Positions 1-64,000 of a stretch of DNA of 64,000 nt are shown piece after piece (the stretch's first letter is position 1; each line of letters starts with the position of its first letter). Source of the DNA: a candidate division KSB1 bacterium (GTDB lineage: Bacteria > Electryoneota > RPQS01); contig JACRMR010000002.1 of NCBI GenBank assembly GCA_016214895.1, positions 126,001 through 190,000 on the forward strand, read 5' to 3'. A model generated the notes under the pieces. The model did not search any database. It was given only the letters and a program-made list of their open reading frames with translations, and was not told the DNA's origin. Position numbers and translations under genes: made by a program.

Positions 1-313
1 CTTCTATGTTCTGAATACCGCAGGGGCCTAAGTTGTCCCCATTTGGATAGGGGCACGGTGGATTGTTGATGAAGTAGCCACACGGGTCCTGAAGACAATC
101 ATCGTTCGGTGAGTTTGACCAGTAGTGAAGAGCTCCCCCGAGATTCGCGACCGCCACCGTAACATCGGCACCAGTTGAATTGGTGTAGATCGGCGCAGCC
201 ATCCACGGTCGAGCTTCCTCGCCGGTTACCGCAAAAGGAATCTCCTCCGCGATCGCTTGCAGAGCGACCATCAGCGACAGAATCGCACAGGTGTCGAGTA
301 ATATTCGTTTCAT
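1..313 (-). CDS. Secreted protein of unknown function (C-terminus beyond window)
   Basis: An open frame runs from an ATG at 313 down to the window edge without a stop, so only about 104 residues are visible. The first 22 residues (MKRILLDTCAILSLMVALQA...) form a signal peptide with a short positive start and hydrophobic core. The mature part contains a Cys-rich stretch (DDCLQDPCGYF, then NNPPCPYPNGD) that may form disulfides. A Shine-Dalgarno GGAGG lies at 319-323, and a good sigma-70-type promoter lies at 361-389, which supports the start. I do not recognise the family. Neighbouring secreted proteins make a surface or periplasmic location likely. Confidence 0.7.
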   Translation of the reverse strand, partial: MKRILLDTCAILSLMVALQAIAEEIPFAVTGEEARPWMAAPIYTNSTGADVTVAVANLGGALHYWSNSPNDDCLQDPCGYFINNPPCPYPNGDNLGPCGIQNIE

Positions 314-360
314 CACAACCTCCGCGTTAGAGTGGATGACTAACAGACGTTTCAACAAAT

Positions 361-389
361 AATGTATAGAGGCATATACGAATTGTCAA
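361..389 (-). promoter_or_regulatory. Sigma-70-type promoter for the partial secreted gene
   Basis: On the minus strand TTGACA (384-389) and TACATT (361-366) are separated by exactly 17 nt. The gene start at 313 is about 40 nt past the expected transcription start. The same pair of boxes with the same spacing occurs before the secreted gene at 44426. Confidence 0.6.
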
Positions 390-706
390 GTGCGTGTCTC
401 TGTCTCGTCAAATGGATAATTTCGTTTCAACCCGAGCCAAGTGAAGGTTAAACAGCAATTGAACCTGACAAGGTCTGATTACCTGTGATCGAAATGGCAC
501 TATGAAAAAGCCGCGATGCCTCGCGCACCAGTTGGTCTATGCTGGCTGATACCGCTCGTGAAACAGGCCCCCCATTGCTGAGGAGCCTGTCGAACTCTGT
601 CACCAAAAGCTATTCCGCTCACACGAGCTATTGCGAGATGGCATTGGGCTTTCGCGCACGAACTTCTTCACCTCGATCACGGACTGTGTGATCGGTTCCA
701 ATCGCC
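390..706. other. Gene-free stretch, nothing recognised
   Basis: No frame here looks coding on either strand, and I see no clear hairpin, repeat or RNA gene. It separates two minus-strand secreted-protein genes. Confidence 0.5.
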
Positions 707-3406
707 TCATTCATTGCGACCAAGCAGCGCGATCGCGGTCTCGCGTGGAGTGTCCACTTCAATCCGCAAGACAGCCGACATCGAGCCGGAATAGGCCTCG
801 ACCTGATAGAACATGTTGCTCGCAAATCGGATCACACCATGATGCGCATAGGTGGTATCGCTCGTGTAACCGTGGAAGTAGAATGGACCTTCCACCTGAG
901 GTGAATACCACACGAGGTAGGCGTCGACAACCGCTGGGCAGGCAGGATGTCCGGTTTGAGCGGGTGACCAGTGAATCTCCGCATCCATACCGTTTGGCAG
1001 CACCACGATCTCTGGCGGAAGTGGAGGGAAGGGAGTGCAATCGATGACTTCGACTTTGATCATGGCCGCCGGAACCCACCATGGGGTGTAGCCTTCCGGG
1101 AACTCGTACTGAGCCAGAGCCGCGTGATTCGCCAGCGTGAACAGGTATTTGTCTATTCCCCAATCGGCGATATCAAGGGCATCGTTCCAGTGCGGTTGCC
1201 CCACGCTCCAGTTGGTGAGTGAGGCGACCTGATCGCCGGTGAATTCTCCGGAATGAGCGACCGTAACGTAGTATGTTCCGGGTTCCTCCGGGGCCGTGAG
1301 ACTCAAAGCGACGTCATGGGTGCTGAGACCAGTGGGAATCCAGTTGCTGATGGTCTGATAACTGGTCGAATTCTCGTCCCATCCCCACACCGCCACGAGC
1401 GGAACTACGGCGCTGCCGTTAAGCCAGTTGTCGGCCTCGACCGTGACAGTTCCGGTAATGGGATGTCCGGCACCGATTGTGATCTCGAGCACATTGTTCA
1501 CCACCGGAGTACCATTGAGCTCCCCTCCTACAAGTTCTACCGTTCCATTCTCCATGGGATGAACCGCCACCAGTTCAACCGCTGAGGAATCGAGCGTCCC
1601 GCAGTTAACGATGGTGCTTCCTCCGCTGATGACCGTTGAACGGTGAATGCTCAGAACTCCCCCGACGCCCCCTTGGCCGGTGCAATTGAGGATCGCCGCG
1701 TTGCCGAAACCGCAGGGCGTCGCGACGCTGACCCGCATGTGCCTGAAGTATGCGGCGCCCTCGCTTTCGATGTTGATACCGCACGGGCAGTGAGGCCCGC
1801 AGTTCCCGGTAATCTGCTGAACGATCTGGGCCTGATTTGCGATAATGGTTCCGCCGGGACGAGCAACCAACCAGCCACCGGCCAGCAGCAGAACCGCTCC
1901 GGGTTCGATCCGCAACGTATCACCGGTGCGAACGTTGATGGCCAACTCCGGAATATACGGACTCATTTCGCGGGTTATCGTACCGCGGCAGCGCAAGCCT
2001 TGGCCTTCGGGATCGGGTTCGCAGACCAGCGGTGGCCCGGACTCTACTACGACTCTGATCATGCCTGCGGGAACCCAGCGCTCATGGTACCCATCGGTGA
2101 ATTCGTACGGTGAGATCGCTGCCCCATGGAGTAACGTCTCCGCGTAGCGCACTGAGTCCCAATCCGCGATATCGGCGCCGTCATTCCAGTGGTCGTAGCC
2201 TACCGCCCAGTTCGTTAATGAGGCAACCTGCGAACTGGAGAACTCGCCCGAGTGTGCAAACGTCACATAATAGGTTCCCGGCGTCGTGGGAGCTGTCAGG
2301 TTCAGCGCGACTTCGTGCGTGCTCACCCCGGGAGGAATCCAGCCATTGATGACCGAGTGCGCCGTCTCGCGGGTGTCCCAATTCCAGATCATACAGAGCG
2401 GCACCACAGCACTCGCGTCCAGGTAATTGTCCGCTTCCACAGAGATTGAACCGTCAAGAAACTGTCCGGGCATCACCGTCAACTCGAGAACACCATCCTG
2501 CACCGGCGTGCCACTAACCGCACCTGACATCATCCTGACCGTGCCGTTCTCGTTGGCGTAGGCCCAGGCGTGCCCGATCGCATTCTGGTTGCCGCCACTA
2601 CCAATGTTCCCGGTGTACCAGATTTCAAGTCGGTTGCCACGTGCAACGGTCGAACCACCAGTGACTTGATGCTGATCCCACGAGCCCGGCATGCCCGGTC
2701 CGACAATGGGATTCCCGGGGTCTTTTTCCCAGAGGAGACCATCGGTGGACGTCGCCAAGCCGATGCGGTCATTTTCGAATCCAGAGTCTCCAACATAGAG
2801 CATGTACCAACGATTGCCTGCGCGAACAACACAACCGGGCGTTACATCGTCCGCGTCCCATTCACCAGTCGCTCCACGCTGAAGTGCAGGTTGTGAATCC
2901 TCCGTCCAGTTCAGTCCGTCACTGGAAACTGCACGGTATATCTCTCCGTTCAAGGACTCCCATCCCCAGAACTGCGGTCCGTTTTGCAGCACAGCCAGCA
3001 GAATGCCCGTCACGCCAGATACGATTTGGCCGCCGGAGAAATTCTGAGCATCCGATGATGTAGTCAAGAAGACACCGGCGTTGGTCACGTACCACATCTT
3101 GTACACGCTTCCCTCTTTGATTACAGAACTGGCTCCGAGTTCAACTCCCGGCAGGTAGAGCGCGACTTGACCGCTGCTCCAATTGATGCCGTCAGTGGAC
3201 TCGCTGTAGTAAATGTCTTCATCAACAATCGACCCTGCCATATACCACATCCGGTAGGTTCCGTTGTCGTAAATTACCCACGGCGCGCCCGTGTAGGGTC
3301 CGATCACGGGATTGCCTGAGTACTTCGTCCACGGGGCGGCGGAGACAGCGCCGCATGTGATTCCGACGATGAGAACCACCATCCATCGAGTCCAAGCTGA
3401 TTTCAT
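707..3406 (-). CDS. Secreted multidomain protein with glycosidase-like five-bladed propeller
   Basis: The 899-residue protein starts with a signal peptide (about residues 1-24, ending VSAAPW). Residues about 25-285 contain repeated blades of the type WYMAG, KMWYVTN, WYMLYVGDSG and EIWYTGN, as in the beta-propeller of GH43/GH117/GH130-like glycoside hydrolases. A module of about 170 residues with EADN, TYYVT.AHSGEF and VASLTNW then occurs twice (about 285-455 and 625-800). Between the copies lies a beta-helix-like, Cys-containing segment. A fibronectin-III-like domain ends the protein. There is no YPNPFN tail. An AAAGG-type ribosome site precedes the ATG. A carbohydrate-related extracellular role is inference from the propeller; catalytic residues cannot be assigned by eye. 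Confidence 0.8.
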   Translation of the reverse strand: MKSAWTRWMVVLIVGITCGAVSAAPWTKYSGNPVIGPYTGAPWVIYDNGTYRMWYMAGSIVDEDIYYSESTDGINWSSGQVALYLPGVELGASSVIKEGSVYKMWYVTNAGVFLTTSSDAQNFSGGQIVSGVTGILLAVLQNGPQFWGWESLNGEIYRAVSSDGLNWTEDSQPALQRGATGEWDADDVTPGCVVRAGNRWYMLYVGDSGFENDRIGLATSTDGLLWEKDPGNPIVGPGMPGSWDQHQVTGGSTVARGNRLEIWYTGNIGSGGNQNAIGHAWAYANENGTVRMMSGAVSGTPVQDGVLELTVMPGQFLDGSISVEADNYLDASAVVPLCMIWNWDTRETAHSVINGWIPPGVSTHEVALNLTAPTTPGTYYVTFAHSGEFSSSQVASLTNWAVGYDHWNDGADIADWDSVRYAETLLHGAAISPYEFTDGYHERWVPAGMIRVVVESGPPLVCEPDPEGQGLRCRGTITREMSPYIPELAINVRTGDTLRIEPGAVLLLAGGWLVARPGGTIIANQAQIVQQITGNCGPHCPCGINIESEGAAYFRHMRVSVATPCGFGNAAILNCTGQGGVGGVLSIHRSTVISGGSTIVNCGTLDSSAVELVAVHPMENGTVELVGGELNGTPVVNNVLEITIGAGHPITGTVTVEADNWLNGSAVVPLVAVWGWDENSTSYQTISNWIPTGLSTHDVALSLTAPEEPGTYYVTVAHSGEFTGDQVASLTNWSVGQPHWNDALDIADWGIDKYLFTLANHAALAQYEFPEGYTPWWVPAAMIKVEVIDCTPFPPLPPEIVVLPNGMDAEIHWSPAQTGHPACPAVVDAYLVWYSPQVEGPFYFHGYTSDTTYAHHGVIRFASNMFYQVEAYSGSMSAVLRIEVDTPRETAIALLGRNE

Positions 3407-3522
3407 GAGAGGACCTTTCTATGCATTGAAGTTGGGGGGAGATTCTAACTACGCCTGTCGCGAGCGGGATTGCTGCATGAAGCACGTTGAGGTCGCGTTG
3501 ATGGGTTGCCCAACGTGTCTGC

Positions 3523-3765
3523 TTAGCGTGAAGAGAGCAATGTCAGTATCTCGCCATCCGAGAGCACGTCAACTGGGCTTTGTGGATCACGCGGCAGGAG
3601 TCTGCCTGTTCGTTCGCTGTACAGTTCATAGGTCTCCATGACTACTGCCAGCGCAGCGGCGATGCGGCGACGAAGCTCGGCGATGTCAGCTCCTCTGGGG
3701 ACTTCGACCGGAAACGTCCTGCCCGTGACAGGCTCCATGACGGTGATGTGAAGGAGTTCGTTCAT
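3523..3765 (-). CDS. Small ubiquitin-like (beta-grasp) protein
   Basis: The 80-residue product opens with a beta-hairpin-like ITVMEPVTGRTFPVEVP, followed by a helix (ADIAELRRRIAAAL) and the end pattern YELYSERTGRLLP...VLSDGEILTLL. This matches the small ubiquitin-like fold of YukD/EsaB-type proteins. It ends LLSSR, not Gly-Gly, and no E1, E2 or JAB protease gene is nearby, so conjugation is not supported. The ATG at 3765 has no ribosome site. A strong GGAGG at 3797-3801 is 7 nt before an in-frame ATT (3787-3789), so an ATT start giving 88 residues is possible. It lies downstream of the two-component genes on the same strand, 140 nt after the regulator. Function is unknown. Confidence 0.6.
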   Translation of the reverse strand: MNELLHITVMEPVTGRTFPVEVPRGADIAELRRRIAAALAVVMETYELYSERTGRLLPRDPQSPVDVLSDGEILTLLSSR

Positions 3766-3845
3766 GACACTGATTGATGTTATAGCAATTTCTTTGCCTC
3801 CTTGAAGCCATGGCATAAGTACCGCGAAAACATCGCGGCAACAGA

Positions 3846-3872
3846 ATTCCCCACCGCTGGGCGATGGGGAAT
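3846..3872 (-). terminator. Hairpin between regulator and ubiquitin-like gene
   Basis: ATTCCCCA and TGGGGAAT form an 8-bp stem around an 11-nt loop, about 35 nt after the stop of the response regulator. There is no clear T-run, so it could be a weak terminator, attenuator or RNA-stability element. Confidence 0.35.
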
Positions 3873-3905
3873 CGTGAGGAATGGTCGGGGAGTTTCGAGG
3901 AATGC

Positions 3906-5291
3906 CTACCAGCGAATCCCGTGGCGCTCGAGTTCTTTCAGAACTTCGGGCGGTGCTTGCTTCCGCCAGTTGACCAGCGTCTTGCGATCGACACCGAGAT
4001 CGCCGGCGGTGTTCTCGCGATGCCCACGGTTGCGGATCAGGGCGTTCAAGATGACGTTCCACGCGAATCTCGAACCCAGAGGCCCACCCGTAACAGAGAG
4101 ATCAGTCGGCTCGCTGGGGATTGAATCTGTCTCTGGCACAGTTGTGAGTCCGCTCACGTCACCCAGCTCTACAGTCCAACTGCGCCGAGCCAGAAGCCGT
4201 GCCCGGATCCGCAGCGCCAGGCCCTTCAGCTCGCGAACATTGCCCGGCCAGTCATGCTCCCTTAGCCGCGCCATTGCCCGTGTTGTAATGTCCAACGGTC
4301 GATCCGGCTTGATGAAGTGGTGGAGAAGGGCAACGATGTCGTCCTTATGTTCTTTCAGTGGAGGAACGGTGACGCGATAGCTGTTCTCCAAGCGAAACCG
4401 AAGGTCCTCCCGGAGTATTCCCTGCGCGTGCAGGTCAACGGGTTCGGATTGGGTGACATACAATAACCTGATATCCGGACTACGACGGGCACGGTCACCG
4501 ATGCGCTGAATCTCGCCGGCCTCAAGGGCGCGCAATACCTTCGCCTGTGCAGGCAGGGAAAGATCACCCACTTCATCAAGGATAAGACTGGAACCTTCCG
4601 CGGATTCGAACCAACCGGGTAAGTCGTGCGTGGCCCCGGTGAAACAGCCCTTGACAAAGCCGAACAGTTCCGCTTCCACAAGCGAATCGGGAAGGGACGC
4701 GCAATTGAGGACCAACGGTTCGTGCCTTGATCTCCGCGACACTCGATGAACGGCGTGGGCTGCGAGTTCTTTTCCTGACCCCGTCGATCCGATGATCAAA
4801 ACCGGCTCATCTCCGGCTGCCGCGGTTTCGATTTGCGTCCACAAGCGTTGCATGGCCGGTCCGTGACCGACGAGACCGTATGCGTGCCATGGTTCAGTTG
4901 GGTCATGCCGGACGGACCGGAGTATATGCGCGAGGCGCGCTCCATCGAAAAGATCTCCAGCTGAACGTTTCTCGATGAAATCCACACAGCCAGCGCGCTC
5001 AAACCGTTCAACAATGCGCCAGTCCGCGAGGCTGGAAATCGCAACGCACGGCGTGCCGCGGGCGGAACAGGCCGCCGCCAGCGCGAGGCTGTCGCTGTTG
5101 TCGGGAGTACCTGGCCGCAAGAATACGTCGAGCAGTACGAGATCGATGCCGGCATGATTTAAGGCCAGGTGCGCGCGCGCCACTGTGTCGGCAACTGCCA
5201 CGTTGGCGCCGAGGCGTTCCAGTTCAAGGCGGGTTTCTTCGCCATGAGCGGGATCATCATCCACCACCAGCACATGAAGCGGTCCCATCAT
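3906..5291 (-). CDS. NtrC-family sigma-54-dependent response regulator
   Basis: The 461-residue protein has three domains. A receiver domain (1-120) has the acidic cluster VVDDD, the phospho-acceptor Asp55 in LVLLDVF, and the conserved Lys in FIEK. An AAA+ domain (about 140-365) has Walker A GSTGSGKE, a sigma-54 contact loop GCFTGA (usual GAFTGA, with Ala to Cys), Walker B LILDEVGD, and DWPGNVREL. A Fis-like helix-turn-helix lies at the C-terminus (ENTAGDLGVDRKTLVNW). It should activate sigma-54 RNA polymerase when phosphorylated by the kinase encoded 6 nt upstream. GAGGA before the ATG lies inside the end of the kinase gene, which suggests coupled translation. Its target promoters are not evident here. 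Confidence 0.92.
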   Translation of the reverse strand: MMGPLHVLVVDDDPAHGEETRLELERLGANVAVADTVARAHLALNHAGIDLVLLDVFLRPGTPDNSDSLALAAACSARGTPCVAISSLADWRIVERFERAGCVDFIEKRSAGDLFDGARLAHILRSVRHDPTEPWHAYGLVGHGPAMQRLWTQIETAAAGDEPVLIIGSTGSGKELAAHAVHRVSRRSRHEPLVLNCASLPDSLVEAELFGFVKGCFTGATHDLPGWFESAEGSSLILDEVGDLSLPAQAKVLRALEAGEIQRIGDRARRSPDIRLLYVTQSEPVDLHAQGILREDLRFRLENSYRVTVPPLKEHKDDIVALLHHFIKPDRPLDITTRAMARLREHDWPGNVRELKGLALRIRARLLARRSWTVELGDVSGLTTVPETDSIPSEPTDLSVTGGPLGSRFAWNVILNALIRNRGHRENTAGDLGVDRKTLVNWRKQAPPEVLKELERHGIRW

Positions 5292-5297
5292 GAATCC

Positions 5298-7691
5298 TCA
5301 TGCCGTGAGTTGTTGGAAATAGATGCGAACGACTGTACCGGCACTCGTTGATGTCCAAACAAGGCCGGCGGCATGCGCATCCACGATCTTCCGCACATCG
5401 AGCAACCCGTGCCCCCGAGTGTCTCCTTTCGAGCTGATCGGCTTGGCAAAAGCCAGACTGAGCATTTCTGGAGGCATGCCCGGTCCGTTGTCAGCCACCT
5501 CAAGAGCAACTGCCGGCTGCTCCAGCGTCGGCCGACTCGGATCAAACCGGTAGCAATCGTTGTTAACAGAAATCGTAACTACGGACTCGTCCTGTTCGGC
5601 CAAAGCCTCGGCGGCATTATGAAGGAGCACAGAAAGGAGTCGCTTGATCAGGCGTTCATCCCCATAGACAACTCCCTGACAGTCACCGCCGATCACCCAA
5701 GTGACCTGCGGGAATACCGCTCTAATCTTTGTTACAACCGCTTCTACTGTGCAGGGCAGATCGATGGGGTCTTGGCGCGGATTGAGGATCTGCCCGAGTT
5801 TCATCACTTCGGACAGTGACTCGGTAATCTCCTGGAGTTCAGGGACAACATGAGCGAGGGACGCCCGTTCCATACCCTTCTTCTCGAAAGCCCTCGCCAA
5901 TGTCCCGAGTCGGGCCTTCAGATCATGTAGAACGGAGAAGGTTTCATCCTTCAGTCGGCGCCAACTCCGGTTCTCCGGGGACAAGTACAGAATGCGCTGC
6001 ACCCGTGATCGTGGATCGGCCACCAGTTTCCCGCGCGCCAGCATGATCCACTCGTCACTGCGGTCTGTCAAGACAAAGGATCGCTCAAAGTCGCTCTGAC
6101 TGCTCTGTAGAGTGGCAATTGCCTTCGCGAGGCCCGTGAACGTTGGCAGAATTACTTCATGCCAATGGCCCCTTCGCCGACCACGTCCGACCTCGCAAAA
6201 CCGCCGGGCAATGCCAAGGCAAACAAGCAACTTGCCATCGCGGGAGAACCCGAGTGCACCCTGCTCATCGAGGCCACGAAATGCGGCAACGTACTGCATC
6301 ATTCCACGCGCCCGCCGTTGTTGCAGGACGACCACGACTGCCAACACGACCAGAATCACCAATCCACTGGCCCCAATTGCGCGGTACGGTGGGATGCGTG
6401 TCAACGTCGCATAGGCGATCAAGCCGGCGTTTCGACTTTGGGGACCGTAACCGACAAGGAACCACCTGCCTTCCTCGTTGTCGATCGGTGGCAGCGGCGA
6501 CGCCCTGCAAACGGTGAGTGGGGGAATAGATGCGGTGGAACCCGCCTTGGCCTTCCGATCCAGCCACAGAAGTTCGTTGCTACCTTTGAGGACCGGACGA
6601 TATGGCTGATCGATGGCCGATCTCGGGATGCGAATGTCGTGCAGCGGACCCCCTAATCGAACGGCTCGCACGGTACTCAGCATCGAATCCAGAACGCTGA
6701 TCCCTCCACTGTCCGGGAAGGCTAGAATCTGTATGTCTGATTCACCTGTGGTGCCGAACACGATCAACCCTCTGATCTTGTTCACAAAATTGCGTTGGGA
6801 GATCACATCTCCCCGCGCCGGTGCCAGCAGGTAGAGGGTTGATTGCAAGGAGTCACGTTCGTTTTGGTGGCTGATCAGTCCAATGGCCAAGTCATCTCGT
6901 CCGGGTACCGGATAGAGCCGTCCGCCCGAGGCGAATCCCCCCACAACGATACTCCAGATCATCACGCCGGCGGTATCGTAAGCGCTGATGTAGCCGTTGA
7001 TCGAATCTGGCACCTGATTGCCCAGCACAAGCGTACCCTCCCCGAGGTAGAGCGCATCACTGATATTGGCATCTACCAAGATGGGATCATGGCAGAAGAT
7101 CATGCGAAAGGGATCAACGACGTACACATGCCCCGGTCCGCGATGGTCGGGACCGCTGACATAGACGACAACATTCCGAGACATGGAATCGCCCGCAAAG
7201 GAGATCCAACGATTGCGGGACGCAAGATCCTGCCGCGAATCAATGCCGTCTTCGAGCTGGCACCGTCCAAGCTCCTCGATTCTAGACGGTCCTTTGGGGT
7301 CTTTCCGCTCCACGCCGTAGAGCACTAGATCGAATCCACCATCTACCTGTTCGAGAGCGACCCAGCGGTCCTTTCCAATCCTCGAATCATGCCATACAGT
7401 GAGCTGATCAGCATAAGGCCCGTGAAGCCTCTCGCAAACGACTCGGGCCAGATCCCCCTCCAGGACCGCCACATGGTTTGAATCCTGGAATACTACTTCT
7501 CTCTGCCCTCGACCGGTGAAGTCACCAAACCCCGAATGCCAATCGTCGATGCTCCATCCGGAGATGCTCAAGTTGCACGCATGCGATTGACTCCACCATT
7601 CAGGTCGTTGATGATCACAACCCATGCCTGTGATCATCAATCCAACGATAAGGACCAAGACCTGCATTTTGCAGAGAGTATTCAATTTCAT
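5298..7691 (-). CDS. Membrane sensor histidine kinase with extracytoplasmic propeller
   Basis: The N-terminus is a signal sequence with a possible lipid-attachment Cys (ITGMGC). About 400 residues of propeller-like repeats follow (FG-GAP-like GDFTGRGQREVVF; also ISAYDTAG), then one membrane segment (about 442-457). The cytoplasmic part has a HisKA-like helix with His in SVLHDLKARL (about residue 589), an N box LLHNAAEA, and G boxes DNGPGMPPE and GHGLLDVRKI. It should sense an extracytoplasmic ligand and phosphorylate the regulator next door. I chose the ATG at 7691 because MKLNTLCK is a natural signal-peptide start; a longer frame begins at 7757. Neither start has a good ribosome site. Confidence 0.88.
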   Translation of the reverse strand: MKLNTLCKMQVLVLIVGLMITGMGCDHQRPEWWSQSHACNLSISGWSIDDWHSGFGDFTGRGQREVVFQDSNHVAVLEGDLARVVCERLHGPYADQLTVWHDSRIGKDRWVALEQVDGGFDLVLYGVERKDPKGPSRIEELGRCQLEDGIDSRQDLASRNRWISFAGDSMSRNVVVYVSGPDHRGPGHVYVVDPFRMIFCHDPILVDANISDALYLGEGTLVLGNQVPDSINGYISAYDTAGVMIWSIVVGGFASGGRLYPVPGRDDLAIGLISHQNERDSLQSTLYLLAPARGDVISQRNFVNKIRGLIVFGTTGESDIQILAFPDSGGISVLDSMLSTVRAVRLGGPLHDIRIPRSAIDQPYRPVLKGSNELLWLDRKAKAGSTASIPPLTVCRASPLPPIDNEEGRWFLVGYGPQSRNAGLIAYATLTRIPPYRAIGASGLVILVVLAVVVVLQQRRARGMMQYVAAFRGLDEQGALGFSRDGKLLVCLGIARRFCEVGRGRRRGHWHEVILPTFTGLAKAIATLQSSQSDFERSFVLTDRSDEWIMLARGKLVADPRSRVQRILYLSPENRSWRRLKDETFSVLHDLKARLGTLARAFEKKGMERASLAHVVPELQEITESLSEVMKLGQILNPRQDPIDLPCTVEAVVTKIRAVFPQVTWVIGGDCQGVVYGDERLIKRLLSVLLHNAAEALAEQDESVVTISVNNDCYRFDPSRPTLEQPAVALEVADNGPGMPPEMLSLAFAKPISSKGDTRGHGLLDVRKIVDAHAAGLVWTSTSAGTVVRIYFQQLTA

Positions 7692-7941
7692 GCCAAATCT
7701 AAGTGCCTGATCTGCGGCATCGCACGCTGCGCGCAATTTGCTGGCGATGAGGGCCATGTAGTTGGGTGGGCGAAGTCAAGACAAGTCGTTCCTATGTTCC
7801 GATTCTCGCCGCGCCGTGACCTTCACAATGATGGTGATGGCGGTAGCGGCTGAAGGCAGGCAGCAGCGTCGCCGCCGCGATTCCGACAATCGCCGTTATG
7901 CTGGCCATGATAGTGTGAAGATAGCCGGCTCATCACCAATG

Positions 7942-8616
7942 TCAATTGTATTCCGGATTCCCCGGCTTGATCTTGTCCATGCAGCACTGTTTGAACTTCT
8001 TACCACTACCACAGGGACAGGGATCATTGCGGCCAATACGAACTACGCCTTGCGCCTTGTAACGATTCACTCGATCTAAGTGAAGCTGGTGGCTGACGAA
8101 CCGCATCAGGCGAGTCGTGCTCTTGCCGCGCGCCTCCAGGTCAGAGTTCAGCTTGTCAATCTCCTTGCTCGTGTAAGGCTTTCGTTTGAGACTGACACGA
8201 CGAATGATCAACTTTATGTTGTCCTGCTCATCCGCAAGTTCGTCATAAGCGTTGCGGGCTGCCTTCGGGAAGTCACCCTCCGCGTAAGTCCCAAGACTTA
8301 GCCCTTTCCTGAATCCATACACTTCCCGCCACAAATCCGACGCCCACAGCAGCGGACCTTCCTTGTCCTGCCCGAAGCCGGTTCGGCGCACGCTCAACGG
8401 CAAGTTGTCTTCAATAGTCTCCGCCAACTGGTTGTGCAACGAGTGCAACACCGTAAGTACTCGATCCGCGGTCGCCGGGTCGGGCAGTTCCAATTTGAAA
8501 CCTAACATGTGCGGCAGATACACAGAGGGTGGAACCAGGTACGGCGCACACACTTCCGTACATGACACCGACACAAAACGCGGCCGGAAAGGCCAGCTCA
8601 ATCGGCTACAAGGCAT
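7942..8616 (-). CDS. SEC-C motif protein
   Basis: The 224-residue protein ends with a classic SEC-C zinc motif, RNDPCPCGSGKKFKQCC, as found at the end of SecA and in many small uncharacterised proteins. The middle is predicted to be helical and rich in charged residues; it is not a SecA ATPase. The ATG at 8616 has GAGGAG 7 nt upstream. The N-terminal 25 residues look atypical, so the true start could be the Met at 8508 (MLGFKLELP), which has no ribosome site. The stop is at 7942, about 250 nt from the kinase gene. Function is unknown beyond likely zinc binding. Confidence 0.75.
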   Translation of the reverse strand: MPCSRLSWPFRPRFVSVSCTEVCAPYLVPPSVYLPHMLGFKLELPDPATADRVLTVLHSLHNQLAETIEDNLPLSVRRTGFGQDKEGPLLWASDLWREVYGFRKGLSLGTYAEGDFPKAARNAYDELADEQDNIKLIIRRVSLKRKPYTSKEIDKLNSDLEARGKSTTRLMRFVSHQLHLDRVNRYKAQGVVRIGRNDPCPCGSGKKFKQCCMDKIKPGNPEYN

Positions 8617-8698
8617 CCTCGAGCTCCTCGAAGTTCACAGGCCTCGGCCGGGGCGTGATGTTAAGGAAGTCCGGTGGCAGTGATAGGCGGTCAGGCAA
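8606..8698 (-). CDS. Possible 30-residue leader ORF overlapping the SEC-C gene
   Basis: A short frame (LPDRLSLPPDFLNI..., ending NFEELEDAL) would start at TTG 8698 and stop at 8606, overlapping the start of the SEC-C gene by 11 nt. Its composition looks protein-like, unlike the first residues of the overlapping frame. It could be a coupled small gene or the original N-terminus of the SEC-C protein separated by a frameshift. No ribosome site is visible. Confidence 0.25.
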   Translation of the reverse strand: MPDRLSLPPDFLNITPRPRPVNFEELEDAL

Positions 8699-8756
8699 TC
8701 ACAGAGAGTTATCTTGGTCTGTCGGCGTGCGGATGACGGTGAGGAAGGGAGGAAGC

Positions 8757-9095
8757 TCAGGCGCCACCGTCTTTCAGTTCAACGCTGATGACGTGCAAAA
8801 CCTTGTCGCCAACATTCACGACATAATGCGGTGGCAGCGGTGCGGACCATAGCACTTTCGGTGGTGTTCGAAACGCTTCTGCAGACCGTGAATCAAGTAG
8901 GAGTTCGCCCTTGTCGTCGTAACGAACGAAACCACTCCAGCTCAAGATGTATAGTACAGCAGGCCAGCGATGAGAATGAATGGGCGGCATCTCTCCAGCG
9001 TAAATGCAAGTGTCGAGAACTTGCACCTTGTCGTTTACCAGTATTTCGCGGTGGTGACTTGGTGTTGCGATAAGTGCGTCTATGGAATCAGTCAT
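8757..9095 (-). CDS. Small cupin-like protein
   Basis: The 112-residue product from ATG 9095 (MTDSIDALI) is all-beta in character. It carries a metal-site-like motif GEMPPIHSHRWP and a second conserved His in PLPPHYVVNVGDKVLHV, consistent with a single-domain cupin. There is no signal peptide, so it is probably cytoplasmic. An AAGAG-type weak ribosome site precedes the chosen start; the frame also opens at 9152 but that extension looks unnatural. Substrate is unknown. It stands alone between the SEC-C gene and a secreted nuclease-like gene. Confidence 0.65.
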   Translation of the reverse strand: MTDSIDALIATPSHHREILVNDKVQVLDTCIYAGEMPPIHSHRWPAVLYILSWSGFVRYDDKGELLLDSRSAEAFRTPPKVLWSAPLPPHYVVNVGDKVLHVISVELKDGGA

Positions 9096-9273
9096 GGCTG
9101 CTCTTGGTGTGCTGGGCGTGAGTGAGCACCATCGGTGTGTCACACTCGCCACTGCTTCGATGGTGAAGCAGCCGGACGCGGAGTGGGCGGGCGACCATGC
9201 CTATGTTAATGTGGTAATCGAGCGGATCGATCTCGCATGCGTGTCACACCCCGATGGGCGAGTCCTTCCCCAG

Positions 9274-10437
9274 CTACTTGATGTAGACCGCCTTCTGCCA
9301 ATGCGAAATCCCACTGGCATTTAGCCGAATGAGGTAGATCCCTGAGGCAGCGGCGCGAGGCATCCAATAGGCGAGATGTCGCCCCGGTGCTTGCGTTTCC
9401 TCAACTATCGCTGACACCAACCTGCCCTGCGTGTCATAGATGGCCAGCCACACATAGGCAGTATGGTCAAGGACATAATCGATCGTGGCTTGGCTGTTGA
9501 ACGGATTCGGGTACACGCTGTGCAGTTCCAGTCGCACCGGTGCCGCGGAAGACGCGTCCGGCACGGTGCCTTGCCCCGCCAATGAGAAGACGGTCATGAC
9601 CCCCAGATGGTCCGACGTGAAATGAGATCCATCATAGGTGCTGTCCATGACGATGCGCGAACTGTCGGCGAGTAGCAGACCCGGGCTCCTTTGAAAGATG
9701 TAATCAATGCGCGATGTTGGAGTCTCCGCCGGAATCGTGAAGCCGCTCTGCCCGGGGTTCATTTCGGCGAAACTATCGAAGAAGACAGTGTCGGTGGCGG
9801 ATTCCACCAGCAGCAGGATGGCAGCCGATCCGGGCACTGAATTGAAGTCGCCTGCGAGTAGCGCACCAACCGATGAGTAGATCTGCTCGATCTCGCTTAT
9901 GTACGCCATGACGCCCTGCACCTGCTGAAACGCGGCGTCGCCGCTGAGGTGCGTCGAGAAGGCGTTGACAATTCCCAGCGGCGTGTCTACGCGGTTCCAT
10001 GCCACTTTTCGCGGGAAGTCTCCACGGGGAAGTGAGCGCGCCCCCTCTTCCAGAACCGGATACTTGGTGACAAATCCCACTCCCTCCGCGAACTGTTCCC
10101 AGCCGATGTGCGTCTGCGTGAAATAGTAATGGTATTCGATACCGAAATGGGCGCTCAACGCCTCCGCGACTGTTCGCGCCATATTGTCCTCGCCGTTTCC
10201 CCCCAGCGTCTGATTGATCTCCTGTAGACAAATGATGTCCGGATCCAGTTGTTCAAAGAACTGGATCATAAAGAACAGGCGCACTTGCCAATTGCTGCCT
10301 GGTCTCATCCCCTGCATATTGTAGGTCACCAATCTCAAGGACTCCTGAGCGAAGAGTCCTGAAGAACACAGCAAGAACATGACAAACCCGATGCCTGCTC
10401 TGCAGTGTCTGATCGCTCGTGCCACACAAGGTCTCAT
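9274..10437 (-). CDS. Secreted endonuclease/exonuclease/phosphatase-family protein with sorting tail
   Basis: After a signal peptide (ending SGLFAQE), residues about 30-290 show the family signature in order: TYNMQG, CLQEINQ (metal Glu), STHLSG, LAGDFNSVPG and SDHLGV with the catalytic His. It could be a nuclease or a phosphodiesterase/sphingomyelinase-like enzyme; the substrate cannot be read. The C-terminus is a sorting domain beginning VYPNPFNSQATIDY and ending in a basic stretch, so it is likely exported and attached to the surface by a type IX-like pathway. AAGGA lies 7 nt before the ATG at 10437, better spaced than the ATG at 10443. Confidence 0.88.
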   Translation of the reverse strand: MRPCVARAIRHCRAGIGFVMFLLCSSGLFAQESLRLVTYNMQGMRPGSNWQVRLFFMIQFFEQLDPDIICLQEINQTLGGNGEDNMARTVAEALSAHFGIEYHYYFTQTHIGWEQFAEGVGFVTKYPVLEEGARSLPRGDFPRKVAWNRVDTPLGIVNAFSTHLSGDAAFQQVQGVMAYISEIEQIYSSVGALLAGDFNSVPGSAAILLLVESATDTVFFDSFAEMNPGQSGFTIPAETPTSRIDYIFQRSPGLLLADSSRIVMDSTYDGSHFTSDHLGVMTVFSLAGQGTVPDASSAAPVRLELHSVYPNPFNSQATIDYVLDHTAYVWLAIYDTQGRLVSAIVEETQAPGRHLAYWMPRAAASGIYLIRLNASGISHWQKAVYIK

Positions 10438-10570
10438 GCGCATTTCCTTAAGCAGGGCAAACCCCGCCGGTAAATCTGACGAGAAGGTCCGTGCGCCGTG
10501 ACAACAAAGGGCACAGGTCGCTCCGCAGGGACAATTGGTGACGTGAGCTACCGTAGGCGATACAGCCGTA

Positions 10571-11019
10571 CTAACGCTCCGCTGCCGGCTTCACCATGAT
10601 CTTCGCGAAGATGGTTGGGGCGAACAACCCAGGGGCTGCATCAACGTCGCCGAATAGCCCACTCAAAACACAACGACAGTAACACCTCGGTTGTCCTTGG
10701 CATAGTACGTACTTCGCGCGAGGGATAGAAGGTGCTCGATCGCTGCCTGAGTCGTCTCGTCGAACATGGAGAACTTCTCTCCCCAAATCACAAACCTGAT
10801 CTTGCCTGGATTCCGCAGTCGTGCCAGTGTCTTTCTAAGCTCTGGACCAAGCTTGCCACATTGACTGAAAGACGTGTAACCATGGACGATAACCTCGATC
10901 TTTGGTTTCGAACTGAGCCTATGGCGTTCAGGCCGACCAGCATTCGCTGACGAGCCTGCGCGACTGTTGGCGTACCCGATTCCACGTTGATGGCGACTGA
11001 GGCACTCATGGTAGTTGGA
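10571..11019 (-). pseudogene. Decayed gene of unknown family (no start, one frameshift)
   Basis: A minus-strand frame open from 11019 reads natural-looking protein (KPKIEVIVHGYTSFSQCGKL..., then VIWGEKFSMFDETTQAAIEHL) and stops at 10663 after GVTVVVF. The coding sense continues in another frame as LSGLFGDVDAAPGLFAPTIF to a stop at 10571. One missing base near 10665 would join the two. There is no ATG at the 5' end, so the gene is also truncated. I do not recognise the family. It lies at the edge of the IS-rich accessory region. Confidence 0.4.
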
Positions 11020-11635
11020 TCAGCCGCAAATGCGGTAATGATCTGGCCTGCCTACTGCCTTGTCGGTTTCCTGCTTATGGTTTGCGTAGCTTCGGAATGA
11101 TCTCCACCGGTCGATATCATGCACTTCGTTCAACCGAAGCGCAAACCACAAGAACAGCACACTCCGACATCAATTGTGACACTACTCTTTGAAGTTGAAC
11201 CAAGGCCATTCGTGACACAAAAGGACTCGATTGTGTCAAGCCGTCTCACTATCCGCAGTGGAGGAGGCCACCCTGAAGGGTGCTAAGCCTCACTCTTGTC
11301 GTGCTTGAATAGCCAATGCCAGGCGATTAGTCCAGACAACAGTGCCACCAACAACACCGAGATCGGGAAGATCCACTCGTTCAGTGGCTCGACAAAGAAC
11401 GTGTCGAAGCCTTGCCGGAGACGTGCATTGTCGGCAAATGCCATGTGGTACAGGTGCGCGCAGTAGACAGAGAGGACAAATACCTCAATGTACTCCACCA
11501 TCGATTGAACGCGAGCGATGACGTCAAGATTTTCTGCTGCCTGCATGCTGTTCATCGCCTCCAGAATCGCGCCCATGCTCGTCGCGTCGAAGAACTGGAC
11601 TGAACCCCATTTTTTGGACACGGCATCCAAGTAAG

Positions 11636-12442
11636 CTAGGCGGCGGGGAGGGTTTGATTGTATTGAAGTTCACATTCTTCCGGCGGTCGGTAGCCGAGGC
11701 TCGAGTGCAGCCGGATGCGATTGTAGTTGTGCTCTAAGAAGTGACCGATTTTGTGCCGTGCCTCTTCGACGGTACGGTACTCGTTCAGATAGACTTCTTC
11801 TTTTTTCAGCGTCTTCATGAAGCTTTCCAGGGCCGCATTGTCGTAGGGGTTGCCCTTACGGCTCATGCTGATCTGAAAGCCGTGCTGCTTCAGGAGATCG
11901 GTGTAGGCTGGGCAGGCATACTGCACCCCGCGATCACTGTGGTGGATCAGACCGGGTGCCGGTCGTCGTTGCTTCAAAGCCATCTCCAGCGCGGTGATCA
12001 CCAGACGGGCTTCCAGAGATTTCTCCAGGGCCCAGCCGATCACCCGCCGGGCATAGAGATCGAGGATCGCGGCCAGATAGCAGAAGCCCAGCGGCAGGCG
12101 GACATAGGTGATGTCAGCAGCCCAGATCTGATTCGGCGCGGACGGCCACGGGTTTTGATACAGGTTCGGATAGAACGGGAAGGCGTGTTTGCTGTCCGTG
12201 GTGATCACGAAGCCGCGTAAGGGCCGCACCAGCAGGTCCGATGCCCGCATGATCTTCAACACCGTCTTGTGGTTGACGAGCTGTCCGTCCCGGTGCAGCG
12301 CCGCCGTGATGCGCCGATAGCCATAACTCGTATTGTCCAGGGCGAGTTCTTCAATGCGGTCCTGCAGATCCAGCTCTTGCTGCAACCGTGCTTCGTCCGC
12401 AGAAGAACGATAGTAGAACGTACTGCGTGGCAGGCTCATCAA
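11636..12442 (-). CDS. IS3-family transposase OrfB (DDE integrase domain)
   Basis: The 268-residue protein has the N-terminal HTH_21-like region and a retroviral-integrase-type rve domain. The DDE residues are visible: Asp in WAADITYVRLP, Asp in HHSDRGVQYA, and Glu in ALESFMKTLKKEEVY. Its ATG overlaps the orfA stop by 4 nt (ATGA), so it may be made by coupled re-initiation or, as in other IS3 elements, as a fusion by -1 frameshifting. Together with OrfA it catalyses copy-out transposition through a circular intermediate. No disabling mutation is visible. Confidence 0.92.
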   Translation of the reverse strand: MMSLPRSTFYYRSSADEARLQQELDLQDRIEELALDNTSYGYRRITAALHRDGQLVNHKTVLKIMRASDLLVRPLRGFVITTDSKHAFPFYPNLYQNPWPSAPNQIWAADITYVRLPLGFCYLAAILDLYARRVIGWALEKSLEARLVITALEMALKQRRPAPGLIHHSDRGVQYACPAYTDLLKQHGFQISMSRKGNPYDNAALESFMKTLKKEEVYLNEYRTVEEARHKIGHFLEHNYNRIRLHSSLGYRPPEECELQYNQTLPAA

Positions 12443-12810
12443 CGCGCACCCTTGCCGGATCGTGAGCCGGCCCCGATCTTCCGCAATGCAGCGGCGGCGG
12501 TCTGCTGTTCCTTCAGGCGGGCCGTTCTTTTTAGAAAGGTGATCTCATCTTCCTTCTGGCCGACGATCCGTTGCAGTTCGGCGATGTGGGCTTCATCGGC
12601 CCGCGTCTGCACCAGCAGCCGTTGCACATCCGGGCCGCCGGTTCCTTCTCCCCCCAAGGAACCGGCACGGTAGGCCTTCGTCCATTCCAAAATACTGTTG
12701 GCGGAAACCGAGTGTCTCCTCGCCACCGCGGCCTGACTCTCTCCGGCCAGCACTTCCTGCACCACTCCGAGCCTAAACTCCTCGGTAAATCTCCGTTTCG
12801 TACGCGGCAT
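12439..12810 (-). CDS. IS3-family OrfA (helix-turn-helix protein)
   Basis: The 123-residue protein begins MPRTKRRFTEEFRLGVVQEV, the usual opening of the HTH_Tnp_1 domain, with the recognition region QAAVARRHSVSANSILEWTK. A leucine-zipper-like helix follows (AELQRIVGQKEDEITFLKR), used for oligomerisation. It binds the element ends. The 3' end overlaps orfB by 4 nt. Confidence 0.9.
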   Translation of the reverse strand: MPRTKRRFTEEFRLGVVQEVLAGESQAAVARRHSVSANSILEWTKAYRAGSLGGEGTGGPDVQRLLVQTRADEAHIAELQRIVGQKEDEITFLKRTARLKEQQTAAAALRKIGAGSRSGKGAR

Positions 12811-12955
12811 CCACGACTCCTCCTTGTCCTCCCCTTAAGATAACCTTTCTTGGAGACCGTGTCCAGCCTAAGGGGTGCAGCACAGTTTGTGCAAGCAAAA
12901 GTGTGCAACAGAAAACAGATAATTGGATTGTGAAGACCATGACTATATTCTTCAT

Positions 12956-13637
12956 GTCTGATTCCTCAAAAAGAATGTGATTCGTCCCTTTTCCTAAGCC
13001 AGAATCGACTCTTGATATTCTTACAGACAGGAGAGACCCCTGGCGTTCGTTTAGTTGACCTGTCTGTTCCTACGCAGACGAAGCTCGCACCACACAAAGC
13101 ACCGAAGCCTGAATCCCGAATCGTGAAACAGGCCAGTCTCGAAAGATATGTGTTTTGCGATCGAGATCACCCGTCAGCGTAGGTGCCCAAAGATACGAAT
13201 CAGTGCGGGCGAAAGCAAACAAAACAGGTAGGTTAGAAGGGGTTGCGGCGTGGCCAGTGGAGTCTTTGAACGGGCCATTTCCATTGTGCTCGCGTAAGGC
13301 CCTGAAAAACAATGCAGAAAGCACGTGCGAAAGACGTGAAGCACATAAATATGACTCGCTCGGTCGCGTTCCCCGGATCCCCGAGAATAGCGCAGTTTCA
13401 GAACGGATTTCACCCTCTCGAAATACGCTGCTGATCCCCAGAACCAAGCATCAATACTGCGATTCAAGGCACTCGCGACTGACGACTTGCAATTCCAGTA
13501 TACGTACAAGAGCAGGCTAACGACCTGCACTTCTATCTCTGGACAGCCGATCACAACCAGCGTCGTCGTAAGTTTCTGATTAGCCTCGCAAGCGCGTGTC
13601 CGGCTTCCCAGAGCGGCTCTGGAGGAATTCTATGGAC
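12956..13637. other. Gene-free stretch with possible decayed coding remnants
   Basis: No intact gene is visible between the two IS3-type elements. Pieces of plus-strand frame near 13396-13637 look protein-like in two frames (TLSKYAADPQNQASILRF, then ANDLHFYLWTADHNQRRR) and break off at the second element, which suggests the remains of a frameshifted gene. This is weak evidence: other frames here also stay open for 100 or more codons. Confidence 0.3.
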
Positions 13638-13707
13638 TGTACCCCTCGGACTGGACAGTCAGGGGTTGATTTCGTAGATTAGGGGCGGGGCAACGAAGGA
13701 GTCCAGG

Positions 13708-13962
13708 ATGGCACGTCAGAGAAGGGTCTTCAGTCCGGAGTTTAAGCGGCGGGTCGTGGAAGAACTGGAGTCGGGTCAGAGTCAGGCGGCGGTGGCCCGC
13801 AAGTATGAAGTGAGTCCACATCTGCTTATGCAGTGGCCGGACGTGGTGCAGGCCGGTCGCGTGGGGGGGGGGACCGGCGATGCGCCGCCAGCGGTGTTGC
13901 TGGCGGACCAGCTGATTAAGGGCGAGATCATCCGCAGCAGACGCAGCAGATTCACCTTTTGA
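13708..13962 (+). pseudogene. IS3 orfA remnant
   Basis: The frame begins MARQRRVFSPEFKRRVVEEL with the helix-turn-helix region QAAVARKYEVSPHLLMQW, typical of OrfA. After about 45 residues it runs into a G-rich tract and unrelated sequence, and it ends at 84 residues without the usual zipper. It is not expected to work. Confidence 0.7.
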
Positions 13963-14042
13963 GAAAAGGCTGTGACGTGATCGGGCTGGAGCATGGCACC
14001 TAACAGGATTTGGAATGAGCCTTGGTGCTACGCAATCCCGCG

Positions 14043-14378
14043 CCCGGCTGTATCCATCACAGCGATCAAGTCGTGTAGTATGCCTACCACGTCAACATCG
14101 ATTTGCTCAAGGCGCGGGGCTTTCAGATCAGCATGTCCCGCAAAGGCAACCCGCGCGACAACGCCCAGGCCGAGAGCTTCATGGCCACGCTGAAAAAGGA
14201 AGAAGTCTACCTGTCCGACTACGACACGTTCGCAGAGGCACAGGCCCGCCTGCCGCACTTCATCGATCAGGTCTACAATCGCGATCGACGCCACTCGGCC
14301 CTCGGATATCTGTCCCCGGTCGAGTTCGAACTCAAATCAAAACAACCCCCAACACCCCATCTAACTCAACACACCTGA
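14043..14378 (+). pseudogene. IS3 orfB remnant with in-frame stop
   Basis: The frame reads IHHSDQVV, a TAG stop, then YAYHVNIDLLKARGFQISMS and on to the catalytic Glu region (AESFMATLKKEEVYLSDY) and the conserved end RRHSALGYLSPVEFE. The TAG stands where HSDRGVQYA normally has Gln, a CAG-to-TAG type change. The first two thirds of the gene, including the first catalytic Asp, are missing. Confidence 0.75.
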
Positions 14379-14399
14379 CTGTCCAGTTTCTGGGGTACA

Positions 14400-14655
14400 C
14401 TCCATACACTCCAGGTCCTCGGTAAGCGAAACTGTCGATGGCCCTCTCTACAGTCGTTCGCGCAGACTTCGCCCGCCCAATGCGCGAAGAGCGAGCAGAT
14501 CATCAACGATCTTATGAAGTGGACCTCGTCTATCTAATCATGTGGGCACAACAACAGCCAAGGCATAAGCGACAATTCACAACATTGGGCTTTGTATGTG
14601 CAGAATTCGCCGCTCTGAATTGTGGGTCAATTCAATAGGATTTGCGAAGTGACCG
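14400..14655. other. Short gene-poor gap after the IS remnant
   Basis: A possible coding scrap (SFAQTSPAQCAKSEQIINDL, plus strand, near 14460-14520) ends at a TAA and has no start. It may belong to whatever gene the degenerate element entered. Nothing else is recognised. Confidence 0.25.
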
Positions 14656-14684
14656 TTGACTTTGGACCTCCTTGCAATTATATT
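14656..14684 (+). promoter_or_regulatory. Sigma-70-type promoter for the secreted protease
   Basis: TTGACT (14656-14661) and TATATT (14679-14684) are 17 nt apart, about 150 nt before the protease start, leaving a leader of about 140 nt. Confidence 0.55.
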
Positions 14685-14831
14685 AATTGAGCCGTCAGTG
14701 ACCGACTTGAGGATTATATCTCGGCGCAGGCAAGTTCGGGGAGCGAATCCTCCGCTGATGTGAATGGCCGGGTGCGCGCGATCAAATTTGAGGCAACTCC
14801 CGAAACCAGTTTGTCATCGAGGAACACGATC

Positions 14832-17654
14832 ATGAGCTATGCAAGACTGATGTTCAAGGAACTGTTCATCTGCGGAATCATGCTCTTAGTAGTTGGCACG
14901 ATCACGACAGCTGCCGGGCTTCCGCATCCCCAATCCGTCCCGCAGATTCAAGACAGCTTGAGTTCGGCCGCGGGGGAGAGCGAGGAGGTGAAGCATGTGG
15001 ATCTACTTGCGCAATGGCGCGAGTGGTTTCGGCAGCACGAGGCGGAAGCCAAGCCGATCCGCGTGCCTTTGATGCGAGAGAATCTCGGCGGCGAGACGCC
15101 CGACAATGAATTGATCTACTATGATCTTCTCACTCGCGAAACTCACACGATCGCTAACGCTTCAATCCCGTCTTTGCCGACCCCATCGATGCCTGGGTTT
15201 GCAGGACCAGATTACCCACGCCATGAGCGCGGCGAATCTCCGCTTGATGCATTCAATTACCCCATCGAGATTCAGGATCCTTCGCTCTGGCCCTGGCGGG
15301 TGAATTGTAAGATCTATATCTATGCTGAAGGTGGGCCGTACCAAGGTTCCGCGATCCTCATTGACGATCAGCATGTGCTCACCGCCGCACATTGCGTTTG
15401 GGATGGCGGTCATGATCAATGGGTGGATCAAATCGAAGTCATCCCCGCCTTCGATGAAGGAGATCGACCTTACGGAGACGCACTCTCCGTCGGCTTCATG
15501 ACCTACGCGTCTTGGATCAATAATCCCAATTCCGAATGGGATCTCGCTGTCGTTGAACTCGATCGGCCCGTGGGCGCATTGACCGGTTGGTTTCCCACGA
15601 ACTTCCGAACCGATCCGAATTTCTATTTGACCAACACGTTTCACAATGCGGCCTACGCTGCGCCGCCTCCTTTCGACGGTGTCCGGCTCGCCTATCGCTT
15701 CGGCCCCTATGATTCCGTAAGCACCCATGTCCTCTGGGAACTTGATACGACGGCTTTCGGTGGCATGAGTGGCGGCGGTGTGTATCAAATCGAAGGCGGG
15801 TATCGGCAGGTCTATGCCGTGGTGTCCGGCGGATACATTGGATATGGGACGTTTTGCCGGATTACCGGCACGAAGCAAACCGATATCACCAACTATATTG
15901 TCAGCCACCATCAGGAGGGAGCGGATCTGGGCGCGCTGGACTGTAATGTCAGCCCGGAATCCCTGCCATTAGGAACAACCCCTTCGGTGGTGGACTTCCT
16001 GCTTTACAACCACTCGCTCTCGGATACATTCACCGGAAGTGTCGACGCCACCCTCTATCTCTCAACCAATGACTTCATTTCCACCTCCGATCTGGCGCTC
16101 GATACTCGCACATTCAGCGTAGATCTTGAGCCTGCAACTTCGGCACGACTGAACTGGACCGATCCGCCACAGATCGCTTGCTACATCTCCCCGGGAACGC
16201 GCTGGATCGGCGTTGTACTCGGCCTCACCGATGCCAATTCCTCCAACAACAGCACGAGCGGCCAAGATGCGGCAGAAGTCAGCATCGTCAGCGCCCCTCC
16301 GTCGGCAGCCAATGATCCTGCGCCGGAGTCCGGGAATACCGGCGTATTACTCACAACAAATCTGGCGTGGACGGCTGGGACTTGCGCGCAGAGCCATGAC
16401 GTGTATTTCGGCCATACCAATCCGCCGCCGCTGGTCGGGAATCAGAGCGGTGATGAGTATGATCCGCCCGGCAATCTGTGGTATGCTTCACAATACTACT
16501 GGCGGATTGATGAAGTGAACAGCACAGGGACTACACCTGGGCCGTTGTGGACCTTTACGACCGTGTTTCCACCGCTGCCGCCGCAAGCCGCACAACCAGA
16601 TCCCGCGGATCAAGCAACGGCAGTGCCGGTCAATGTTGTCGTCTCCTGGTCGGCAGGTGCTGGTTATACGGAGACCTTCGACGTCTACTTCGGAACGACC
16701 AATCCTCCGCCGCTGGTTCTGACGAATACTCCGATTCAGAGCTACGATCCTCCGGGTGAACTGCCGTTTTTTACATCGCACTTCTGGCGGATTGATTCAC
16801 GAAACGCCAGCGGTGTCACCCCAGGGACCGTCTGGCGGTTCACGACGTGGAGGGAGCCACCGGAAGCTGCCAGCAACCCGTCCCCTGTGAATGGTGCTTT
16901 GGAGGTTCCGGTGACGACGCTGCTATCGTGGACGGTGGGTGCCCGCACCACGTATAACTGGCTCTATCTGGGAACGACGAATCCGCCCCCTTTCGTGTCC
17001 ACGCCCTACAATCCAAATTATGATCCGATTCTGAACTATGGCACGGCCTACTATTGGCGAATTGACGAAGTCAATAGTGGCGGAACCACGCCCGGTCCAC
17101 TTTGGACTTTTACCACCGCCGTGTTCGTTGCGCCGCCCGGACTACCCACCAATCCTGATCCCGCTGATGGTGCTACTGGCGTCTCCATTTACACGGGTCT
17201 CGCCTTCACGCCCGGCGATGGGGCGTCCTCTCATGAACTGTGGGTCGAGGAAGAAGGGACATTCTATCTCTGGTCTTCCGTAGCTGACCCCGTCATCCCG
17301 TGGCCGGGTGTGGGTCCGTTGGAACCGTTTTCAACCTTCAATTGGCGGATCAGAGAAATCAACTCCGCCGGAGGGACTTGGGGACCGATTTGGAGCTTTA
17401 CAGCCGGTGAGTTCGAACTCGCCGGGGCGCCATCGGAGTTGACCATCAAGATTCACGGATCTGTTGCAATTCTGCATTGGGCGCCGGCCGTTCATGATTG
17501 GTCGTACTATGTGCATCACTCAACGGATCCAGGCTTCGTTCCGGGACCGACCAATGTTGTCGCCACGGTGTGGGACACCACCTGGACCGACACAACCGTG
17601 TTTTCGACGCCGAGCGAACGGAGGTTCTACGCGATCTCAAATACCTACCCGTAG
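14832..17654 (+). CDS. Secreted trypsin/V8-like serine protease with Ig-like repeats
   Basis: The protein (940 residues from ATG 14832) has a signal peptide in its first 30 residues. The protease domain (about 150-375) shows a chymotrypsin-fold triad: His187 in TAAHC, Asp237 in WDLAVVEL and Ser313 in GGMSGGGV. A CARDB-like segment follows. Then come four to five Ig/fibronectin-like repeats of about 95 residues with shared words (TTNPPPLV, YWRIDEVN, GPLWTFTT). No sorting tail is visible; the last domain is fibronectin-like. GAGGA lies 8 nt before the chosen ATG; a longer frame starts at 14760 but lacks this. It sits between IS remnants and may be island cargo. Confidence 0.88.
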   Translation: MSYARLMFKELFICGIMLLVVGTITTAAGLPHPQSVPQIQDSLSSAAGESEEVKHVDLLAQWREWFRQHEAEAKPIRVPLMRENLGGETPDNELIYYDLLTRETHTIANASIPSLPTPSMPGFAGPDYPRHERGESPLDAFNYPIEIQDPSLWPWRVNCKIYIYAEGGPYQGSAILIDDQHVLTAAHCVWDGGHDQWVDQIEVIPAFDEGDRPYGDALSVGFMTYASWINNPNSEWDLAVVELDRPVGALTGWFPTNFRTDPNFYLTNTFHNAAYAAPPPFDGVRLAYRFGPYDSVSTHVLWELDTTAFGGMSGGGVYQIEGGYRQVYAVVSGGYIGYGTFCRITGTKQTDITNYIVSHHQEGADLGALDCNVSPESLPLGTTPSVVDFLLYNHSLSDTFTGSVDATLYLSTNDFISTSDLALDTRTFSVDLEPATSARLNWTDPPQIACYISPGTRWIGVVLGLTDANSSNNSTSGQDAAEVSIVSAPPSAANDPAPESGNTGVLLTTNLAWTAGTCAQSHDVYFGHTNPPPLVGNQSGDEYDPPGNLWYASQYYWRIDEVNSTGTTPGPLWTFTTVFPPLPPQAAQPDPADQATAVPVNVVVSWSAGAGYTETFDVYFGTTNPPPLVLTNTPIQSYDPPGELPFFTSHFWRIDSRNASGVTPGTVWRFTTWREPPEAASNPSPVNGALEVPVTTLLSWTVGARTTYNWLYLGTTNPPPFVSTPYNPNYDPILNYGTAYYWRIDEVNSGGTTPGPLWTFTTAVFVAPPGLPTNPDPADGATGVSIYTGLAFTPGDGASSHELWVEEEGTFYLWSSVADPVIPWPGVGPLEPFSTFNWRIREINSAGGTWGPIWSFTAGEFELAGAPSELTIKIHGSVAILHWAPAVHDWSYYVHHSTDPGFVPGPTNVVATVWDTTWTDTTVFSTPSERRFYAISNTYP

Positions 17655-17701
17655 CATGGCCGAAGGGGTGCTAAAACTCTCGCTCAATGACTTCCTCTCT
17701 A

Positions 17702-18566
17702 GAGCTTATCTTAAAAATGTCGGAGGAGAATCAGGATGCAGGCGAGCTGGAGGAAGCCGAGATAGTTCTCGATCCAGTATTCGTAGCGCACGGGGATTCT
17801 GCGGAACTGCGTGAGCCAAGCGAAGAAACGTTCGACCTTCCAGCGGCGTTGGTAGCGGCGGAGCGGGCGACCATCCTGCGAACGTCGATTCCCTGCGCGA
17901 TTCGGCGCAATCATCTCAATCCCATAGTTGCTCAGCAAGCGTTCGTCTAACGCGTTGCGTCATACGCTTTATCCCCGATCAGACGCTCCGGAACGTTGTC
18001 AAGGAAGCGGGCTTCCAGCGATTGCTCGACCAGCGTCACTTCATTCGGCGAAGCACTGGCTGTGCAAAGGGCGATCGGAAGACCAGCGCCATCTGTAATC
18101 GCCTTGATCTTTGTCCCCTTGCCCCGACGGGTGGGTCCCACCTGCCGCCCCCTTTTTTCGCCGGAGCAAAAGTTCCGTCGATAAACGACTCGGACAAGTC
18201 GAGTCCGCTCCGGTCGCGCAGATCTTCCGCGAGCGTTCGCAGCACCTGCTCGAAGACGCCGCTGCGGCAGTACTCCTGAAACCGCCGATGACACGTTTGG
18301 TACGGCGGATACTCGGGGGGCAGGTTGTGCCACGGCGAGCCACTGCGCAACACCAACAAGATGCCGTTCCAGACGTCGCGGGCTGGAAACCGGAGCCGGC
18401 CCCGACCATCGATCTTGCGACGCTTAATCCGAGGCTTATCAGCCACGAACAGAGCGATCAACGCCCACTGCTCGTCAGTCAAATCCATGGCGGTAACCTC
18501 CTGATAAAAGAGAGGTCACCAAAATACAAAACACCAAACTAACTGTCAACCGTTTTTGAGATGCGC
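17702..18566 (-). mobile_element. IS5-family (IS427-like) insertion sequence, damaged
   Basis: About 865 bp with imperfect inverted ends (AGCTTATCTTAAAAATG on the left, AGCGCATCTCAAAAACG read inward from the right). It carries one transposase split over three frames. Exact ends are uncertain by a few bases and no clear target duplication is seen. It lies inside an integrase gene. Confidence 0.65.
17711..18488 (-). pseudogene. IS5-family transposase, split by frameshifts
   Basis: The N-terminal DUF4096-type domain starts MDLTDEQWALIALFVADKP (18488) and reaches the first catalytic Asp in [14 protein letters not shown]. There the frame must slip by -1 at an A6G5 run to continue [20 protein letters not shown], which is a known programmed frameshift arrangement in IS427-type elements. 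A second break near 17945 (after GDKAYDATR) is a one-base deletion; the rest ([16 protein letters not shown]... KVERFFAWL) includes the final catalytic Glu. The second break should inactivate it. Confidence 0.8.
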
Positions 18567-19342
18567 TGTAGCGTTTCGGCGGCTGATCAAGGACATGGGA
18601 GATCTGCCACTATGCGAACTTTCTCAGGGCAGGATCGAGGAGTTCAAGGCAGGCAGATTGAAGACAGTTGCACCTGCGACCGTCAATATTGAGATCAAAG
18701 TGTTGAATACGGCGCCGAGCCAGGTCCGCGAAGCTGACTGACCGGACACTCCGTCCAAGTACTTCAAACAGATCCGCCGGCACGAACCGGAAGCGCCACA
18801 GTGGCTATCGCGGGAGCAGACAGAGCAGTTGCTGGCGGTCTGCAAAGATGATTACCACCGTCTCGCGATGTTCCTGCTTAACACAGGCTGTCGGTGTAAT
18901 GAAGGGCTGGGGATGACGTGGGATGAGGTTGACCTTGGTCGACGCCAAGTCGTTGTCCGGTCGGCGGTGGGGAAGATGGGAAAGCGACGGACAATCCCGA
19001 TCAATGACCAACTGGCGGCCGTGTTTCGCAATTGGCCCGGCGATCACACAAGTCGGCTATTCCCCAAGTTCGGACCCAATCAGGTTACTATGGGATTTCG
19101 ACGGTTGCGTCGAGCCGCTGGCCTACCTGAAGGAATCAGTGTGCACTCGCTTCGCGCGACGTTTGCGCGTCATCTTATCGAACGCGGCGTGGACATCTCC
19201 ACCGTCAGCCGCCTACTTGGGCACTCGTCCGTCAAAATGACTGAGAAGCACTACCTGGCGCTTGACCCCCAACATGTTCACTCGGCCGTCAATCAGCTGG
19301 ACTTCACCAGTCCGCCACCAAGGCCGGATCCGACACAGTAAA

Positions 19343-19370
19343 AGCGGGCTTTCCCATCGAGGAGCCCGCT
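19343..19370. terminator. Hairpin after the integrase gene (copy 1)
   Basis: AGCGGGCT and AGCCCGCT form an 8-bp stem around a 12-nt loop directly after the integrase stop. The same hairpin with almost the same loop recurs at 19542-19569. Confidence 0.5.
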
Positions 19371-19380
19371 CAGATTGCTG

Positions 19381-19414
19381 ACAAACCCCGTCATTTCTGG
19401 CGGGGTTTGTTTTG
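19381..19414 (+). terminator. Strong hairpin terminator
   Basis: ACAAACCCCG and CGGGGTTTGT make a perfect 10-bp stem with a 10-nt loop, followed by TTT on the plus strand. Confidence 0.6.
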
Positions 19415-19541
19415 CAGGACTTGGTGACAGCTTTTGGCTATCTCATTTCACTCGGTTTGCTCTCAGAAGTTCTCGATTGGCGGGCCGGACACACCATCAA
19501 GATCGTGCTCATTTGTACCGAGGGACTTTGTCAACAGCCTG

Positions 19542-19572
19542 AGCGGGCTTTCCCATCGGGGAGCCCGCTTTT
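19542..19572 (+). terminator. Terminator-like hairpin (copy 2)
   Basis: This repeats the AGCGGGCT/AGCCCGCT stem of 19343-19370, with one loop change, and ends in TTTT. The duplication suggests a copied terminator segment between the integrase and the tRNA gene. Confidence 0.55.
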
Positions 19573-19700
19573 CGTCATGGAGAGGCGCGGTACCTGGCGA
19601 CACCGTCAGCGGTTGTTTCGCCGACGCTGCGCCACATTGTCAGTCACTTCGACTCTGTGACCCAGATGTGACCCACGTGTGACCCAGCGCGAAAAGAGAG

Positions 19701-19721
19701 GGTTAGCCGAGATGGCTAACC
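19701..19721 (-). terminator. Terminator of tRNA-Glu
   Basis: GGTTAGCC and GGCTAACC form a perfect 8-bp stem with a 5-nt loop, 12 nt past the tRNA 3' end; the minus strand continues CTCTCTTTTC. Confidence 0.6.
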
Positions 19722-19733
19722 CTTTGATTTTAT

Positions 19734-19809
19734 TGGTAGCGCGTACGGGATTCGAACCCGTGTTGCCAACGTGAGAGGCTGGAGTCCTAGACCCCTAGAC
19801 GAACGCGCC
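19734..19809 (-). tRNA. tRNA-Glu (anticodon CTC)
   Basis: The 76-nt minus-strand sequence folds as a normal cloverleaf. The acceptor stem GGCGCGT pairs with ACGCGCT (first pair G-T). The anticodon stem CCAGC/GTTGG carries the loop CTCTCAC, so the anticodon is CTC. The T arm is ACGGG-TTCGAAT-CCCGT, and CCA is encoded. Its 3' end faces the integrase remnant, making it the likely attachment site of the island to the left. No second copy of the 3' end was found by eye in the window. Confidence 0.95.
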
Positions 19810-19826
19810 AGAAACTACAGACCAAT

Positions 19827-19855
19827 AATTTAGTAATTTCTGGCCTTTAAGTCAA
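19827..19855 (-). promoter_or_regulatory. Promoter of tRNA-Glu
   Basis: TTGACT (19850-19855) and TAAATT (19827-19832) are 17 nt apart, ending 17 nt before the tRNA 5' end. Confidence 0.65.
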
Positions 19856-19874
19856 CTCACTGACCCCGCGCGAT

Positions 19875-20387
19875 TTAGCCGCCCGCCCGACAGAGACGCA
19901 GCGCCAAATTCAGAATTCGGTTCGCCGCTTCGAAATAGCGCAGCGCCATCCGCGGCTCGCCCGCCTCCAGCGCCCGCAGACCATGATTGTATGCCTGTTG
20001 CGCGCCGTGAGCCAACCGCAGCAAACGCGGATTGTCGTTGCGCGCCATGCACTCCCGCAGCGCCCGCTGCTGTGCCTGCAAGTGAGCCACAATTCGGCGG
20101 AAGTTCACCCGGCCTTCGTCGTCCAGACGAGCGCGATCCACGATGGATGAGGCCGATTCACTGGTGGGCGTCTGGGTCAGGATCGGGTCGTCCGCGGAGA
20201 CGGGGTCCGGCACCAGGATAGAAAGTGAGGCCAATTCCTGCAGCGCGGCGTCAACCGACTCCGGGCTGTCCTCGCCAATCACGTCGTAGCTCAGCCCGCC
20301 GGTCGAGGGATTGTCTTCCTGCTGATTCGAACAGCCCCAGCCGACAAATACCAAGGCTGCCAAGCTGATAACCAAGAACGTCCGCAT
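19875..20387 (-). CDS. Lipoprotein of unknown function
   Basis: The 170-residue protein begins MRTFLVISLAALVFVGWGCS, a signal peptide with a lipid-attachment Cys at position 19. The mature part has an acidic, low-complexity first half. A helical second half follows (HLQAQQRALRECMARN, then LRALEAGEPRMALRYFEAAN), similar in feel to a tetratricopeptide-like helical pair. The start is firm: AAGGAGGAG sits just before the ATG, and a promoter lies at 20430-20458. No family is recognised. Confidence 0.75.
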   Translation of the reverse strand: MRTFLVISLAALVFVGWGCSNQQEDNPSTGGLSYDVIGEDSPESVDAALQELASLSILVPDPVSADDPILTQTPTSESASSIVDRARLDDEGRVNFRRIVAHLQAQQRALRECMARNDNPRLLRLAHGAQQAYNHGLRALEAGEPRMALRYFEAANRILNLALRLCRAGG

Positions 20388-20429
20388 ATCTCCTCCTTGT
20401 CGATGCTCTTGCGAAAGCGATTACCGGAT

Positions 20430-20458
20430 AATCTACTGCATCCGGTGCGAAAATGCAA
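20430..20458 (-). promoter_or_regulatory. Promoter of the lipoprotein gene
   Basis: TTGCAT (20453-20458) and TAGATT (20430-20435) are 17 nt apart, 43 nt before the ATG. Confidence 0.55.
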
Positions 20459-20494
20459 TGCAAAACTCCATCCAGAATCACCCTGCTCGCGGTG

Positions 20495-21979
20495 TTAAGC
20501 GTTCATGTCCGACCAGCGCTTCGCCATCCGCGAGAAGATGATCAGAGCGATCACCGCCGCAACACCAATCACGGCAAAGGGAATCCAGACGGCATACTGC
20601 GGCGAATAGGTGTCCCACAAGAGCTGAGTCGTTTGCACAGCATCCTTGCCGATCAGCTCTTGCAGCTTGGCGAAAGCTTGCGTCCGCTCCACGCCTAGCA
20701 CGCTCGACAAGGTGTCAACGTCTCCGTTCCAGGACTTGCCTTCACCGAACGGAGTGTGCTCGAGAATGTACTTCTGAGCCAGTACCGCTTTCTCGCCGAA
20801 GTTGCCGTAAAGATATCCGGCGAGTTTTGACCCGACGAAGCCGCCGACACCGACCGGGATGTTCACGTAGCCGAGATAGAGTCCCTTCTTGCCTTCCGGC
20901 GCGATCAACCCGAGGTACTCGTTCTTCTTCGGACCGGTGAGCATTTCGCCCGCACTGAAAAAGACCACGCCCAGCAGGAAGACCCAACCGCTGCCGGTAA
21001 AGCCCGCGACGAGAATGCCGCAGGTCGCGATCAGCATGCCGATCACCATGGATTCAAGCGTCCGCAAGCGTCGCACGAGCCACGAGACGGGGATCATGCA
21101 GATGACGATCAACAATGAATTGAGCGCGAGCATGTTCTGCTGCAGGACCTGCATCCCGCGATCCGTGGCGCGGGACATGAACTCGGGCAAGATGCCGGCC
21201 ACCCCCGAGCTGTCCACCCAATCGGTGAGAAAATTCGGATGCAGGTCCCAGAGCTGGTACATCATCAGCCAGAAACAGGACATGATGCCCAGCCAGGCGA
21301 GCAACCGTGGCTCAAAGATATTCTTGACCGTGCGAATGAAGACGTGGATCGGTCCTTCCGTCTTGTCCGCCTTGGAATCAAAGTCCTTGAACGTGAACAG
21401 CATGAAGTAGTTGCAAGCCGTGAACGCGGCTGAGCCGAGAAACACGGCCTTCCAGCCGATCCCGACTTGCAACACCCCGGCGAGGGGATGTGCGATGAAC
21501 GCGCCGACATTCACGATCCAGTAAAAGATGCCCCAGCCAACGGACGAGTTGGTCTTGTTCAGATTTTGCGCGAGCGAGCCTTGAAGTCCCGGCTTGAAGA
21601 ATGCGGTTCCGGTGGCAAGAATCAGCACGCCGCCGAAAAAGCCCCAGAACGTGCGCAAGTAGGCCATGGTTACGAATCCAAGAATGTTCATCGTCACGGA
21701 AAAGAAGATCGTCTTCTTGTAGCCGTAACGGTCAGCGTAACCGCCGGTGAACATCGGCAGCACCGATTGGAAGACAAACCACCAGGCGAAGATCGTGCCC
21801 TTGTCGGCGGCGGTGAAATGCAAGCCGCCGGGATCGTCGGCCTGCATGATGTACACCGCGACCACGCTGCGCACCGTGAAATAGGCGAGACGCTCGAACA
21901 TCTCGATGATGCAGAGCATCCAGTAGCCTGAGCGAAAGCCGGCCAGCGTGCGGCCCGCGAGAGTTTCAGTTCCGGTCAT
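20495..21979 (-). CDS. POT/PTR-type proton-dependent transporter (MFS)
   Basis: The 494-residue protein has about 12-14 membrane segments. An early motif ERLAYFTVRSVVAVYI resembles the ExxER signature of proton-dependent oligopeptide transporters (usual ERFSYYG). The MFS loop GGYADRYGYKKTI follows helix 2, and GTAFFKPGLQGSLAQNL follows helix 4 as in the family. It should import di- or tripeptides or related solutes with protons across the inner membrane; the substrate is inference. The end of the sequence (RMAKRWSDMNA) is cytoplasmic. No good ribosome site is visible before the ATG. Confidence 0.85.
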   Translation of the reverse strand: MTGTETLAGRTLAGFRSGYWMLCIIEMFERLAYFTVRSVVAVYIMQADDPGGLHFTAADKGTIFAWWFVFQSVLPMFTGGYADRYGYKKTIFFSVTMNILGFVTMAYLRTFWGFFGGVLILATGTAFFKPGLQGSLAQNLNKTNSSVGWGIFYWIVNVGAFIAHPLAGVLQVGIGWKAVFLGSAAFTACNYFMLFTFKDFDSKADKTEGPIHVFIRTVKNIFEPRLLAWLGIMSCFWLMMYQLWDLHPNFLTDWVDSSGVAGILPEFMSRATDRGMQVLQQNMLALNSLLIVICMIPVSWLVRRLRTLESMVIGMLIATCGILVAGFTGSGWVFLLGVVFFSAGEMLTGPKKNEYLGLIAPEGKKGLYLGYVNIPVGVGGFVGSKLAGYLYGNFGEKAVLAQKYILEHTPFGEGKSWNGDVDTLSSVLGVERTQAFAKLQELIGKDAVQTTQLLWDTYSPQYAVWIPFAVIGVAAVIALIIFSRMAKRWSDMNA

Positions 21980-22030
21980 TGTGGAAGATTCGGAAAATCG
22001 GAGAGGTGGATATTCGGAAAGAGTGAAGGC

Positions 22031-22061
22031 GATTCCGGCGGGGTCTGGAGACCCCGCTCGG
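22031..22061. repeat. Bulged-T hairpin element (locus A)
   Basis: GATTCCG is followed by the arm GCGGGGTC, loop TGGA, arm GACCCCGC, an unpaired T and CGG. It belongs to the same architecture as the elements at 24046, 24109, 35108 and 44033. Confidence 0.7.
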
Positions 22062-22190
22062 GGGGCCGGGGGCCGGAGACCGCGGTCGGGTTGGCGCAGC
22101 GGTTCCGGGCGGGTAACGCGCGTGTCAAGATCAGAGGTGCTGTCAGTCTCAGAGCGCTAACCCGCCTCGGCGATGCAGGCTCGCGCGGGC

Positions 22191-23738
22191 TCAGCCGCGA
22201 AACGACCACTCGCCGGTTTGGTCGGAGAGCTCGTACTGCGATTCGTATCGCTTGCCGTTCTTGGAAATATGATCTACGGCTTCGAGCAGCACCTGAAATT
22301 CCTCTTCGCTGACGGTGGGGGAGAAGCCGATGCGGACCCAGCCGGGTTTCTCGCCAATGTGGCCTTCGTCGAGACGGCACCGGATTTCGGAAGAGTGTTG
22401 CTCGTCGATGTGGAGCAACAAGTGACCATACGGTCCGGCGCACATGCAACCGCCGCGGACCTGAATTCCGTATAGATCGTTAAAGAGCGTGGCCGCGAGA
22501 TTGTGGTGAAGGCCCTGGAAGATCAAGGAAACCACACCCAGCCGTTTGGATTCGAGATTACCGAGCACGATTAGATTTTCATTGGGCAGCCACTGCCGCA
22601 ACGCGCGCCGCAGATAATCCTGCTCGATGCGTTCGATCCGCTCGGCGCCGATGGCCGCCTTGAGATCAAAGGCGAGTCCGGCCTGAATCGACTGCAGAAT
22701 CGGCGGCGTGCCGCCGGTCTCGCGATGCTCGATGGATGCGAGATAACGGTGATCCCACGGCGACGTGTAAAGCACGGTGCCGCCGCCCGGCTCCGCGGGA
22801 ACACGATTGGTGAAGAGCTTGCGATTGGCGACGAGCAGACCCGGTGTGCGCGGGCCGCCGAGGAATTTGTGCACGGAAAAGAAGATCGCGTCAAAATAGC
22901 CGTCCGGATCCGCCAGCGGATGCATGTCAACATCCACGTACGGACCGGCGGCGGCGAAATCAAAGAAGGCCAGCGCGCTATGCTGATGCAGCACGCGGGC
23001 CAGGCCGTGGCAGTCATTGAGGATGCCCGTAACATTCGAGGCCGCGCTGAACGTGCCGATCTTCCACGGGTGATCGCGGTAGCGTTCCAGTTTCGCATCG
23101 AGGTCGCCGACACTGATGCAGCCGTGCTCGTCAAAATCGATGTACACCGTATCGCCGATGGTCTCGCGCCAGGCGATGTCATTTGAGTGGTGCTCCATCA
23201 GGGAGCGGAAGATCACCGGTCGATCCGTGGCGGGAATCCGGTCCGTCCACTGATAGCGCTCGTCAAGCTGATCGGGAACCCGAATGCCGAGCACGCGAAT
23301 CATGCGGTTGATCGCACCCGTCGAGCCGCTCCCGACCGGAATCAGCACATCGTCCGCCGACGCGTGAAGATAGCCGGCGATGCGGGAGAAGGCGTTGTGA
23401 TAGTACTCCGTCATCAGCCGCCCGCCGTAGGTGGACTCCGTGTGCGTATTCGCCATGTACGGCAAGACGCGCTCGTTCAGCTCGTCCTCGACATCGAGAT
23501 GGCAGCGGCCGGAGGCGATGAAATCGAAGTAACGCAATGGACGCGGACCGAACGGTGTGGGGATTTCCACGTTGCTGCCGATTACGCGCTCGCGGATGTA
23601 TTGCATGAACAGCGCTTCGCGGCGCGAGCTTGAGGTCTGGACAGCGGCGCGCGGAGTGCGGGAACTCACGTTTACCGTGCGCTGACTGGTGGCGAAGGGC
23701 GGAGTGAGCGTTTCGGGAACCACAGTGGGGCTTGACAT
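22191..23738 (-). CDS. Class V aminotransferase (cysteine desulfurase-like)
   Basis: The 515-residue PLP enzyme has the fold-type-I features of class V aminotransferases. These are a nucleotide-like loop GSGSTGAINRM, Asp in FFDFAAAGPYVDVDMHP, the PLP Lys (about 291) in FFSVHKFLGGPRTPG, and RETGGTPP. A Cys pair in RGGCMCAGPYGHL near residue 435 lies where desulfurases have their mobile catalytic loop. Cysteine desulfurase or selenocysteine lyase activity is possible but not shown; no iron-sulfur scaffold gene is adjacent. The first 40 residues look unstructured. The frame also opens at TTG 23747, but ATG 23738 is more likely. Confidence 0.85.
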   Translation of the reverse strand: MSSPTVVPETLTPPFATSQRTVNVSSRTPRAAVQTSSSRREALFMQYIRERVIGSNVEIPTPFGPRPLRYFDFIASGRCHLDVEDELNERVLPYMANTHTESTYGGRLMTEYYHNAFSRIAGYLHASADDVLIPVGSGSTGAINRMIRVLGIRVPDQLDERYQWTDRIPATDRPVIFRSLMEHHSNDIAWRETIGDTVYIDFDEHGCISVGDLDAKLERYRDHPWKIGTFSAASNVTGILNDCHGLARVLHQHSALAFFDFAAAGPYVDVDMHPLADPDGYFDAIFFSVHKFLGGPRTPGLLVANRKLFTNRVPAEPGGGTVLYTSPWDHRYLASIEHRETGGTPPILQSIQAGLAFDLKAAIGAERIERIEQDYLRRALRQWLPNENLIVLGNLESKRLGVVSLIFQGLHHNLAATLFNDLYGIQVRGGCMCAGPYGHLLLHIDEQHSSEIRCRLDEGHIGEKPGWVRIGFSPTVSEEEFQVLLEAVDHISKNGKRYESQYELSDQTGEWSFRG

Positions 23739-23745
23739 GTTCACC

Positions 23746-23773
23746 AATCTATCAATGCGCGGACCATTGTCAA
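23746..23773 (-). promoter_or_regulatory. Promoter of the aminotransferase gene
   Basis: TTGACA (23768-23773) and TAGATT (23746-23751) are 16 nt apart. Transcription would start at or next to the A of the ATG, so the message may be leaderless. Confidence 0.5.
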
Positions 23774-24298
23774 GGGCGGGTCACTGACCAAAAACTTTTT
23801 GACCAAACGAAATGGGGTAAAGTCAATAAGGAACAAGCAGCAAGCGGCGAATTTGCCCCGTCGCGATGCGGTGATTTGGGGGGCATTCCTTGAGCGTCCC
23901 CGGGGTGGGTCAGAAATAGGCATGACAGGATTACTGATGTCAATGGCAATATAATGCTAAAGACGGCCCATGTCAAGAGGAATGTTTATTATTATGCACG
24001 CAAACATTGAACATAGAGATATCGAGAGGCGGCGGACGATGTCCCGATTCCGGCCGGATTGCGAAGACTTAACCCGGCTCGGCGGCTAAGGCTGGATTTG
24101 TGAATCCCGATTCCGGCCGGGTTGCGAAGACTTAACCCGGCTCGGCGGCCAACGCACATAGGACTATTGAGAGGCAAAGAGGGGAGTATCCTGACCCTCC
24201 CTCTATCCGGTTTCGGTGGGGGTCGGCACTTGACCGGACAGACCGGTATTGCCGCGATCTTCCGCCGGGGCACTTGGAGACGCACGGCCGCACGGCGG
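23774..24298. other. Gene-free region with hairpin repeats
   Basis: No coding frame is convincing. The region holds the two bulged hairpins at 24046-24148. It also holds a degenerate sequence near 24269 (GGCACTTGGAGACG) that resembles one arm and loop of the arrays at 28 kb and 39 kb. Confidence 0.5.
24046..24148. repeat. Two bulged-T hairpin elements in tandem (loci B and C)
   Basis: Both units read GATTCCG, an arm, loop GCGAAGACTT, the arm AACCCGGC, an unpaired T, CGGCGG. In the second the left arm is GCCGGGTT, a perfect 8-bp match. The first has GCCGGATT, one mismatch. Starts are at 24046 and 24109, 63 bp apart. Confidence 0.75.
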
Positions 24299-24327
24299 TT
24301 GCACTTGGGAGGCAAAAGCAGTATTTT
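24299..24327 (+). promoter_or_regulatory. Promoter of metH
   Basis: TTGCAC (24299-24304) and TATTTT (24322-24327) are 17 nt apart. The expected transcript has a leader of about 130 nt before the chosen metH start. I see no match to SAM or cobalamin riboswitch consensus in it. Confidence 0.5.
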
Positions 24328-24463
24328 TATACGTTAGGCCGGGGTGGGGACGCCTCGAAGCAGAGCATCCCCCTTCGTCCTCCGCAGGCGGCGGGGGAGA
24401 CCCGACTCGCCGGCGATGAATGTTCGTGGGTCTGGACTCGCGAAAGCGATTCAATCAAGAAAG

Positions 24464-27400
24464 ATGACTACTTTCAGTTCTGGAACGGCATTTCCGGCGG
24501 GGGAGAGCTTAGCCCGCGAACTACGCGACGATCTCACTCGCCGAATTCTGGTCATGGATGGCGCGACGGGGACCGGCCTCGAAGCATTGCGCCCGACCAC
24601 GGAGGATTTCGGCGGCGACGCGCTGGTGGGCTGCAACGAGGCGTTGCTCCTGCATGCGCCGCAAATCGTGCGCGCGCTGCACCAGCTCTATCTCGAGGCC
24701 GGGGCCGATATTCTGGAAACGAATACGTTCAACGGCTCGACCATTGTGCTCGCGGAATACGGGCTGCAGGATCAGACTTACGAGATTAATCGCTTAGCGG
24801 GCGAAAGCGCGCGCGCGGCGGCCGCGAAATTCGCCGCGAACCGGCGCGTGTATGTCGCGGGGTCGATGGGGCCGACGAACAAGGCGATCTCGATTACCGG
24901 CGGGATCACGTTTGACGAAATCGTGCGCTCCTACGCGCTGCAGTCCGCGGGATTGCTCGACGGCGGCGCGGACTATTTGCTGCTCGAAACGCAGCAGGAT
25001 ACGATCAACCTGAAGGCCGCGCTGCTGGGTTGCGACGAGGCGATGCGCAAGACCGGGCGGCAGGTGCCGCTGGCGGTGTCGGTGACGATCGAAGCGAACG
25101 GTTCGATGCTCGCCGGGCAGAATATCGAAGCGCTGTACTACACGCTCGCCGCGCGTGACCTGCTCTACATCGGCATGAACTGCGCGACCGGTCCGGAGAA
25201 GATGACGGATCACTTGCGCACGCTGGCGGGACTCTGCCATCTGCCGACGGCGTGTGTGCCGAATGCGGGACTGCCGAACACAGAAGGCAAGTACGACGAA
25301 GGGCCGGAGGTCTTTCACGATCTATTCGAGCGGTTCTGCGCGGAGCAGTTCGTAAATGTGATCGGCGGCTGCTGCGGCACATCGCCCGAGCATATTCGCG
25401 CATTGCGGAAGGTCGCCGATCATCATCGGCCGCGGAAACCGCAGGCGAAAGCGACGCGCCGCGCGCTGGCGGGGAGCGAGCCGCTGAAGCTTGACGAGTT
25501 CATCCGGCCCGCGTTTGTGGGCGAACGGACCAACGTGATCGGCTCGCGGAAGTTCAAACGGCTGATCGAGGAGGGGAAGTTTGAACTGGCGGCGGAGATC
25601 GGCCGCGAACAGGTCGTGCGCGGGGCGCACGTCGTCGATCTGTGCGCCGCGAATCCGGATCGCCATGAATTGTCGGATATGCTCGCGGTGCTGAAACCGC
25701 TGCTGCGGAAGGTGCGCGTACCGGTCATGATCGACTCGACCGACGAACACGTCGTCGAGCTCGCGCTGCAGAATATCGGCGGCAAGGCGGCGATCAATTC
25801 GATTAATTTCGAGGACGGGGAGCAGCGGCTCGAAAAGGTGTGCCCGATCGCGAGGAAGCACGGCGCGGCGGTCGTGTTCGGACTGATCGACGAAGACAAG
25901 CAGGCGGGGATGGCGGTGACGCTGGAGCGCAAGCTGGCGATCGCGGAGCGCGCGATGCACACGTTGACGCAAGTGTGGGGATTCGATCCGGGGGAGATCA
26001 TCTTCGATCCGCTGGTGTTTCCGTGCGGAACCGGCGATCCGAACTACGTGGGCGCCGCGCGGGCGACGGTCGAGGGAATTCGCGAAATTCGCAAGCGCTT
26101 TCCCGAGGCGCTCACGATTTTGGGGATATCCAATGTGAGTTTCGGTCTGCCGCCGGCGGGCCGCGAGGCGCTGAACTCCGTGTTCCTGTATGATTGCACG
26201 CTGGCGGGGCTGGACATGGCAATCGTGAACACAGCCGGGATCGAGCGCTATGGAACACTCAGTCCGGAAGCGGTGGCGGTCTGCGAAAACGTGCTCTACA
26301 AGGGTGATGCGGAGTCGATCGCGGCGTTTGCGGCGTTTTACCGTGAAGCGAAGACCGCGGTGCGGGCGGATGAGCTGGCGCACCTGCCGGTCGCGGAACG
26401 CCTGGCGCGGTGCATCGTGGATGGAACCCGCGACGGCATCGAGCTGATGCTCGACGAGTTGCTGAAGGCACAGTCACCCCTCGAAATCATCAACGGTCCG
26501 CTGATGGCCGGGATGAAAGTGGTCGGCGAGTTGTTCGGCGCGAACAAGCTGATCGTGGCCGAAGTGCTGGAGTCCGCCGAAGTGATGAAAGTCGCGGTGG
26601 ACTACCTCAAGCAGTTTCTGAAGCCGGGTGAACGATCGGCGGCGCGCGGACGCATGCTGCTGGCGACGGTGAAGGGCGACGTGCACGACATCGGCAAGAA
26701 CCTGGTGGACATGATTCTGTCGAATAATGGCTACGAGGTGGTGAATCTGGGGATCAAGATTCCACCGGACACCTTGATTGAAGCCGTGCACCTCCACAAG
26801 CCGGACTTCATCGGGCTGTCCGGACTACTCGTGCGGTCGGCGCAGCAGATGGTGGTGACGGCAGAGGACTTAACGTCGGCGGGGATCGATCTGCCATTGA
26901 TGGTCGGCGGCGCGGCGCTCACGAGGAATTTCACACTCACCCGCATCGCTCCGGCCTACACCGGGCCGGTGTTCTATGCCAATGAAGCAATGGATGGACT
27001 ACAGCTCGCCAACCGCTTGACGGACGAGACGCTGCGACCGGGCCTGGAGAGCGAGTGGCGCACGATGGGCGAAAAGGCGATACGCAGTGTGAAGGAATCC
27101 GCACCGCAATTGCCGCCGGCGCCGTCGCAGTCGCTCTATGAAGAATGTCCCGTTCCGCCGCCGCCGGATCTTGAATTGCATATTGATCTCGAGATTCCGG
27201 CGCGGGAGGTCTTTCCCCTCGTTTCGCGCGCGATGTTGTACGGTAAACATCTCGGCTTGCGGCTGGCGTCTTCCCGACTCGATGATCCGAAGGACAAACA
27301 GGCGCAGGAATTGCGGAGACACGTTGAGCGCGTGTTTGAGATGGCCATCGAAGAAAAACTGATTGTACCGCGCGGGACGTGGCGCTGGTTCCCGGTCGCG

Positions 27401-27949
27401 AGCGAGCAGGAGACGGTGCGCGTATTCGACCCGGGGAGCACGCAGACCCTGGCGACGTGGACGTTCCCGCGCGAGCGCAGCGCACCGTTCCGCTGTGCGG
27501 CGGATTGGGTGCGGCCGCGACGGCTTGGCGGCCACGATTATCTCTGCCTGTTCGTGACCACGGCGGGTGACAGCGTGCAGGTGAAGGCGAAAGCGCTCCA
27601 CGAGCAGGGGGAGCTGCTGTCCTCGCACATTCTGTCGGCATTGGCGATCGAAATGGCGGAGGCGACGGCGGAATGGCTGCATCGGCGGATTCGCGCGGGA
27701 TGGGGATTCGCCGATCCGCCCGAGTTCACGTGGCAAGACCTGATTCGCACGACATATCGCGGCATCCGGTTGTCGTTCGGCTACCCCGCGTGTCCGAACT
27801 TGGAAGATCAAGTTCCGCTGTTCAAGCTGCTGACGCCGGAGCAATCCATCGGAGTGTCCCTGACCGATGAAATGATGATGGTGCCGGAGTCGAGTGTTTC
27901 GGCGCTGGTCTTTCATCATCCGAACGGGCAGTATTTCGCGGCGCAATAG
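24464..27949 (+). CDS. metH: Cobalamin-dependent methionine synthase
   Basis: The 1161-residue protein has all four MetH modules in order. The homocysteine-binding barrel (1-330) has MDGATGTGLE, ETNTFNGS and the zinc Cys pair in GGCCGTSPEHI. The folate-binding barrel (about 345-620) has ERTNVIGSRKF. The cap and B12-binding domains have the cobalamin His in KGDVHDIGKNLV and GLSGLLVRS. The C-terminal reactivation domain binds AdoMet, with RLSFGYPACPNLEDQ. It transfers methyl from methyl-tetrahydrofolate to homocysteine in the cytoplasm. The frame opens at 24344, but the first 40 residues look non-natural; ATG 24464 with AAGAAAG upstream fits the family. The gene stands alone, ending at a bidirectional terminator. 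Confidence 0.95.
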   Translation: MTTFSSGTAFPAGESLARELRDDLTRRILVMDGATGTGLEALRPTTEDFGGDALVGCNEALLLHAPQIVRALHQLYLEAGADILETNTFNGSTIVLAEYGLQDQTYEINRLAGESARAAAAKFAANRRVYVAGSMGPTNKAISITGGITFDEIVRSYALQSAGLLDGGADYLLLETQQDTINLKAALLGCDEAMRKTGRQVPLAVSVTIEANGSMLAGQNIEALYYTLAARDLLYIGMNCATGPEKMTDHLRTLAGLCHLPTACVPNAGLPNTEGKYDEGPEVFHDLFERFCAEQFVNVIGGCCGTSPEHIRALRKVADHHRPRKPQAKATRRALAGSEPLKLDEFIRPAFVGERTNVIGSRKFKRLIEEGKFELAAEIGREQVVRGAHVVDLCAANPDRHELSDMLAVLKPLLRKVRVPVMIDSTDEHVVELALQNIGGKAAINSINFEDGEQRLEKVCPIARKHGAAVVFGLIDEDKQAGMAVTLERKLAIAERAMHTLTQVWGFDPGEIIFDPLVFPCGTGDPNYVGAARATVEGIREIRKRFPEALTILGISNVSFGLPPAGREALNSVFLYDCTLAGLDMAIVNTAGIERYGTLSPEAVAVCENVLYKGDAESIAAFAAFYREAKTAVRADELAHLPVAERLARCIVDGTRDGIELMLDELLKAQSPLEIINGPLMAGMKVVGELFGANKLIVAEVLESAEVMKVAVDYLKQFLKPGERSAARGRMLLATVKGDVHDIGKNLVDMILSNNGYEVVNLGIKIPPDTLIEAVHLHKPDFIGLSGLLVRSAQQMVVTAEDLTSAGIDLPLMVGGAALTRNFTLTRIAPAYTGPVFYANEAMDGLQLANRLTDETLRPGLESEWRTMGEKAIRSVKESAPQLPPAPSQSLYEECPVPPPPDLELHIDLEIPAREVFPLVSRAMLYGKHLGLRLASSRLDDPKDKQAQELRRHVERVFEMAIEEKLIVPRGTWRWFPVASEQETVRVFDPGSTQTLATWTFPRERSAPFRCAADWVRPRRLGGHDYLCLFVTTAGDSVQVKAKALHEQGELLSSHILSALAIEMAEATAEWLHRRIRAGWGFADPPEFTWQDLIRTTYRGIRLSFGYPACPNLEDQVPLFKLLTPEQSIGVSLTDEMMMVPESSVSALVFHHPNGQYFAAQ

Positions 27950-27966
27950 GAGAGTGACTTCGGGAT

Positions 27967-28160
27967 CGCGAAAGTCCTGAAAAGAGCGAGGGGCACATGA
28001 AGACATGTGCCGCCAATTACATGAGCGGCGAAGGTCATGAAGACATGTGCCGCCAATCACATGAGCGGCGAAAGTCCTGAAGAGTGCGAGGGGCACATGA
28101 AGACATGTGCCGCCAATCACATGAGCGGCGAAGGTCATGAAGACATCTGCCGCCAATAAC
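27967..28160. repeat. 101-bp tandem repeat with palindromic core
   Basis: A 101-bp unit starting GCGAAAGTCC occurs at 27967 and again at 28068. Each unit holds the hairpin GGCACATG-AAGA-CATGTGCC followed by G and CC, plus a second shorter copy of ATGAAGACATGTGCCGCC and a GCCGC/GCGGC stem. The hairpin is related to those at 39 kb and 44 kb. Confidence 0.8.
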
Positions 28161-28173
28161 GCCAAGATGCAAA

Positions 28174-28206
28174 CGCGCGGGTCAGGACCCGCGCGCTTTC
28201 GTTTTT
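28174..28206. terminator. Bidirectional terminator between metH and the beta-helix gene
   Basis: CGCGCGGG and CCCGCGCG form an 8-bp stem with a 6-nt loop, followed on the plus strand by CTTTCGTTTTT. It serves the convergent genes on both sides. Confidence 0.75.
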
Positions 28207-28210
28207 AGCA

Positions 28211-31200
28211 CTATCGAGGAGGCGGTGGCGCGCGGAAGGGCGGAGGTTCCGTGTCCGCTGTGACCATGTAGAAGCGACGGCTAAGCGGCGAGAAGTTCAG
28301 GTCCTCAAACTGCGTGTCCACGGTGATTCCAATTTCATTGGCGGGAATCGGTTCCACCGCGATCGTATCCGACGCGTACACGTGATAACTTGCCGCGCGT
28401 TCGACGGACAGCCAGTGCAGCAGCAGACGACCGCCCTCCAAGTCACAGGTCAGATAGGGAACGGTGTCCGGCGGAATGGCCACCGTGTACTCATCCGCGC
28501 CGATATCCGGCGTCGCGGAGCGAAGCTCACCGTCGATATCGCTCGTCAGCGCGGCCAGCGCCAGCCCCAGTCCGTCCACCGCGACGGAGTCGGGGCGAAT
28601 GTGGAGATCGGACGCGCTGATGAATCCGGGCTCGCGACTGTAGCCGTGCAAATCGTACGCGGCGGCTTGCCAGGCCGCGAAGGTCACAAAGGATTGGGTA
28701 CCGAGCCGAGCGACGGAAAAGGCCGGAGCCGACCCGAAGATATCGTTGTAATCGCTCTGCAAGCCTTCGCCGGTGGCGTGCAGGATCGCGTAATTCGCGC
28801 TGCCGGTCTCCCGTGAGACCAGGATGTTGTTCTGCAGGGTATGGGTGCTGGAATTGGAAATGAACACGCACGCGATTTCGCCGGCCGGTGTTACTTCGTC
28901 GAGCAGGATACTGTTGTTGAACACGAGATTCGTGCCGGACGACAGGTAGATCGCGTTGATGCGCAACGACCAGACATCGGAAAAATCATAAATAAAGTTG
29001 TTGGTGATCGTGACGGCGGCGCCGGCGGCCGCCGCGGCATAGACGCCGACGGCGCGATTAGTCACGGAGAGCGAATGATCGCTGAAGCCATGAATCCGAT
29101 TCGCGTTGATGACGGCGCTGCCGCCGTTGTCGAGGCTGGCGACGAACACGCCGTAACAGGGTGCCGCCATTTCCGTGGGGAATCCGGGTTCAATGTCGTT
29201 GCCTTCGACCAGGGCCGCCACCTGATTGTCGAGCGAGACGCCGTAGCGCACGGCGGTAATCGAGCAGCCGCGAATGCTGTTGCCAAAGGACTGCGCCACT
29301 GCGCCGCCCGAGAATCCGATCCCGGTATAGGTGCCCGAAATCACGCAAGCGACCACGGTGTTACTGTCATTGCGGTCCAGGTCGAAGTGAATGCCGATGG
29401 AGTTCGAGTTCGTGGAATCCGGCCCGCGCACGAGGCAATTCGACAATGTGTTGTGCGTGGCGGTCTGGTGCAGGAGGACCGCTTCCGTCGCGGAGAGACC
29501 GGCACGGATATCGAATCGAGAGAGCGTGACGTAAGAACACCCGCGAAGTTCAACCACGGCTTGTCCCGCCGGATTAGTTAGCACGGGCGGCGACGCGGAG
29601 TCGGCGGCCAGAAAGACGACCGGGTTCGCGGCCGATGCGCCGGGAATCGGCGTGAGCAGCAGGGACTCGAAATAGTTGCCGGCGGCCACGGCGAGCAGCA
29701 CCGAATCGGCGACGCCGCGCAACGTCAGGTGTCGAGCGGCGACGCCGAGGTTCGCAAAGTCCGAAACAGAGCCGCCAACCTGATAGCTGCCCTCGAGCGG
29801 CGGTCCGACCACCGTGACCGGATAGGCGACACTGTCATTCAAAGGAATCGCGTCGCCGGGCAGGAACGCCTTGACCTTGAGACTTCCGTCCTGCAGGTCC
29901 GTGGACGGTGTCAACCACCACAGGCTGACGGTGTCGATCTCGCCGGGCGTCAACGAGATCACGAGTTCGTCCAGCGGAGCATCGTTGAAGAACAGGCGAA
30001 CCGGAACTTCGAGCTGCGCTTGAGTTCCGGCGTTGCGCACGATGGCGACAACCTGGCCAACCGAGTCCGCAGGAATGGTCGGCAGCGGTTCCGCCCACTG
30101 TACGGAATAGTCGTTGGCGGCCGCTACATAATCGTATTCATCCGCGCCGATATCCGGCGGACTCTGGCGGTAGTCGAGGTCGATATCGAGGCTCAGTCCG
30201 GACAGGTCGAGGCCGCGGCCATCCGCCGTCGCAACATTCCGAAGGACGTGCAGATCCGTTTCATTCACGAAGCCGGCATCGCCGGATACACTGTGCGAAT
30301 CCGCGGCGGTGCCCGCCGTCCAGGCCGCGAGCGACGGATAGAGCGTCGCGCCCGCGCGGCCCATGTAGAACGGCGCGCCCGCCGACAACCGCGAACCGTC
30401 GATGAGATTGTAATCCGAAACCAATGCTCCCGCGGCGCGAACCAGCGCATAGGAGTTGTTATCGGAGTCCGAGATACGGATGCTGTTGTTGCGAACGGCT
30501 GCCGGAGTCACCGAGGTGTCATAGATCGCGATGACGTCCCCCCCGGGCGGGATGTCGGACAGGCAGATACTATTGTGGTCAACCTGCGCAGCGCCGGAAC
30601 GCAAACATACGGCGAAGACCGAGCCGCCGCTGGATGTCAGCCGCGAGATGAAGTTGTTGCAGATTTCCGCGAGACCCGTCCCCGCGTTGGAGTAGATGCC
30701 GTACTGCGTGCCGACGATGCCCGCGCCCGTGATGCGGTTTCGTTCGATGCGACAGACCTGCGCGGCCGTATGCGAGCCGATATAGAGCCCGGCGCAGGAG
30801 ACGGTCGCGCCGGCATATCCGCAGGTGATCCGGTTGTCGGTGTACGCGGCCTGCTGCTGATAGTCCGCGCGCAGTCCGTAGCGGCAGTCGGAGATGTCCC
30901 CGTTGTCAAAGACATTCCCGCTATCCGCGAGACTGGCGGTGCCTTCGAGTCGCACGCCGATGTACGCGCCGCTGACGGCCAACGAGTGAAACGAGTTCCC
31001 GTCATTGCCGCCGCCATAGACGCGCAAGCCATAGGCGGTTGTCATGGTCTGCGACGAGCCACGGACGCTGCCGCCGGAAATCGTGTTACGGTCGGCGCCG
31101 TTGGTCAGAACCACGGAGGTCGTGGAGGGTAGCACCGCCTCGAAGTCGATTCCGTCAACGGCGACGAAATCGGCACCGTTCAGCGTCAGCGCGGGGTCGC

Positions 31201-34015
31201 CGCCGGCGGAGCGAAGCAGCGCGGCGCCCTCTTCCATGGGATCGCGATGAAAGAGGATGGCGTTGATCGCGGAAGCGCCTGGAATGGGCGGGATCGTGAC
31301 AGCTTCGGTGTAGGTCAGGGCCGCCACGTCGAACATGACGGGACCCACGACGCCCCGACTCGCCAGGTCCGCAACCGCCGCCGAGAACGTCGGATACTCC
31401 GCGCCGATACCGCCGATGCGGTAGCTGCCATTCAGGGCCGGATTGACGACGGTGATCCAAATTCCGGTGGAATCGTTATCCGGCTCGGCGTCGAGCGGAA
31501 GATCGCTGCGAACGGTCAGATATCCCGCCGCGGGCGCGAGCGGAGTCGGCCAGCTAAATTCCAGGGTGTCCACCTCGAGCGCGGCGAGCGAGACCGGGAG
31601 GGTTGTGACCACAACATTCTGGTAAAGCAAACGCACGGGCACGGCCGTCTGCGGCGCCGAGCCGCGATTCAGCAGGACGGCGCGCACCGCAACGGAAGTC
31701 CCGACGACGGGCGCTCCCCACAATTGCGGAACGTCAATCACGGCGTAATCATGGCTCGGCGCGGAAAAGGCATACTCATCCGCGCCGCGATCCGGAGGCA
31801 GCGACCGCAGGTCGCCGTCGATGTCACGCGGAGCACACGGAACCACGTCGCCGTTCTGATGAGCAAGCGAACTGAGCGGCGTAAGGTGCAGATCCTGGTC
31901 GCTCGCAAACTGTGGATTGCCCTCCGCGCTGCATGTGTCATAGCCGAGCACGCGCCACGAAGTCAGCGCAGCATAGTCCACGCCGAGCCGGGCGAGGCGG
32001 TAGTTGGCGCCCGTGCCCTGAAAAACATTGTGATCCGATGCGAGGCCGGTCGTCGAATTGAGAAAGAACAGGTTGTATGCCGAGGCGGTCAGCTCACGGT
32101 TGGCAAGAATGTTGTTCAGAAATGAGACCGTACCGCCGCCAAGGTTCGCAACATAGACAGAGTAGGCCGAGCCGGTCGCCGGGACGTCGTTCAGCAGGAT
32201 GCTGTTGTTCGCAAGTTCGCAGCGACCGGAGGAGACCAATACGCCCCTGGTCTGTGAGGTCCCGGTGTTCTGGAAACCGTAGATGAAATTGTTCACCAGC
32301 CGCACGACGGCGGCAGCGGAATCGGGTTTGACGCGGATACCGACCGCGAAGGGACCCGACGTGGTCATCCCATGAATCTTGTTCGCTGAAATCAACGTGG
32401 TATCCATGGGCAACATGGTGCCGAGCTGGATGCCGGCGACATCCTCAACCGAACCGGCGTTCACACTGATGTCGTTGCCGGAGACGAGGCCGGCCCGCAC
32501 CCGTGCAAGATATACCCCGCGACGAACGGAGTCAATCCGACAGCCAGTCACGGAGACTGAGTCGAGAACGGTGGTCCCGGATTCGATATGAACGCCGTCG
32601 GCGAAGCGGCGGATCGTCAGGCTGTCCAGTTGGATGTTGGCGCAATCCGATCCGCGAATGCGCACGCCGTCGGAATTGTTATTGGTGGCCGTGTAGCCGC
32701 GGATCGTCATGCCGCGGAGCACGACGTCCCGGCAGTTCGCATCGAGCAACACGCCATGCACGACGTTGGCTGCTTCCGCCCGGACGTCGAACCCGGTCAG
32801 CGTGATCGCCGCGCAATCGTGGAGACGTATCACGCTGGAATCGGACGAACCCGCATAGCGGATGACCACGGAATCGGCGTCGGTAGCGCGAGTGATTTCG
32901 AGCGGACTTGAAATACCGGTGCCGGGAATGGCAGGGATCGTGAGCTGTTCGGTGTAGGTGCCGGCGGCGACCCGGATCTCGGAGGGAGCCTCAATTCCGT
33001 TGGCGGCGAGATAGCCGATCGCACCGGCAAACGAATTGAAGTCCCCATCCGCACCGCCGAGCTTGTACTCCCCGGCGAGCGGGCCGTTCCCCACGCTGAA
33101 ACTCCAAACCGGGCCGATCGATTGGCCGACGCCGTTGCCGCACACGACACGCCAGTACCACGTCTGGCCGCCGACGTAATTGGACGGCGGATCGTAGTCC
33201 GAGAATGCCGATCCCGCGGCGACGAGCGCGGTCGGCTGGAGCGTACTCACGTCGGACAGTGATTGCGACAGGTAGAGATCGGTAGCGACGGTCCAGCTGC
33301 CGTTGGTCCACAGCAAGGTCGTGGCTGTGGCGACTCCCGATGCGCCATCGGCAGGCTCGGGACTTGCCGGTAGTTGCGCGGCGGCCGCGACCTCGGGACC
33401 GCGAACGCTATCCACATACACGTTGTTATCAGCGGAGGCCCAGTCCGATGAGACGAACGCGAGGCGAATAACATCTCCGGAAAACGGAGTGAGATCGACG
33501 CTGAAGTGCCGATACGTGGACGCGAAGTCTCCACCGGTGCCCGGTTTCAGAGTAAGCAACGTCGTCGAGAAGTCGGTGACCGTATTTCCGCCGTGACTCA
33601 GCAGTAGGCGCAGAGTGTCGTCGGTTGATTCCGCATTCAGGGCCGGGAACTGCGTTCGCGCATAGAATTGAAGGAGGTCTGATCCGATCGTCGGCTGAAG
33701 CGGCGGAGTTACCAGCCAGCGTCGGGAAACATCTGATGGCCCAAGATTTTCGGCCGGGGAGTAGCCGCTCCAGCCCCAGCCGGACTCGAAGCGCGGGGAG
33801 CGCGTCCAGGTGGCGTTTCCAGAGTCGGACTGAAAGGTGGACCATCCCGCAGGAGGGAAGACAATCGAGAAGTTCTCGCCAAGGGGGGTCGCTTGAGCTA
33901 TGGCGACCGTGATCGCCAGGCAAACCCAAGCACGAATTCCCCACCCGGCCGAGCGAATGGTTCGTCGGGCGTGGGGGGCGCTTGGCCGGGAGCGTTGAGG
34001 ACTTCGAATCTGCAT
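28211..34015 (-). CDS. Giant secreted beta-helix protein with three repeated modules
   Basis: The 1934-residue protein starts with a basic stretch and a signal segment (AWVCLAITVAIAQA). A MAM/cleaved-adhesin-like domain (about 45-210) and a fibronectin-like domain follow. Three modules of about 500 residues then repeat. Each begins G-Y-x-GG...F..(10)..L...G (GEYKLGGADGDFNSF; GSYRIGGIGAEYPTF; GSYQVGGSVSDFANL), continues as right-handed beta-helix repeats, and holds a GADEY motif. CARDB-like domains separate the modules (VPVRLLYQN, VPVRLFFND). A fibronectin-like domain ends it. There is no YPNPFN tail. No good ribosome site precedes the ATG. Surface adhesion or polysaccharide binding is inference. 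Confidence 0.82.
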   Translation of the reverse strand: MQIRSPQRSRPSAPHARRTIRSAGWGIRAWVCLAITVAIAQATPLGENFSIVFPPAGWSTFQSDSGNATWTRSPRFESGWGWSGYSPAENLGPSDVSRRWLVTPPLQPTIGSDLLQFYARTQFPALNAESTDDTLRLLLSHGGNTVTDFSTTLLTLKPGTGGDFASTYRHFSVDLTPFSGDVIRLAFVSSDWASADNNVYVDSVRGPEVAAAAQLPASPEPADGASGVATATTLLWTNGSWTVATDLYLSQSLSDVSTLQPTALVAAGSAFSDYDPPSNYVGGQTWYWRVVCGNGVGQSIGPVWSFSVGNGPLAGEYKLGGADGDFNSFAGAIGYLAANGIEAPSEIRVAAGTYTEQLTIPAIPGTGISSPLEITRATDADSVVIRYAGSSDSSVIRLHDCAAITLTGFDVRAEAANVVHGVLLDANCRDVVLRGMTIRGYTATNNNSDGVRIRGSDCANIQLDSLTIRRFADGVHIESGTTVLDSVSVTGCRIDSVRRGVYLARVRAGLVSGNDISVNAGSVEDVAGIQLGTMLPMDTTLISANKIHGMTTSGPFAVGIRVKPDSAAAVVRLVNNFIYGFQNTGTSQTRGVLVSSGRCELANNSILLNDVPATGSAYSVYVANLGGGTVSFLNNILANRELTASAYNLFFLNSTTGLASDHNVFQGTGANYRLARLGVDYAALTSWRVLGYDTCSAEGNPQFASDQDLHLTPLSSLAHQNGDVVPCAPRDIDGDLRSLPPDRGADEYAFSAPSHDYAVIDVPQLWGAPVVGTSVAVRAVLLNRGSAPQTAVPVRLLYQNVVVTTLPVSLAALEVDTLEFSWPTPLAPAAGYLTVRSDLPLDAEPDNDSTGIWITVVNPALNGSYRIGGIGAEYPTFSAAVADLASRGVVGPVMFDVAALTYTEAVTIPPIPGASAINAILFHRDPMEEGAALLRSAGGDPALTLNGADFVAVDGIDFEAVLPSTTSVVLTNGADRNTISGGSVRGSSQTMTTAYGLRVYGGGNDGNSFHSLAVSGAYIGVRLEGTASLADSGNVFDNGDISDCRYGLRADYQQQAAYTDNRITCGYAGATVSCAGLYIGSHTAAQVCRIERNRITGAGIVGTQYGIYSNAGTGLAEICNNFISRLTSSGGSVFAVCLRSGAAQVDHNSICLSDIPPGGDVIAIYDTSVTPAAVRNNSIRISDSDNNSYALVRAAGALVSDYNLIDGSRLSAGAPFYMGRAGATLYPSLAAWTAGTAADSHSVSGDAGFVNETDLHVLRNVATADGRGLDLSGLSLDIDLDYRQSPPDIGADEYDYVAAANDYSVQWAEPLPTIPADSVGQVVAIVRNAGTQAQLEVPVRLFFNDAPLDELVISLTPGEIDTVSLWWLTPSTDLQDGSLKVKAFLPGDAIPLNDSVAYPVTVVGPPLEGSYQVGGSVSDFANLGVAARHLTLRGVADSVLLAVAAGNYFESLLLTPIPGASAANPVVFLAADSASPPVLTNPAGQAVVELRGCSYVTLSRFDIRAGLSATEAVLLHQTATHNTLSNCLVRGPDSTNSNSIGIHFDLDRNDSNTVVACVISGTYTGIGFSGGAVAQSFGNSIRGCSITAVRYGVSLDNQVAALVEGNDIEPGFPTEMAAPCYGVFVASLDNGGSAVINANRIHGFSDHSLSVTNRAVGVYAAAAAGAAVTITNNFIYDFSDVWSLRINAIYLSSGTNLVFNNSILLDEVTPAGEIACVFISNSSTHTLQNNILVSRETGSANYAILHATGEGLQSDYNDIFGSAPAFSVARLGTQSFVTFAAWQAAAYDLHGYSREPGFISASDLHIRPDSVAVDGLGLALAALTSDIDGELRSATPDIGADEYTVAIPPDTVPYLTCDLEGGRLLLHWLSVERAASYHVYASDTIAVEPIPANEIGITVDTQFEDLNFSPLSRRFYMVTADTEPPPFRAPPPPR

Positions 34016-34132
34016 GGAGGTACACTATCTCTAACTTAACAAGATAATACTGCAAGCGCCGCTTGACAAGCCTAAGGCGGTGAATTCTTGGATTCGTGCA
34101 AGTTATTGGTGGCCCGGCAGAGTCCGAAATCA

Positions 34133-34161
34133 TTGAACTTGTGGGATTTTTCGTGTATCTT
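34133..34161 (+). promoter_or_regulatory. Promoter of proC
   Basis: TTGAAC (34133-34138) and TATCTT (34156-34161) are 17 nt apart, 32 nt before the proC start codon. Confidence 0.55.
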
Positions 34162-34193
34162 AGCCTAACATACCTCTACGCAAGGCGCACAGA

Positions 34194-35048
34194 TTGGCTA
34201 CACCAAAGACACTCAGGATCGCGGTCATCGGCGGCGGGAAGATCGGCGAGGCGCTGCTCGGCGGCCTACTTAAGTCTAAGTTTATCAAGACTGATACGGT
34301 TGTCGTGACGACCGCCCATGGCGAGACGGCCCTGGCCGTCGGTCGGCGGCTGGGGGTGAAGGCCCACACTGATAATCTCAGGGCGGTTCATCAGGCTCAA
34401 GTCGTGATTATCGCGACCAAGCCGAAGCAGCTTCCGACCGTTTGCGCGTCGATTCGCGGTCGTGTCGCCAAATCGGCGCTGGTGGTTTCGCTCGCGACGG
34501 GGGTTTCCACCGAGGCGATCGAACGGGCACTGGGCGGGCGAGTGGCCGTGGTGCGGGCGATGCCGAATACTCCCATCGCGATCGGAAAGGGGATGACGGT
34601 ACTCTGTCGCGGCCGGTATGCGACGGACGCGCAGCTGGAACTGACGAACCAGATCTTCTCCACCGTCGGGCAGGTGGCCACGGTTGATGAAGAACTGATG
34701 AACGCTTCGACCGGCCTCAGCGCCTCGGGACCGGCGTATGTGTTCGTCATCATCGAATCGCTGGCCGAAGCCGGCGTGAAAGTCGGCCTGCCGCGCGAAC
34801 TTGCGACCCGCTTGGCGGCGCAAGCCGTGCTCGGAGCCGCCGCGATGGTGCTGGAGAGCGGCAAACATCCCGCCCTGCTGAAAGACAGTGTCACCACTCC
34901 GGCCGGAGTGACGATCGACGGGCTGATGGAGCTTGAGCAGGGAGGCCTGCGCGTCGCGCTGATCAAGGCCATCATGATGAGTACCCGGCGCGCCGCGGAG
35001 ATTCAAGCGTCGATACCGGTGCAGGTGAAGAGGAAGCGGAAAGTCTGA
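34194..35048 (+). CDS. proC: Pyrroline-5-carboxylate reductase
   Basis: The 284-residue protein has the N-terminal dinucleotide-binding motif IAVIGGGKIGEALLGG, the signature VRAMPNTP, and the C-terminal dimerisation region with GLSASGPAY and DSVTTPAGVTIDGL. It reduces pyrroline-5-carboxylate to proline with NAD(P)H in the cytoplasm. The start is TTG, with AAGG 9 nt upstream. No other proline gene is adjacent, and it is transcribed alone from its own promoter. Confidence 0.95.
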   Translation: MATPKTLRIAVIGGGKIGEALLGGLLKSKFIKTDTVVVTTAHGETALAVGRRLGVKAHTDNLRAVHQAQVVIIATKPKQLPTVCASIRGRVAKSALVVSLATGVSTEAIERALGGRVAVVRAMPNTPIAIGKGMTVLCRGRYATDAQLELTNQIFSTVGQVATVDEELMNASTGLSASGPAYVFVIIESLAEAGVKVGLPRELATRLAAQAVLGAAAMVLESGKHPALLKDSVTTPAGVTIDGLMELEQGGLRVALIKAIMMSTRRAAEIQASIPVQVKRKRKV

Positions 35049-35107
35049 TAGGAATCCCGAAAACGCGCACCCGATGCTCCGCGTTGCGTTGGGGGAGGCA
35101 AGCGCGG

Positions 35108-35137
35108 GATTCCGGCGGGGACACAGTCCCCGCTCGG
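35108..35137. repeat. Bulged-T hairpin element (locus D)
   Basis: GATTCCG, arm GCGGGGAC, loop ACA, arm GTCCCCGC, an unpaired T, CGG. It lies between convergent genes and may also help end transcription. Confidence 0.7.
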
Positions 35138-35209
35138 CGAGGCCGAACATTGAACGGGCGACCCGAGAGGCCGCCCGTAGAGAAAGTCCGGAATAGAATC
35201 TTGGCGGCG

Positions 35210-36829
35210 CTACTTCAGCAGGATCAGGCGAGCGGAAGCGTTGTCGAGTCGGCAGAAATACATTCCTGAGGGTAGCATCACGGCCGTCCAGCGCGCCGCG
35301 GTCGTGTGCGGCGGAACGACCAGCCGATCGACAAGCTGTCCGGTCAGATTGAACACATACAGCTCACGACGGACTGGCTGCGAAATAAACGTCAGCGTGG
35401 TCGAGGCGTTGAACGGATTGGGATACGCGGCCAGGAACTGATGGCGGTCGGCTATTGGTGGTCGCTCGCCCGGCACCGAGAAGTCGGGCGGCGCGGTCAA
35501 CCACGGCTCGAAATCCACATTGCCGAAGATGCGGTCGCCAAGTCCGTTGGGGTTCAGTTCAGAGTTGTACGGACCGCTGGGATCGCCCCAGTAGTTCGAA
35601 TCGAGGTCGATGGTCTCCGAGTCGCCGTAGAGATCGGAGAATGCCGCACCAGTGTTGCCGCGAAAGAGACTGTTGACAATCCGATAGCTGTCCCCGTTGG
35701 TTGCGCTAATGGCCGCTGTGGTATCCCAAGCGCCGGACGTGATGTTCCCGACGAACTCAGAATTGCGGATGGTGACTGCGCCATTCGACGTGATGCAGCT
35801 CCAGCGTGTTGATTGGTTATGCTCGAAAGTGCAGCCGTCAATTTCGTACGCGCCGTAGCCCAGACTGAGCGCGGCGGGTGGAAAGCCGCTAACGTTATCG
35901 GAGAAGATGCAGTCGCGAAGAATGAGGCTCTCGTTGAAAGCAACGATCGGCGACAGGTACCCGCTGTTGCCGACAAACTGGCAACGCTCGAAGGTCGCTG
36001 CGCTATCCTGAGTTCCGCCGACCGAGTGGCCCATTCCCTCCATCTCCGTCAAGTTACCCACGAACCGGCAATCCGTGAAGCGGGCGGGAGAGCGAAGTAC
36101 GGCCATCGCCTCGCGGATGACACCCTGCTCCGCCCCGTTGGAGTCAAACAGCACGTCCGCGAATTCCACGGTGCCATCGACAGCGGCAAATACAGAGCCG
36201 TGCGGTCCGCGGTTCCGTGTGAGTCGCGAATGGCGGACTTCGATATTCGCACAATCGAAGAGCGTGATCGCATACTGTACCAGTGCGACGTGGTCGCGGA
36301 TTACTGTGGAATCGAGAATGATCTCCGGCGCGCCGCGTCCGAAGATTGCCGCTCCCGTGTAGGCCGTACTCTCGTGCAAGTCGCAACGCCGCAAGTGAAC
36401 GGAGCCGGAATCCAAAAATATCGCACCGCCAACCACGGTGCTATCGGGCAGCACTAAGGTTCCGTGTCCGCCAGTTAACGTGATGCCTACGAGCTGCGCC
36501 GTCGCGCCGTGCGGAACGATGAGCATGGAGCCACTGTCGGGCGGGAACTCGGCGGGCATGGTCCAAATCGTAGCCGGAATGTCCGTGGTGTCGCCACTGA
36601 ACAGGTACTCGCCGGCGATTGTACGGAATCCCGGCGGCATCACGATATGTTCCGCGTGTTGGAGATGCGCCAACAAGATCGTGTCGCCGTTGAGGCTTGT
36701 CGCGAGGGCGGACTCGATCGTCGGGAACTCCTGCGGCACGCGGAGGACTGCCGCGCTGGAAATCACTGAAGTCGCGGAAACAACCAGCGCCAGACCGATG
36801 ATTTGAGTGAGTCGGCGGCCGGACTTCAT
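35210..36829 (-). CDS. Secreted beta-helix protein with type IX-like sorting tail
   Basis: The 539-residue protein has a signal peptide (ending SVISSAA). It opens with the parallel beta-helix N-terminal pattern RVPQEFPTIESALATSLNGD seen in DUF1565/pectate-lyase-like proteins. Beta-helix rungs with many Asn/Asp and Cys follow. The last 80 residues are a sorting domain: AAYPNPFNASTTLTF, then YVFNLTGQLVDRL and LPSGMYFCRL, ending ARLILLK. AGGGA lies 8 nt before the ATG. It should be exported to the cell surface or medium; a carbohydrate ligand is possible but not shown. Confidence 0.85.
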   Translation of the reverse strand: MKSGRRLTQIIGLALVVSATSVISSAAVLRVPQEFPTIESALATSLNGDTILLAHLQHAEHIVMPPGFRTIAGEYLFSGDTTDIPATIWTMPAEFPPDSGSMLIVPHGATAQLVGITLTGGHGTLVLPDSTVVGGAIFLDSGSVHLRRCDLHESTAYTGAAIFGRGAPEIILDSTVIRDHVALVQYAITLFDCANIEVRHSRLTRNRGPHGSVFAAVDGTVEFADVLFDSNGAEQGVIREAMAVLRSPARFTDCRFVGNLTEMEGMGHSVGGTQDSAATFERCQFVGNSGYLSPIVAFNESLILRDCIFSDNVSGFPPAALSLGYGAYEIDGCTFEHNQSTRWSCITSNGAVTIRNSEFVGNITSGAWDTTAAISATNGDSYRIVNSLFRGNTGAAFSDLYGDSETIDLDSNYWGDPSGPYNSELNPNGLGDRIFGNVDFEPWLTAPPDFSVPGERPPIADRHQFLAAYPNPFNASTTLTFISQPVRRELYVFNLTGQLVDRLVVPPHTTAARWTAVMLPSGMYFCRLDNASARLILLK

Positions 36830-36832
36830 GGC

Positions 36833-37278
36833 TTAGTTCCCTGTGCAGTCAAAGTGAATCTTCGCCCGACAGAGGTCAACTCCGGGCTCGCAAGCGGTGG
36901 GAATTGGACCCATGATGACATCCAGCGTGATCCTGTAGTTGTGCCCGGCGGTCAATTGCACGGTCGGGGCACCCGCCGCGCAGCCGTCAATGCTGTTGGT
37001 GAAGGTGAAGTTGAGCAGTTCATTCTGGTATCCGGGGGTCTCATCCAGTAGCAGAAAGCTGTAGAGGTAGTTGGCGCAGATGTACGTGTATTCGTACTTG
37101 TACGTGCCGGTGACGCTTTCCGTCCACGTCGCATCTTTGGCCGTAAGACCGGAGGTGACTCTCGCCACAAACGGCCCCTGAACTTGGGCCGACGCGGTTT
37201 GCGAGGTGGCGAAGAAGTTAATTGCCATGAGCGCAATGATGAGAATTGCGCTCAGACGATGGGGGGGGTGAATTTCAT
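36833..37278 (-). CDS. Small secreted protein with frameshift at a poly-C run
   Basis: The mature part (about 120 residues, from AQVQGPFVARVTSGL to the end, with four Cys such as CAAGAP, CEPGVDLCRAKIHFDC) has no recognised family. A good start (GAGGA, 7 nt before ATG 37278) gives MKFTPP, then the frame runs into eight C (37261-37268 on the minus strand) and stops after 8 codons. With nine C it would continue HRLSAILIIALMAINFF to TASAQ, a standard signal peptide joined to the mature part. So either the gene is switched off by slippage, or one base is missing. It lies just upstream of the beta-helix gene, 4 nt apart. Confidence 0.6.
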
Positions 37279-37346
37279 GATGTTTTCCTCTTGGTTGCTT
37301 AAGTCGAGATTTGGTACATTCGCTGCCGGCCGCCCAACTCAACTAT

Positions 37347-37375
37347 ATCTTATATCACCGGACGCACAATGTCAA
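37347..37375 (-). promoter_or_regulatory. Promoter of the poly-C secreted gene
   Basis: TTGACA (37370-37375) and TAAGAT (37347-37352) are 17 nt apart. The transcript probably covers the small gene and the beta-helix gene behind it. Confidence 0.55.
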
Positions 37376-37405
37376 GAGTCCGAGACAAGATTGAGAAATT
37401 AGTTG

Positions 37406-37434
37406 TTGCAGATCAGCCATTGTGTTCATATCTT
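37406..37434 (+). promoter_or_regulatory. Promoter of the M32 carboxypeptidase gene
   Basis: TTGCAG (37406-37411) and TATCTT (37429-37434) are 17 nt apart. Divergent from the promoter at 37347-37375. Confidence 0.5.
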
Positions 37435-37444
37435 GCACACCTGC

Positions 37445-37462
37445 TGCGACAATAGTGTCGCA
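37445..37462. promoter_or_regulatory. Perfect inverted repeat, candidate operator
   Basis: TGCGACA-ATAG-TGTCGCA is a perfect 7-bp inverted repeat placed just after the expected transcription start of the carboxypeptidase gene, where a repressor dimer could block transcription. It could instead be an RNA hairpin in the leader. Confidence 0.45.
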
Positions 37463-37541
37463 TGACCCTCCAAACAAACGGCGCTCGCCGGACTGATCGC
37501 GTCGTCATTTCCAAATCTTCAACTTCAACACAGATCACAGT

Positions 37542-39053
37542 ATGGCTGATGCTCTCCACCTCTACGACGAACTCGTCACACGGTACAAGGAATATGCGGT
37601 GCTGTCCTCGGTTACGGGAGTGCTGCACTGGGATATGCAGGTGATGATGTCACCCAAGGGTGCCGAACGCCGCGCCAATCAGATGGCGCTGCTCTCCGGC
37701 ATCATGCACGACCGACTCACCGCGCCACGCATCGGCGAGCTGGTCGAGCGGCTCTCGGTCTCGCCGAACGGACTTTCGGACGCGCAGCAGGCGAACCTTC
37801 GCGAGATCGGACGCGACTACCGACTGGCGACGAAAGTCCCGAAGGAGTTGGTCGAAGAAATGAGCCGGCAACAGTCGGTCAGTCACGAAGTTTGGGCGAA
37901 GGCCCGCGAAGTCGGCGACTTCCCGATGTTCGCGCCGCATCTCGAAAAGCTGGTGGCGTTGTCCAAGCAGAAGGCCGAGTATCTTGGCTATGTGGACACG
38001 CCGTACGACGCGATGCTGGACCTCTACGAGCCGGGCGGAACGACCGCCTTTTTCACGACGCTGTTTGACCAAGTCAAGGCCGCGAACGTGCCGCTGGTCA
38101 AACGCATCGTTGACTCGCCCGTGAAGGCGGACCGCCGATTCCTGAGTAATGAATACGATCCGGAGTTGCAGAAGCAGTTTGGACGGGACGTGATGAAGCA
38201 GCTCGGATTCGATGCCAAAGGCGGACGGCTCGACACGTCGATCCATCCGTTCTGCAGCGGAGCCAAGGGGGATATCCGGATCACGACACGGTACAATCCG
38301 CGCGCACCGCAGCAGGCGCTGTTCGGGATCATTCACGAAACCGGCCACGCACTCTATGAGCAGGAGGTCAGCGCGGAGCATCTCGACACGCCGCTGTCGG
38401 AAGCGCTCAGCATGGGCATGCATGAGTCGCAGTCCCGGATGTGGGAGAATCTGGTGGGTCGCGGCAAGCCGTTCTGGACGTACTTCTATCCGCGACTCCA
38501 GAGCTACTTCCCGCAGCAGACGGAGGGAGTATCCATGGAGCAGTTTGTGCTCGCCATCAACCATGTGGAGCGTTCGCTCGTCCGCGTCGAAGCGGACGAG
38601 ATGACTTATGATCTGCACATTATTCTGCGATTCGAGATCGAGCGCGATCTGTTCGCCGGGAAAGTGTCCGTTTCCGACCTGCCAAGGGTGTGGAACCGGA
38701 AGATCGAAGAATACCTCGGACTAACGCCCAAGAACGACGGCAAGGAAGGCGTGATGCAGGACGTCCATTGGTGCGAGGCCTACTTCGGCTACTTCCCGTC
38801 CTACAGCCTGGGTAACTTCGCCGCCGCACAATTCTGGGGAGCCATGCGGCGCGAGCTGCCGCAGCTGGACCAGAAGATGGAGCGCGGAGAGTTCGGCGAC
38901 ATTCTGGCCTGGCTGCGGGAGAAGGTACACCTCCACGGACGGCGCTTCGGGCGGGACGAGCTGATGACGCGGGCGACCGGCAAGGCGCTGGATACCGCGG
39001 ACTATGTACAGTACCTCCGCAATAAATACTCGGAGTTGTACAGGCTGAGCTAA
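37542..39053 (+). CDS. M32 family metallocarboxypeptidase (carboxypeptidase Taq type)
   Basis: The 503-residue protein is almost all helical and has the M32 signatures. The zinc motif HETGH (265-269) is followed by the third ligand Glu295 in HESQSRMWEN. HPFCSG and DIRITTRY lie just before it. YFPSYSLGNFAAAQ, the family's C-terminal motif, is also present. It removes C-terminal amino acids from peptides, probably in the cytoplasm because there is no signal peptide. It is transcribed alone, with a promoter and possible operator upstream; the ribosome site is weak. Confidence 0.93.
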   Translation: MADALHLYDELVTRYKEYAVLSSVTGVLHWDMQVMMSPKGAERRANQMALLSGIMHDRLTAPRIGELVERLSVSPNGLSDAQQANLREIGRDYRLATKVPKELVEEMSRQQSVSHEVWAKAREVGDFPMFAPHLEKLVALSKQKAEYLGYVDTPYDAMLDLYEPGGTTAFFTTLFDQVKAANVPLVKRIVDSPVKADRRFLSNEYDPELQKQFGRDVMKQLGFDAKGGRLDTSIHPFCSGAKGDIRITTRYNPRAPQQALFGIIHETGHALYEQEVSAEHLDTPLSEALSMGMHESQSRMWENLVGRGKPFWTYFYPRLQSYFPQQTEGVSMEQFVLAINHVERSLVRVEADEMTYDLHIILRFEIERDLFAGKVSVSDLPRVWNRKIEEYLGLTPKNDGKEGVMQDVHWCEAYFGYFPSYSLGNFAAAQFWGAMRRELPQLDQKMERGEFGDILAWLREKVHLHGRRFGRDELMTRATGKALDTADYVQYLRNKYSELYRLS

Positions 39054-39094
39054 GGCGGAAGACCGGCGGCGCTGTTGTCCTATACGTCGTGGTC

Positions 39095-39404
39095 GGGGCA
39101 CATTGGAGACAAGTGCCGCCGCGGGGTGATCGGGGCGGTCGGGGCACTTGGAGACAAGTGCCGCCGCGAGGTGATCGGGGTGGTCGGGGCACTTGGAGAC
39201 AAGTGCCGCCGCGGGGTGCTCGGGGTGGCCGGGGCACTTGGAGACAAGTGCCGCCGCGAGGTGGTCGGGGTGGTCGGGGCACTTGGAGACAAGTGCCGCC
39301 GCGAGGTGATCGTCGTGGTCGGGGCACTTGGAGACAAGTGCCGCCGCGGGGTGATCGGGGCGGTCGGGGCACTTGGAGACAAGTGCCGCCGCGGGGTGAC
39401 AAAA
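39095..39404. repeat. Seven-copy 45-bp tandem repeat array
   Basis: Units start at 39095, 39141, 39186, 39231, 39276, 39321 and 39366 (the first has one extra A). Each holds GGCACTTG-GAGA-CAAGTGCC, a hairpin with an 8-bp stem and a GNRA-type loop, then GCCGCG and a GC-rich linker that varies. All six frames stay open because 45 is a multiple of three, so the translated repeats are not evidence of a protein. Confidence 0.9.
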
Positions 39405-39603
39405 CGGGCGGCGCAGCCTGCCCCTACACCTGGCGGGGTATGCTGAAACATTCTTGGTGGTCGGTATATCATAGAAGTGGGCAGGTCGGGCGACCTGCCC
39501 ACTTCCCGTTCTGAGAGGCTTACGCCAAGATTTTCTCGTCAGCTTGATAGAATCAGTTATTAAAAATCAATTATTTGCGTGTTTCACATTGCGAATTCCC
39601 ATA

Positions 39604-39632
39604 TTGACTCTTTGGTCGGTTTGTTTTATTTT
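39604..39632 (+). promoter_or_regulatory. Promoter of the MarR-TonB receptor operon
   Basis: TTGACT (39604-39609) and TATTTT (39627-39632) are 17 nt apart. A small inverted repeat TAAC-N5-GTTA just downstream (39655-39667) might be a site for the MarR protein itself. Confidence 0.55.
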
Positions 39633-39673
39633 ACGTATGTACCTTTCATGTGCTAACATTACGTTAACAAATT

Positions 39674-40198
39674 TTGAACGACCAAGAACAGCACTCCCTC
39701 GGCCCCTTTGCGGTTGACTTAGAGTCCCGAGAGGACATCTCAAATTCGATTCCGCGCATGGTGATCATGCTGGGGGACCTGTATGATCGGGGTGGCGACA
39801 CCTATATTTTCGGGCCGCATGGCCTGACGACCGCCAAGTACGCCATGCTGGCGACGATCGCAGGCAGTCCGGTTCCGCTCTCGATGACGCAGCTCCGGGA
39901 ATGCGTTATGAAGAGCGCCGCCAACCTGACGCAGATGATCGATGCCCTTGAGCGCGACGGATTGGTGCGCCGGCAAGCAATGCCGAAGGACCGCCGGGTC
40001 AACCTCGTGGAAATCACGGATGCCGGACGTGATCGCGTGGCGCAGGTTGAGGCGTTCATGCGGAGCACGATGGCCGCGTACTTTCAAGGTTTCTCCGATA
40101 CGGAATTGCGTGAGTTCGCCCGACTGTTACAACACTTCGCGGCGCATGAGCTCGCGGCGATGAAAATCCCGCCAATTCCACCACATCAAACCACCTGA
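39674..40198 (+). CDS. MarR-family transcriptional regulator
   Basis: The 174-residue protein has the winged-helix pattern of MarR proteins: LTTAKYAMLATIAGS, then LRECVMKSAANLTQMIDALERDGLV (recognition helix), then the wing RRQAMPKDRRVNLVEITDAG. It should bind operator DNA as a dimer and respond to a small molecule. It is the first gene of an operon with a TonB receptor, whose expression it probably controls. The start is TTG 39674 with no ribosome site; ATG 39758 is an alternative that would shorten the N-terminus by 28 residues. Confidence 0.85.
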   Translation: MNDQEQHSLGPFAVDLESREDISNSIPRMVIMLGDLYDRGGDTYIFGPHGLTTAKYAMLATIAGSPVPLSMTQLRECVMKSAANLTQMIDALERDGLVRRQAMPKDRRVNLVEITDAGRDRVAQVEAFMRSTMAAYFQGFSDTELREFARLLQHFAAHELAAMKIPPIPPHQTT

Positions 40199-40205
40199 CA
40201 GGAAG

Positions 40206-42485
40206 ATGAAGAAATGCAATCGACGCCGAACCGTTTGCGGCGTCACGAGTTGGAAAGCGATTGTGATCGCGTTACTGGCGGCGCAGGCCGCGTGGGCCGG
40301 CGTCACGGTTTCCGGCAAGATCAAAGACCGGGAGACGGGCGAGTCCGTGCCCAGTGCATCCGTACAAGTCATGGGCACCGGCCGCGGTGCCGCCACGAAT
40401 GTGGAAGGTTTCTTCTCGATTCCCGATTTGCAGCCGGGCAGCATTACCTTACTTATCAGTTCGCTGGGATACGCCGCGCTCAAGAAAGAGCTCATGCTGG
40501 AAGCGGGCAATGACATGCAGCTTGACTTGAAGGTCGTGCCCGAGGCCGTACAGATGATGGAAATCAATGTCGAGGCCGAGATCCAGAATCGCGGCGAGCG
40601 CGAGTACACGCCGCAGGTCGCGCAATATACGATGGAGACCAAAGAGCTGGCCAAGCTGCCGCGGCTCGCCGAAGCGGACCTGTTTCGCTCCCTGCAGTTT
40701 ATTCCCGGTGTGCTGCCGACTTCGGACTTCTCCTCGGAACTCAACATCTGGGGCGGATCGAGCGATCAGAACTTGATTCTGCTGAACGGGATTGAGGTCT
40801 ATAAACCGACGCACCTCGGCGGTCTGTTCTCGACGTTCAACATGGATGCGATCAAAGATGTCAAGTTGATCAAGGGCGGATTTCCGGCGAAGTACGGCGG
40901 CCGGCTGTCGGCAGTGGTCGATGTCGCGGATCGCGAAGGCAATCGCAACCAGATGCATGGCAAACTCGGGATTTCGCTGTTGTCAAGTCAGGCGACGCTC
41001 GAGGGGCCGGTCCCGCGCGGTTCGTGGCTGTTGGCCGGGCGGCGAACATATGTGGACGCCGCGACCAAGCTGCTGAGTTCCGCCGGGGTGATCGACGAGA
41101 CCAGCGAGTTCCCGTATTACTTCTATGATCTGAACGCCAAAGTCACGCGCGACTTCGCGAACGGCGATCGCCTGACTCCGTCCGCATATCTCGGTTCCGA
41201 CGTGCTCAATATTACGTCCACCACGGAGGACCGGATCCATCTCGACTGGGGCAACAAGACCTACAGCCTGCCCTTCGTTCACATTTGGAATCACAAGCTG
41301 TTTTCCACGAACACGCTCGCGGGCAGCCACTACAAGTCCACGATGCGGTTCGAGACCGCCGAAGAGTGGTCCGAATTCCGCAATCGTGTGAATGACTTCA
41401 CACTGAAGTCGGACTACACGTGGTTTGCCAACGCGCGGAACACGTTCGATTTCGGGATCATGGCCAAGGACCTCGAATGCCTGTTCACCGTGCTGAGTAA
41501 CACGACAACGTTCACGGACGGCACGTATCACGGTTGGCAGTATGCCGCCTACCTGCAGGACGACTTTCGCGTCAACCATACGCTTACGCTCTCGCCGGGG
41601 CTGCGGGTCGAACACAATACGCTCTCCGATCAGACCGAAGGGTTGCCGCGGTTCGCGGTCAAGCAAGAGCTGACGCCGACTTCTTCCATCAGCGCGGCGA
41701 CCGGAATCTATGTGCAGCCATTTCAGCAGATCACGTTCGGCGACAATTTCGCCTCGCTGTTCAATTCCTACGTGCTGCTCGATAAATCGTTCAGCCCGAA
41801 CCGGGCCTATCACTATGCCTTGACCTATGAGAACGACTGGGAGGGGCCATGGAAGCTCTCGGCCGGATCGTACTTCAAGGATTTTGCGCGCGTGATCGAA
41901 TGGAATCCGTACTACATCCCCAAGGAAAGTGACGAACTGGGCGATATCTTCACGGTCGGCGACGGGCAGGCTTATGGCGCGGACGTCTATTTGCAAGGGC
42001 ACTTCGACCGCTACACGATTCTGGCCGGATACGGGGTGGGACGCGCGGATCGCGCGTTCCCGTTCTGGGACGAAGGCGACAAGTATCCCGCGAGCTATGA
42101 TCGCCTGCACAATTTGAATCTGTTCGTCAGCAAGAAGATCCGCAAACGCGGGAGTCTCGAAGCGCGCTTCAACTATGGCAGCGGGAATCCGGTCACCCGT
42201 GCCGAGGGGATCTACTCGCCGGGCATCGGTCTGCCGCCCTACTTCTTCGATCCGGGAGACAAAAACGGTTATCGCCTGCCGGCCTACAACCGACTCGACG
42301 TCGCCTACCGGCTGCGGTATGAGGGCAAGCGCTGGACGTTCAGTCCGTACATCGAGATCACCAATCTTTACAACCAGAAGAACATTCTGACCTTTGCCTA
42401 CGAGCTGGGGCCGAATCCGGTCAAGATCAACGAGACCGGACAGATTCCGTTCCTGCCCTCCATCGGCTTCACCGCGGAGTTTTAA
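40206..42485 (+). CDS. TonB-dependent outer-membrane receptor
   Basis: The 759-residue protein has a signal peptide (to AQAAWAG). A carboxypeptidase-regulatory-like domain follows (VSGKIKDRETGESVPSASVQV, about 35-110), typical of FCB receptors. Next come a plug domain (PGVLPTSDFSSELNIWGGSSDQNLILLNGIEVY) and a long beta-barrel ending in Phe, as outer-membrane proteins do. It should take up a large or scarce substrate using TonB energy; the substrate is unknown. It starts 7 nt after the MarR gene and is followed after 3 nt by the DUF4249-like lipoprotein, a usual partner. Confidence 0.92.
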   Translation: MKKCNRRRTVCGVTSWKAIVIALLAAQAAWAGVTVSGKIKDRETGESVPSASVQVMGTGRGAATNVEGFFSIPDLQPGSITLLISSLGYAALKKELMLEAGNDMQLDLKVVPEAVQMMEINVEAEIQNRGEREYTPQVAQYTMETKELAKLPRLAEADLFRSLQFIPGVLPTSDFSSELNIWGGSSDQNLILLNGIEVYKPTHLGGLFSTFNMDAIKDVKLIKGGFPAKYGGRLSAVVDVADREGNRNQMHGKLGISLLSSQATLEGPVPRGSWLLAGRRTYVDAATKLLSSAGVIDETSEFPYYFYDLNAKVTRDFANGDRLTPSAYLGSDVLNITSTTEDRIHLDWGNKTYSLPFVHIWNHKLFSTNTLAGSHYKSTMRFETAEEWSEFRNRVNDFTLKSDYTWFANARNTFDFGIMAKDLECLFTVLSNTTTFTDGTYHGWQYAAYLQDDFRVNHTLTLSPGLRVEHNTLSDQTEGLPRFAVKQELTPTSSISAATGIYVQPFQQITFGDNFASLFNSYVLLDKSFSPNRAYHYALTYENDWEGPWKLSAGSYFKDFARVIEWNPYYIPKESDELGDIFTVGDGQAYGADVYLQGHFDRYTILAGYGVGRADRAFPFWDEGDKYPASYDRLHNLNLFVSKKIRKRGSLEARFNYGSGNPVTRAEGIYSPGIGLPPYFFDPGDKNGYRLPAYNRLDVAYRLRYEGKRWTFSPYIEITNLYNQKNILTFAYELGPNPVKINETGQIPFLPSIGFTAEF

Positions 42486-42488
42486 GCC

Positions 42489-43385
42489 ATGAAAACAAGA
42501 CTCAACTATCTCGCCGGGCTGTGCCTGACGGTGATGATGCTCGCGGGCGCGGGCTGCGACAACTCGGGGGAGTCCAACTTCGTCGAGCAATACGTCCTGG
42601 ACGGCTTCATGCCGCTGGGACAGCCGCTGCGGATCCGGTTGACCAAGAGCGTGGACATTGACAACTACTACGATGGACAGGCGCTCGGCGTTGCCGGGGC
42701 GCAAGTGGTGATCCGGGAGTCGCTGAACGGAGACACCGCCGAGTATGCGCTCGTCGCCGATACCACCGGTCCCGTCGGCAACTACATTGCGACGACGCCA
42801 TCAGCGATCGCGCGCAGTGGTTACAGCTACTCGTTGCGTGTGGACCTCGACGGCCAGGTGATTACCGCCCGGACGTCGCCCGCACCGCCCCCGGTTCGCC
42901 TGGACAGTTGTTACAACGGCAGCGCCAAGGTCGAGAGCTTCGCGGATTCCACCGACCCCGAGACATATGAGTACCGGGAGGGCAACTACTACGGGCTGTT
43001 TTTCAGCATGGACGCCGGCGCGGCGGGCATCAATTTCTTTATCGAGAATCTCGAGCCGGACTGGTATTCGAATGAGGACCGTGGGGTCTCCGGCCATAAT
43101 GGCCCGGACCAGAGCAACGTCTGGGCATGGACGATTCGCGACGGCAACTACTTTGCGGTGCCGCCGGTGGTGCTCGGCTTTCAGGGGCGCCACCGCGTGC
43201 GCGCGATGACGTGCGACTCCGCCGCGTACGACTATTTCCTGACGTTGTTTCCGGGTGACCCGAATTCGAATCCGACGACCAACGTGACCGGCGCGCTGGG
43301 GTTGTTCTCGGTCTATGACGCGGATACGGCGTATTTTTGTATGATGGACCCGGAAGCGGATGTTCACGACTGGTGCGACCGATGA
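42489..43385 (+). CDS. DUF4249-like lipoprotein, TonB receptor partner
   Basis: The 298-residue protein has a lipoprotein signal (TVMMLAGAGCDNSG). An opening beta segment EQYVLDGFMPLGQPLRIRLTKS is followed by VAGAQVVIRESLNGD and YSLRVDLDGQVITARTSPAP, as in DUF4249 proteins encoded beside TonB receptors in Bacteroidota. The C-terminal half is richer in aromatic and Asp residues. It is probably anchored in the outer membrane and helps the receptor, perhaps by holding substrate. Family assignment is by pattern and gene order. Confidence 0.75.
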   Translation: MKTRLNYLAGLCLTVMMLAGAGCDNSGESNFVEQYVLDGFMPLGQPLRIRLTKSVDIDNYYDGQALGVAGAQVVIRESLNGDTAEYALVADTTGPVGNYIATTPSAIARSGYSYSLRVDLDGQVITARTSPAPPPVRLDSCYNGSAKVESFADSTDPETYEYREGNYYGLFFSMDAGAAGINFFIENLEPDWYSNEDRGVSGHNGPDQSNVWAWTIRDGNYFAVPPVVLGFQGRHRVRAMTCDSAAYDYFLTLFPGDPNSNPTTNVTGALGLFSVYDADTAYFCMMDPEADVHDWCDR

Positions 43386-43933
43386 CGCGCGAGCAGGCGT
43401 GGGAGCTGCTGTGCGAATGGACGCCCTCTGAGAGCCTGCGCAAGCACATGTTGGCGGTGGAAGCCGCGATGCGATTCTATGCGCGCCGCTTCGACGAGCC
43501 GGAAGAGGAATGGGGCATCGTAGGCTTGCTGCATGACTTCGACTATGAACGCTACCCGACCGAACAGGACCATCCGTACCGGGGAGTTGAACACCTCAGG
43601 ACTCAGGCAGTGCCGGAGGCATGGCTGGAGGCGATTCTGGCGCACGCCGCGTACACCGGCGTTGAACCGACATCGCTGATGGCCAAAACGCTGCTGGCGT
43701 GCGACGAACTGACCGGGTTGATCACCGCGACGGTTTACGTCCAGCCGACCAAGAAGATCGCCGATCTGAAGCCCAGTTCGGTGCGGAAACGCATGAAGGA
43801 AAGTGGGTTCGCGCGCAAGGTGAACCGCGAGGATATCGTGCGCGGAGCCGAACTGCTTGGAATTAGTCTCGACGAACATATTGTGAACGTCGTGGAGGCG
43901 ATGCGGGAATCGGCCGAGGCGCTGGGGATGTAA
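43382..43933 (+). CDS. HD-domain hydrolase-like protein
   Basis: The 183-residue protein has a compact HD domain: the metal-binding His in LRKHMLAVEAAM, HDFDYERYP as the HD pair, then HPYRGVEHL and ILAHAAYTG, and an Asp in CDELTGLI. Such proteins are metal-dependent phosphohydrolases acting on nucleotides. The ATG overlaps the stop of the lipoprotein gene by 4 nt (ATGA), so it is the last gene of the MarR operon and translation is coupled. A link between the receptor and nucleotide hydrolysis is not obvious. Confidence 0.85.
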   Translation: MTREQAWELLCEWTPSESLRKHMLAVEAAMRFYARRFDEPEEEWGIVGLLHDFDYERYPTEQDHPYRGVEHLRTQAVPEAWLEAILAHAAYTGVEPTSLMAKTLLACDELTGLITATVYVQPTKKIADLKPSSVRKRMKESGFARKVNREDIVRGAELLGISLDEHIVNVVEAMRESAEALGM

Positions 43934-44024
43934 GAGGAACCCGCGGATCCGCGGAATTGCAAGAAAGCGGCTGTCCGGAATGTCCGGACCGCCGCTTTGC
44001 CTTATTTGGCGGTGCCTCGGCGGG

Positions 44025-44233
44025 GACTTGCCGATTCCGGGCACATGGAGACATGTGCCTCGGCGGTTCACTTCGGCGGTGCCCCGGCGGACAAGGACTT
44101 GCCGATTCCGGGCACATGGAGACATGTGCCTCGGCGGTTCACTTCGGCGGTGCCACGGCGGATGGAGACTTGCCGATTCCAGGCACAAGGAGACATGTGC
44201 CTCGGCGGTTCACTTCGGCGGTGCCTCGGCGGG
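44025..44233. repeat. Three-copy 71-bp repeat array with bulged-T hairpins (locus E)
   Basis: Units start GACTTGCCGATTCCGG at 44025, 44096 and 44167; a partial fourth begins at 44234. Each contains GATTCCG, arm GGCACATG, loop GAGA, arm CATGTGCC, an unpaired T, CGGCGG, then TTCACTTCGGCGGTGCC. The third copy has a damaged left arm (GGCACAAG). Confidence 0.85.
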
Positions 44234-44320
44234 GACTTGGGTCGGTGCTGCGGCGGGACTTGCTCCACGCCCCCGCTATGCGGCCATTGTTCTCGGTTTG
44301 AGTCTAATTTCATGCCGGGC

Positions 44321-44349
44321 TTGACAATGGATCAACAGTTTCATACATT
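44321..44349 (+). promoter_or_regulatory. Promoter of the secreted gene at 44426
   Basis: TTGACA (44321-44326) and TACATT (44344-44349) with a 17-nt spacer, identical in both boxes and spacing to the promoter at 361-389. Confidence 0.65.
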
Positions 44350-44425
44350 TAATATGCGTATGCGGTGACGACCGCAGTTTTCTAACCTCTTTTTAATCAA
44401 CACCTTCAGCGGAGGAGGTCGAGAC

Positions 44426-46351
44426 ATGTTTCGCAACTCTTGTATCAGCCTGTTGGCACTCTTGGTGATCGCATCCACCAGTGAGGCCGCCCGACCTGCA
44501 AAGGACCGCGTCGTCGGTCCTGTTTTTATGACTGGATTGGAAGAAACCAGCTTCAGCGCGGACGATCCGGGGTACCGCCCCGGACATCCGACGCTTGATG
44601 ACACGATGCGCATCGGGACGACTTGGTATGACCTGCAATCGAATGGCACGATGGGCAAGCAAGTCAGCGTGGGCGGAGGCTATGTGCATTTCGTGTGGAC
44701 GAATGGTCTGAATCTGGGCTCCTCGATCCGTCACGTCTATTACAACGCGTGGGATATCGAGGCCCAACAGTTTTCGTCCGCGGTCGGAGCGCAAGTGGAC
44801 GCGTCAACTCGCGCGGGATTCGGGGTTAGCACCACGAATGTCGAAGGCTTCTGTTTCCCGGCATTTCACCAGGCCTTCGGCGGGAATCCATACACAGCCG
44901 TGGCTATCGACTACCTGCCGGGCAGCGGCGCGTTCACAACCCTCGAAGTCCCGCACCTGACCGGTGACCCGCAGATTATCTGGCCGAAGATCGACGTGGA
45001 TGTGGAAGGCAATCTGCACATTGTTTCCACCGAAAGCGGCGGGTCCAGCCTGGACTACTACGTGAAGGGAGTGCCCGAAATTGTGGGCGGCGAAGGCCTG
45101 ACCATCGACTTCCCGGATCCCTGGTTGGAGTGGGATGCGGCAACCTTCATCACGATGGACGTCGCGTGCGGCCGGCATTCGCCGCGCGTAGCCGTGGCGT
45201 GGCTGAATGAGAACGGCGGCGGCGAGGCGACAGATCCGACGAATGCTTACCTGCGGATCTCCGAAGATGCCGGCCTGACGTGGGGGGACATCATCGAGAT
45301 CACCGAGATTCAACCGCTCGACACGGACTGCGTCGAGTTCGGCGGCGACCCGAATGTGTGCAACGGCGATACGATGCATCCGTGGATCGACCTGTCCGTG
45401 ATCATGGACGACAACGACTCGGTCCACGTCGCGTTCTCGGCGAACGGCTATTTCTACTGGGACACCGACGGAACGGTGTTTGACGGCGGGTTGGTGTATT
45501 CGACACTCTGGCATTGGTATGAAGGCCGCGACGAACTGAACATCATTCACGATGCGTGGTACGCTCACCGGGATGTCGCACTCGGTGCGAACAACCTGAT
45601 GGTGCATCGCCCCAATCTGGCGGTGGACACGACGAACGGGTTCCTGTATTGCTCGTTCCAGAAGTTTGACAGCTTGCAGGTGAGCCATGATCTCGGCTTC
45701 CCCTCCGGCGATGCCTACATCACTGTCTCTACGACCGGCGGTCGGACCTGGTCCGCGGCGCTGAACGTGTCGAACACCGTGACGGACAGCGGAGCCCCCG
45801 CCGGAGAATGTCTGAGCGAACGGGATATCAGTATCGCCGATATCGTGACGGACGGGACCGTGCACATGCAGTACATGCTCGATCTCGATTGCGGGACATC
45901 CGTACTCTCGACGGGCGAAGGCGACCCAACGCTGAACCCGGAATTCTACGTGCCGATTCCGGTAACGGACATTCCGCTACGCCCGCTGGTCAATCCGTAC
46001 CGGAATTTCCATGCCGACTCGTCGGGCTATCCATGGGACCTGGATACACTGGATATTTCGGCGGAGCAGCGGCGAGAGTCGCCGCGCAACTTCGCGCTGT
46101 ATCAGAACTACCCGAATCCCTTCAACCCCTCGACTCAGATTCAGTTTGATTTGGCGACGGCAGGGAGCGTCGAGTTGACCGTGTTCGATCTGACCGGACG
46201 CGAAGTCGTGCAGTTGCTGCAGGCCGAGCGCCTGGCCGCGGGCGCGCATGTCGTCGAGTTCAACGCATCCGATTTGTCGTCCGGCGTTTATTTCTACCGG
46301 TTGACGGTCAAGGACCTGAGTCAGACGCGAAAGATGATGTTGATCCGATAG
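44426..46351 (+). CDS. Secreted protein with BNR-like repeats and sorting tail
   Basis: The 641-residue protein has a signal peptide (to STSEAA). The central part has sialidase/BNR-like patterns (RISEDAGLTWGDI, VSTTGGRTWSAAL) and propeller-like strands, so it may be a non-enzymatic propeller. The C-terminal 85 residues are a typical sorting domain: QNYPNPFNPSTQIQFDL, VFDLTGREVVQLL, LSSGVYFYRL, ending RKMMLIR. GGAGG lies 7 nt before the ATG. It should be exported by a type IX-like system and anchored or released. No sialidase active site can be assigned by eye. Confidence 0.85.
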   Translation: MFRNSCISLLALLVIASTSEAARPAKDRVVGPVFMTGLEETSFSADDPGYRPGHPTLDDTMRIGTTWYDLQSNGTMGKQVSVGGGYVHFVWTNGLNLGSSIRHVYYNAWDIEAQQFSSAVGAQVDASTRAGFGVSTTNVEGFCFPAFHQAFGGNPYTAVAIDYLPGSGAFTTLEVPHLTGDPQIIWPKIDVDVEGNLHIVSTESGGSSLDYYVKGVPEIVGGEGLTIDFPDPWLEWDAATFITMDVACGRHSPRVAVAWLNENGGGEATDPTNAYLRISEDAGLTWGDIIEITEIQPLDTDCVEFGGDPNVCNGDTMHPWIDLSVIMDDNDSVHVAFSANGYFYWDTDGTVFDGGLVYSTLWHWYEGRDELNIIHDAWYAHRDVALGANNLMVHRPNLAVDTTNGFLYCSFQKFDSLQVSHDLGFPSGDAYITVSTTGGRTWSAALNVSNTVTDSGAPAGECLSERDISIADIVTDGTVHMQYMLDLDCGTSVLSTGEGDPTLNPEFYVPIPVTDIPLRPLVNPYRNFHADSSGYPWDLDTLDISAEQRRESPRNFALYQNYPNPFNPSTQIQFDLATAGSVELTVFDLTGREVVQLLQAERLAAGAHVVEFNASDLSSGVYFYRLTVKDLSQTRKMMLIR

Positions 46352-46371
46352 GTCCGATTCTGGCTTCGCCA

Positions 46372-46405
46372 GGGCTGCCGGAGGTTTGATCGCCTCCGGC
46401 AGCCC
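46372..46405. terminator. Strong hairpin after the secreted gene
   Basis: A perfect 13-bp stem, GGGCTGCCGGAGG with CCTCCGGCAGCCC, and an 8-nt loop lie 20 nt after the stop codon. There is no T-run, so termination may be factor-dependent. Confidence 0.5.
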
Positions 46406-46659
46406 CGGTTCGGAAGCTCGGGATGGAGAGCCCGGCGGGCGGAACTCGCCGGAACTGTCCGGCTGTAAACCATCGCAGAGATCAAACTACAGCAGCGACT
46501 CCCTGCTCGTCGGCGACGGCAGAGCGTGGAATTGGTGGCAACGCCCGACGGTTCGCTTGCTGTTCGGCCTTCCATGCGAAACACGTCTGGTCGTCGGCGG
46601 CGCAGCCCCTCGGCGGTGCGTACGCCGGTTGTTCGAAAGTAAATCTGCAGAGGTATTCT

Positions 46660-48351
46660 ATGCATAAACTTACCAGAATTCTCTTCGTGGACGGTCGTGA
46701 CCGGAAACACCCGCAGCTGGTCAGATCGTTCCGCAATCAGTTCGACGACGTCGTCGAAGCCGCCGATTGCGATGACGCACTCCAACAGATGCGCCGTCGC
46801 CGGTTCGACATCCTGTTCTTTGGGGAATGGCCCGACAGCACGCATGCCCTGGCGCTGCTGAGGGCGGCCCGCGAGCGGAGCACGGCCCTGTCCTACTTCG
46901 CGTACGACCGCGAGCGGGGAACCGAGTCGGTGGTCAATGCGGTGCCGATTGACGGCGACGACGTGATTGTGCGCTCCGTCGAGGGCGAAACGCCGGAACA
47001 GTGGGTGCAGCTGTCGCTCGACCACGTGCGGGAAGTAAAAGCCCGGCACGACGGACTCCGATACCTGCGCAACGTTTTCTGCACGTCGGATGAGGCTCTG
47101 ATTTTTGTCGCCGGTGACGGCAGGATTGTCGATATGAATCACGCCGCGGCCGAGATGCTGGGGATCAAACTCAGTGCCTGCGCAGGGCTGAAGTTCACCG
47201 ATGTCGCCGGCAAGACCGAGCCGACATTTGAGGGAATGCTTAGGCATTGCCGCGAATCCGCGACGCAAGTGGTGTTGGAGTCCATCCATCTGCGCGGCGC
47301 CGGAGGTGCCCCGGTGATCGCGGCGGCACGACTGCGCGCGCTCAGAACATCGACAGGCGATTGCGAAGGATTGATGATGTGGATCCGGCCGGTGCAGCGG
47401 GGATTCAAAGATGTTGCGCACGGCGATGCCGTGCTTGCCGATGAGCTCGCCGGGACTTCCGCCGCGATGCGCGACGTGCTGGCCGACGTCAAGCGAGCCG
47501 CGCAGGGGGCGACGGCCGTCTTGATCTCCGGAGAGGCCGGGACCGGCAAACGATTTGCCGCGCGCGAGATTCACCTGAGCAGTCACCGTTCGACCGGTCC
47601 GTTCGTCGTCGTGCACTGCGGCTCCGTACCCGAGCCCTTGCTGGAAGGCGTGCTATTCGGCGATCATTCCGAGCACGAAGGTCCGGGCCGCCTCGTTGCC
47701 GCCGTCGGCGGCACGCTGTTGATCGCCGATATCCCGCAACTCCCGCCGCGATTGCAGGAGCGGTTGTGCCGGATGCTGGTTTCCGGATACGCGGACGGCC
47801 GACTCGGAACGCGGGTGCCGCTGGATGTGCAGGTGATTGCCACGAGTCGCCGACCGCTTATTGAGTCGGTGGCACGCGGGGAGTTCAGCGAAGAGCTGTA
47901 CGAACGGCTGCGCAAGATGGAAATCAATCTCCCGCCATTGCGCGAGCGCCGTGAAGATATTCCGTTTCTCGCGGAGCGCTTGCGGCCGCGGCTGAACAGC
48001 CGGTTGAGTCTGGGCGTTCAGCGAATCGACGAAGAGGCGATGCAGATGCTATCCGGTTTCAGCTGGCCGGGAAACGTATGGCAGCTGGAGCAGGTACTCG
48101 AGAAAGCGTTTGCCGCGTGCGGAGCCTGTGTGGTGCAGTCCCAACATCTTCCGATAGAGATTCGCGAAGGGTCCGGCTGTGCCGCGAGCGCCCGCCGCGC
48201 GCGGGACGATGCGCAGCGGGAAGAGTTGATCGATATCCTGAACTGGGCGGGCTGGAACAAATCCAAAGCCGCGCGCAAGCTCGGAATCAGCCGCGAAACG
48301 CTGTATCGCCGGATGGAGAAATTCGAGCTCGAAGATCGCGCGGAAGCGTGA
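46660..48351 (+). CDS. Degenerate NtrC-like regulator (receiver-like, PAS, AAA+, Fis HTH)
   Basis: The 563-residue protein has an NtrC-type layout with key residues lost. The receiver-like domain (1-120) lacks the phospho-acceptor: DILFFGEWPDS has Gly where Asp is expected. A PAS-like domain follows (about 135-245, ALIFVAGDGRIVDMNHAAAEML). The AAA+ domain keeps Walker A GEAGTGKR and FSWPGNVWQLEQV. It lacks the sigma-54 contact loop GAFTGA: LFGDHSEHEGPGRL runs straight on. Walker B is LLIADIPQL instead of LFLDEIGEL. The C-terminal Fis helix-turn-helix is intact (NKSKAARKLGISRETLYRRM). It may act as a sigma-54-independent DNA-binding regulator, as TyrR does. AGAGG lies 6-7 nt before ATG 46660. 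Confidence 0.87.
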   Translation: MHKLTRILFVDGRDRKHPQLVRSFRNQFDDVVEAADCDDALQQMRRRRFDILFFGEWPDSTHALALLRAARERSTALSYFAYDRERGTESVVNAVPIDGDDVIVRSVEGETPEQWVQLSLDHVREVKARHDGLRYLRNVFCTSDEALIFVAGDGRIVDMNHAAAEMLGIKLSACAGLKFTDVAGKTEPTFEGMLRHCRESATQVVLESIHLRGAGGAPVIAAARLRALRTSTGDCEGLMMWIRPVQRGFKDVAHGDAVLADELAGTSAAMRDVLADVKRAAQGATAVLISGEAGTGKRFAAREIHLSSHRSTGPFVVVHCGSVPEPLLEGVLFGDHSEHEGPGRLVAAVGGTLLIADIPQLPPRLQERLCRMLVSGYADGRLGTRVPLDVQVIATSRRPLIESVARGEFSEELYERLRKMEINLPPLRERREDIPFLAERLRPRLNSRLSLGVQRIDEEAMQMLSGFSWPGNVWQLEQVLEKAFAACGACVVQSQHLPIEIREGSGCAASARRARDDAQREELIDILNWAGWNKSKAARKLGISRETLYRRMEKFELEDRAEA

Positions 48352-48503
48352 GTTGACCGCGGCGAGATTCTGAGACTGTTGGATCCGCACGCGCCGGATC
48401 GGAACGGGGCGCCGTACTCGCGGTTGCCCCGTCGTTTCCTGAACGTTATCTGCTCCCGGGCCGGACTGTCGGGTCCGCCACCGTTTCACTATTGACTGCT
48501 GCC

Positions 48504-49595
48504 ATGCCGTTAGTCCCTCCGTACGTTTCCGCTTTGGTGCCCTATCAGCCGGGGCGCTCGGCCGACGAAGTCCGCCGCGAGTTCGGCGTTGACAAGGTGA
48601 TCAAGCTCGCATCCAACGAGAATCCGCTGGGACCGTCGCCGCGGGCGATCGTGAAACTCATGAAAGTGGCGGAGGAGCTTCACATCTATCCGGACGGCGG
48701 CTTGAAACTTCGGCGAGTGCTGGCCGAGCAGTTTCATGTCAAGCTCGCGAATGTGGTGGTCGGCTCGGGTTCCGAGGCGATCATGTCGAACATTATCCGC
48801 GCCTTTCTGCTTGATGATGAAGAAGTGCTGACGGCGGAAGGTACCTTCATCGGGTTCTATGTTTTGGCGCGTTCGCGCGGGGTGAAACTGGTCACCGTTC
48901 CCCTGCGGGATTACCGGTTCGACCTGGAAGCCATGGCGGAGGCGATCCACCCGAAGACCAAGATTGTATATCTGGCCAATCCGAATAATCCGACGGGAAC
49001 GATCTTCACGCGGGCTGAATTTGAACGGTTCATGAAACGCGTGCCGGAGTCAACGCTGGTGATTCTGGATGAGGCCTATTTCGAATACGCGCGGAGCAAC
49101 CCGGCCTATCCGGACTCGATGCAGTACCGGTTCGACAATGTGATCACGCTGCGCACCTTTTCGAAGTGTTACGGTCTGGCCGGAATTCGCATCGGTTACG
49201 GTTTCGCGCACGAGGAACTCTGCGAAAACGTGCGCAAGGTGAAACTGCCGTTCGAGCCGTCGCTGATGGCCGAGGCTGCCGGACTCGGTGCACTGGAAGA
49301 CGCGGATTTCTTGCAGCGAACGCTGGAAACCAATCGCCACGGGAAGCTGCAACTGCAGGCCGCGTTCACCGAGCTCGGATTGCGTTGGGTGCCGACGGAG
49401 GCCAACTTCTTCCTGGTGGAGTTTGGTTCGCAAGACGACGCTATCGGACTCTATCAACAACTATTGCGGCGGGGTGTGATCGTGCGTCCGTTGGCTGCCT
49501 TCGGGCTGCCCCACTGCTTGCGAATTACGATTGGGACCGAAGAGCAGAACGACGGGTTAATCACCGCGTTACAGGAGTCACTGGTGACCGCCTAA
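48504..49595 (+). CDS. hisC: Histidinol-phosphate aminotransferase
   Basis: The 363-residue PLP enzyme has the class I/II features of HisC: KLASNENPLGPSP, YPDGGLKLRR, NPNNPTG, VILDEAYFEY, and the PLP Lys in TFSKCYGLAGIRIGY. The C-terminal region GLPHCLRITIGT carries the substrate Arg. It converts histidinol-phosphate and 2-oxoglutarate in histidine synthesis; some relatives act on aromatic amino acids. No other his gene is nearby. The frame also opens at TTG 48492; I chose the ATG. Confidence 0.93.
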   Translation: MPLVPPYVSALVPYQPGRSADEVRREFGVDKVIKLASNENPLGPSPRAIVKLMKVAEELHIYPDGGLKLRRVLAEQFHVKLANVVVGSGSEAIMSNIIRAFLLDDEEVLTAEGTFIGFYVLARSRGVKLVTVPLRDYRFDLEAMAEAIHPKTKIVYLANPNNPTGTIFTRAEFERFMKRVPESTLVILDEAYFEYARSNPAYPDSMQYRFDNVITLRTFSKCYGLAGIRIGYGFAHEELCENVRKVKLPFEPSLMAEAAGLGALEDADFLQRTLETNRHGKLQLQAAFTELGLRWVPTEANFFLVEFGSQDDAIGLYQQLLRRGVIVRPLAAFGLPHCLRITIGTEEQNDGLITALQESLVTA

Positions 49596-49623
49596 GCGCG
49601 CCAAGGCAAGGTCTTGAACCAGC

Positions 49624-49651
49624 ACGAACCCCCGCTTTCGCGGGGGTTCGT
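49624..49651. terminator. Terminator between hisC and the propeller gene
   Basis: ACGAACCCCCGC and GCGGGGGTTCGT pair as a perfect 12-bp stem with loop TTTC, between convergent genes. No T-run follows. Confidence 0.6.
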
Positions 49652-49678
49652 GTGTCATGAACTAAGATTGCTCGCGGC

Positions 49679-50569
49679 CTACGGCCCAAGCGACAGTTCG
49701 AAGAGCTCGCCGTCGCTAATGTAAGCCAGAAGGGTGGCATGAAAGCTCAGTGCCGGATCCGAGGGGTAGCAGGACGGCGGCAGGGGAACTGATTCCGTGT
49801 TGCCGGTCGCCGCTCGCCAGAGCCGGATTGCCGAGGATCGCCCATTATCGGCAAAGACCGTGTAGGCAACCGTCTGCGAATCCCCCGACCAGCCGGGATT
49901 CCCCGCCTTACTGATTCGCTGAACCGTGCCGTCGGCAATCCAGACCAGACTCAAGTTGATAATGGGCTGCGCGCTGACGAGCGCCACCCATTTTCCGTCC
50001 GGAGAGGTTTCCATACCGGCGATCTTCTCGGCAGGAGTTGACCGGTACACGGTGTCGCCGGCGGCATTGATTACCCAGCAAGCACCGGAAGTTGGATCGA
50101 GGTAGGGGGCGGCTGTGCGAGGCTTGTTCGAAACATCGAGCAGGGGACCGCTGAGGGAGGAACGGTACCAGAGCTTGTCCTCGATGACATACGGTCCGTT
50201 GCTGGGGCCGACGTTCGTCGTGCGCGGGACGGGGTCGTAGGTCCAGAGGTCGGTCGAGAGCATGCGCTCGGAACGGTTGGGGTCGGCCATGGATGCTTGC
50301 CGGAAGAGGAGGCGATTATGTCCAGGCTCGAAGCAGAATCGGCGGCCGGGCTTTTGCGCCTTCACGACCGGGCGGGTGGCACCCGAGGCCCGATCGCGGA
50401 ACCAGATCTCGGTCTGCGAGGCGTTGGTGAAAGCGAGGTAGCTCCCGCTGGCGTCATAGACGGGTTGCTGCCAGTCTTCGCCAGTCTTGGCCACGAGCTT
50501 GACGGGCGAGGCCGCCCAGACGCTGCCACCCAGCAAACAGGCAAACACAAAAGAAATCAAATGCTTCAT
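49679..50569 (-). CDS. TolB-like propeller protein, secreted
   Basis: The 296-residue protein has a signal peptide (MKHLISFVFACLLGGSVWAA). Its repeats are of the TolB/WD40-like PD40 type: QPVYDASGSYLAFTN, ETSPDGKWVALVS, NPGWSGDSQTVAYTV. These predict a beta-propeller in the periplasm. It lacks the TolB N-terminal domain, and no tol genes are adjacent, so a scaffold or binding role is more likely. The ribosome site is not evident. It converges on hisC. Confidence 0.75.
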   Translation of the reverse strand: MKHLISFVFACLLGGSVWAASPVKLVAKTGEDWQQPVYDASGSYLAFTNASQTEIWFRDRASGATRPVVKAQKPGRRFCFEPGHNRLLFRQASMADPNRSERMLSTDLWTYDPVPRTTNVGPSNGPYVIEDKLWYRSSLSGPLLDVSNKPRTAAPYLDPTSGACWVINAAGDTVYRSTPAEKIAGMETSPDGKWVALVSAQPIINLSLVWIADGTVQRISKAGNPGWSGDSQTVAYTVFADNGRSSAIRLWRAATGNTESVPLPPSCYPSDPALSFHATLLAYISDGELFELSLGP

Positions 50570-50720
50570 GCGGGGAAGGGGAGAGGGTTCCGGATTGCAG
50601 AGGCCATATCGAGTTCAGGGGCGGCGGAGACGGCAGACGCCCGGTCATAGGCCATTGTTTATATAATGGGTTGAAGTCCGATCCGGCTTAGTAAATCGAA
50701 CGGGGAGACGGCCCGGATTG

Positions 50721-50749
50721 TTGACTAAACCGAGAAAAACGACTATCTT
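50721..50749 (+). promoter_or_regulatory. Promoter of the giant fibronectin-repeat gene
   Basis: TTGACT (50721-50726) and TATCTT (50744-50749) are 17 nt apart, about 265 nt before the ATG. Confidence 0.55.
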
Positions 50750-50755
50750 AAATGT

Positions 50756-51012
50756 TGGTGAGGCTCGCTATTTCACGTGCGACCTCAATTTAACACTGAA
50801 AACGAATTCATTTCAATAGCTTAACCTGGGTTTTTTCCTGTGTCAATGACTAACGAATTGGGACGCGTCCGGCCCGGCGATATACGGGGGTCGCGGGCGC
50901 CTTGGCTCCTCGAGCCTAATACCCCGGAATCTCACCGACAGTTTCCTCGCTATCCGGTTACCCCAACGGACGGTTCGGCCCGGATGACTCAAGCGGATAA
51001 GGAGTGTTCACG
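50756..51012 (+). promoter_or_regulatory. Long 5' leader of the giant gene
   Basis: If the promoter above is right, the transcript has about 257 nt before the start codon. It contains GGCTC-CTC-GAGCC and other GC-rich pairing segments in its second half. It does not match any riboswitch consensus I can recall. Confidence 0.4.
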
Positions 51013-54000
51013 ATGAAGATGCGAAGTATTCTGATCCTGCTGGCCCTGCTCCTCTTGAGCCAGATGGCCTCGGCGCAGCCGTTTGCGGCCATTGTCTATA
51101 ACCTTGAGACGATGCTGACCACGACGTGCGGGGGCGATGTTCCGATTCCGGACGGCACACCTGTGCTGATCTTCTGGGACAATGATTCCAATGGACCTGA
51201 CGCCGACGACCCGCCGCCGCCGATCTGCGGGGTCACACCGCCGGATAGCGCCAACGATTGCGACCGCCTTTCGCTGGAAATGAACGGCGAACGCCTGTTG
51301 GCAATGCCGGGCTTTTTCTATTCGGAAGCGACCTTCAATTCCTGCTTGACGCTTCCTACCCCCCCTATATATTTCTTCCGGGTCTGCTACGGGGGTGTGC
51401 AGTGGCAGAGCGATCCGGTAACGATGGTCTCCGGGATTCAGGAACCCCCGACCACCGGGTGGACCTGCATCAACGAACCATGTGCAGGTTGTCCACAGCC
51501 GCAATCCGTGATCGGGATGGCGGCCTCGGACACGGTGTGCACAGCGGTAGAGGTCACGTGGTCTTATCCCGACAGTGTGGTTCTGATTGACTCGTTCTTC
51601 GTGTACCGCGACGGGGCGGTAATCGGCAGAACGCTGCGCACGACCGTCGGGCCGGACAATTTCAGTTTTGTTGATAATACCGCGTCCTCGGGCGCGACGT
51701 ATGAGTATGGTGTAGAGGCTCGCCGCGGCTGCGGCGCGGGGGATTCGGCGCGCTCGTCGCGCGCGGTGGATGGAGGGACCCGACCCCCTTTACCGACGGT
51801 CGCCACGGGGGTACTCGCAACTGACGGCACCAAGTGCGATACCGTGACGATTAGCTTCACTTACAACAGCAACCTCGGTGTCGATTCATTTCTGGTGAAG
51901 CGCAATAATGTTCGCATCGGCGCATTGCAGGCGACGGGAGTTCCGGGGCCGCGCACGTTCCATTATACGGGGGCCAGTGCTCCGACCCGCGCCGCGTACA
52001 CGATTGTCGGCCGGAGTCCGACGTGTGGTGAAGGCGATCCGTCATTGCCGGACAGCGGGCATGCCAATGACAATCCCGCGCAGCCGCAAGCTGTCAGCGC
52101 GACGGATAGCTTGTGCGGGCCCACGACCTCGATCGTATGGCGGGACGTGACGGGGGAGACCAGCTATCAAGTGCGCCGGCAGAACAACGATGGATTGGGT
52201 GACGTTCTGTTGGGCACCAATGCTCAAAACGACACGACCTATGAGGATGCTACCGGAAGCACGGGTGTCGTCTATCGTTACTATGTGGTGGCGGTGAATG
52301 GGTGCGGCAACAGTCCGAATGCGGCATACAATAACGGATCGCGGATTTCGACGCTGGGGGTCGTGACCGGGATTCAGGCCGAGGACGCGCTGCGCTGCGA
52401 TTCGACGATCGTTACATGGACGGATACGGCCGGAGAGACCGGCTATCAGGTTACGCGAGACGGAAACTTGCTCACGACCACGGCGGCGAATGTCACGCGC
52501 TATGCTGACGGGACCGGCACCGCCGGACAGTCCTACACCTACCGGGTGATCGCCGTCAACAATTGTGGTGCAGGAACGGTTCCCACAGGTGACAGTGGTT
52601 CGCGGCGGGCGGCGCCTAATGCTCCGCAGGGGGTCGCGGCCACGGGTGTGAGCAACTGCTCGAATGTCACGGTGACATGGAATACGCAGGCCGGAGTCGA
52701 TAGTTTCCAAGTTCGCCGCGAGGGAACCCGGATCGGTTCGACCATCGGTTCGGTGACCAGCTTTCAGGACTTGACAGCGGTTCCCGGAACGCCCTACGCT
52801 TACACGGTTGTCGCGTACAATCTATGTGGACCGGGGCCGGTGTCGGCCTCGGCGACGGGAACGCGCGGGACGGGTCTGGTGGCCCCCACGGGAGTGGCGG
52901 CGACGGGTGGCAACTGCACGTTGGTCACCGTGACCTGGTTTAATATCGTGGGCGAGGACAGCTTCCAGATTCGGCGCAATGGCGTGCGCATCGGTCGGAC
53001 GTTGACTGACGTGATAACGTTTGACGATCTCACGGCCGCGCCGAACACGACGTATGGCTATACGGTGGTGGGCTACAATGCTTGCGGCGAGGGATCGGTA
53101 TCGACAGTGGATTCCGGAGGCCGTGCGCCGATCGCGGGCACGACGACGAACCTGCAGGCGGCTGCCGATTGTGATTCGATTACGTTGACGTGGACGGCGG
53201 CGGCGAATGGGGCAAGCTATACCGTGTTGAAAGATGGTGCGTCGTTGGGCAGCACGGCGGCAACGACGTTCACGCACGGCCCGAATGACACCGACTCGCA
53301 CGACTACCGCGTGTTCGCCACCAATGCCTGCGGCAACGGCGATACGACGAGCGCCGTAGCTGCCGCGCGATTGACCACTCCGGCGGCGCCGACGGCGTTT
53401 GACGCCGTGAGCGGAAACTGCGCCACGATCGATCTGTCCTGGACGAACCCGGCAGGCGCGACCGTGATTCGCATTTGGCGCGATGGCATTCTGGTCGATT
53501 CGGTTAACACACCGGCCACTACCTACTCCGATGAGGGCGCGGACCCGGGACCGCATACGTATTTTGTGAGAGCCGTGAATGCCTGCGGAGAATCGGATGC
53601 CTCGAATTTCGATACCGAAACGTTGCTTGAGCTGCCGTCGATTCCGACGGGCTTAGTGGCTTCATCGACGCTCTGCACGGGTGTGGTACTGAACTGGGAT
53701 CCCGCGATGGGCGATGCCGATTGGTACACAGTCCGGCGCGAGGGATCGATCATCGCTAATAACGTGACCGACACGACGTATGTTGACGATTCCGCACCGG
53801 ACGGCAGCTCTTCCTACACCGTCGAGGCCATCAGTAGCGATTGCGGTGGGACGGGGGAAAGCGAGGGGGCGCTCGGGACCCGTGTAGCGGCCACAGGGAC
53901 GGCCGGCGACCTCGCCGCGACCACGACACGTTGTGATTCCGTGATCGTGACGTGGACGGCCGCGTCGGGTGATGTGGACAATTACAGCGTGCTGCGTGAC

Positions 54001-57000
54001 GGTTCCGAGATCGGGTTGATGAACAGCACGACCTTCCGCCTGGCGGATGTTCCGCCGGCCGGATCCTATGATTACACGGTGGTGGCGATTTCCACGGAGT
54101 GCGGCGAGGGAGCGGCGGCAGGTCCGGTCGTGGGCACGCTGGCCGTCGCACCGACGGCACCCGTGATGACAGCGGCGACTATCGACCGTTGCACCGAAAT
54201 CCACGTTGAGTGGACGTTCGGCACGGGCGCGATCGATAGCTACATCGTGGTGCGCGATGGCGAAGATATCGGCAGTGTGAATGCGCTGACCGGATCCTTC
54301 GATGACACGGGTGTGTCAGACGGAGATCACGATTATGCGGTGCGTTCCCATTCGGAGCTGTGCGGCGATGCGACCAGCGGTGAATTGACCGGAACGCGTC
54401 AGCCGGTTCCGCCGCAAGTGCAGAATGTGGCGGCGACGGATGCAAGCTGCGAGAATGTGACGGTGACCTGGGATGCCGCGGTGGGCAATTTCGACAACTA
54501 CCGGGTTGACCGCGACGGCGGATTCCTGGCCTTTGTCGATTTGGGCACCACGCTATATGTTGATCTGACCGCGACCGCGGGCGTGACTTACGAATACATG
54601 GTCTGTGCCAATGACCTCGTTTGCGGATTGGGGCCGCTGTCGGTTCCGGACAACGGAACTCGTCTGTCGGGGGCCACTCCTCCGAGCAGTCTGACGGCCA
54701 GCGTGGATGTGTGTGACGGGGTCCTGCTCAATTGGGTGGCTTCGACCGGCGCGGTGGAAGGTTATCGAATCTATCGCGACAACGCGCTGATCGATTCGAC
54801 GGACGCGCTGGCGATCAGTTACAATGACACTACGGCAGTTCCGGGTGTCGAGTATTCCTATGAAGTCTCGGCGTTCAGCACCGCTTGCGGCGAGACGGAG
54901 CGCTCCAACCCGATCACAGGTCTGCGGCTGCCGACGCCGGGACAAGTCGCAGGCCTGGCAGCATCCAACGACGATTGTGATGGCATTTTGCTTAACTGGA
55001 CGGCCATCGTCGGGGTGTCCGCGTACCTGATTGAACGCGACGGTGATTCGCTCACGACCGTCGATGTCGCGACCTATCTCGACGGCGACGTCGTCCGCGG
55101 CGTGGCACACAGCTATCGGATTTCGGCGTCAAATATTTGCGGTGTGGGTGAGTTTTCCGTGGCGGCATCCGGTGCGCGGGCCAATCTACCCGGCAACGTG
55201 ACGAGTTTCTCCGCGACTGACGACCAGTGCTTCCTGGTCACGCTGACGTGGACGGACATCGCCGATGAGTCCGGCTACTATGTGTACCGTGACAATGTGA
55301 TCATCGATACGCTGGATGCCGACACCGTCACCTACGAAGTTGCCGGTGATGAAACCGTACTGAGTTACTACGTGGTCGGGTTTAACCCCTGTGGCGCCAG
55401 TCCGAGTACCGTCAGCGACAACGGCAGCGCGCTCAGCGGCGCGTTGCCCGCGACCGCATTGGCGGCGACCGCCGACCGCTGCGACGGTGTGCTGGTGAGC
55501 TGGAGTGATGGCGCGAATGCGACATCGTATCAGGTGTACCGCGATTTCAATACGGTCGGCGATCCGGTGCTGCCGGGTGTGCAGCAGTATTTGGATGCGG
55601 GCGCGACGGCCGGAAACCACTTCTATTCCGTAGCGGCGATCAATCAGTGCGGGAACGGCGGATTGGCGGATACCGTGGAAGGAACCCGACTTGCGGTGCC
55701 GCCCGCGGTGACCAATCTCGCGGCGAGCCAGGACGATTGTGAGCACATCGTGCTGAGTTGGGATGATCTCACCACTGAGACTGATTATGTAGTGGTGCGG
55801 GAAGGCTCGCCGATCGATACGATTCCGGCAAATTCGACCGGATTCACCGACACGACGTTAGCCCCGGCAACTTACGATTACGAAGTGTACGGTAGGAACA
55901 GTTGCGGTGACGGCATTCACGCGGGAGTGTCCGGACGTGTCGTCGATACGCCGCAGCAAGTAGGGAACGTGCAGGCAACCGGCGATCGTTGCGACGGCAT
56001 TCTGGTTACGTGGGATGACTTGCCTGACGAGCTGACCTACGACGTCGTGCGCGATGGAGTTGATCTGGTGGCGGACAATCTGGCGGCTAATACCACGGAG
56101 TTCCTCGATCCCTTCCCGGCCGGAGCGGTCCATAACTATACTGTGATGGCGTCGAATGCCTGCGGCGACGGGCCGATTTCTGAAGCGGGAACCGGTGCGC
56201 GAGTTCCGATCCCGGATGCTCCGGGGTTTGTGATCGCGGACAGCACCTGCAGCGGCGCGATGATCAGCTGGGGCGATGTGGCGTCGGAAGCGTGGTACCG
56301 AATCTACCGCGACGGTGTGGTCATCGATTCGGTGGCGCAGAATATCTGGGCCTATGCGGATTTGAATGCGGGCGGCGCGCCGCATACCTACTGCGTGGAG
56401 GCCGCCAACGCGTGCGGCACGAGCGCGCAGGTGTGTGACGAATGGTCGCCGATTCCGGTACCGGGTGCGGTGACCGGATTGCTCGTGATTCCGTCATGCA
56501 CCGCCGATACGGTGAGGTGGACGGACATTGTCGATGAAACGGGCTATCAGGTCACGCGCGATGGCGTGAACATCGGTCCGGTGCTGCCGGCCAATGCGAC
56601 GCAATACATCGATGCGTCGGCGCGCACGGGTACGGCCCAATATCGCGTGGTTTCGCTCTATGCGTGTCCGACCGGCGGCGGAGTCGCCGGACCCGTGCCG
56701 AGCACGCGCCTCAGCGCTCCGGCCACCGGCCCCACCAACGTGGTGGCGACGGACAACCTGTGCGCCAGCGTTACGATCACGTGGTCCACGGTGCCCGCGG
56801 ATAGTTTTGTCATCTACCGCGATGGGACACGCGTCGGAGTCATTCAGTTCCCGGCCGTGACCTTTACGGATACACCGCCTCCGGGGACCTACAACTACTG
56901 TGTGCGGGCGAAGAACAGTTGCGGTGAATCACCGCCGCCGGGAAACTGCGACAGCGGCACGCGGCTCGGCGCTCCGCCGATCGTTCCGGCGATCAGTGCA

Positions 57001-58326
57001 ACGGAGAACAACTGCTCGTTCATCCGGGTCACGTGGACGCAGTCGGCCGGTGCAACGCAGTACCGGGTCCTGCGGAATTCCGCGCCGCTGGTGTCTGTTT
57101 CCGGCGACAGTTCGGGCTATACGGATTCCGGCGCAGCCGCGGGTGCGAGTTATCCTTACAGCGTGATTGCCGCCAATCTCTGCGGCGACGCGGATACATC
57201 CGGGGTTGACAACGGTACGCGTTTAGTCAATCCCGGGGCGCCGACGGGTGTGGCCGCAACGGACGACCGCTGCGACAGTATTGTAGTCACGTGGAACGTG
57301 GCGACCGGCGACGTGGACTGGTACGTCGTCTTTGCCGGAGTTGATTCGATCGGACAGGTGGCGGCACCGGGTACGCGATTCGCCTATCAGCCTGCCTCGG
57401 GCTTCACGGCGGCGTTCACGGTGCGCGCGCGCAGCAACGACTGCGGTCCGGGTAACGCCAGCGCGCAGAACACAGGCACGCGGCTTGCGGCGCCTGCGGC
57501 TCCGACGCAATGCCGCACGAGCAACGCGGTCTGCGATCAGATCAACGTATTGTGGAATGGCGTGAGTCCGGCTCCGACGGGTTACATTGTGTTCCGTGAC
57601 GGGTCGCGTCTTGACACCGTAACGGCAACGCAACTGGCGGACACCGCCATCGACGATGCCGTGACGCACACCTATCAGGTGACCGCCTACAACTTGTGCG
57701 GAGAAGGTCCGGTCAGCAATAGCGCGACGGGCAACGCACTTCCGTTGCTGAGACTGCCGCAAGGCGTGCCGGATTCGGTGACGTCGCTCGAAACCCTGAC
57801 CGTGGCCCTGGCTCATTGTATCGGAGTCGATGCGGACACCGTGTACCTGTCCTTGAACGGCGGCGAGTTTGTCGTCGTGGATACGTTGCCGGGATCGGCC
57901 GGTCAGGTCAACATTCAGGTGCCCTGGACACAGGACACGACCGACAATAACCGGTTGCGAATCGTCAGCGTCCGCGGCGGTCGTGTGGATGTGCTGCTGA
58001 CCGAGACGTTCGTAATTCTTGGGACGCTGGGTGCCGATGAACCGGGAGCCGGACTGGTTCCGACCGAGTATTTCATGGACCAGAACTTCCCGAATCCGTT
58101 CAATCCGTCCACGACGATTCGCTTCGGCGTGCCGCGGGTGTCGGATGTGAAGATCGAAATCTACGACCTGACCGGGCGGCTCGTGACCACGATTGTGGAG
58201 GGAGCGGTTGAGCCCGGTGTTCATTCGGTGATGTGGGATTGCAGTGACTGCCCGACCGGCATGTATCTATTGCGACTCACCGCACCCGATCAGGTGCTGA
58301 TGCGCAAGATGCTGTTGATGAAGTAA
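51013..58326 (+). CDS. Giant secreted fibronectin-III repeat protein with sorting tail
   Basis: The 2437-residue protein has a signal peptide (MKMRSILILLALLLLSQMAS) and a unique N-terminal domain to about 155. I count 24 fibronectin-III-like repeats of about 90 residues up to about 2260. Nearly every repeat has a Cys in strand B (pattern RCD.I.VTW) and one in a C-terminal NxCGxG turn, so a disulfide in each repeat is likely. A spacer and a sorting domain end it: QNFPNPFNPSTTIRFG, IYDLTGRLVTTI, CPTGMYLLRL, ending MRKMLLMK. AAGGAG is 8 nt before ATG 51013. A surface fibre or adhesin role is inference. Confidence 0.9.
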   Translation: MKMRSILILLALLLLSQMASAQPFAAIVYNLETMLTTTCGGDVPIPDGTPVLIFWDNDSNGPDADDPPPPICGVTPPDSANDCDRLSLEMNGERLLAMPGFFYSEATFNSCLTLPTPPIYFFRVCYGGVQWQSDPVTMVSGIQEPPTTGWTCINEPCAGCPQPQSVIGMAASDTVCTAVEVTWSYPDSVVLIDSFFVYRDGAVIGRTLRTTVGPDNFSFVDNTASSGATYEYGVEARRGCGAGDSARSSRAVDGGTRPPLPTVATGVLATDGTKCDTVTISFTYNSNLGVDSFLVKRNNVRIGALQATGVPGPRTFHYTGASAPTRAAYTIVGRSPTCGEGDPSLPDSGHANDNPAQPQAVSATDSLCGPTTSIVWRDVTGETSYQVRRQNNDGLGDVLLGTNAQNDTTYEDATGSTGVVYRYYVVAVNGCGNSPNAAYNNGSRISTLGVVTGIQAEDALRCDSTIVTWTDTAGETGYQVTRDGNLLTTTAANVTRYADGTGTAGQSYTYRVIAVNNCGAGTVPTGDSGSRRAAPNAPQGVAATGVSNCSNVTVTWNTQAGVDSFQVRREGTRIGSTIGSVTSFQDLTAVPGTPYAYTVVAYNLCGPGPVSASATGTRGTGLVAPTGVAATGGNCTLVTVTWFNIVGEDSFQIRRNGVRIGRTLTDVITFDDLTAAPNTTYGYTVVGYNACGEGSVSTVDSGGRAPIAGTTTNLQAAADCDSITLTWTAAANGASYTVLKDGASLGSTAATTFTHGPNDTDSHDYRVFATNACGNGDTTSAVAAARLTTPAAPTAFDAVSGNCATIDLSWTNPAGATVIRIWRDGILVDSVNTPATTYSDEGADPGPHTYFVRAVNACGESDASNFDTETLLELPSIPTGLVASSTLCTGVVLNWDPAMGDADWYTVRREGSIIANNVTDTTYVDDSAPDGSSSYTVEAISSDCGGTGESEGALGTRVAATGTAGDLAATTTRCDSVIVTWTAASGDVDNYSVLRDGSEIGLMNSTTFRLADVPPAGSYDYTVVAISTECGEGAAAGPVVGTLAVAPTAPVMTAATIDRCTEIHVEWTFGTGAIDSYIVVRDGEDIGSVNALTGSFDDTGVSDGDHDYAVRSHSELCGDATSGELTGTRQPVPPQVQNVAATDASCENVTVTWDAAVGNFDNYRVDRDGGFLAFVDLGTTLYVDLTATAGVTYEYMVCANDLVCGLGPLSVPDNGTRLSGATPPSSLTASVDVCDGVLLNWVASTGAVEGYRIYRDNALIDSTDALAISYNDTTAVPGVEYSYEVSAFSTACGETERSNPITGLRLPTPGQVAGLAASNDDCDGILLNWTAIVGVSAYLIERDGDSLTTVDVATYLDGDVVRGVAHSYRISASNICGVGEFSVAASGARANLPGNVTSFSATDDQCFLVTLTWTDIADESGYYVYRDNVIIDTLDADTVTYEVAGDETVLSYYVVGFNPCGASPSTVSDNGSALSGALPATALAATADRCDGVLVSWSDGANATSYQVYRDFNTVGDPVLPGVQQYLDAGATAGNHFYSVAAINQCGNGGLADTVEGTRLAVPPAVTNLAASQDDCEHIVLSWDDLTTETDYVVVREGSPIDTIPANSTGFTDTTLAPATYDYEVYGRNSCGDGIHAGVSGRVVDTPQQVGNVQATGDRCDGILVTWDDLPDELTYDVVRDGVDLVADNLAANTTEFLDPFPAGAVHNYTVMASNACGDGPISEAGTGARVPIPDAPGFVIADSTCSGAMISWGDVASEAWYRIYRDGVVIDSVAQNIWAYADLNAGGAPHTYCVEAANACGTSAQVCDEWSPIPVPGAVTGLLVIPSCTADTVRWTDIVDETGYQVTRDGVNIGPVLPANATQYIDASARTGTAQYRVVSLYACPTGGGVAGPVPSTRLSAPATGPTNVVATDNLCASVTITWSTVPADSFVIYRDGTRVGVIQFPAVTFTDTPPPGTYNYCVRAKNSCGESPPPGNCDSGTRLGAPPIVPAISATENNCSFIRVTWTQSAGATQYRVLRNSAPLVSVSGDSSGYTDSGAAAGASYPYSVIAANLCGDADTSGVDNGTRLVNPGAPTGVAATDDRCDSIVVTWNVATGDVDWYVVFAGVDSIGQVAAPGTRFAYQPASGFTAAFTVRARSNDCGPGNASAQNTGTRLAAPAAPTQCRTSNAVCDQINVLWNGVSPAPTGYIVFRDGSRLDTVTATQLADTAIDDAVTHTYQVTAYNLCGEGPVSNSATGNALPLLRLPQGVPDSVTSLETLTVALAHCIGVDADTVYLSLNGGEFVVVDTLPGSAGQVNIQVPWTQDTTDNNRLRIVSVRGGRVDVLLTETFVILGTLGADEPGAGLVPTEYFMDQNFPNPFNPSTTIRFGVPRVSDVKIEIYDLTGRLVTTIVEGAVEPGVHSVMWDCSDCPTGMYLLRLTAPDQVLMRKMLLMK

Positions 58327-58376
58327 GCCAAGCTTCTTGCCCCGGCACGATCGCATGCATGTCTGAACCATGAATG

Positions 58377-58408
58377 AAGGGCGACGGAGGTCATACTTCG
58401 TCGCCCTT
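58377..58408. terminator. Hairpin after the giant gene
   Basis: AAGGGCGACGGAG and CTTCGTCGCCCTT pair over 13 bp (one G-T) around a 6-nt loop, 50 nt after the stop. No T-run. Confidence 0.5.
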
Positions 58409-58532
58409 CGGACATCCTCTCCGCCCAGCGACGGGCCACCCGTTCCTCGCCTGTGGCCCGCTCCTTGCAATGGCCGATTCTCTGATTCCGAAACATCGCT
58501 GCACATAGAGCTGAAACACGCTGGAGCTTATT

Positions 58533-60557
58533 ATGGCATCTGGGCTGGACGACCTCTGTATCAATACCATTCGCATGCTGTCGGTGGACGGCGTTCAAAA
58601 GGCCAAGTCCGGCCACCCCGGTCTTCCGCTGGGCTGCGCGGCGATGGCCTATGCCGTGTGGACACGTCATCTGCGGCATAACCCGGCTGATCCGAAATGG
58701 GTGAATAGAGATCGCTTTGTGCTCTCAGCGGGACACGGCTCGATGCTGCTGTACTCGATGTTGCACTTGACCGGCTATGATTTGCCGATGGAGCAGATTC
58801 AGGCATTCCGCCAGTGGGAAAGCAAGACGCCGGGTCATCCGGAATCCAATTTGACTCCGGGGGTTGAGGCGACCACGGGACCGCTCGGACAGGGTGTCGG
58901 CAACATCGTGGGGATGGCGATTGCCCGCGAGAATCTCGCGGCGACGTTCAATCGGTCGGATCGCGAATTGATAGACTATCGAATTTTCGGGATTTGTTCG
59001 GATGGCGATTTGATGGAAGGAGTGTCGGCGGAGGCCGCCTCGATTGCAGGCCACCTCGGACTGGGTTCAATCACGCTGCTTTATGACGATAATCGCATCA
59101 CGATCGACGGCAGCACCGAGATCTCGTTCACGGAAGATGTGATGAAACGCTTTGAAGCGTACGGCTGGCACGTGCTCGAGTGTGACGGTCTCGATGTCGA
59201 GGCCGTGGACGCGGCGGTGCAGGCGGGCGTCCGCGAAACGACGCGGCCCACGCTCATTCGCTGTCGCACGACCATTGGATATGGCTCGCCGAACAAGGCC
59301 GGCACGTCGAAGGTGCATGGCGCGCCGCTCGGCGACGAAGAGGTTGTCTTGACGAAACGGAATCTGGGTTGGCCAGAGGACAGGTCTTTCCACGTACCGA
59401 ATGAAGCTTTCAAGCACTTCGGAGCGGCGCTGACGTCAGGCAAGCAACGGCAGGAGGACTGGAATACAAGGTTGTCCGCGGCGCGCGCCGATGCGGCCTG
59501 GAGCGCGCGGTGGGATGCGTTCTGGAGGCGTGAGCTACCCGCCGGTTGGACCAGCCGATTGCCGCGCTGGACGGCCGCGGACAAACCGCTGGCCACGCGG
59601 AAGGCCTCGGAGAAATGCATGCATTCGCTGGCCGCGATTCTGCCCAACATGATCGGCGGCAGCGCAGATCTTGTCGAATCAAACCTCACGTACCTCGAAG
59701 GGCAAGGCGATTTTCAGAAGGGTGTGTATGCCGGGCGGAACATCCGATTCGGCATTCGCGAGCACGGAATGGGAGCGATTCTGAACGGCATCGCCTTGTC
59801 CGCGCCGTACATTCCGTTCGGCGCGACATTCCTGTGCTTTCTTGACTATCTGAAGCCGGCGGTGCGTGTCGCCGCGATCTCGGACTTGCCTGTGATCTAC
59901 GTCTTCACGCATGACAGCATCGGGCTCGGCGAAGACGGTCCCACACATCAACCCGTCGAGCACCTGTCCCACATGCGGGCCACGCCGAACCTGTTCGTAT
60001 TCCGGCCGGGCGACGCGAATGAAACCACGTTATGTTGGCAACTCGCTATTGAACGCACGCACGGACCGTCCACGCTGATCCTGACGCGCCAGAACTTGCC
60101 GATTCTTGATCCCGCGATCTACGGCGAACTGAAGGTCGATCGCGGCGGTTACATCCTGGCGGAGGCAAGCGGAGCGGATCCCGAGGTAGTCCTGATGGCC
60201 AGCGGAAGCGAAGTCTCGCTGGCGTTGAACACGCGATTGAAACTGGAAGTCGAGGGGATTCCCACGCGCGTCGTGTCGATGCCGTGTCTCGAAATATTTG
60301 ATCTGCAATCACCGGCGTATCGTGAGCAGGTATTGCCGCCGCGAGTCCGCGCGCGGCTGGCGATCGAAGCGGGCGCGACGTGCGGTTGGTGGAAATATGC
60401 CGGACTCGACGGCGACGTGATCGGCCTCGATCGCTTTGGCGCTTCGGCGCCCGCCGAGCTGCTGTTCGAGAAGTTCGGCTTCACCGCAGAGCATGTTTAC
60501 CAGCGCGCGCTGGCGGTTCGCCAACGCGCCAAACGGAGTGCGGAGGCCGTCGCGTGA
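58533..60557 (+). CDS. tkt: Transketolase
   Basis: The 674-residue protein has the full set of transketolase motifs. The N-terminal TPP domain shows [37 protein letters not shown] and the TPP motif [13 protein letters not shown]...DDNRITIDG. The middle domain has [18 protein letters not shown] and [20 protein letters not shown]-terminal domain follows. It moves two-carbon units between sugar phosphates in the non-oxidative pentose phosphate pathway, with Mg and TPP. GGAG lies 6-7 nt before the ATG. Its stop overlaps the rpiB start (GTGA), so the two are made together. Confidence 0.96.
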
Positions 60558-61003
60558 AGCTCGCCATCGGCTGTGATCACGCCGGGTTCGATCTCAAGTC
60601 CACGCTGAAACCGTGGCTGCAAGCGCAGGGGCATGAGCTGCTGGATGTCGGCACTGATTCGACCGCGGCGGTGGATTACCCGGACTTCGCGCGAGTGGTA
60701 GGGCATGCCGTGGCAGATGGGTCCGTCGCGCGCGGTCTCGTGATCTGCGGCAGCGGGGTGGGTGCCAGTGTGGCCGCGAATAAGGTCAAGGGCGTGCGCG
60801 CCGCGGTCTGTCATGATACCTTCTCGGCGAGGCAGGGCGTGGAAGATGACGACCTTAACGTGCTCTGCCTCGGAGCGCGAATCATCGGCAGCGAGCTGGC
60901 CAAGGAAGTCTGCGCGGCCTTTCTCTCCGCCACATTCTCGAAACTGGAACGGCATGTGCGGCGTTTAAACAAGATTCTTGAGATCGAGGCCGGGCAACAC
61001 TGA
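60554..61003 (+). CDS. rpiB: Ribose-5-phosphate isomerase B
   Basis: The 149-residue protein begins with GTG overlapping the tkt stop. It shows the RpiB/LacAB pattern: [29 protein letters not shown], the catalytic Cys in [21 protein letters not shown], and [27 protein letters not shown]. It interconverts ribose-5-phosphate and ribulose-5-phosphate. Its place between tkt and tal fits the pathway exactly. Confidence 0.95.
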
Positions 61004-61068
61004 ACGGCCTCACTTCGTGAGTCCTTGCGGTCAACTACTGACCGTTCACCACTACGGCTGGGAGCACC

Positions 61069-62181
61069 ATGAAACACCCGATCATCGAAGCCACATGGAA
61101 ACACGGGCAGTCCATTTGGCTGGATTACATCAGCCGCCGGCTCATCGAGTCCGGCGATCTCGACCGACTGGTAGCGGACGGGTTGCGCGGATTGACCTCA
61201 AACCCCACGATTTTTCAGCAGGCCATCGCAGGCAGCGCGGACTATGATCGCGAAGTCCAGTTGGGCGTCGAACATGAGTGGGATGCACAGAGAATTTTTG
61301 AACAACTCGCCGTGGCCGACATCAGCTCGGCAGCGGATGCGTTGCGTGCGGTCTGGGATGAATCCAACGGAACGGACGGTTTCGTGAGTCTGGAGGTCTC
61401 GCCGCGGCTCGCGCACGAAACTGAGGATACGATTCGCGAGGCGCAGCACCTCTGGAAGGCGGTCAGCCGTCCGAATCTGATGATTAAGGTGCCGGCCACG
61501 AAAGAGGGAATCCCGGCGATCCGCGCGCTGCTGGCCGAAGGGTTGAACATCAACGTCACACTGATCTTCTCCCTCGAGCAATATCGAAGCGTGCTTGAGA
61601 GCTTTGTCGATGCCATTGAATATCGTGTGGGACGCGGGTTCGACGCCTCGCGCGTCGCTTCCGTGGCCAGTTTCTTTGTGAGCCGGGTTGATAACGTCGC
61701 GGACAAGCAATTGGCTGAACGTGGACGCGCGGACCTCGGTGCTAAGACCGCGATCGCCAACGCCTGCCTGGCCTACCGGCATTTCCTGAATGTTACGCTG
61801 AGCGAGCGCTGGCAGAAATTGGCCGCTGCGGGAGCGCAGGTCCAGCGCCCGTTATGGGCCAGCACATCGACCAAGAATCCAGCCTATCCCGATACGCTTT
61901 ATGTGCAGGAACTGGTCGCCAAGGATACGGTCAACACGGTACCTCCGGGGACGCTTGATGCTTGGAAGGACCATGGCCGACCGGAGGCGTCGCTCTTGCG
62001 CAACCTCGCGACGGCCGAGCAGACGTTGTCCGACTTGGCTGCGGCCGGCATCGATGTGCAGCGGATCACCACTGACTTGATCGAAGATGGTGTCAAGAAG
62101 TTCTCGGATTCTTATGATCAACTGCTTGACGCAATCCGCGCCAAGGCAAAGGGCGGAATCAAGTTGAGCAGTGTTCGCTGA
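61069..62181 (+). CDS. tal: Transaldolase
   Basis: The 370-residue protein is a barrel enzyme with the transaldolase signatures WLDYISRRLIESGDL, GLTSNPTIF, SLEVSPRLAHETEDT, the Schiff-base Lys in NLMIKVPATKEGI, and NINVTLIFSLEQYR. The length matches the longer, 370-residue class. It exchanges a three-carbon unit between sedoheptulose-7-phosphate and glyceraldehyde-3-phosphate. GGGAG lies just upstream of the ATG, 65 nt after rpiB, so it likely belongs to the same operon. Confidence 0.96.
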   Translation: MKHPIIEATWKHGQSIWLDYISRRLIESGDLDRLVADGLRGLTSNPTIFQQAIAGSADYDREVQLGVEHEWDAQRIFEQLAVADISSAADALRAVWDESNGTDGFVSLEVSPRLAHETEDTIREAQHLWKAVSRPNLMIKVPATKEGIPAIRALLAEGLNINVTLIFSLEQYRSVLESFVDAIEYRVGRGFDASRVASVASFFVSRVDNVADKQLAERGRADLGAKTAIANACLAYRHFLNVTLSERWQKLAAAGAQVQRPLWASTSTKNPAYPDTLYVQELVAKDTVNTVPPGTLDAWKDHGRPEASLLRNLATAEQTLSDLAAAGIDVQRITTDLIEDGVKKFSDSYDQLLDAIRAKAKGGIKLSSVR

Positions 62182-62431
62182 TGATCTTTGACGGTTGAGC
62201 GAATCAGGCGGGCTTCGCGGCTCGCCTTCTTCATTGCCGCGCTTGCGCGATCGCCTGCGCCGCTGCCGCGCAGTAGCCGTACGCTGTTATGGCGAGTTCA
62301 AGTTGAACCCGCGCCGGTTGGTATGCAGGCTGACTGCGGCCGGCTGTGCGGGCTTGCTTCTTGCAATTAACCTCCGACACCAGTGGGCGCAGTTTGCCCT
62401 ACTTTATTGAGCTTACGTCCGGGAGGCGGTG

Positions 62432-62773
62432 ATGAGATTTAACAGGGAGCGACTAAGCGAGGCCGGGATGGGGGATCCCGAGTTCATTCGGGAGCTTGCG
62501 CAAATGATGCTGAGTGACGGCGAGGAGCGAGTGCGGAAGCTGCAAGCGGCGGCCACGGCCACGGACTGGGAGACCGCCGGTCAGATCGCGCACTCCATGA
62601 AGGGCGCCGCGCTGACTGTCGGAGCGGAGGACCTGGCTGCGCTGTGCGCGACAGTGGACGACAGCGTACGAAGGCTGCAGTGTACTGACGGCGCGGCAGC
62701 GATCGACGCCATCGCCGCGGAGTTCGGTGCCGTTCGCGAAGTCATCCAGCGGGAAATTCAGGAGGTCGGATAA
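62432..62773 (+). CDS. Hpt-domain phosphotransfer protein
   Basis: The 113-residue protein is a single four-helix Hpt domain with the phospho-His in QIAHSMKGAALTVGAEDLA. It should pass phosphate to or from response regulators. GGGAGG lies just before the ATG. Its stop overlaps the next ATG by one base (TAATG), so it pairs with the response regulator. No histidine kinase is adjacent, so the source of phosphate is elsewhere. Confidence 0.87.
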   Translation: MRFNRERLSEAGMGDPEFIRELAQMMLSDGEERVRKLQAAATATDWETAGQIAHSMKGAALTVGAEDLAALCATVDDSVRRLQCTDGAAAIDAIAAEFGAVREVIQREIQEVG

Positions 62774-63423
62774 TGTACGTATTGCTGGTCGAGGACGACC
62801 GCTTCTCGCGCAAGGTGCTGCAGGCGATGTTGGAGCGCTTCGGATGCGAGGTTACCGCGGTGGCCAACGGCGCGGACGCGCTGCGGGAATTCGTGCGCCA
62901 GAAGCCGGATCTTGTGCTGACCGACTGGCTAATGCCGGAGCTTGATGGGATCACCCTCTGCAAGCGAATCCGCGAATACGAAGACGGCGAATACACGTTT
63001 GTCGTCATGGTAAGCGCCAAGAACCGCAAGGAGGACGTGTTGGAAGCGATGGAGGCCGGCGTTGACGACTTTCTTGCCAAGCCCTTTCACCGCGAGGAAC
63101 TCCGGCTGCGACTGCGCAACGCCGAGCGAATCCTGAATCTACAACACTCACTGGCCAAACGGATTTCCGAGCTCGAAGAGGCTACGGCTCACGTGGAACG
63201 CTTGCAGGGGTTCTTGCCGATCTGCGCCTATTGCAAGAACGTGCGCAATGACGGCGACTTCTGGCAGCAGATCGAGCACTACATTGCTGAACGCGCCGAA
63301 CAGCTCTTCTTCTCGCATTCCATTTGTCCGCAATGCTACGAGAAACACGTCAAGCCGATGGAGGATCGGCTGTACGGCCTGCCGGTCTGTGAACCCACCC
63401 CTGTGACAGAGGACCGGACTTAG
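62773..63423 (+). CDS. Response regulator with C-terminal Cys-rich domain
   Basis: The 216-residue protein has a CheY-like receiver (LLVEDDRFSRK; Asp51 in LVLTDWLMPELDG; Lys in DDFLAKPF). A coiled coil follows (about 125-150, LAKRISELEEATAHVERLQ). The C-terminal domain has CAYCKNVRNDGDFWQQIEHYIAE and HSICPQCYEKHV. That domain is common at the ends of regulators of this kind, and its four Cys may bind metal. It lacks an obvious DNA-binding domain, so it probably acts by protein contact. It is translated together with the Hpt protein. Confidence 0.88.
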   Translation: MYVLLVEDDRFSRKVLQAMLERFGCEVTAVANGADALREFVRQKPDLVLTDWLMPELDGITLCKRIREYEDGEYTFVVMVSAKNRKEDVLEAMEAGVDDFLAKPFHREELRLRLRNAERILNLQHSLAKRISELEEATAHVERLQGFLPICAYCKNVRNDGDFWQQIEHYIAERAEQLFFSHSICPQCYEKHVKPMEDRLYGLPVCEPTPVTEDRT

Positions 63424-63574
63424 AGCCTATCCAGCAATAGCAGAACGGCGCGGCAACGCGGCTGCAGCCCGTTGTCCAAGCTGAATGTCAAGCGGCTCAA
63501 GCCACCTTGCCATGCCGAAATTTGCAGCCAACTCGATTTCAAGATAGCTTGCGAACCGGAGGGTCCGACGAGCG

Positions 63575-63605
63575 CGGCCCGCCACACTCAGGGTGTGGCG
63601 GGCCG
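63575..63605. terminator. Hairpin before deoC
   Basis: CGGCCCGCCACAC and GTGTGGCGGGCCG form a perfect 13-bp stem with loop TCAGG, ending the Hpt/regulator transcript just before the deoC promoter. Confidence 0.6.
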
Positions 63606-63617
63606 TTGATTGTGGTA

Positions 63618-63646
63618 TTGCAATTTTGCCGCGGAGGTGCTATACT
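63618..63646 (+). promoter_or_regulatory. Promoter of deoC
   Basis: TTGCAA (63618-63623) and TATACT (63641-63646) are 17 nt apart, 41 nt before the GTG start. Confidence 0.6.
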
Positions 63647-63687
63647 AAGGGTTGAAACTTCTCATCAATCCGCGAGCATCTTTCAGC

Positions 63688-64000
63688 GTGAACCTGCGCG
63701 AATTCGCCCGGTACTTCGACCACACAGCACTGAAACCGGAGACCACTCCGGCAAATATTGAACAGTTGTGCCGTGAGACCCGCGACTACGGGTTTGCGGC
63801 CGTCTGTGTCAATCCGGTTTATGCGCAAATGGCCGTACACCTGCTCGCAGACTGTCCCGCAACGGTCTGCACTGTCGTCGGGTTTCCGCTCGGCGCATCC
63901 ACGACCGCGAGCAAGCTCAGCGAATGCCAGCAGGCGATTGTTCATGGCGCGCGGGAGATCGATATGGTGATCTGGATCGGCGGGCTAAAGGCGGGAAAGG
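63688..64000 (+). CDS. deoC: Deoxyribose-phosphate aldolase (cut by window end)
   Basis: The visible 104 residues match the start of DeoC: YFDHTALKPETTPANIEQLC, FAAVCVNPVY, VCTVVGFPLGASTTASKLSE, and the catalytic Asp region in GAREIDMVI. The Schiff-base Lys lies beyond the window. It cleaves deoxyribose-5-phosphate to acetaldehyde and glyceraldehyde-3-phosphate, joining nucleoside breakdown to the pentose/triose pool made by the genes upstream. I chose GTG 63688; an in-frame TTG at 63652 lies at the expected transcript start and is less likely. Confidence 0.9.
   Translation, partial: MNLREFARYFDHTALKPETTPANIEQLCRETRDYGFAAVCVNPVYAQMAVHLLADCPATVCTVVGFPLGASTTASKLSECQQAIVHGAREIDMVIWIGGLKAGK

Follow-up and report, generated by a model that had tools for sequence, protein, structure and literature searches.

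The seven hairpins of the window, by which we mean the whole 64-kb stretch of DNA analysed here, are members of a family with hundreds of intergenic copies. We consider it very probable (about 93%) that they are REP-type non-autonomous single-stranded DNA elements, which the RAYT (TnpA_REP) Y1/HUH transposases of the same genome recognise and in all likelihood also cut and spread. The system is a variant of the known REP/RAYT system, and its new traits are the lack of a GT[AG]G head, the loss of the residues that read GTAG, and a bulged base, T or G, that goes with the branch of the RAYT.

Seven hairpins in the window

The original prediction placed hairpins of one fixed frame (GATTCCG, arm, loop, arm, T, CGG) at seven positions, and direct reading finds them there:

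22031..22061, + strand: REP-like hairpin with T bulge, arms GCGGGGTC/GACCCCGC, loop TGGA (sequence; covariance model E = 4.2e-9; DNA fold z = -3.1)
24046..24082, + strand: REP-like hairpin with T bulge, arms GCCGGATT/AACCCGGC with one mismatch, 10-nt loop (sequence; covariance model E = 2.3e-5)
24109..24145, + strand: REP-like hairpin with T bulge, arms GCCGGGTT/AACCCGGC, pairing perfect (sequence; covariance model E = 5.5e-7)
35108..35137, + strand: REP-like hairpin with T bulge, arms GCGGGGAC/GTCCCCGC, loop ACA (sequence; covariance model E = 2.2e-6)
44033..44063, + strand: REP-like hairpin with T bulge, arms GGCACATG/CATGTGCC, GAGA loop; first unit of a 71-bp tandem array (sequence; covariance model E = 4.4e-9; tandem array)
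44104..44134, + strand: REP-like hairpin with T bulge, arms GGCACATG/CATGTGCC; second unit of the 71-bp array (sequence; covariance model E = 4.4e-9)
44175..44205, + strand: third unit of the 71-bp array, degenerate, with mismatched arms GGCACAAG/CATGTGCC (sequence; covariance model E = 3.7e-6)

The frame holds in six of the seven copies, but not at 44175, where the head reads GATTCCA and the outer CCG/CGG pairing is broken. Arms of 8 nt are present as described, but 7-nt arms also occur among the six GATTCCG copies. Pairing is mostly kept, as had been claimed: apart from the mismatches at 44175 there is one at 24046, the twin of the perfectly paired copy at 24109. The strong matches of a covariance model in the window are exactly these seven, with E-values from 4e-9 to 2e-5 that are partly so by construction, the training copies including some of them; the next match has E = 0.02. 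An Rfam scan of the window returned nothing but one tRNA.

Near-identical versions of the copy at 24109 are abundant in other genera, being present in the genomes G005, G009, G002, G004 and G010. The GCCGGGTT word that it shares with the copy at 24046 flanks RAYT genes in other genera (loci L102, L107 and L093) and no RAYT of this genome; the two window copies thus look like orphans. Compared with the orthologous position in relatives, the gene next to them can be aligned at 70-77%, the intergenic DNA not at all.

A family of covarying intergenic hairpins

Counts come from searches of the whole 3.2-Mb genome and from a 1.4-Mb sample of it, which is about 87% coding according to the gene caller of the analysis. 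The pattern GATTCCGN{16,36}TCGG occurs 447 times in the genome, many of them unpaired coding background, against 4 times for the reversed pattern, and the covariance model has at least 153 matches. In the sample, 86 exact-head copies are intergenic and 19 coding. At least six of seven arm pairs are formed in 98 of the 141 intergenic fuzzy copies, against 4 of 263 in coding DNA.

Among 40 distinct 33-mers, 92.5% of the pair cells are paired. Cells in which both partners changed number 78, while shuffling yields 28.1 +/- 4.3; the covariation score is 0.463 against 0.156, a value that none of 500 shuffles reaches. The covariation of the arms in non-coding DNA, claimed from the window, is borne out genome-wide. 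Like the REPs of a REP/RAYT system (REPtron), the members are short palindromes, extragenic and of high copy number. Within arrays, 25 copies have the same orientation and 2 are inverted.

RAYT genes and their flanking hairpins

No Y1 transposase gene lies in the 64-kb window. A search of the genome finds four elsewhere, all above the cut-off of NCBIfam model NF047646 (REP-associated tyrosine transposase, RAYT), which is matched by 18 of the 18 clade members scanned. Their profile matches the E. coli TnpA_REP structure 4er8, a RAYT bound to a REP hairpin, at E = 1.1e-14, and 4er8 is also the best PDB match of an AlphaFold model (pLDDT 91; E = 3.5e-8). The clade has the motifs DH[LIF]H and Y[MIVL]xxNP, and most of the Y1 proteins carry, adjoining the tyrosine, a motif of the type NP[VL][RK]xG, which Nunvar 2010 (PMC2817692) gives as RAYT-specific. 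The genome thus encodes Y1 HUH proteins of the RAYT family. Related RAYTs, with model scores over 170 bits, number 28 in ten genomes.

Each of the four RAYTs is flanked by hairpins of the bulged anatomy, whose kind is also dispersed through the genome, as is the rule in REP/RAYT systems. At L033 (C7:32422-32898), the GATTCCG..T-CGG frame itself stands on both sides, and the GATTCCG frame brackets L102 and L107 as well. Of the 88 hairpins next to clade RAYTs, 41 are of the bulged type; next to other Y1 genes it is 1 of 36, and for coding DNA the figure is 57 of 991. Further hairpin frames beside RAYTs were seen by eye, outside the count of 41. The flanking hairpins are inverted at the T-bulge RAYTs L033, L102, L107 and L184 and direct at L031, L032 and L034; three of the four RAYTs of this genome have direct flanks.

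Different stem words fit different RAYT lineages. In the 1.4-Mb sample, roughly every second bulged hairpin bears the word of a RAYT that the genome still encodes; the others, the GCCGGGTT copies of the window among them, look like orphans. Three loci, L031, L099 and L186, carry mixed T, G or A frames, so that a hairpin beside a RAYT need not be cognate to it; these loci also rule out a strict origin of each hairpin type from one clade.

Head and bulged base

The hairpins share an outer stem of 3-4 bp and a variable inner stem, between which a single base on the 3' side is left unpaired. The bulged base was first described as a conserved T. The unpaired base on the 3' side stands, but T is not constant: in 75 intergenic hairpins whose left side is GATTCCG with at most one substitution, the four bases that come next read TCGG in 54, GCGG in 19 and otherwise in 2. 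A pure T-bulge rule is ruled out by the bulged class overall (60 T, 75 G). On the RAYT tree, with labels assigned before the tree was built, the bulge base T or G changes once over 17 rows.

The heads seen are [CA]GATT, [CA][CA]GAG or CCCGA. Canonical GTAG REPs have a 5' GT[AG]G at 0-2 nt from the hairpin foot; these hairpins do not, and of 1278 strands of intergenic hairpins just 22 have GT[AG]G in front of them. The enzymes differ at the positions that contact GTAG: Q at W+1 is found in 3 of 21 clade members against 56 of 59 canonical ones, H or R at W+7 in 0 of 21 against 56 of 59, and R at W+10 in 0 of 21 against 57 of 59. This clade has thus lost the residues with which the E. coli enzyme reads GTAG, the Q at W+1 in most members.

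Co-occurrence and probable movement in relatives

In a survey of 41 genomes, all 10 that possess the RAYT clade have matches to the R1 model, as do 3 of the 31 that lack it (Fisher p = 2.6e-7, uncorrected for relatedness); hairpins without a clade RAYT are found in G001, G004 and G018. Of two congeners, G006 lacks both RAYT and hairpins and G010 has both. By this co-occurrence REP abundance depends on the cognate RAYT, as it does in REPtrons.

Empty sites, to which the original prediction had pointed, were found in part. Between the same two genes, G010 has an 830-bp RAYT and REP unit where G006 has an unrelated 115-bp spacer: the unit is present in one and absent in the other, and the intergenic spacer is too diverged for a precise junction. 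REP copies lie in frame inside the RAYT genes L034 and L095, and 18 of 21 relatives have no insert there. Neither the G010/G006 comparison nor that of G005 with G009, where the gap is filled by other DNA, gave a precise single-REP empty site in intergenic DNA.

Alternative explanations

The hairpins might act in RNA, as transcription terminators or as mRNA-stabilising 3'-UTR elements, the link to a transposase being incidental. They are intergenic and stable, often lie 3' of a gene (the median distance from the upstream stop is 100 nt), and REPs elsewhere in bacteria do have such secondary functions (PMC6006769). However, no T-run follows them (2 of 75 have TTTT in the next 12 nt), and they show no strand preference: relative to co-directional genes, 17 run the same way and 23 the opposite way (p = 0.43). 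This rules out the intrinsic terminator. A role in RNA also leaves the bracketing of RAYTs and the co-occurrence with the clade unexplained, and there is barely a chance that it is the right account. Exceedingly improbable, too, is that the hairpins are ends of IS200/IS605 insertion sequences, or MITEs derived from them, rather than RAYT-linked REPs. This was half of the original reading, and the Y1 fold is compatible with it, as are the substrates of IS608 and ISDra2, which also carry an unpaired stem base (PMC8266576). It fails on the proteins: those that pass the RAYT model miss the IS200 model NF033573 (27.2 and 22.3 bits against a cut-off of 55, two with no match), most have the RAYT-type NP motif, the best structural match is 4er8, and the four genes are divergent single copies, not near-identical multi-copy elements. 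A multi-copy TnpA element bounded by subterminal hairpins is thereby rejected.

Replication slippage, template switching or palindrome gene conversion could also have spread the repeats, with RAYTs merely sitting in repeat-rich intergenic regions. Many copies are indeed in tandem, at a spacing of 40-170 bp, but dispersed single copies prevail, in 31 of 48 intergenic regions. Such processes are at odds with a fixed head and bulge, with a bulge base tied to the RAYT branch and with co-occurrence across genomes, including the absence of both partners from G006; we hold them very unlikely. The REP/RAYT reading, with the other half of the original prediction, mobilisation by a REP (RAYT) Y1 enzyme, is supported by the RAYT genes, their bracketing and the co-occurrence, although cleavage and mobilisation themselves are inferred. 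Counted against it were the missing GT[AG]G head, the same-orientation arrays and mostly direct flanks, the three genomes with hairpins and no clade RAYT, and intergenic DNA without a precise single-REP empty site.

Proposed mechanism and known systems

The hairpin would fold once the DNA is single-stranded, for example at a replication fork. The RAYT would then bind it by reading the fixed frame, that is, the 5' head, the outer stem of 3-4 bp and, on the 3' side, a single flipped-out base; the head read would be (C)GATT for the T-bulge type, and [CA]GA-G or CCGA for G-bulge types. Cleavage, the strand on which it acts and the copying of the hairpin would presumably be the work of the same enzyme. 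The inner stem would have to pair while its sequence drifts with each RAYT lineage, and the many stem words would therefore be footprints of several present and past lineages.

The E. coli REP/TnpA_REP system (subclass 2.2 of Quentin 2018, 4er8) likewise has a Y1 HUH RAYT whose gene is flanked by hairpins, hundreds of intergenic copies, and an imperfect hairpin in which unpaired bases matter for recognition (PMC8266576). It differs in its 5' GTAG head, here (C)GATT or a GA-containing variant, in its bulge, a two-base mismatch in mid-stem against a single 3'-side base between outer and inner stems, and in the W+1, W+7 and W+10 residues compared above. The REP classes of Stenotrophomonas and Pseudomonas, as presented in parts of Nunvar 2010 and 2013 (PMC2817692, PMC3686654), share a fixed head with compensatory stem changes, a cognate REP class for each RAYT, and orphan REPs after RAYT loss. 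Their heads are GT[AG]G and they form inverted doublets; those parts describe no fixed outer stem combined with a 3' bulge of one base. Classical REPINs are inverted pairs, unlike the mostly same-orientation arrays found here.

Atypical REP-like structures are described for TnpA_Y1 subclass 2.6 (Bacteroidetes) and class 3 of Quentin 2018, whose Y1 genes are flanked by multi-copy non-GTAG hairpins; the CnGA foot of class 3 resembles the CCGA before our G-bulge hairpins. By description the proteins are set apart: in place of the two clade motifs, those of class 3 are of the NHVH and Yxxx[x]Q type, and those of subclass 2.6 are NHxH and YIH[QN]NP. At the ends of IS200/IS605 elements (IS608, ISDra2), too, a Y1 enzyme reads a single-stranded hairpin that has an unpaired base; here there is no IS element, and hundreds of hairpins are solitary. 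We lean slightly towards an undescribed REPtron subclass confined to one uncultured bacterial lineage, whose RAYT would have dropped GTAG to read a GA-containing head and a single bulged base, the switch between T and G with the enzyme branch providing a natural recognition code.

What is understood of the choice of hairpin and cut site by RAYTs comes mainly from gammaproteobacterial GTAG REPs. In the 28 RAYTs with their cognate hairpins, stem, outer stem, head and bulged base change along the enzyme tree; the roles of guide, bulge and stem are therefore testable by swapping natural pairs. Searches for GTAG heads only will miss REP systems in uncultured phyla.

Other repeats in the window

Two more repeats lie in the window:

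39094..39391, + strand: array of seven 45-bp units of the sister G-bulge type, CGG-GGCACTTG-gaga-CAAGTGCC-G-CCG (sequence; tandem repeats; weak covariance-model matches at 39184, 39319 and 39364)
27968..28160, + strand: pair of 100-bp units whose GGCACATG-aaga-CATGTGCC hairpins are frameless or degenerate (sequence; direct repeat; weak covariance-model matches at 27991 and 28091)

The hairpins of the second are probably decayed G-bulge copies. The first, which was absent from the list of the original prediction, shares its stem word with the arrays that flank L032, the RAYT at C3:161284-161766.

The hairpin family

All seven sites of the original prediction, from 22031 to 44175, have the sequence it gave, except that the copy at 44175 carries GATTCCA, which breaks the outer stem; direct reading also finds arm mismatches at 24046 and 44175. 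The family is spread over the whole genome, since the pattern GATTCCGN{16,36}TCGG has 447 matches in 3.21 Mb versus 4 for the reversed pattern, a count that takes in unpaired coding background. On 1.4 Mb of genome stretches, 87% coding according to a home-made simple codon-usage caller, exact-head copies are 86 intergenic versus 19 coding, and 6 or more of the 7 arm pairs form in 98/141 intergenic copies versus 4/263 coding ones.

The claim that the arms covary is borne out. When right arms are exchanged at random among 54 distinct inner sequences, the mean number of paired positions falls from 5.93 to 4.09 ± 0.15 of 7. In a gapless alignment of 40 distinct 33-mers, selected without use of pairing, 92.5% of cells hold standard pairs, and pairing falls to 35-46% when the partner column is shifted by 1 to 3 positions. 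Double changes occur at 8 of 11 pairs: in 78 cells both partners are changed, far above the 28.1 ± 4.3 of shuffles that keep the relatedness of copies, the effect being nonetheless large. DNA folding of the window copies yields z = -2 to -4.5, with a second CCG...CGG pairing outside an ATT bulge possible in some copies.

The bulged T, described as conserved, is so for a majority only: when the bulge and the outer CCG/CGG are checked without conditioning on the tail, 75 hairpins with GATTCCG on the left continue with TCGG (54), GCGG (19) or other bases (2). More generally, 639 intergenic hairpins have arms of 7 bp or longer; in 142 of them a 3-bp outer stem comes with just one bulge, on the 3' side, and only three outer stems are common:

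CCG/CGG: bulge T or G, 72 hairpins, head [CA]GATT
CGG/CCG: bulge G, 29 hairpins, head [CA][CA]GAG
TGG/CCA: bulge G, 24 hairpins, head CCCGA or CCGAT

Further hairpins of the window are:

39094-39391: tandem array, absent from the original prediction, in which a 45-bp unit with a G-bulge hairpin occurs seven times; its stem word, GGCACTTG, is also that of the contig C3 RAYT
27968-28160: a 100-bp unit, present twice, whose GGCACATG-aaga-CATGTGCC hairpins have no GATTCCG head and are probably G-bulge copies that have decayed

A clade of REP-associated tyrosine transposases

A Y1 transposase, the enzyme proposed to mobilise the hairpins, is indeed encoded: a search found none in the window and four genes elsewhere in the genome, whose proteins all pass the NCBIfam REP-associated tyrosine transposase (RAYT) model. 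An IS200 identity was rejected, all four missing the NCBIfam IS200 model. The RAYT model matches 18/18 members scanned of their clade, which has DH[LIF]H and Y(M/I/L/V)xxNP as catalytic motifs; the clade profile finds PDB 4er8, E. coli TnpA_REP (E=1.1e-14), and the AlphaFold2 model of one member (pLDDT 91) has the same entry, a RAYT bound to its REP hairpin, as best structural match. In E. coli TnpA_REP, GTAG is contacted by Q95, H101 and R104 (PMC6006769). At these positions canonical RAYTs have Q in 56/59, H/R in 56/59 and R in 57/59, versus 3/21, 0/21 and 0/21 in the clade, a disappearance to be expected if another head has replaced GTAG.

Bulged hairpins bracket every RAYT of this genome:

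L031 and L034: flanks with CGG-GGCATGTC or GGCAGGTG..-G-CCG
L032: within arrays of TGG-GGCACTTG..CAAGTGCC-G-CCA
L033: ATTCCG-GCAGGGA-aggaa-TCCCTGC-T-CGGCG downstream, inverted form upstream

In relatives, 41/88 hairpins around clade RAYTs are bulged versus 1/36 near other Y1 genes, and 57/991 in coding DNA. The covariance model R1, trained on copies from this genome, matches 13 of 41 genomes (one per species, several incomplete): all ten that have the clade (score >170 bits), and three that do not, G001, G004 and G018 (Fisher 2.6e-7, phylogeny ignored). Bulge types, labelled by eye from flanking sequence before the RAYT tree was built, show a single change between T and G over its 17 rows, and CTAG-tailed hairpins go with a separate clade of other Y1 genes.

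G018, of a different family in the same phylum, has about 12 R1 matches, such counts being lower bounds since no more than about 150 candidates were scored in each genome, and a GATTCCG-GCCGGGTTGTGAACCCGGC-TCGGCGG copy at locus L265; horizontal spread or RAYT loss are possible origins. The family of the window's bacterium has another Y1 clade (L083, L085, L089, L091, L104), with residues W-Q-x-G-Y-W-S-E, whose flanking hairpins are CTAG-tailed or ACTAG-like-headed, a REP system of its own. A few classical GTAG-headed hairpins, such as GTAG-GGACATGG-cctg-CCATGTCC, flank RAYTs L093, L096 and L108, so canonical REPs coexist in those genomes.

Stem words and probable orphan copies

One frame carries different stems at RAYTs of different genera:

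GCAGGGA: L033
GCCGGGTT: L102, L107
GGCAGATC: near L093, L099, L261
GCAGGGTC: L259

In the 1.4-Mb sample, 66/142 bulged hairpins share their stem word with a RAYT that this genome encodes. No RAYT of this genome was found with GCCGGGTT, the word of window copies 24046 and 24109. Hairpins with this word abound in other genera, mostly at 85-100% identity, where the orthologous gene neighbouring the two copies has only 70-77%. RAYT loss leaves orphan REPs (PMC3686654), and the two copies fit that picture.

GTAG REPs are already known to have fixed heads with stems that compensate, RAYTs with cognate REPs, and orphan classes (PMC2817692, PMC3686654, PMC3733652). Structures without GTAG have been noted for subclass 2.6 and class 3 of TnpA_Y1 (PMC6006769), whose protein motifs differ from those of this clade. 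Judged by the literature consulted, the RAYT clade itself and the design of its hairpins are new. Searching 84,980 species genomes with one peptide pattern, which may miss divergent members, reveals close members (46-59% identity) in MAGs alone; their labels include candidate division KSB1, Calditrichaeota, unclassified bacterium and, in a single probably mislabelled case, Candidatus Puniceispirillum. All other matches have at most 35% identity. The accession prefix of one such MAG, RPQS01, is a class name in Candidatus Electryoneota (PMC10439189), which makes Electryoneota the probable lineage of the host.

Signs of movement

The empty sites that the original prediction proposed to look for appear in part, at the level of presence and absence. 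In G010, a relative, an 830-bp unit of RAYT and hairpins lies between two conserved genes that are separated by 115 bp of unrelated spacer in the congeneric G006, where R1 has no match. The L034 reading frame holds a complete cognate hairpin of 40 bp, CCGAGCGG-GGCATGTC..GACATGCC-GCCGC (L034:1454-1493), and that of L095, in a relative, several in-frame REP copies, like the REP-in-tnpA insertions reported for subclass 2.4. Both lie at a variable site before a conserved W, where 18/21 clade members have no hairpin insert and L031 has a shorter insertion. Such sequence comparisons give signs of movement.

We infer that, most likely, the RAYT would bind the single-stranded hairpin through its head, outer stem, bulged base and structure-dependent inner stem; the RAYT tyrosine would nick it, on a strand that we likewise infer, and the hairpin would then be copied or joined elsewhere. 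In E. coli REP what is crucial about the bulge is that it is unpaired, rather than its sequence, and IS608 reads an unpaired T in the stem (PMC8266576).

Other features of the window

Two near-identical 28-nt hairpins (AGCGGGCTTTCCCATCG[AG]GGAGCCCGCT), which are not of the bulged type, lie 199 bp apart at 19343-19370 and 19542-19569, near a tRNA gene (19737-19809). A 2440-aa ORF at 51004-58326 contains many degenerate repeats, each about 250 nt long, and probably encodes a repetitive surface or secreted protein.
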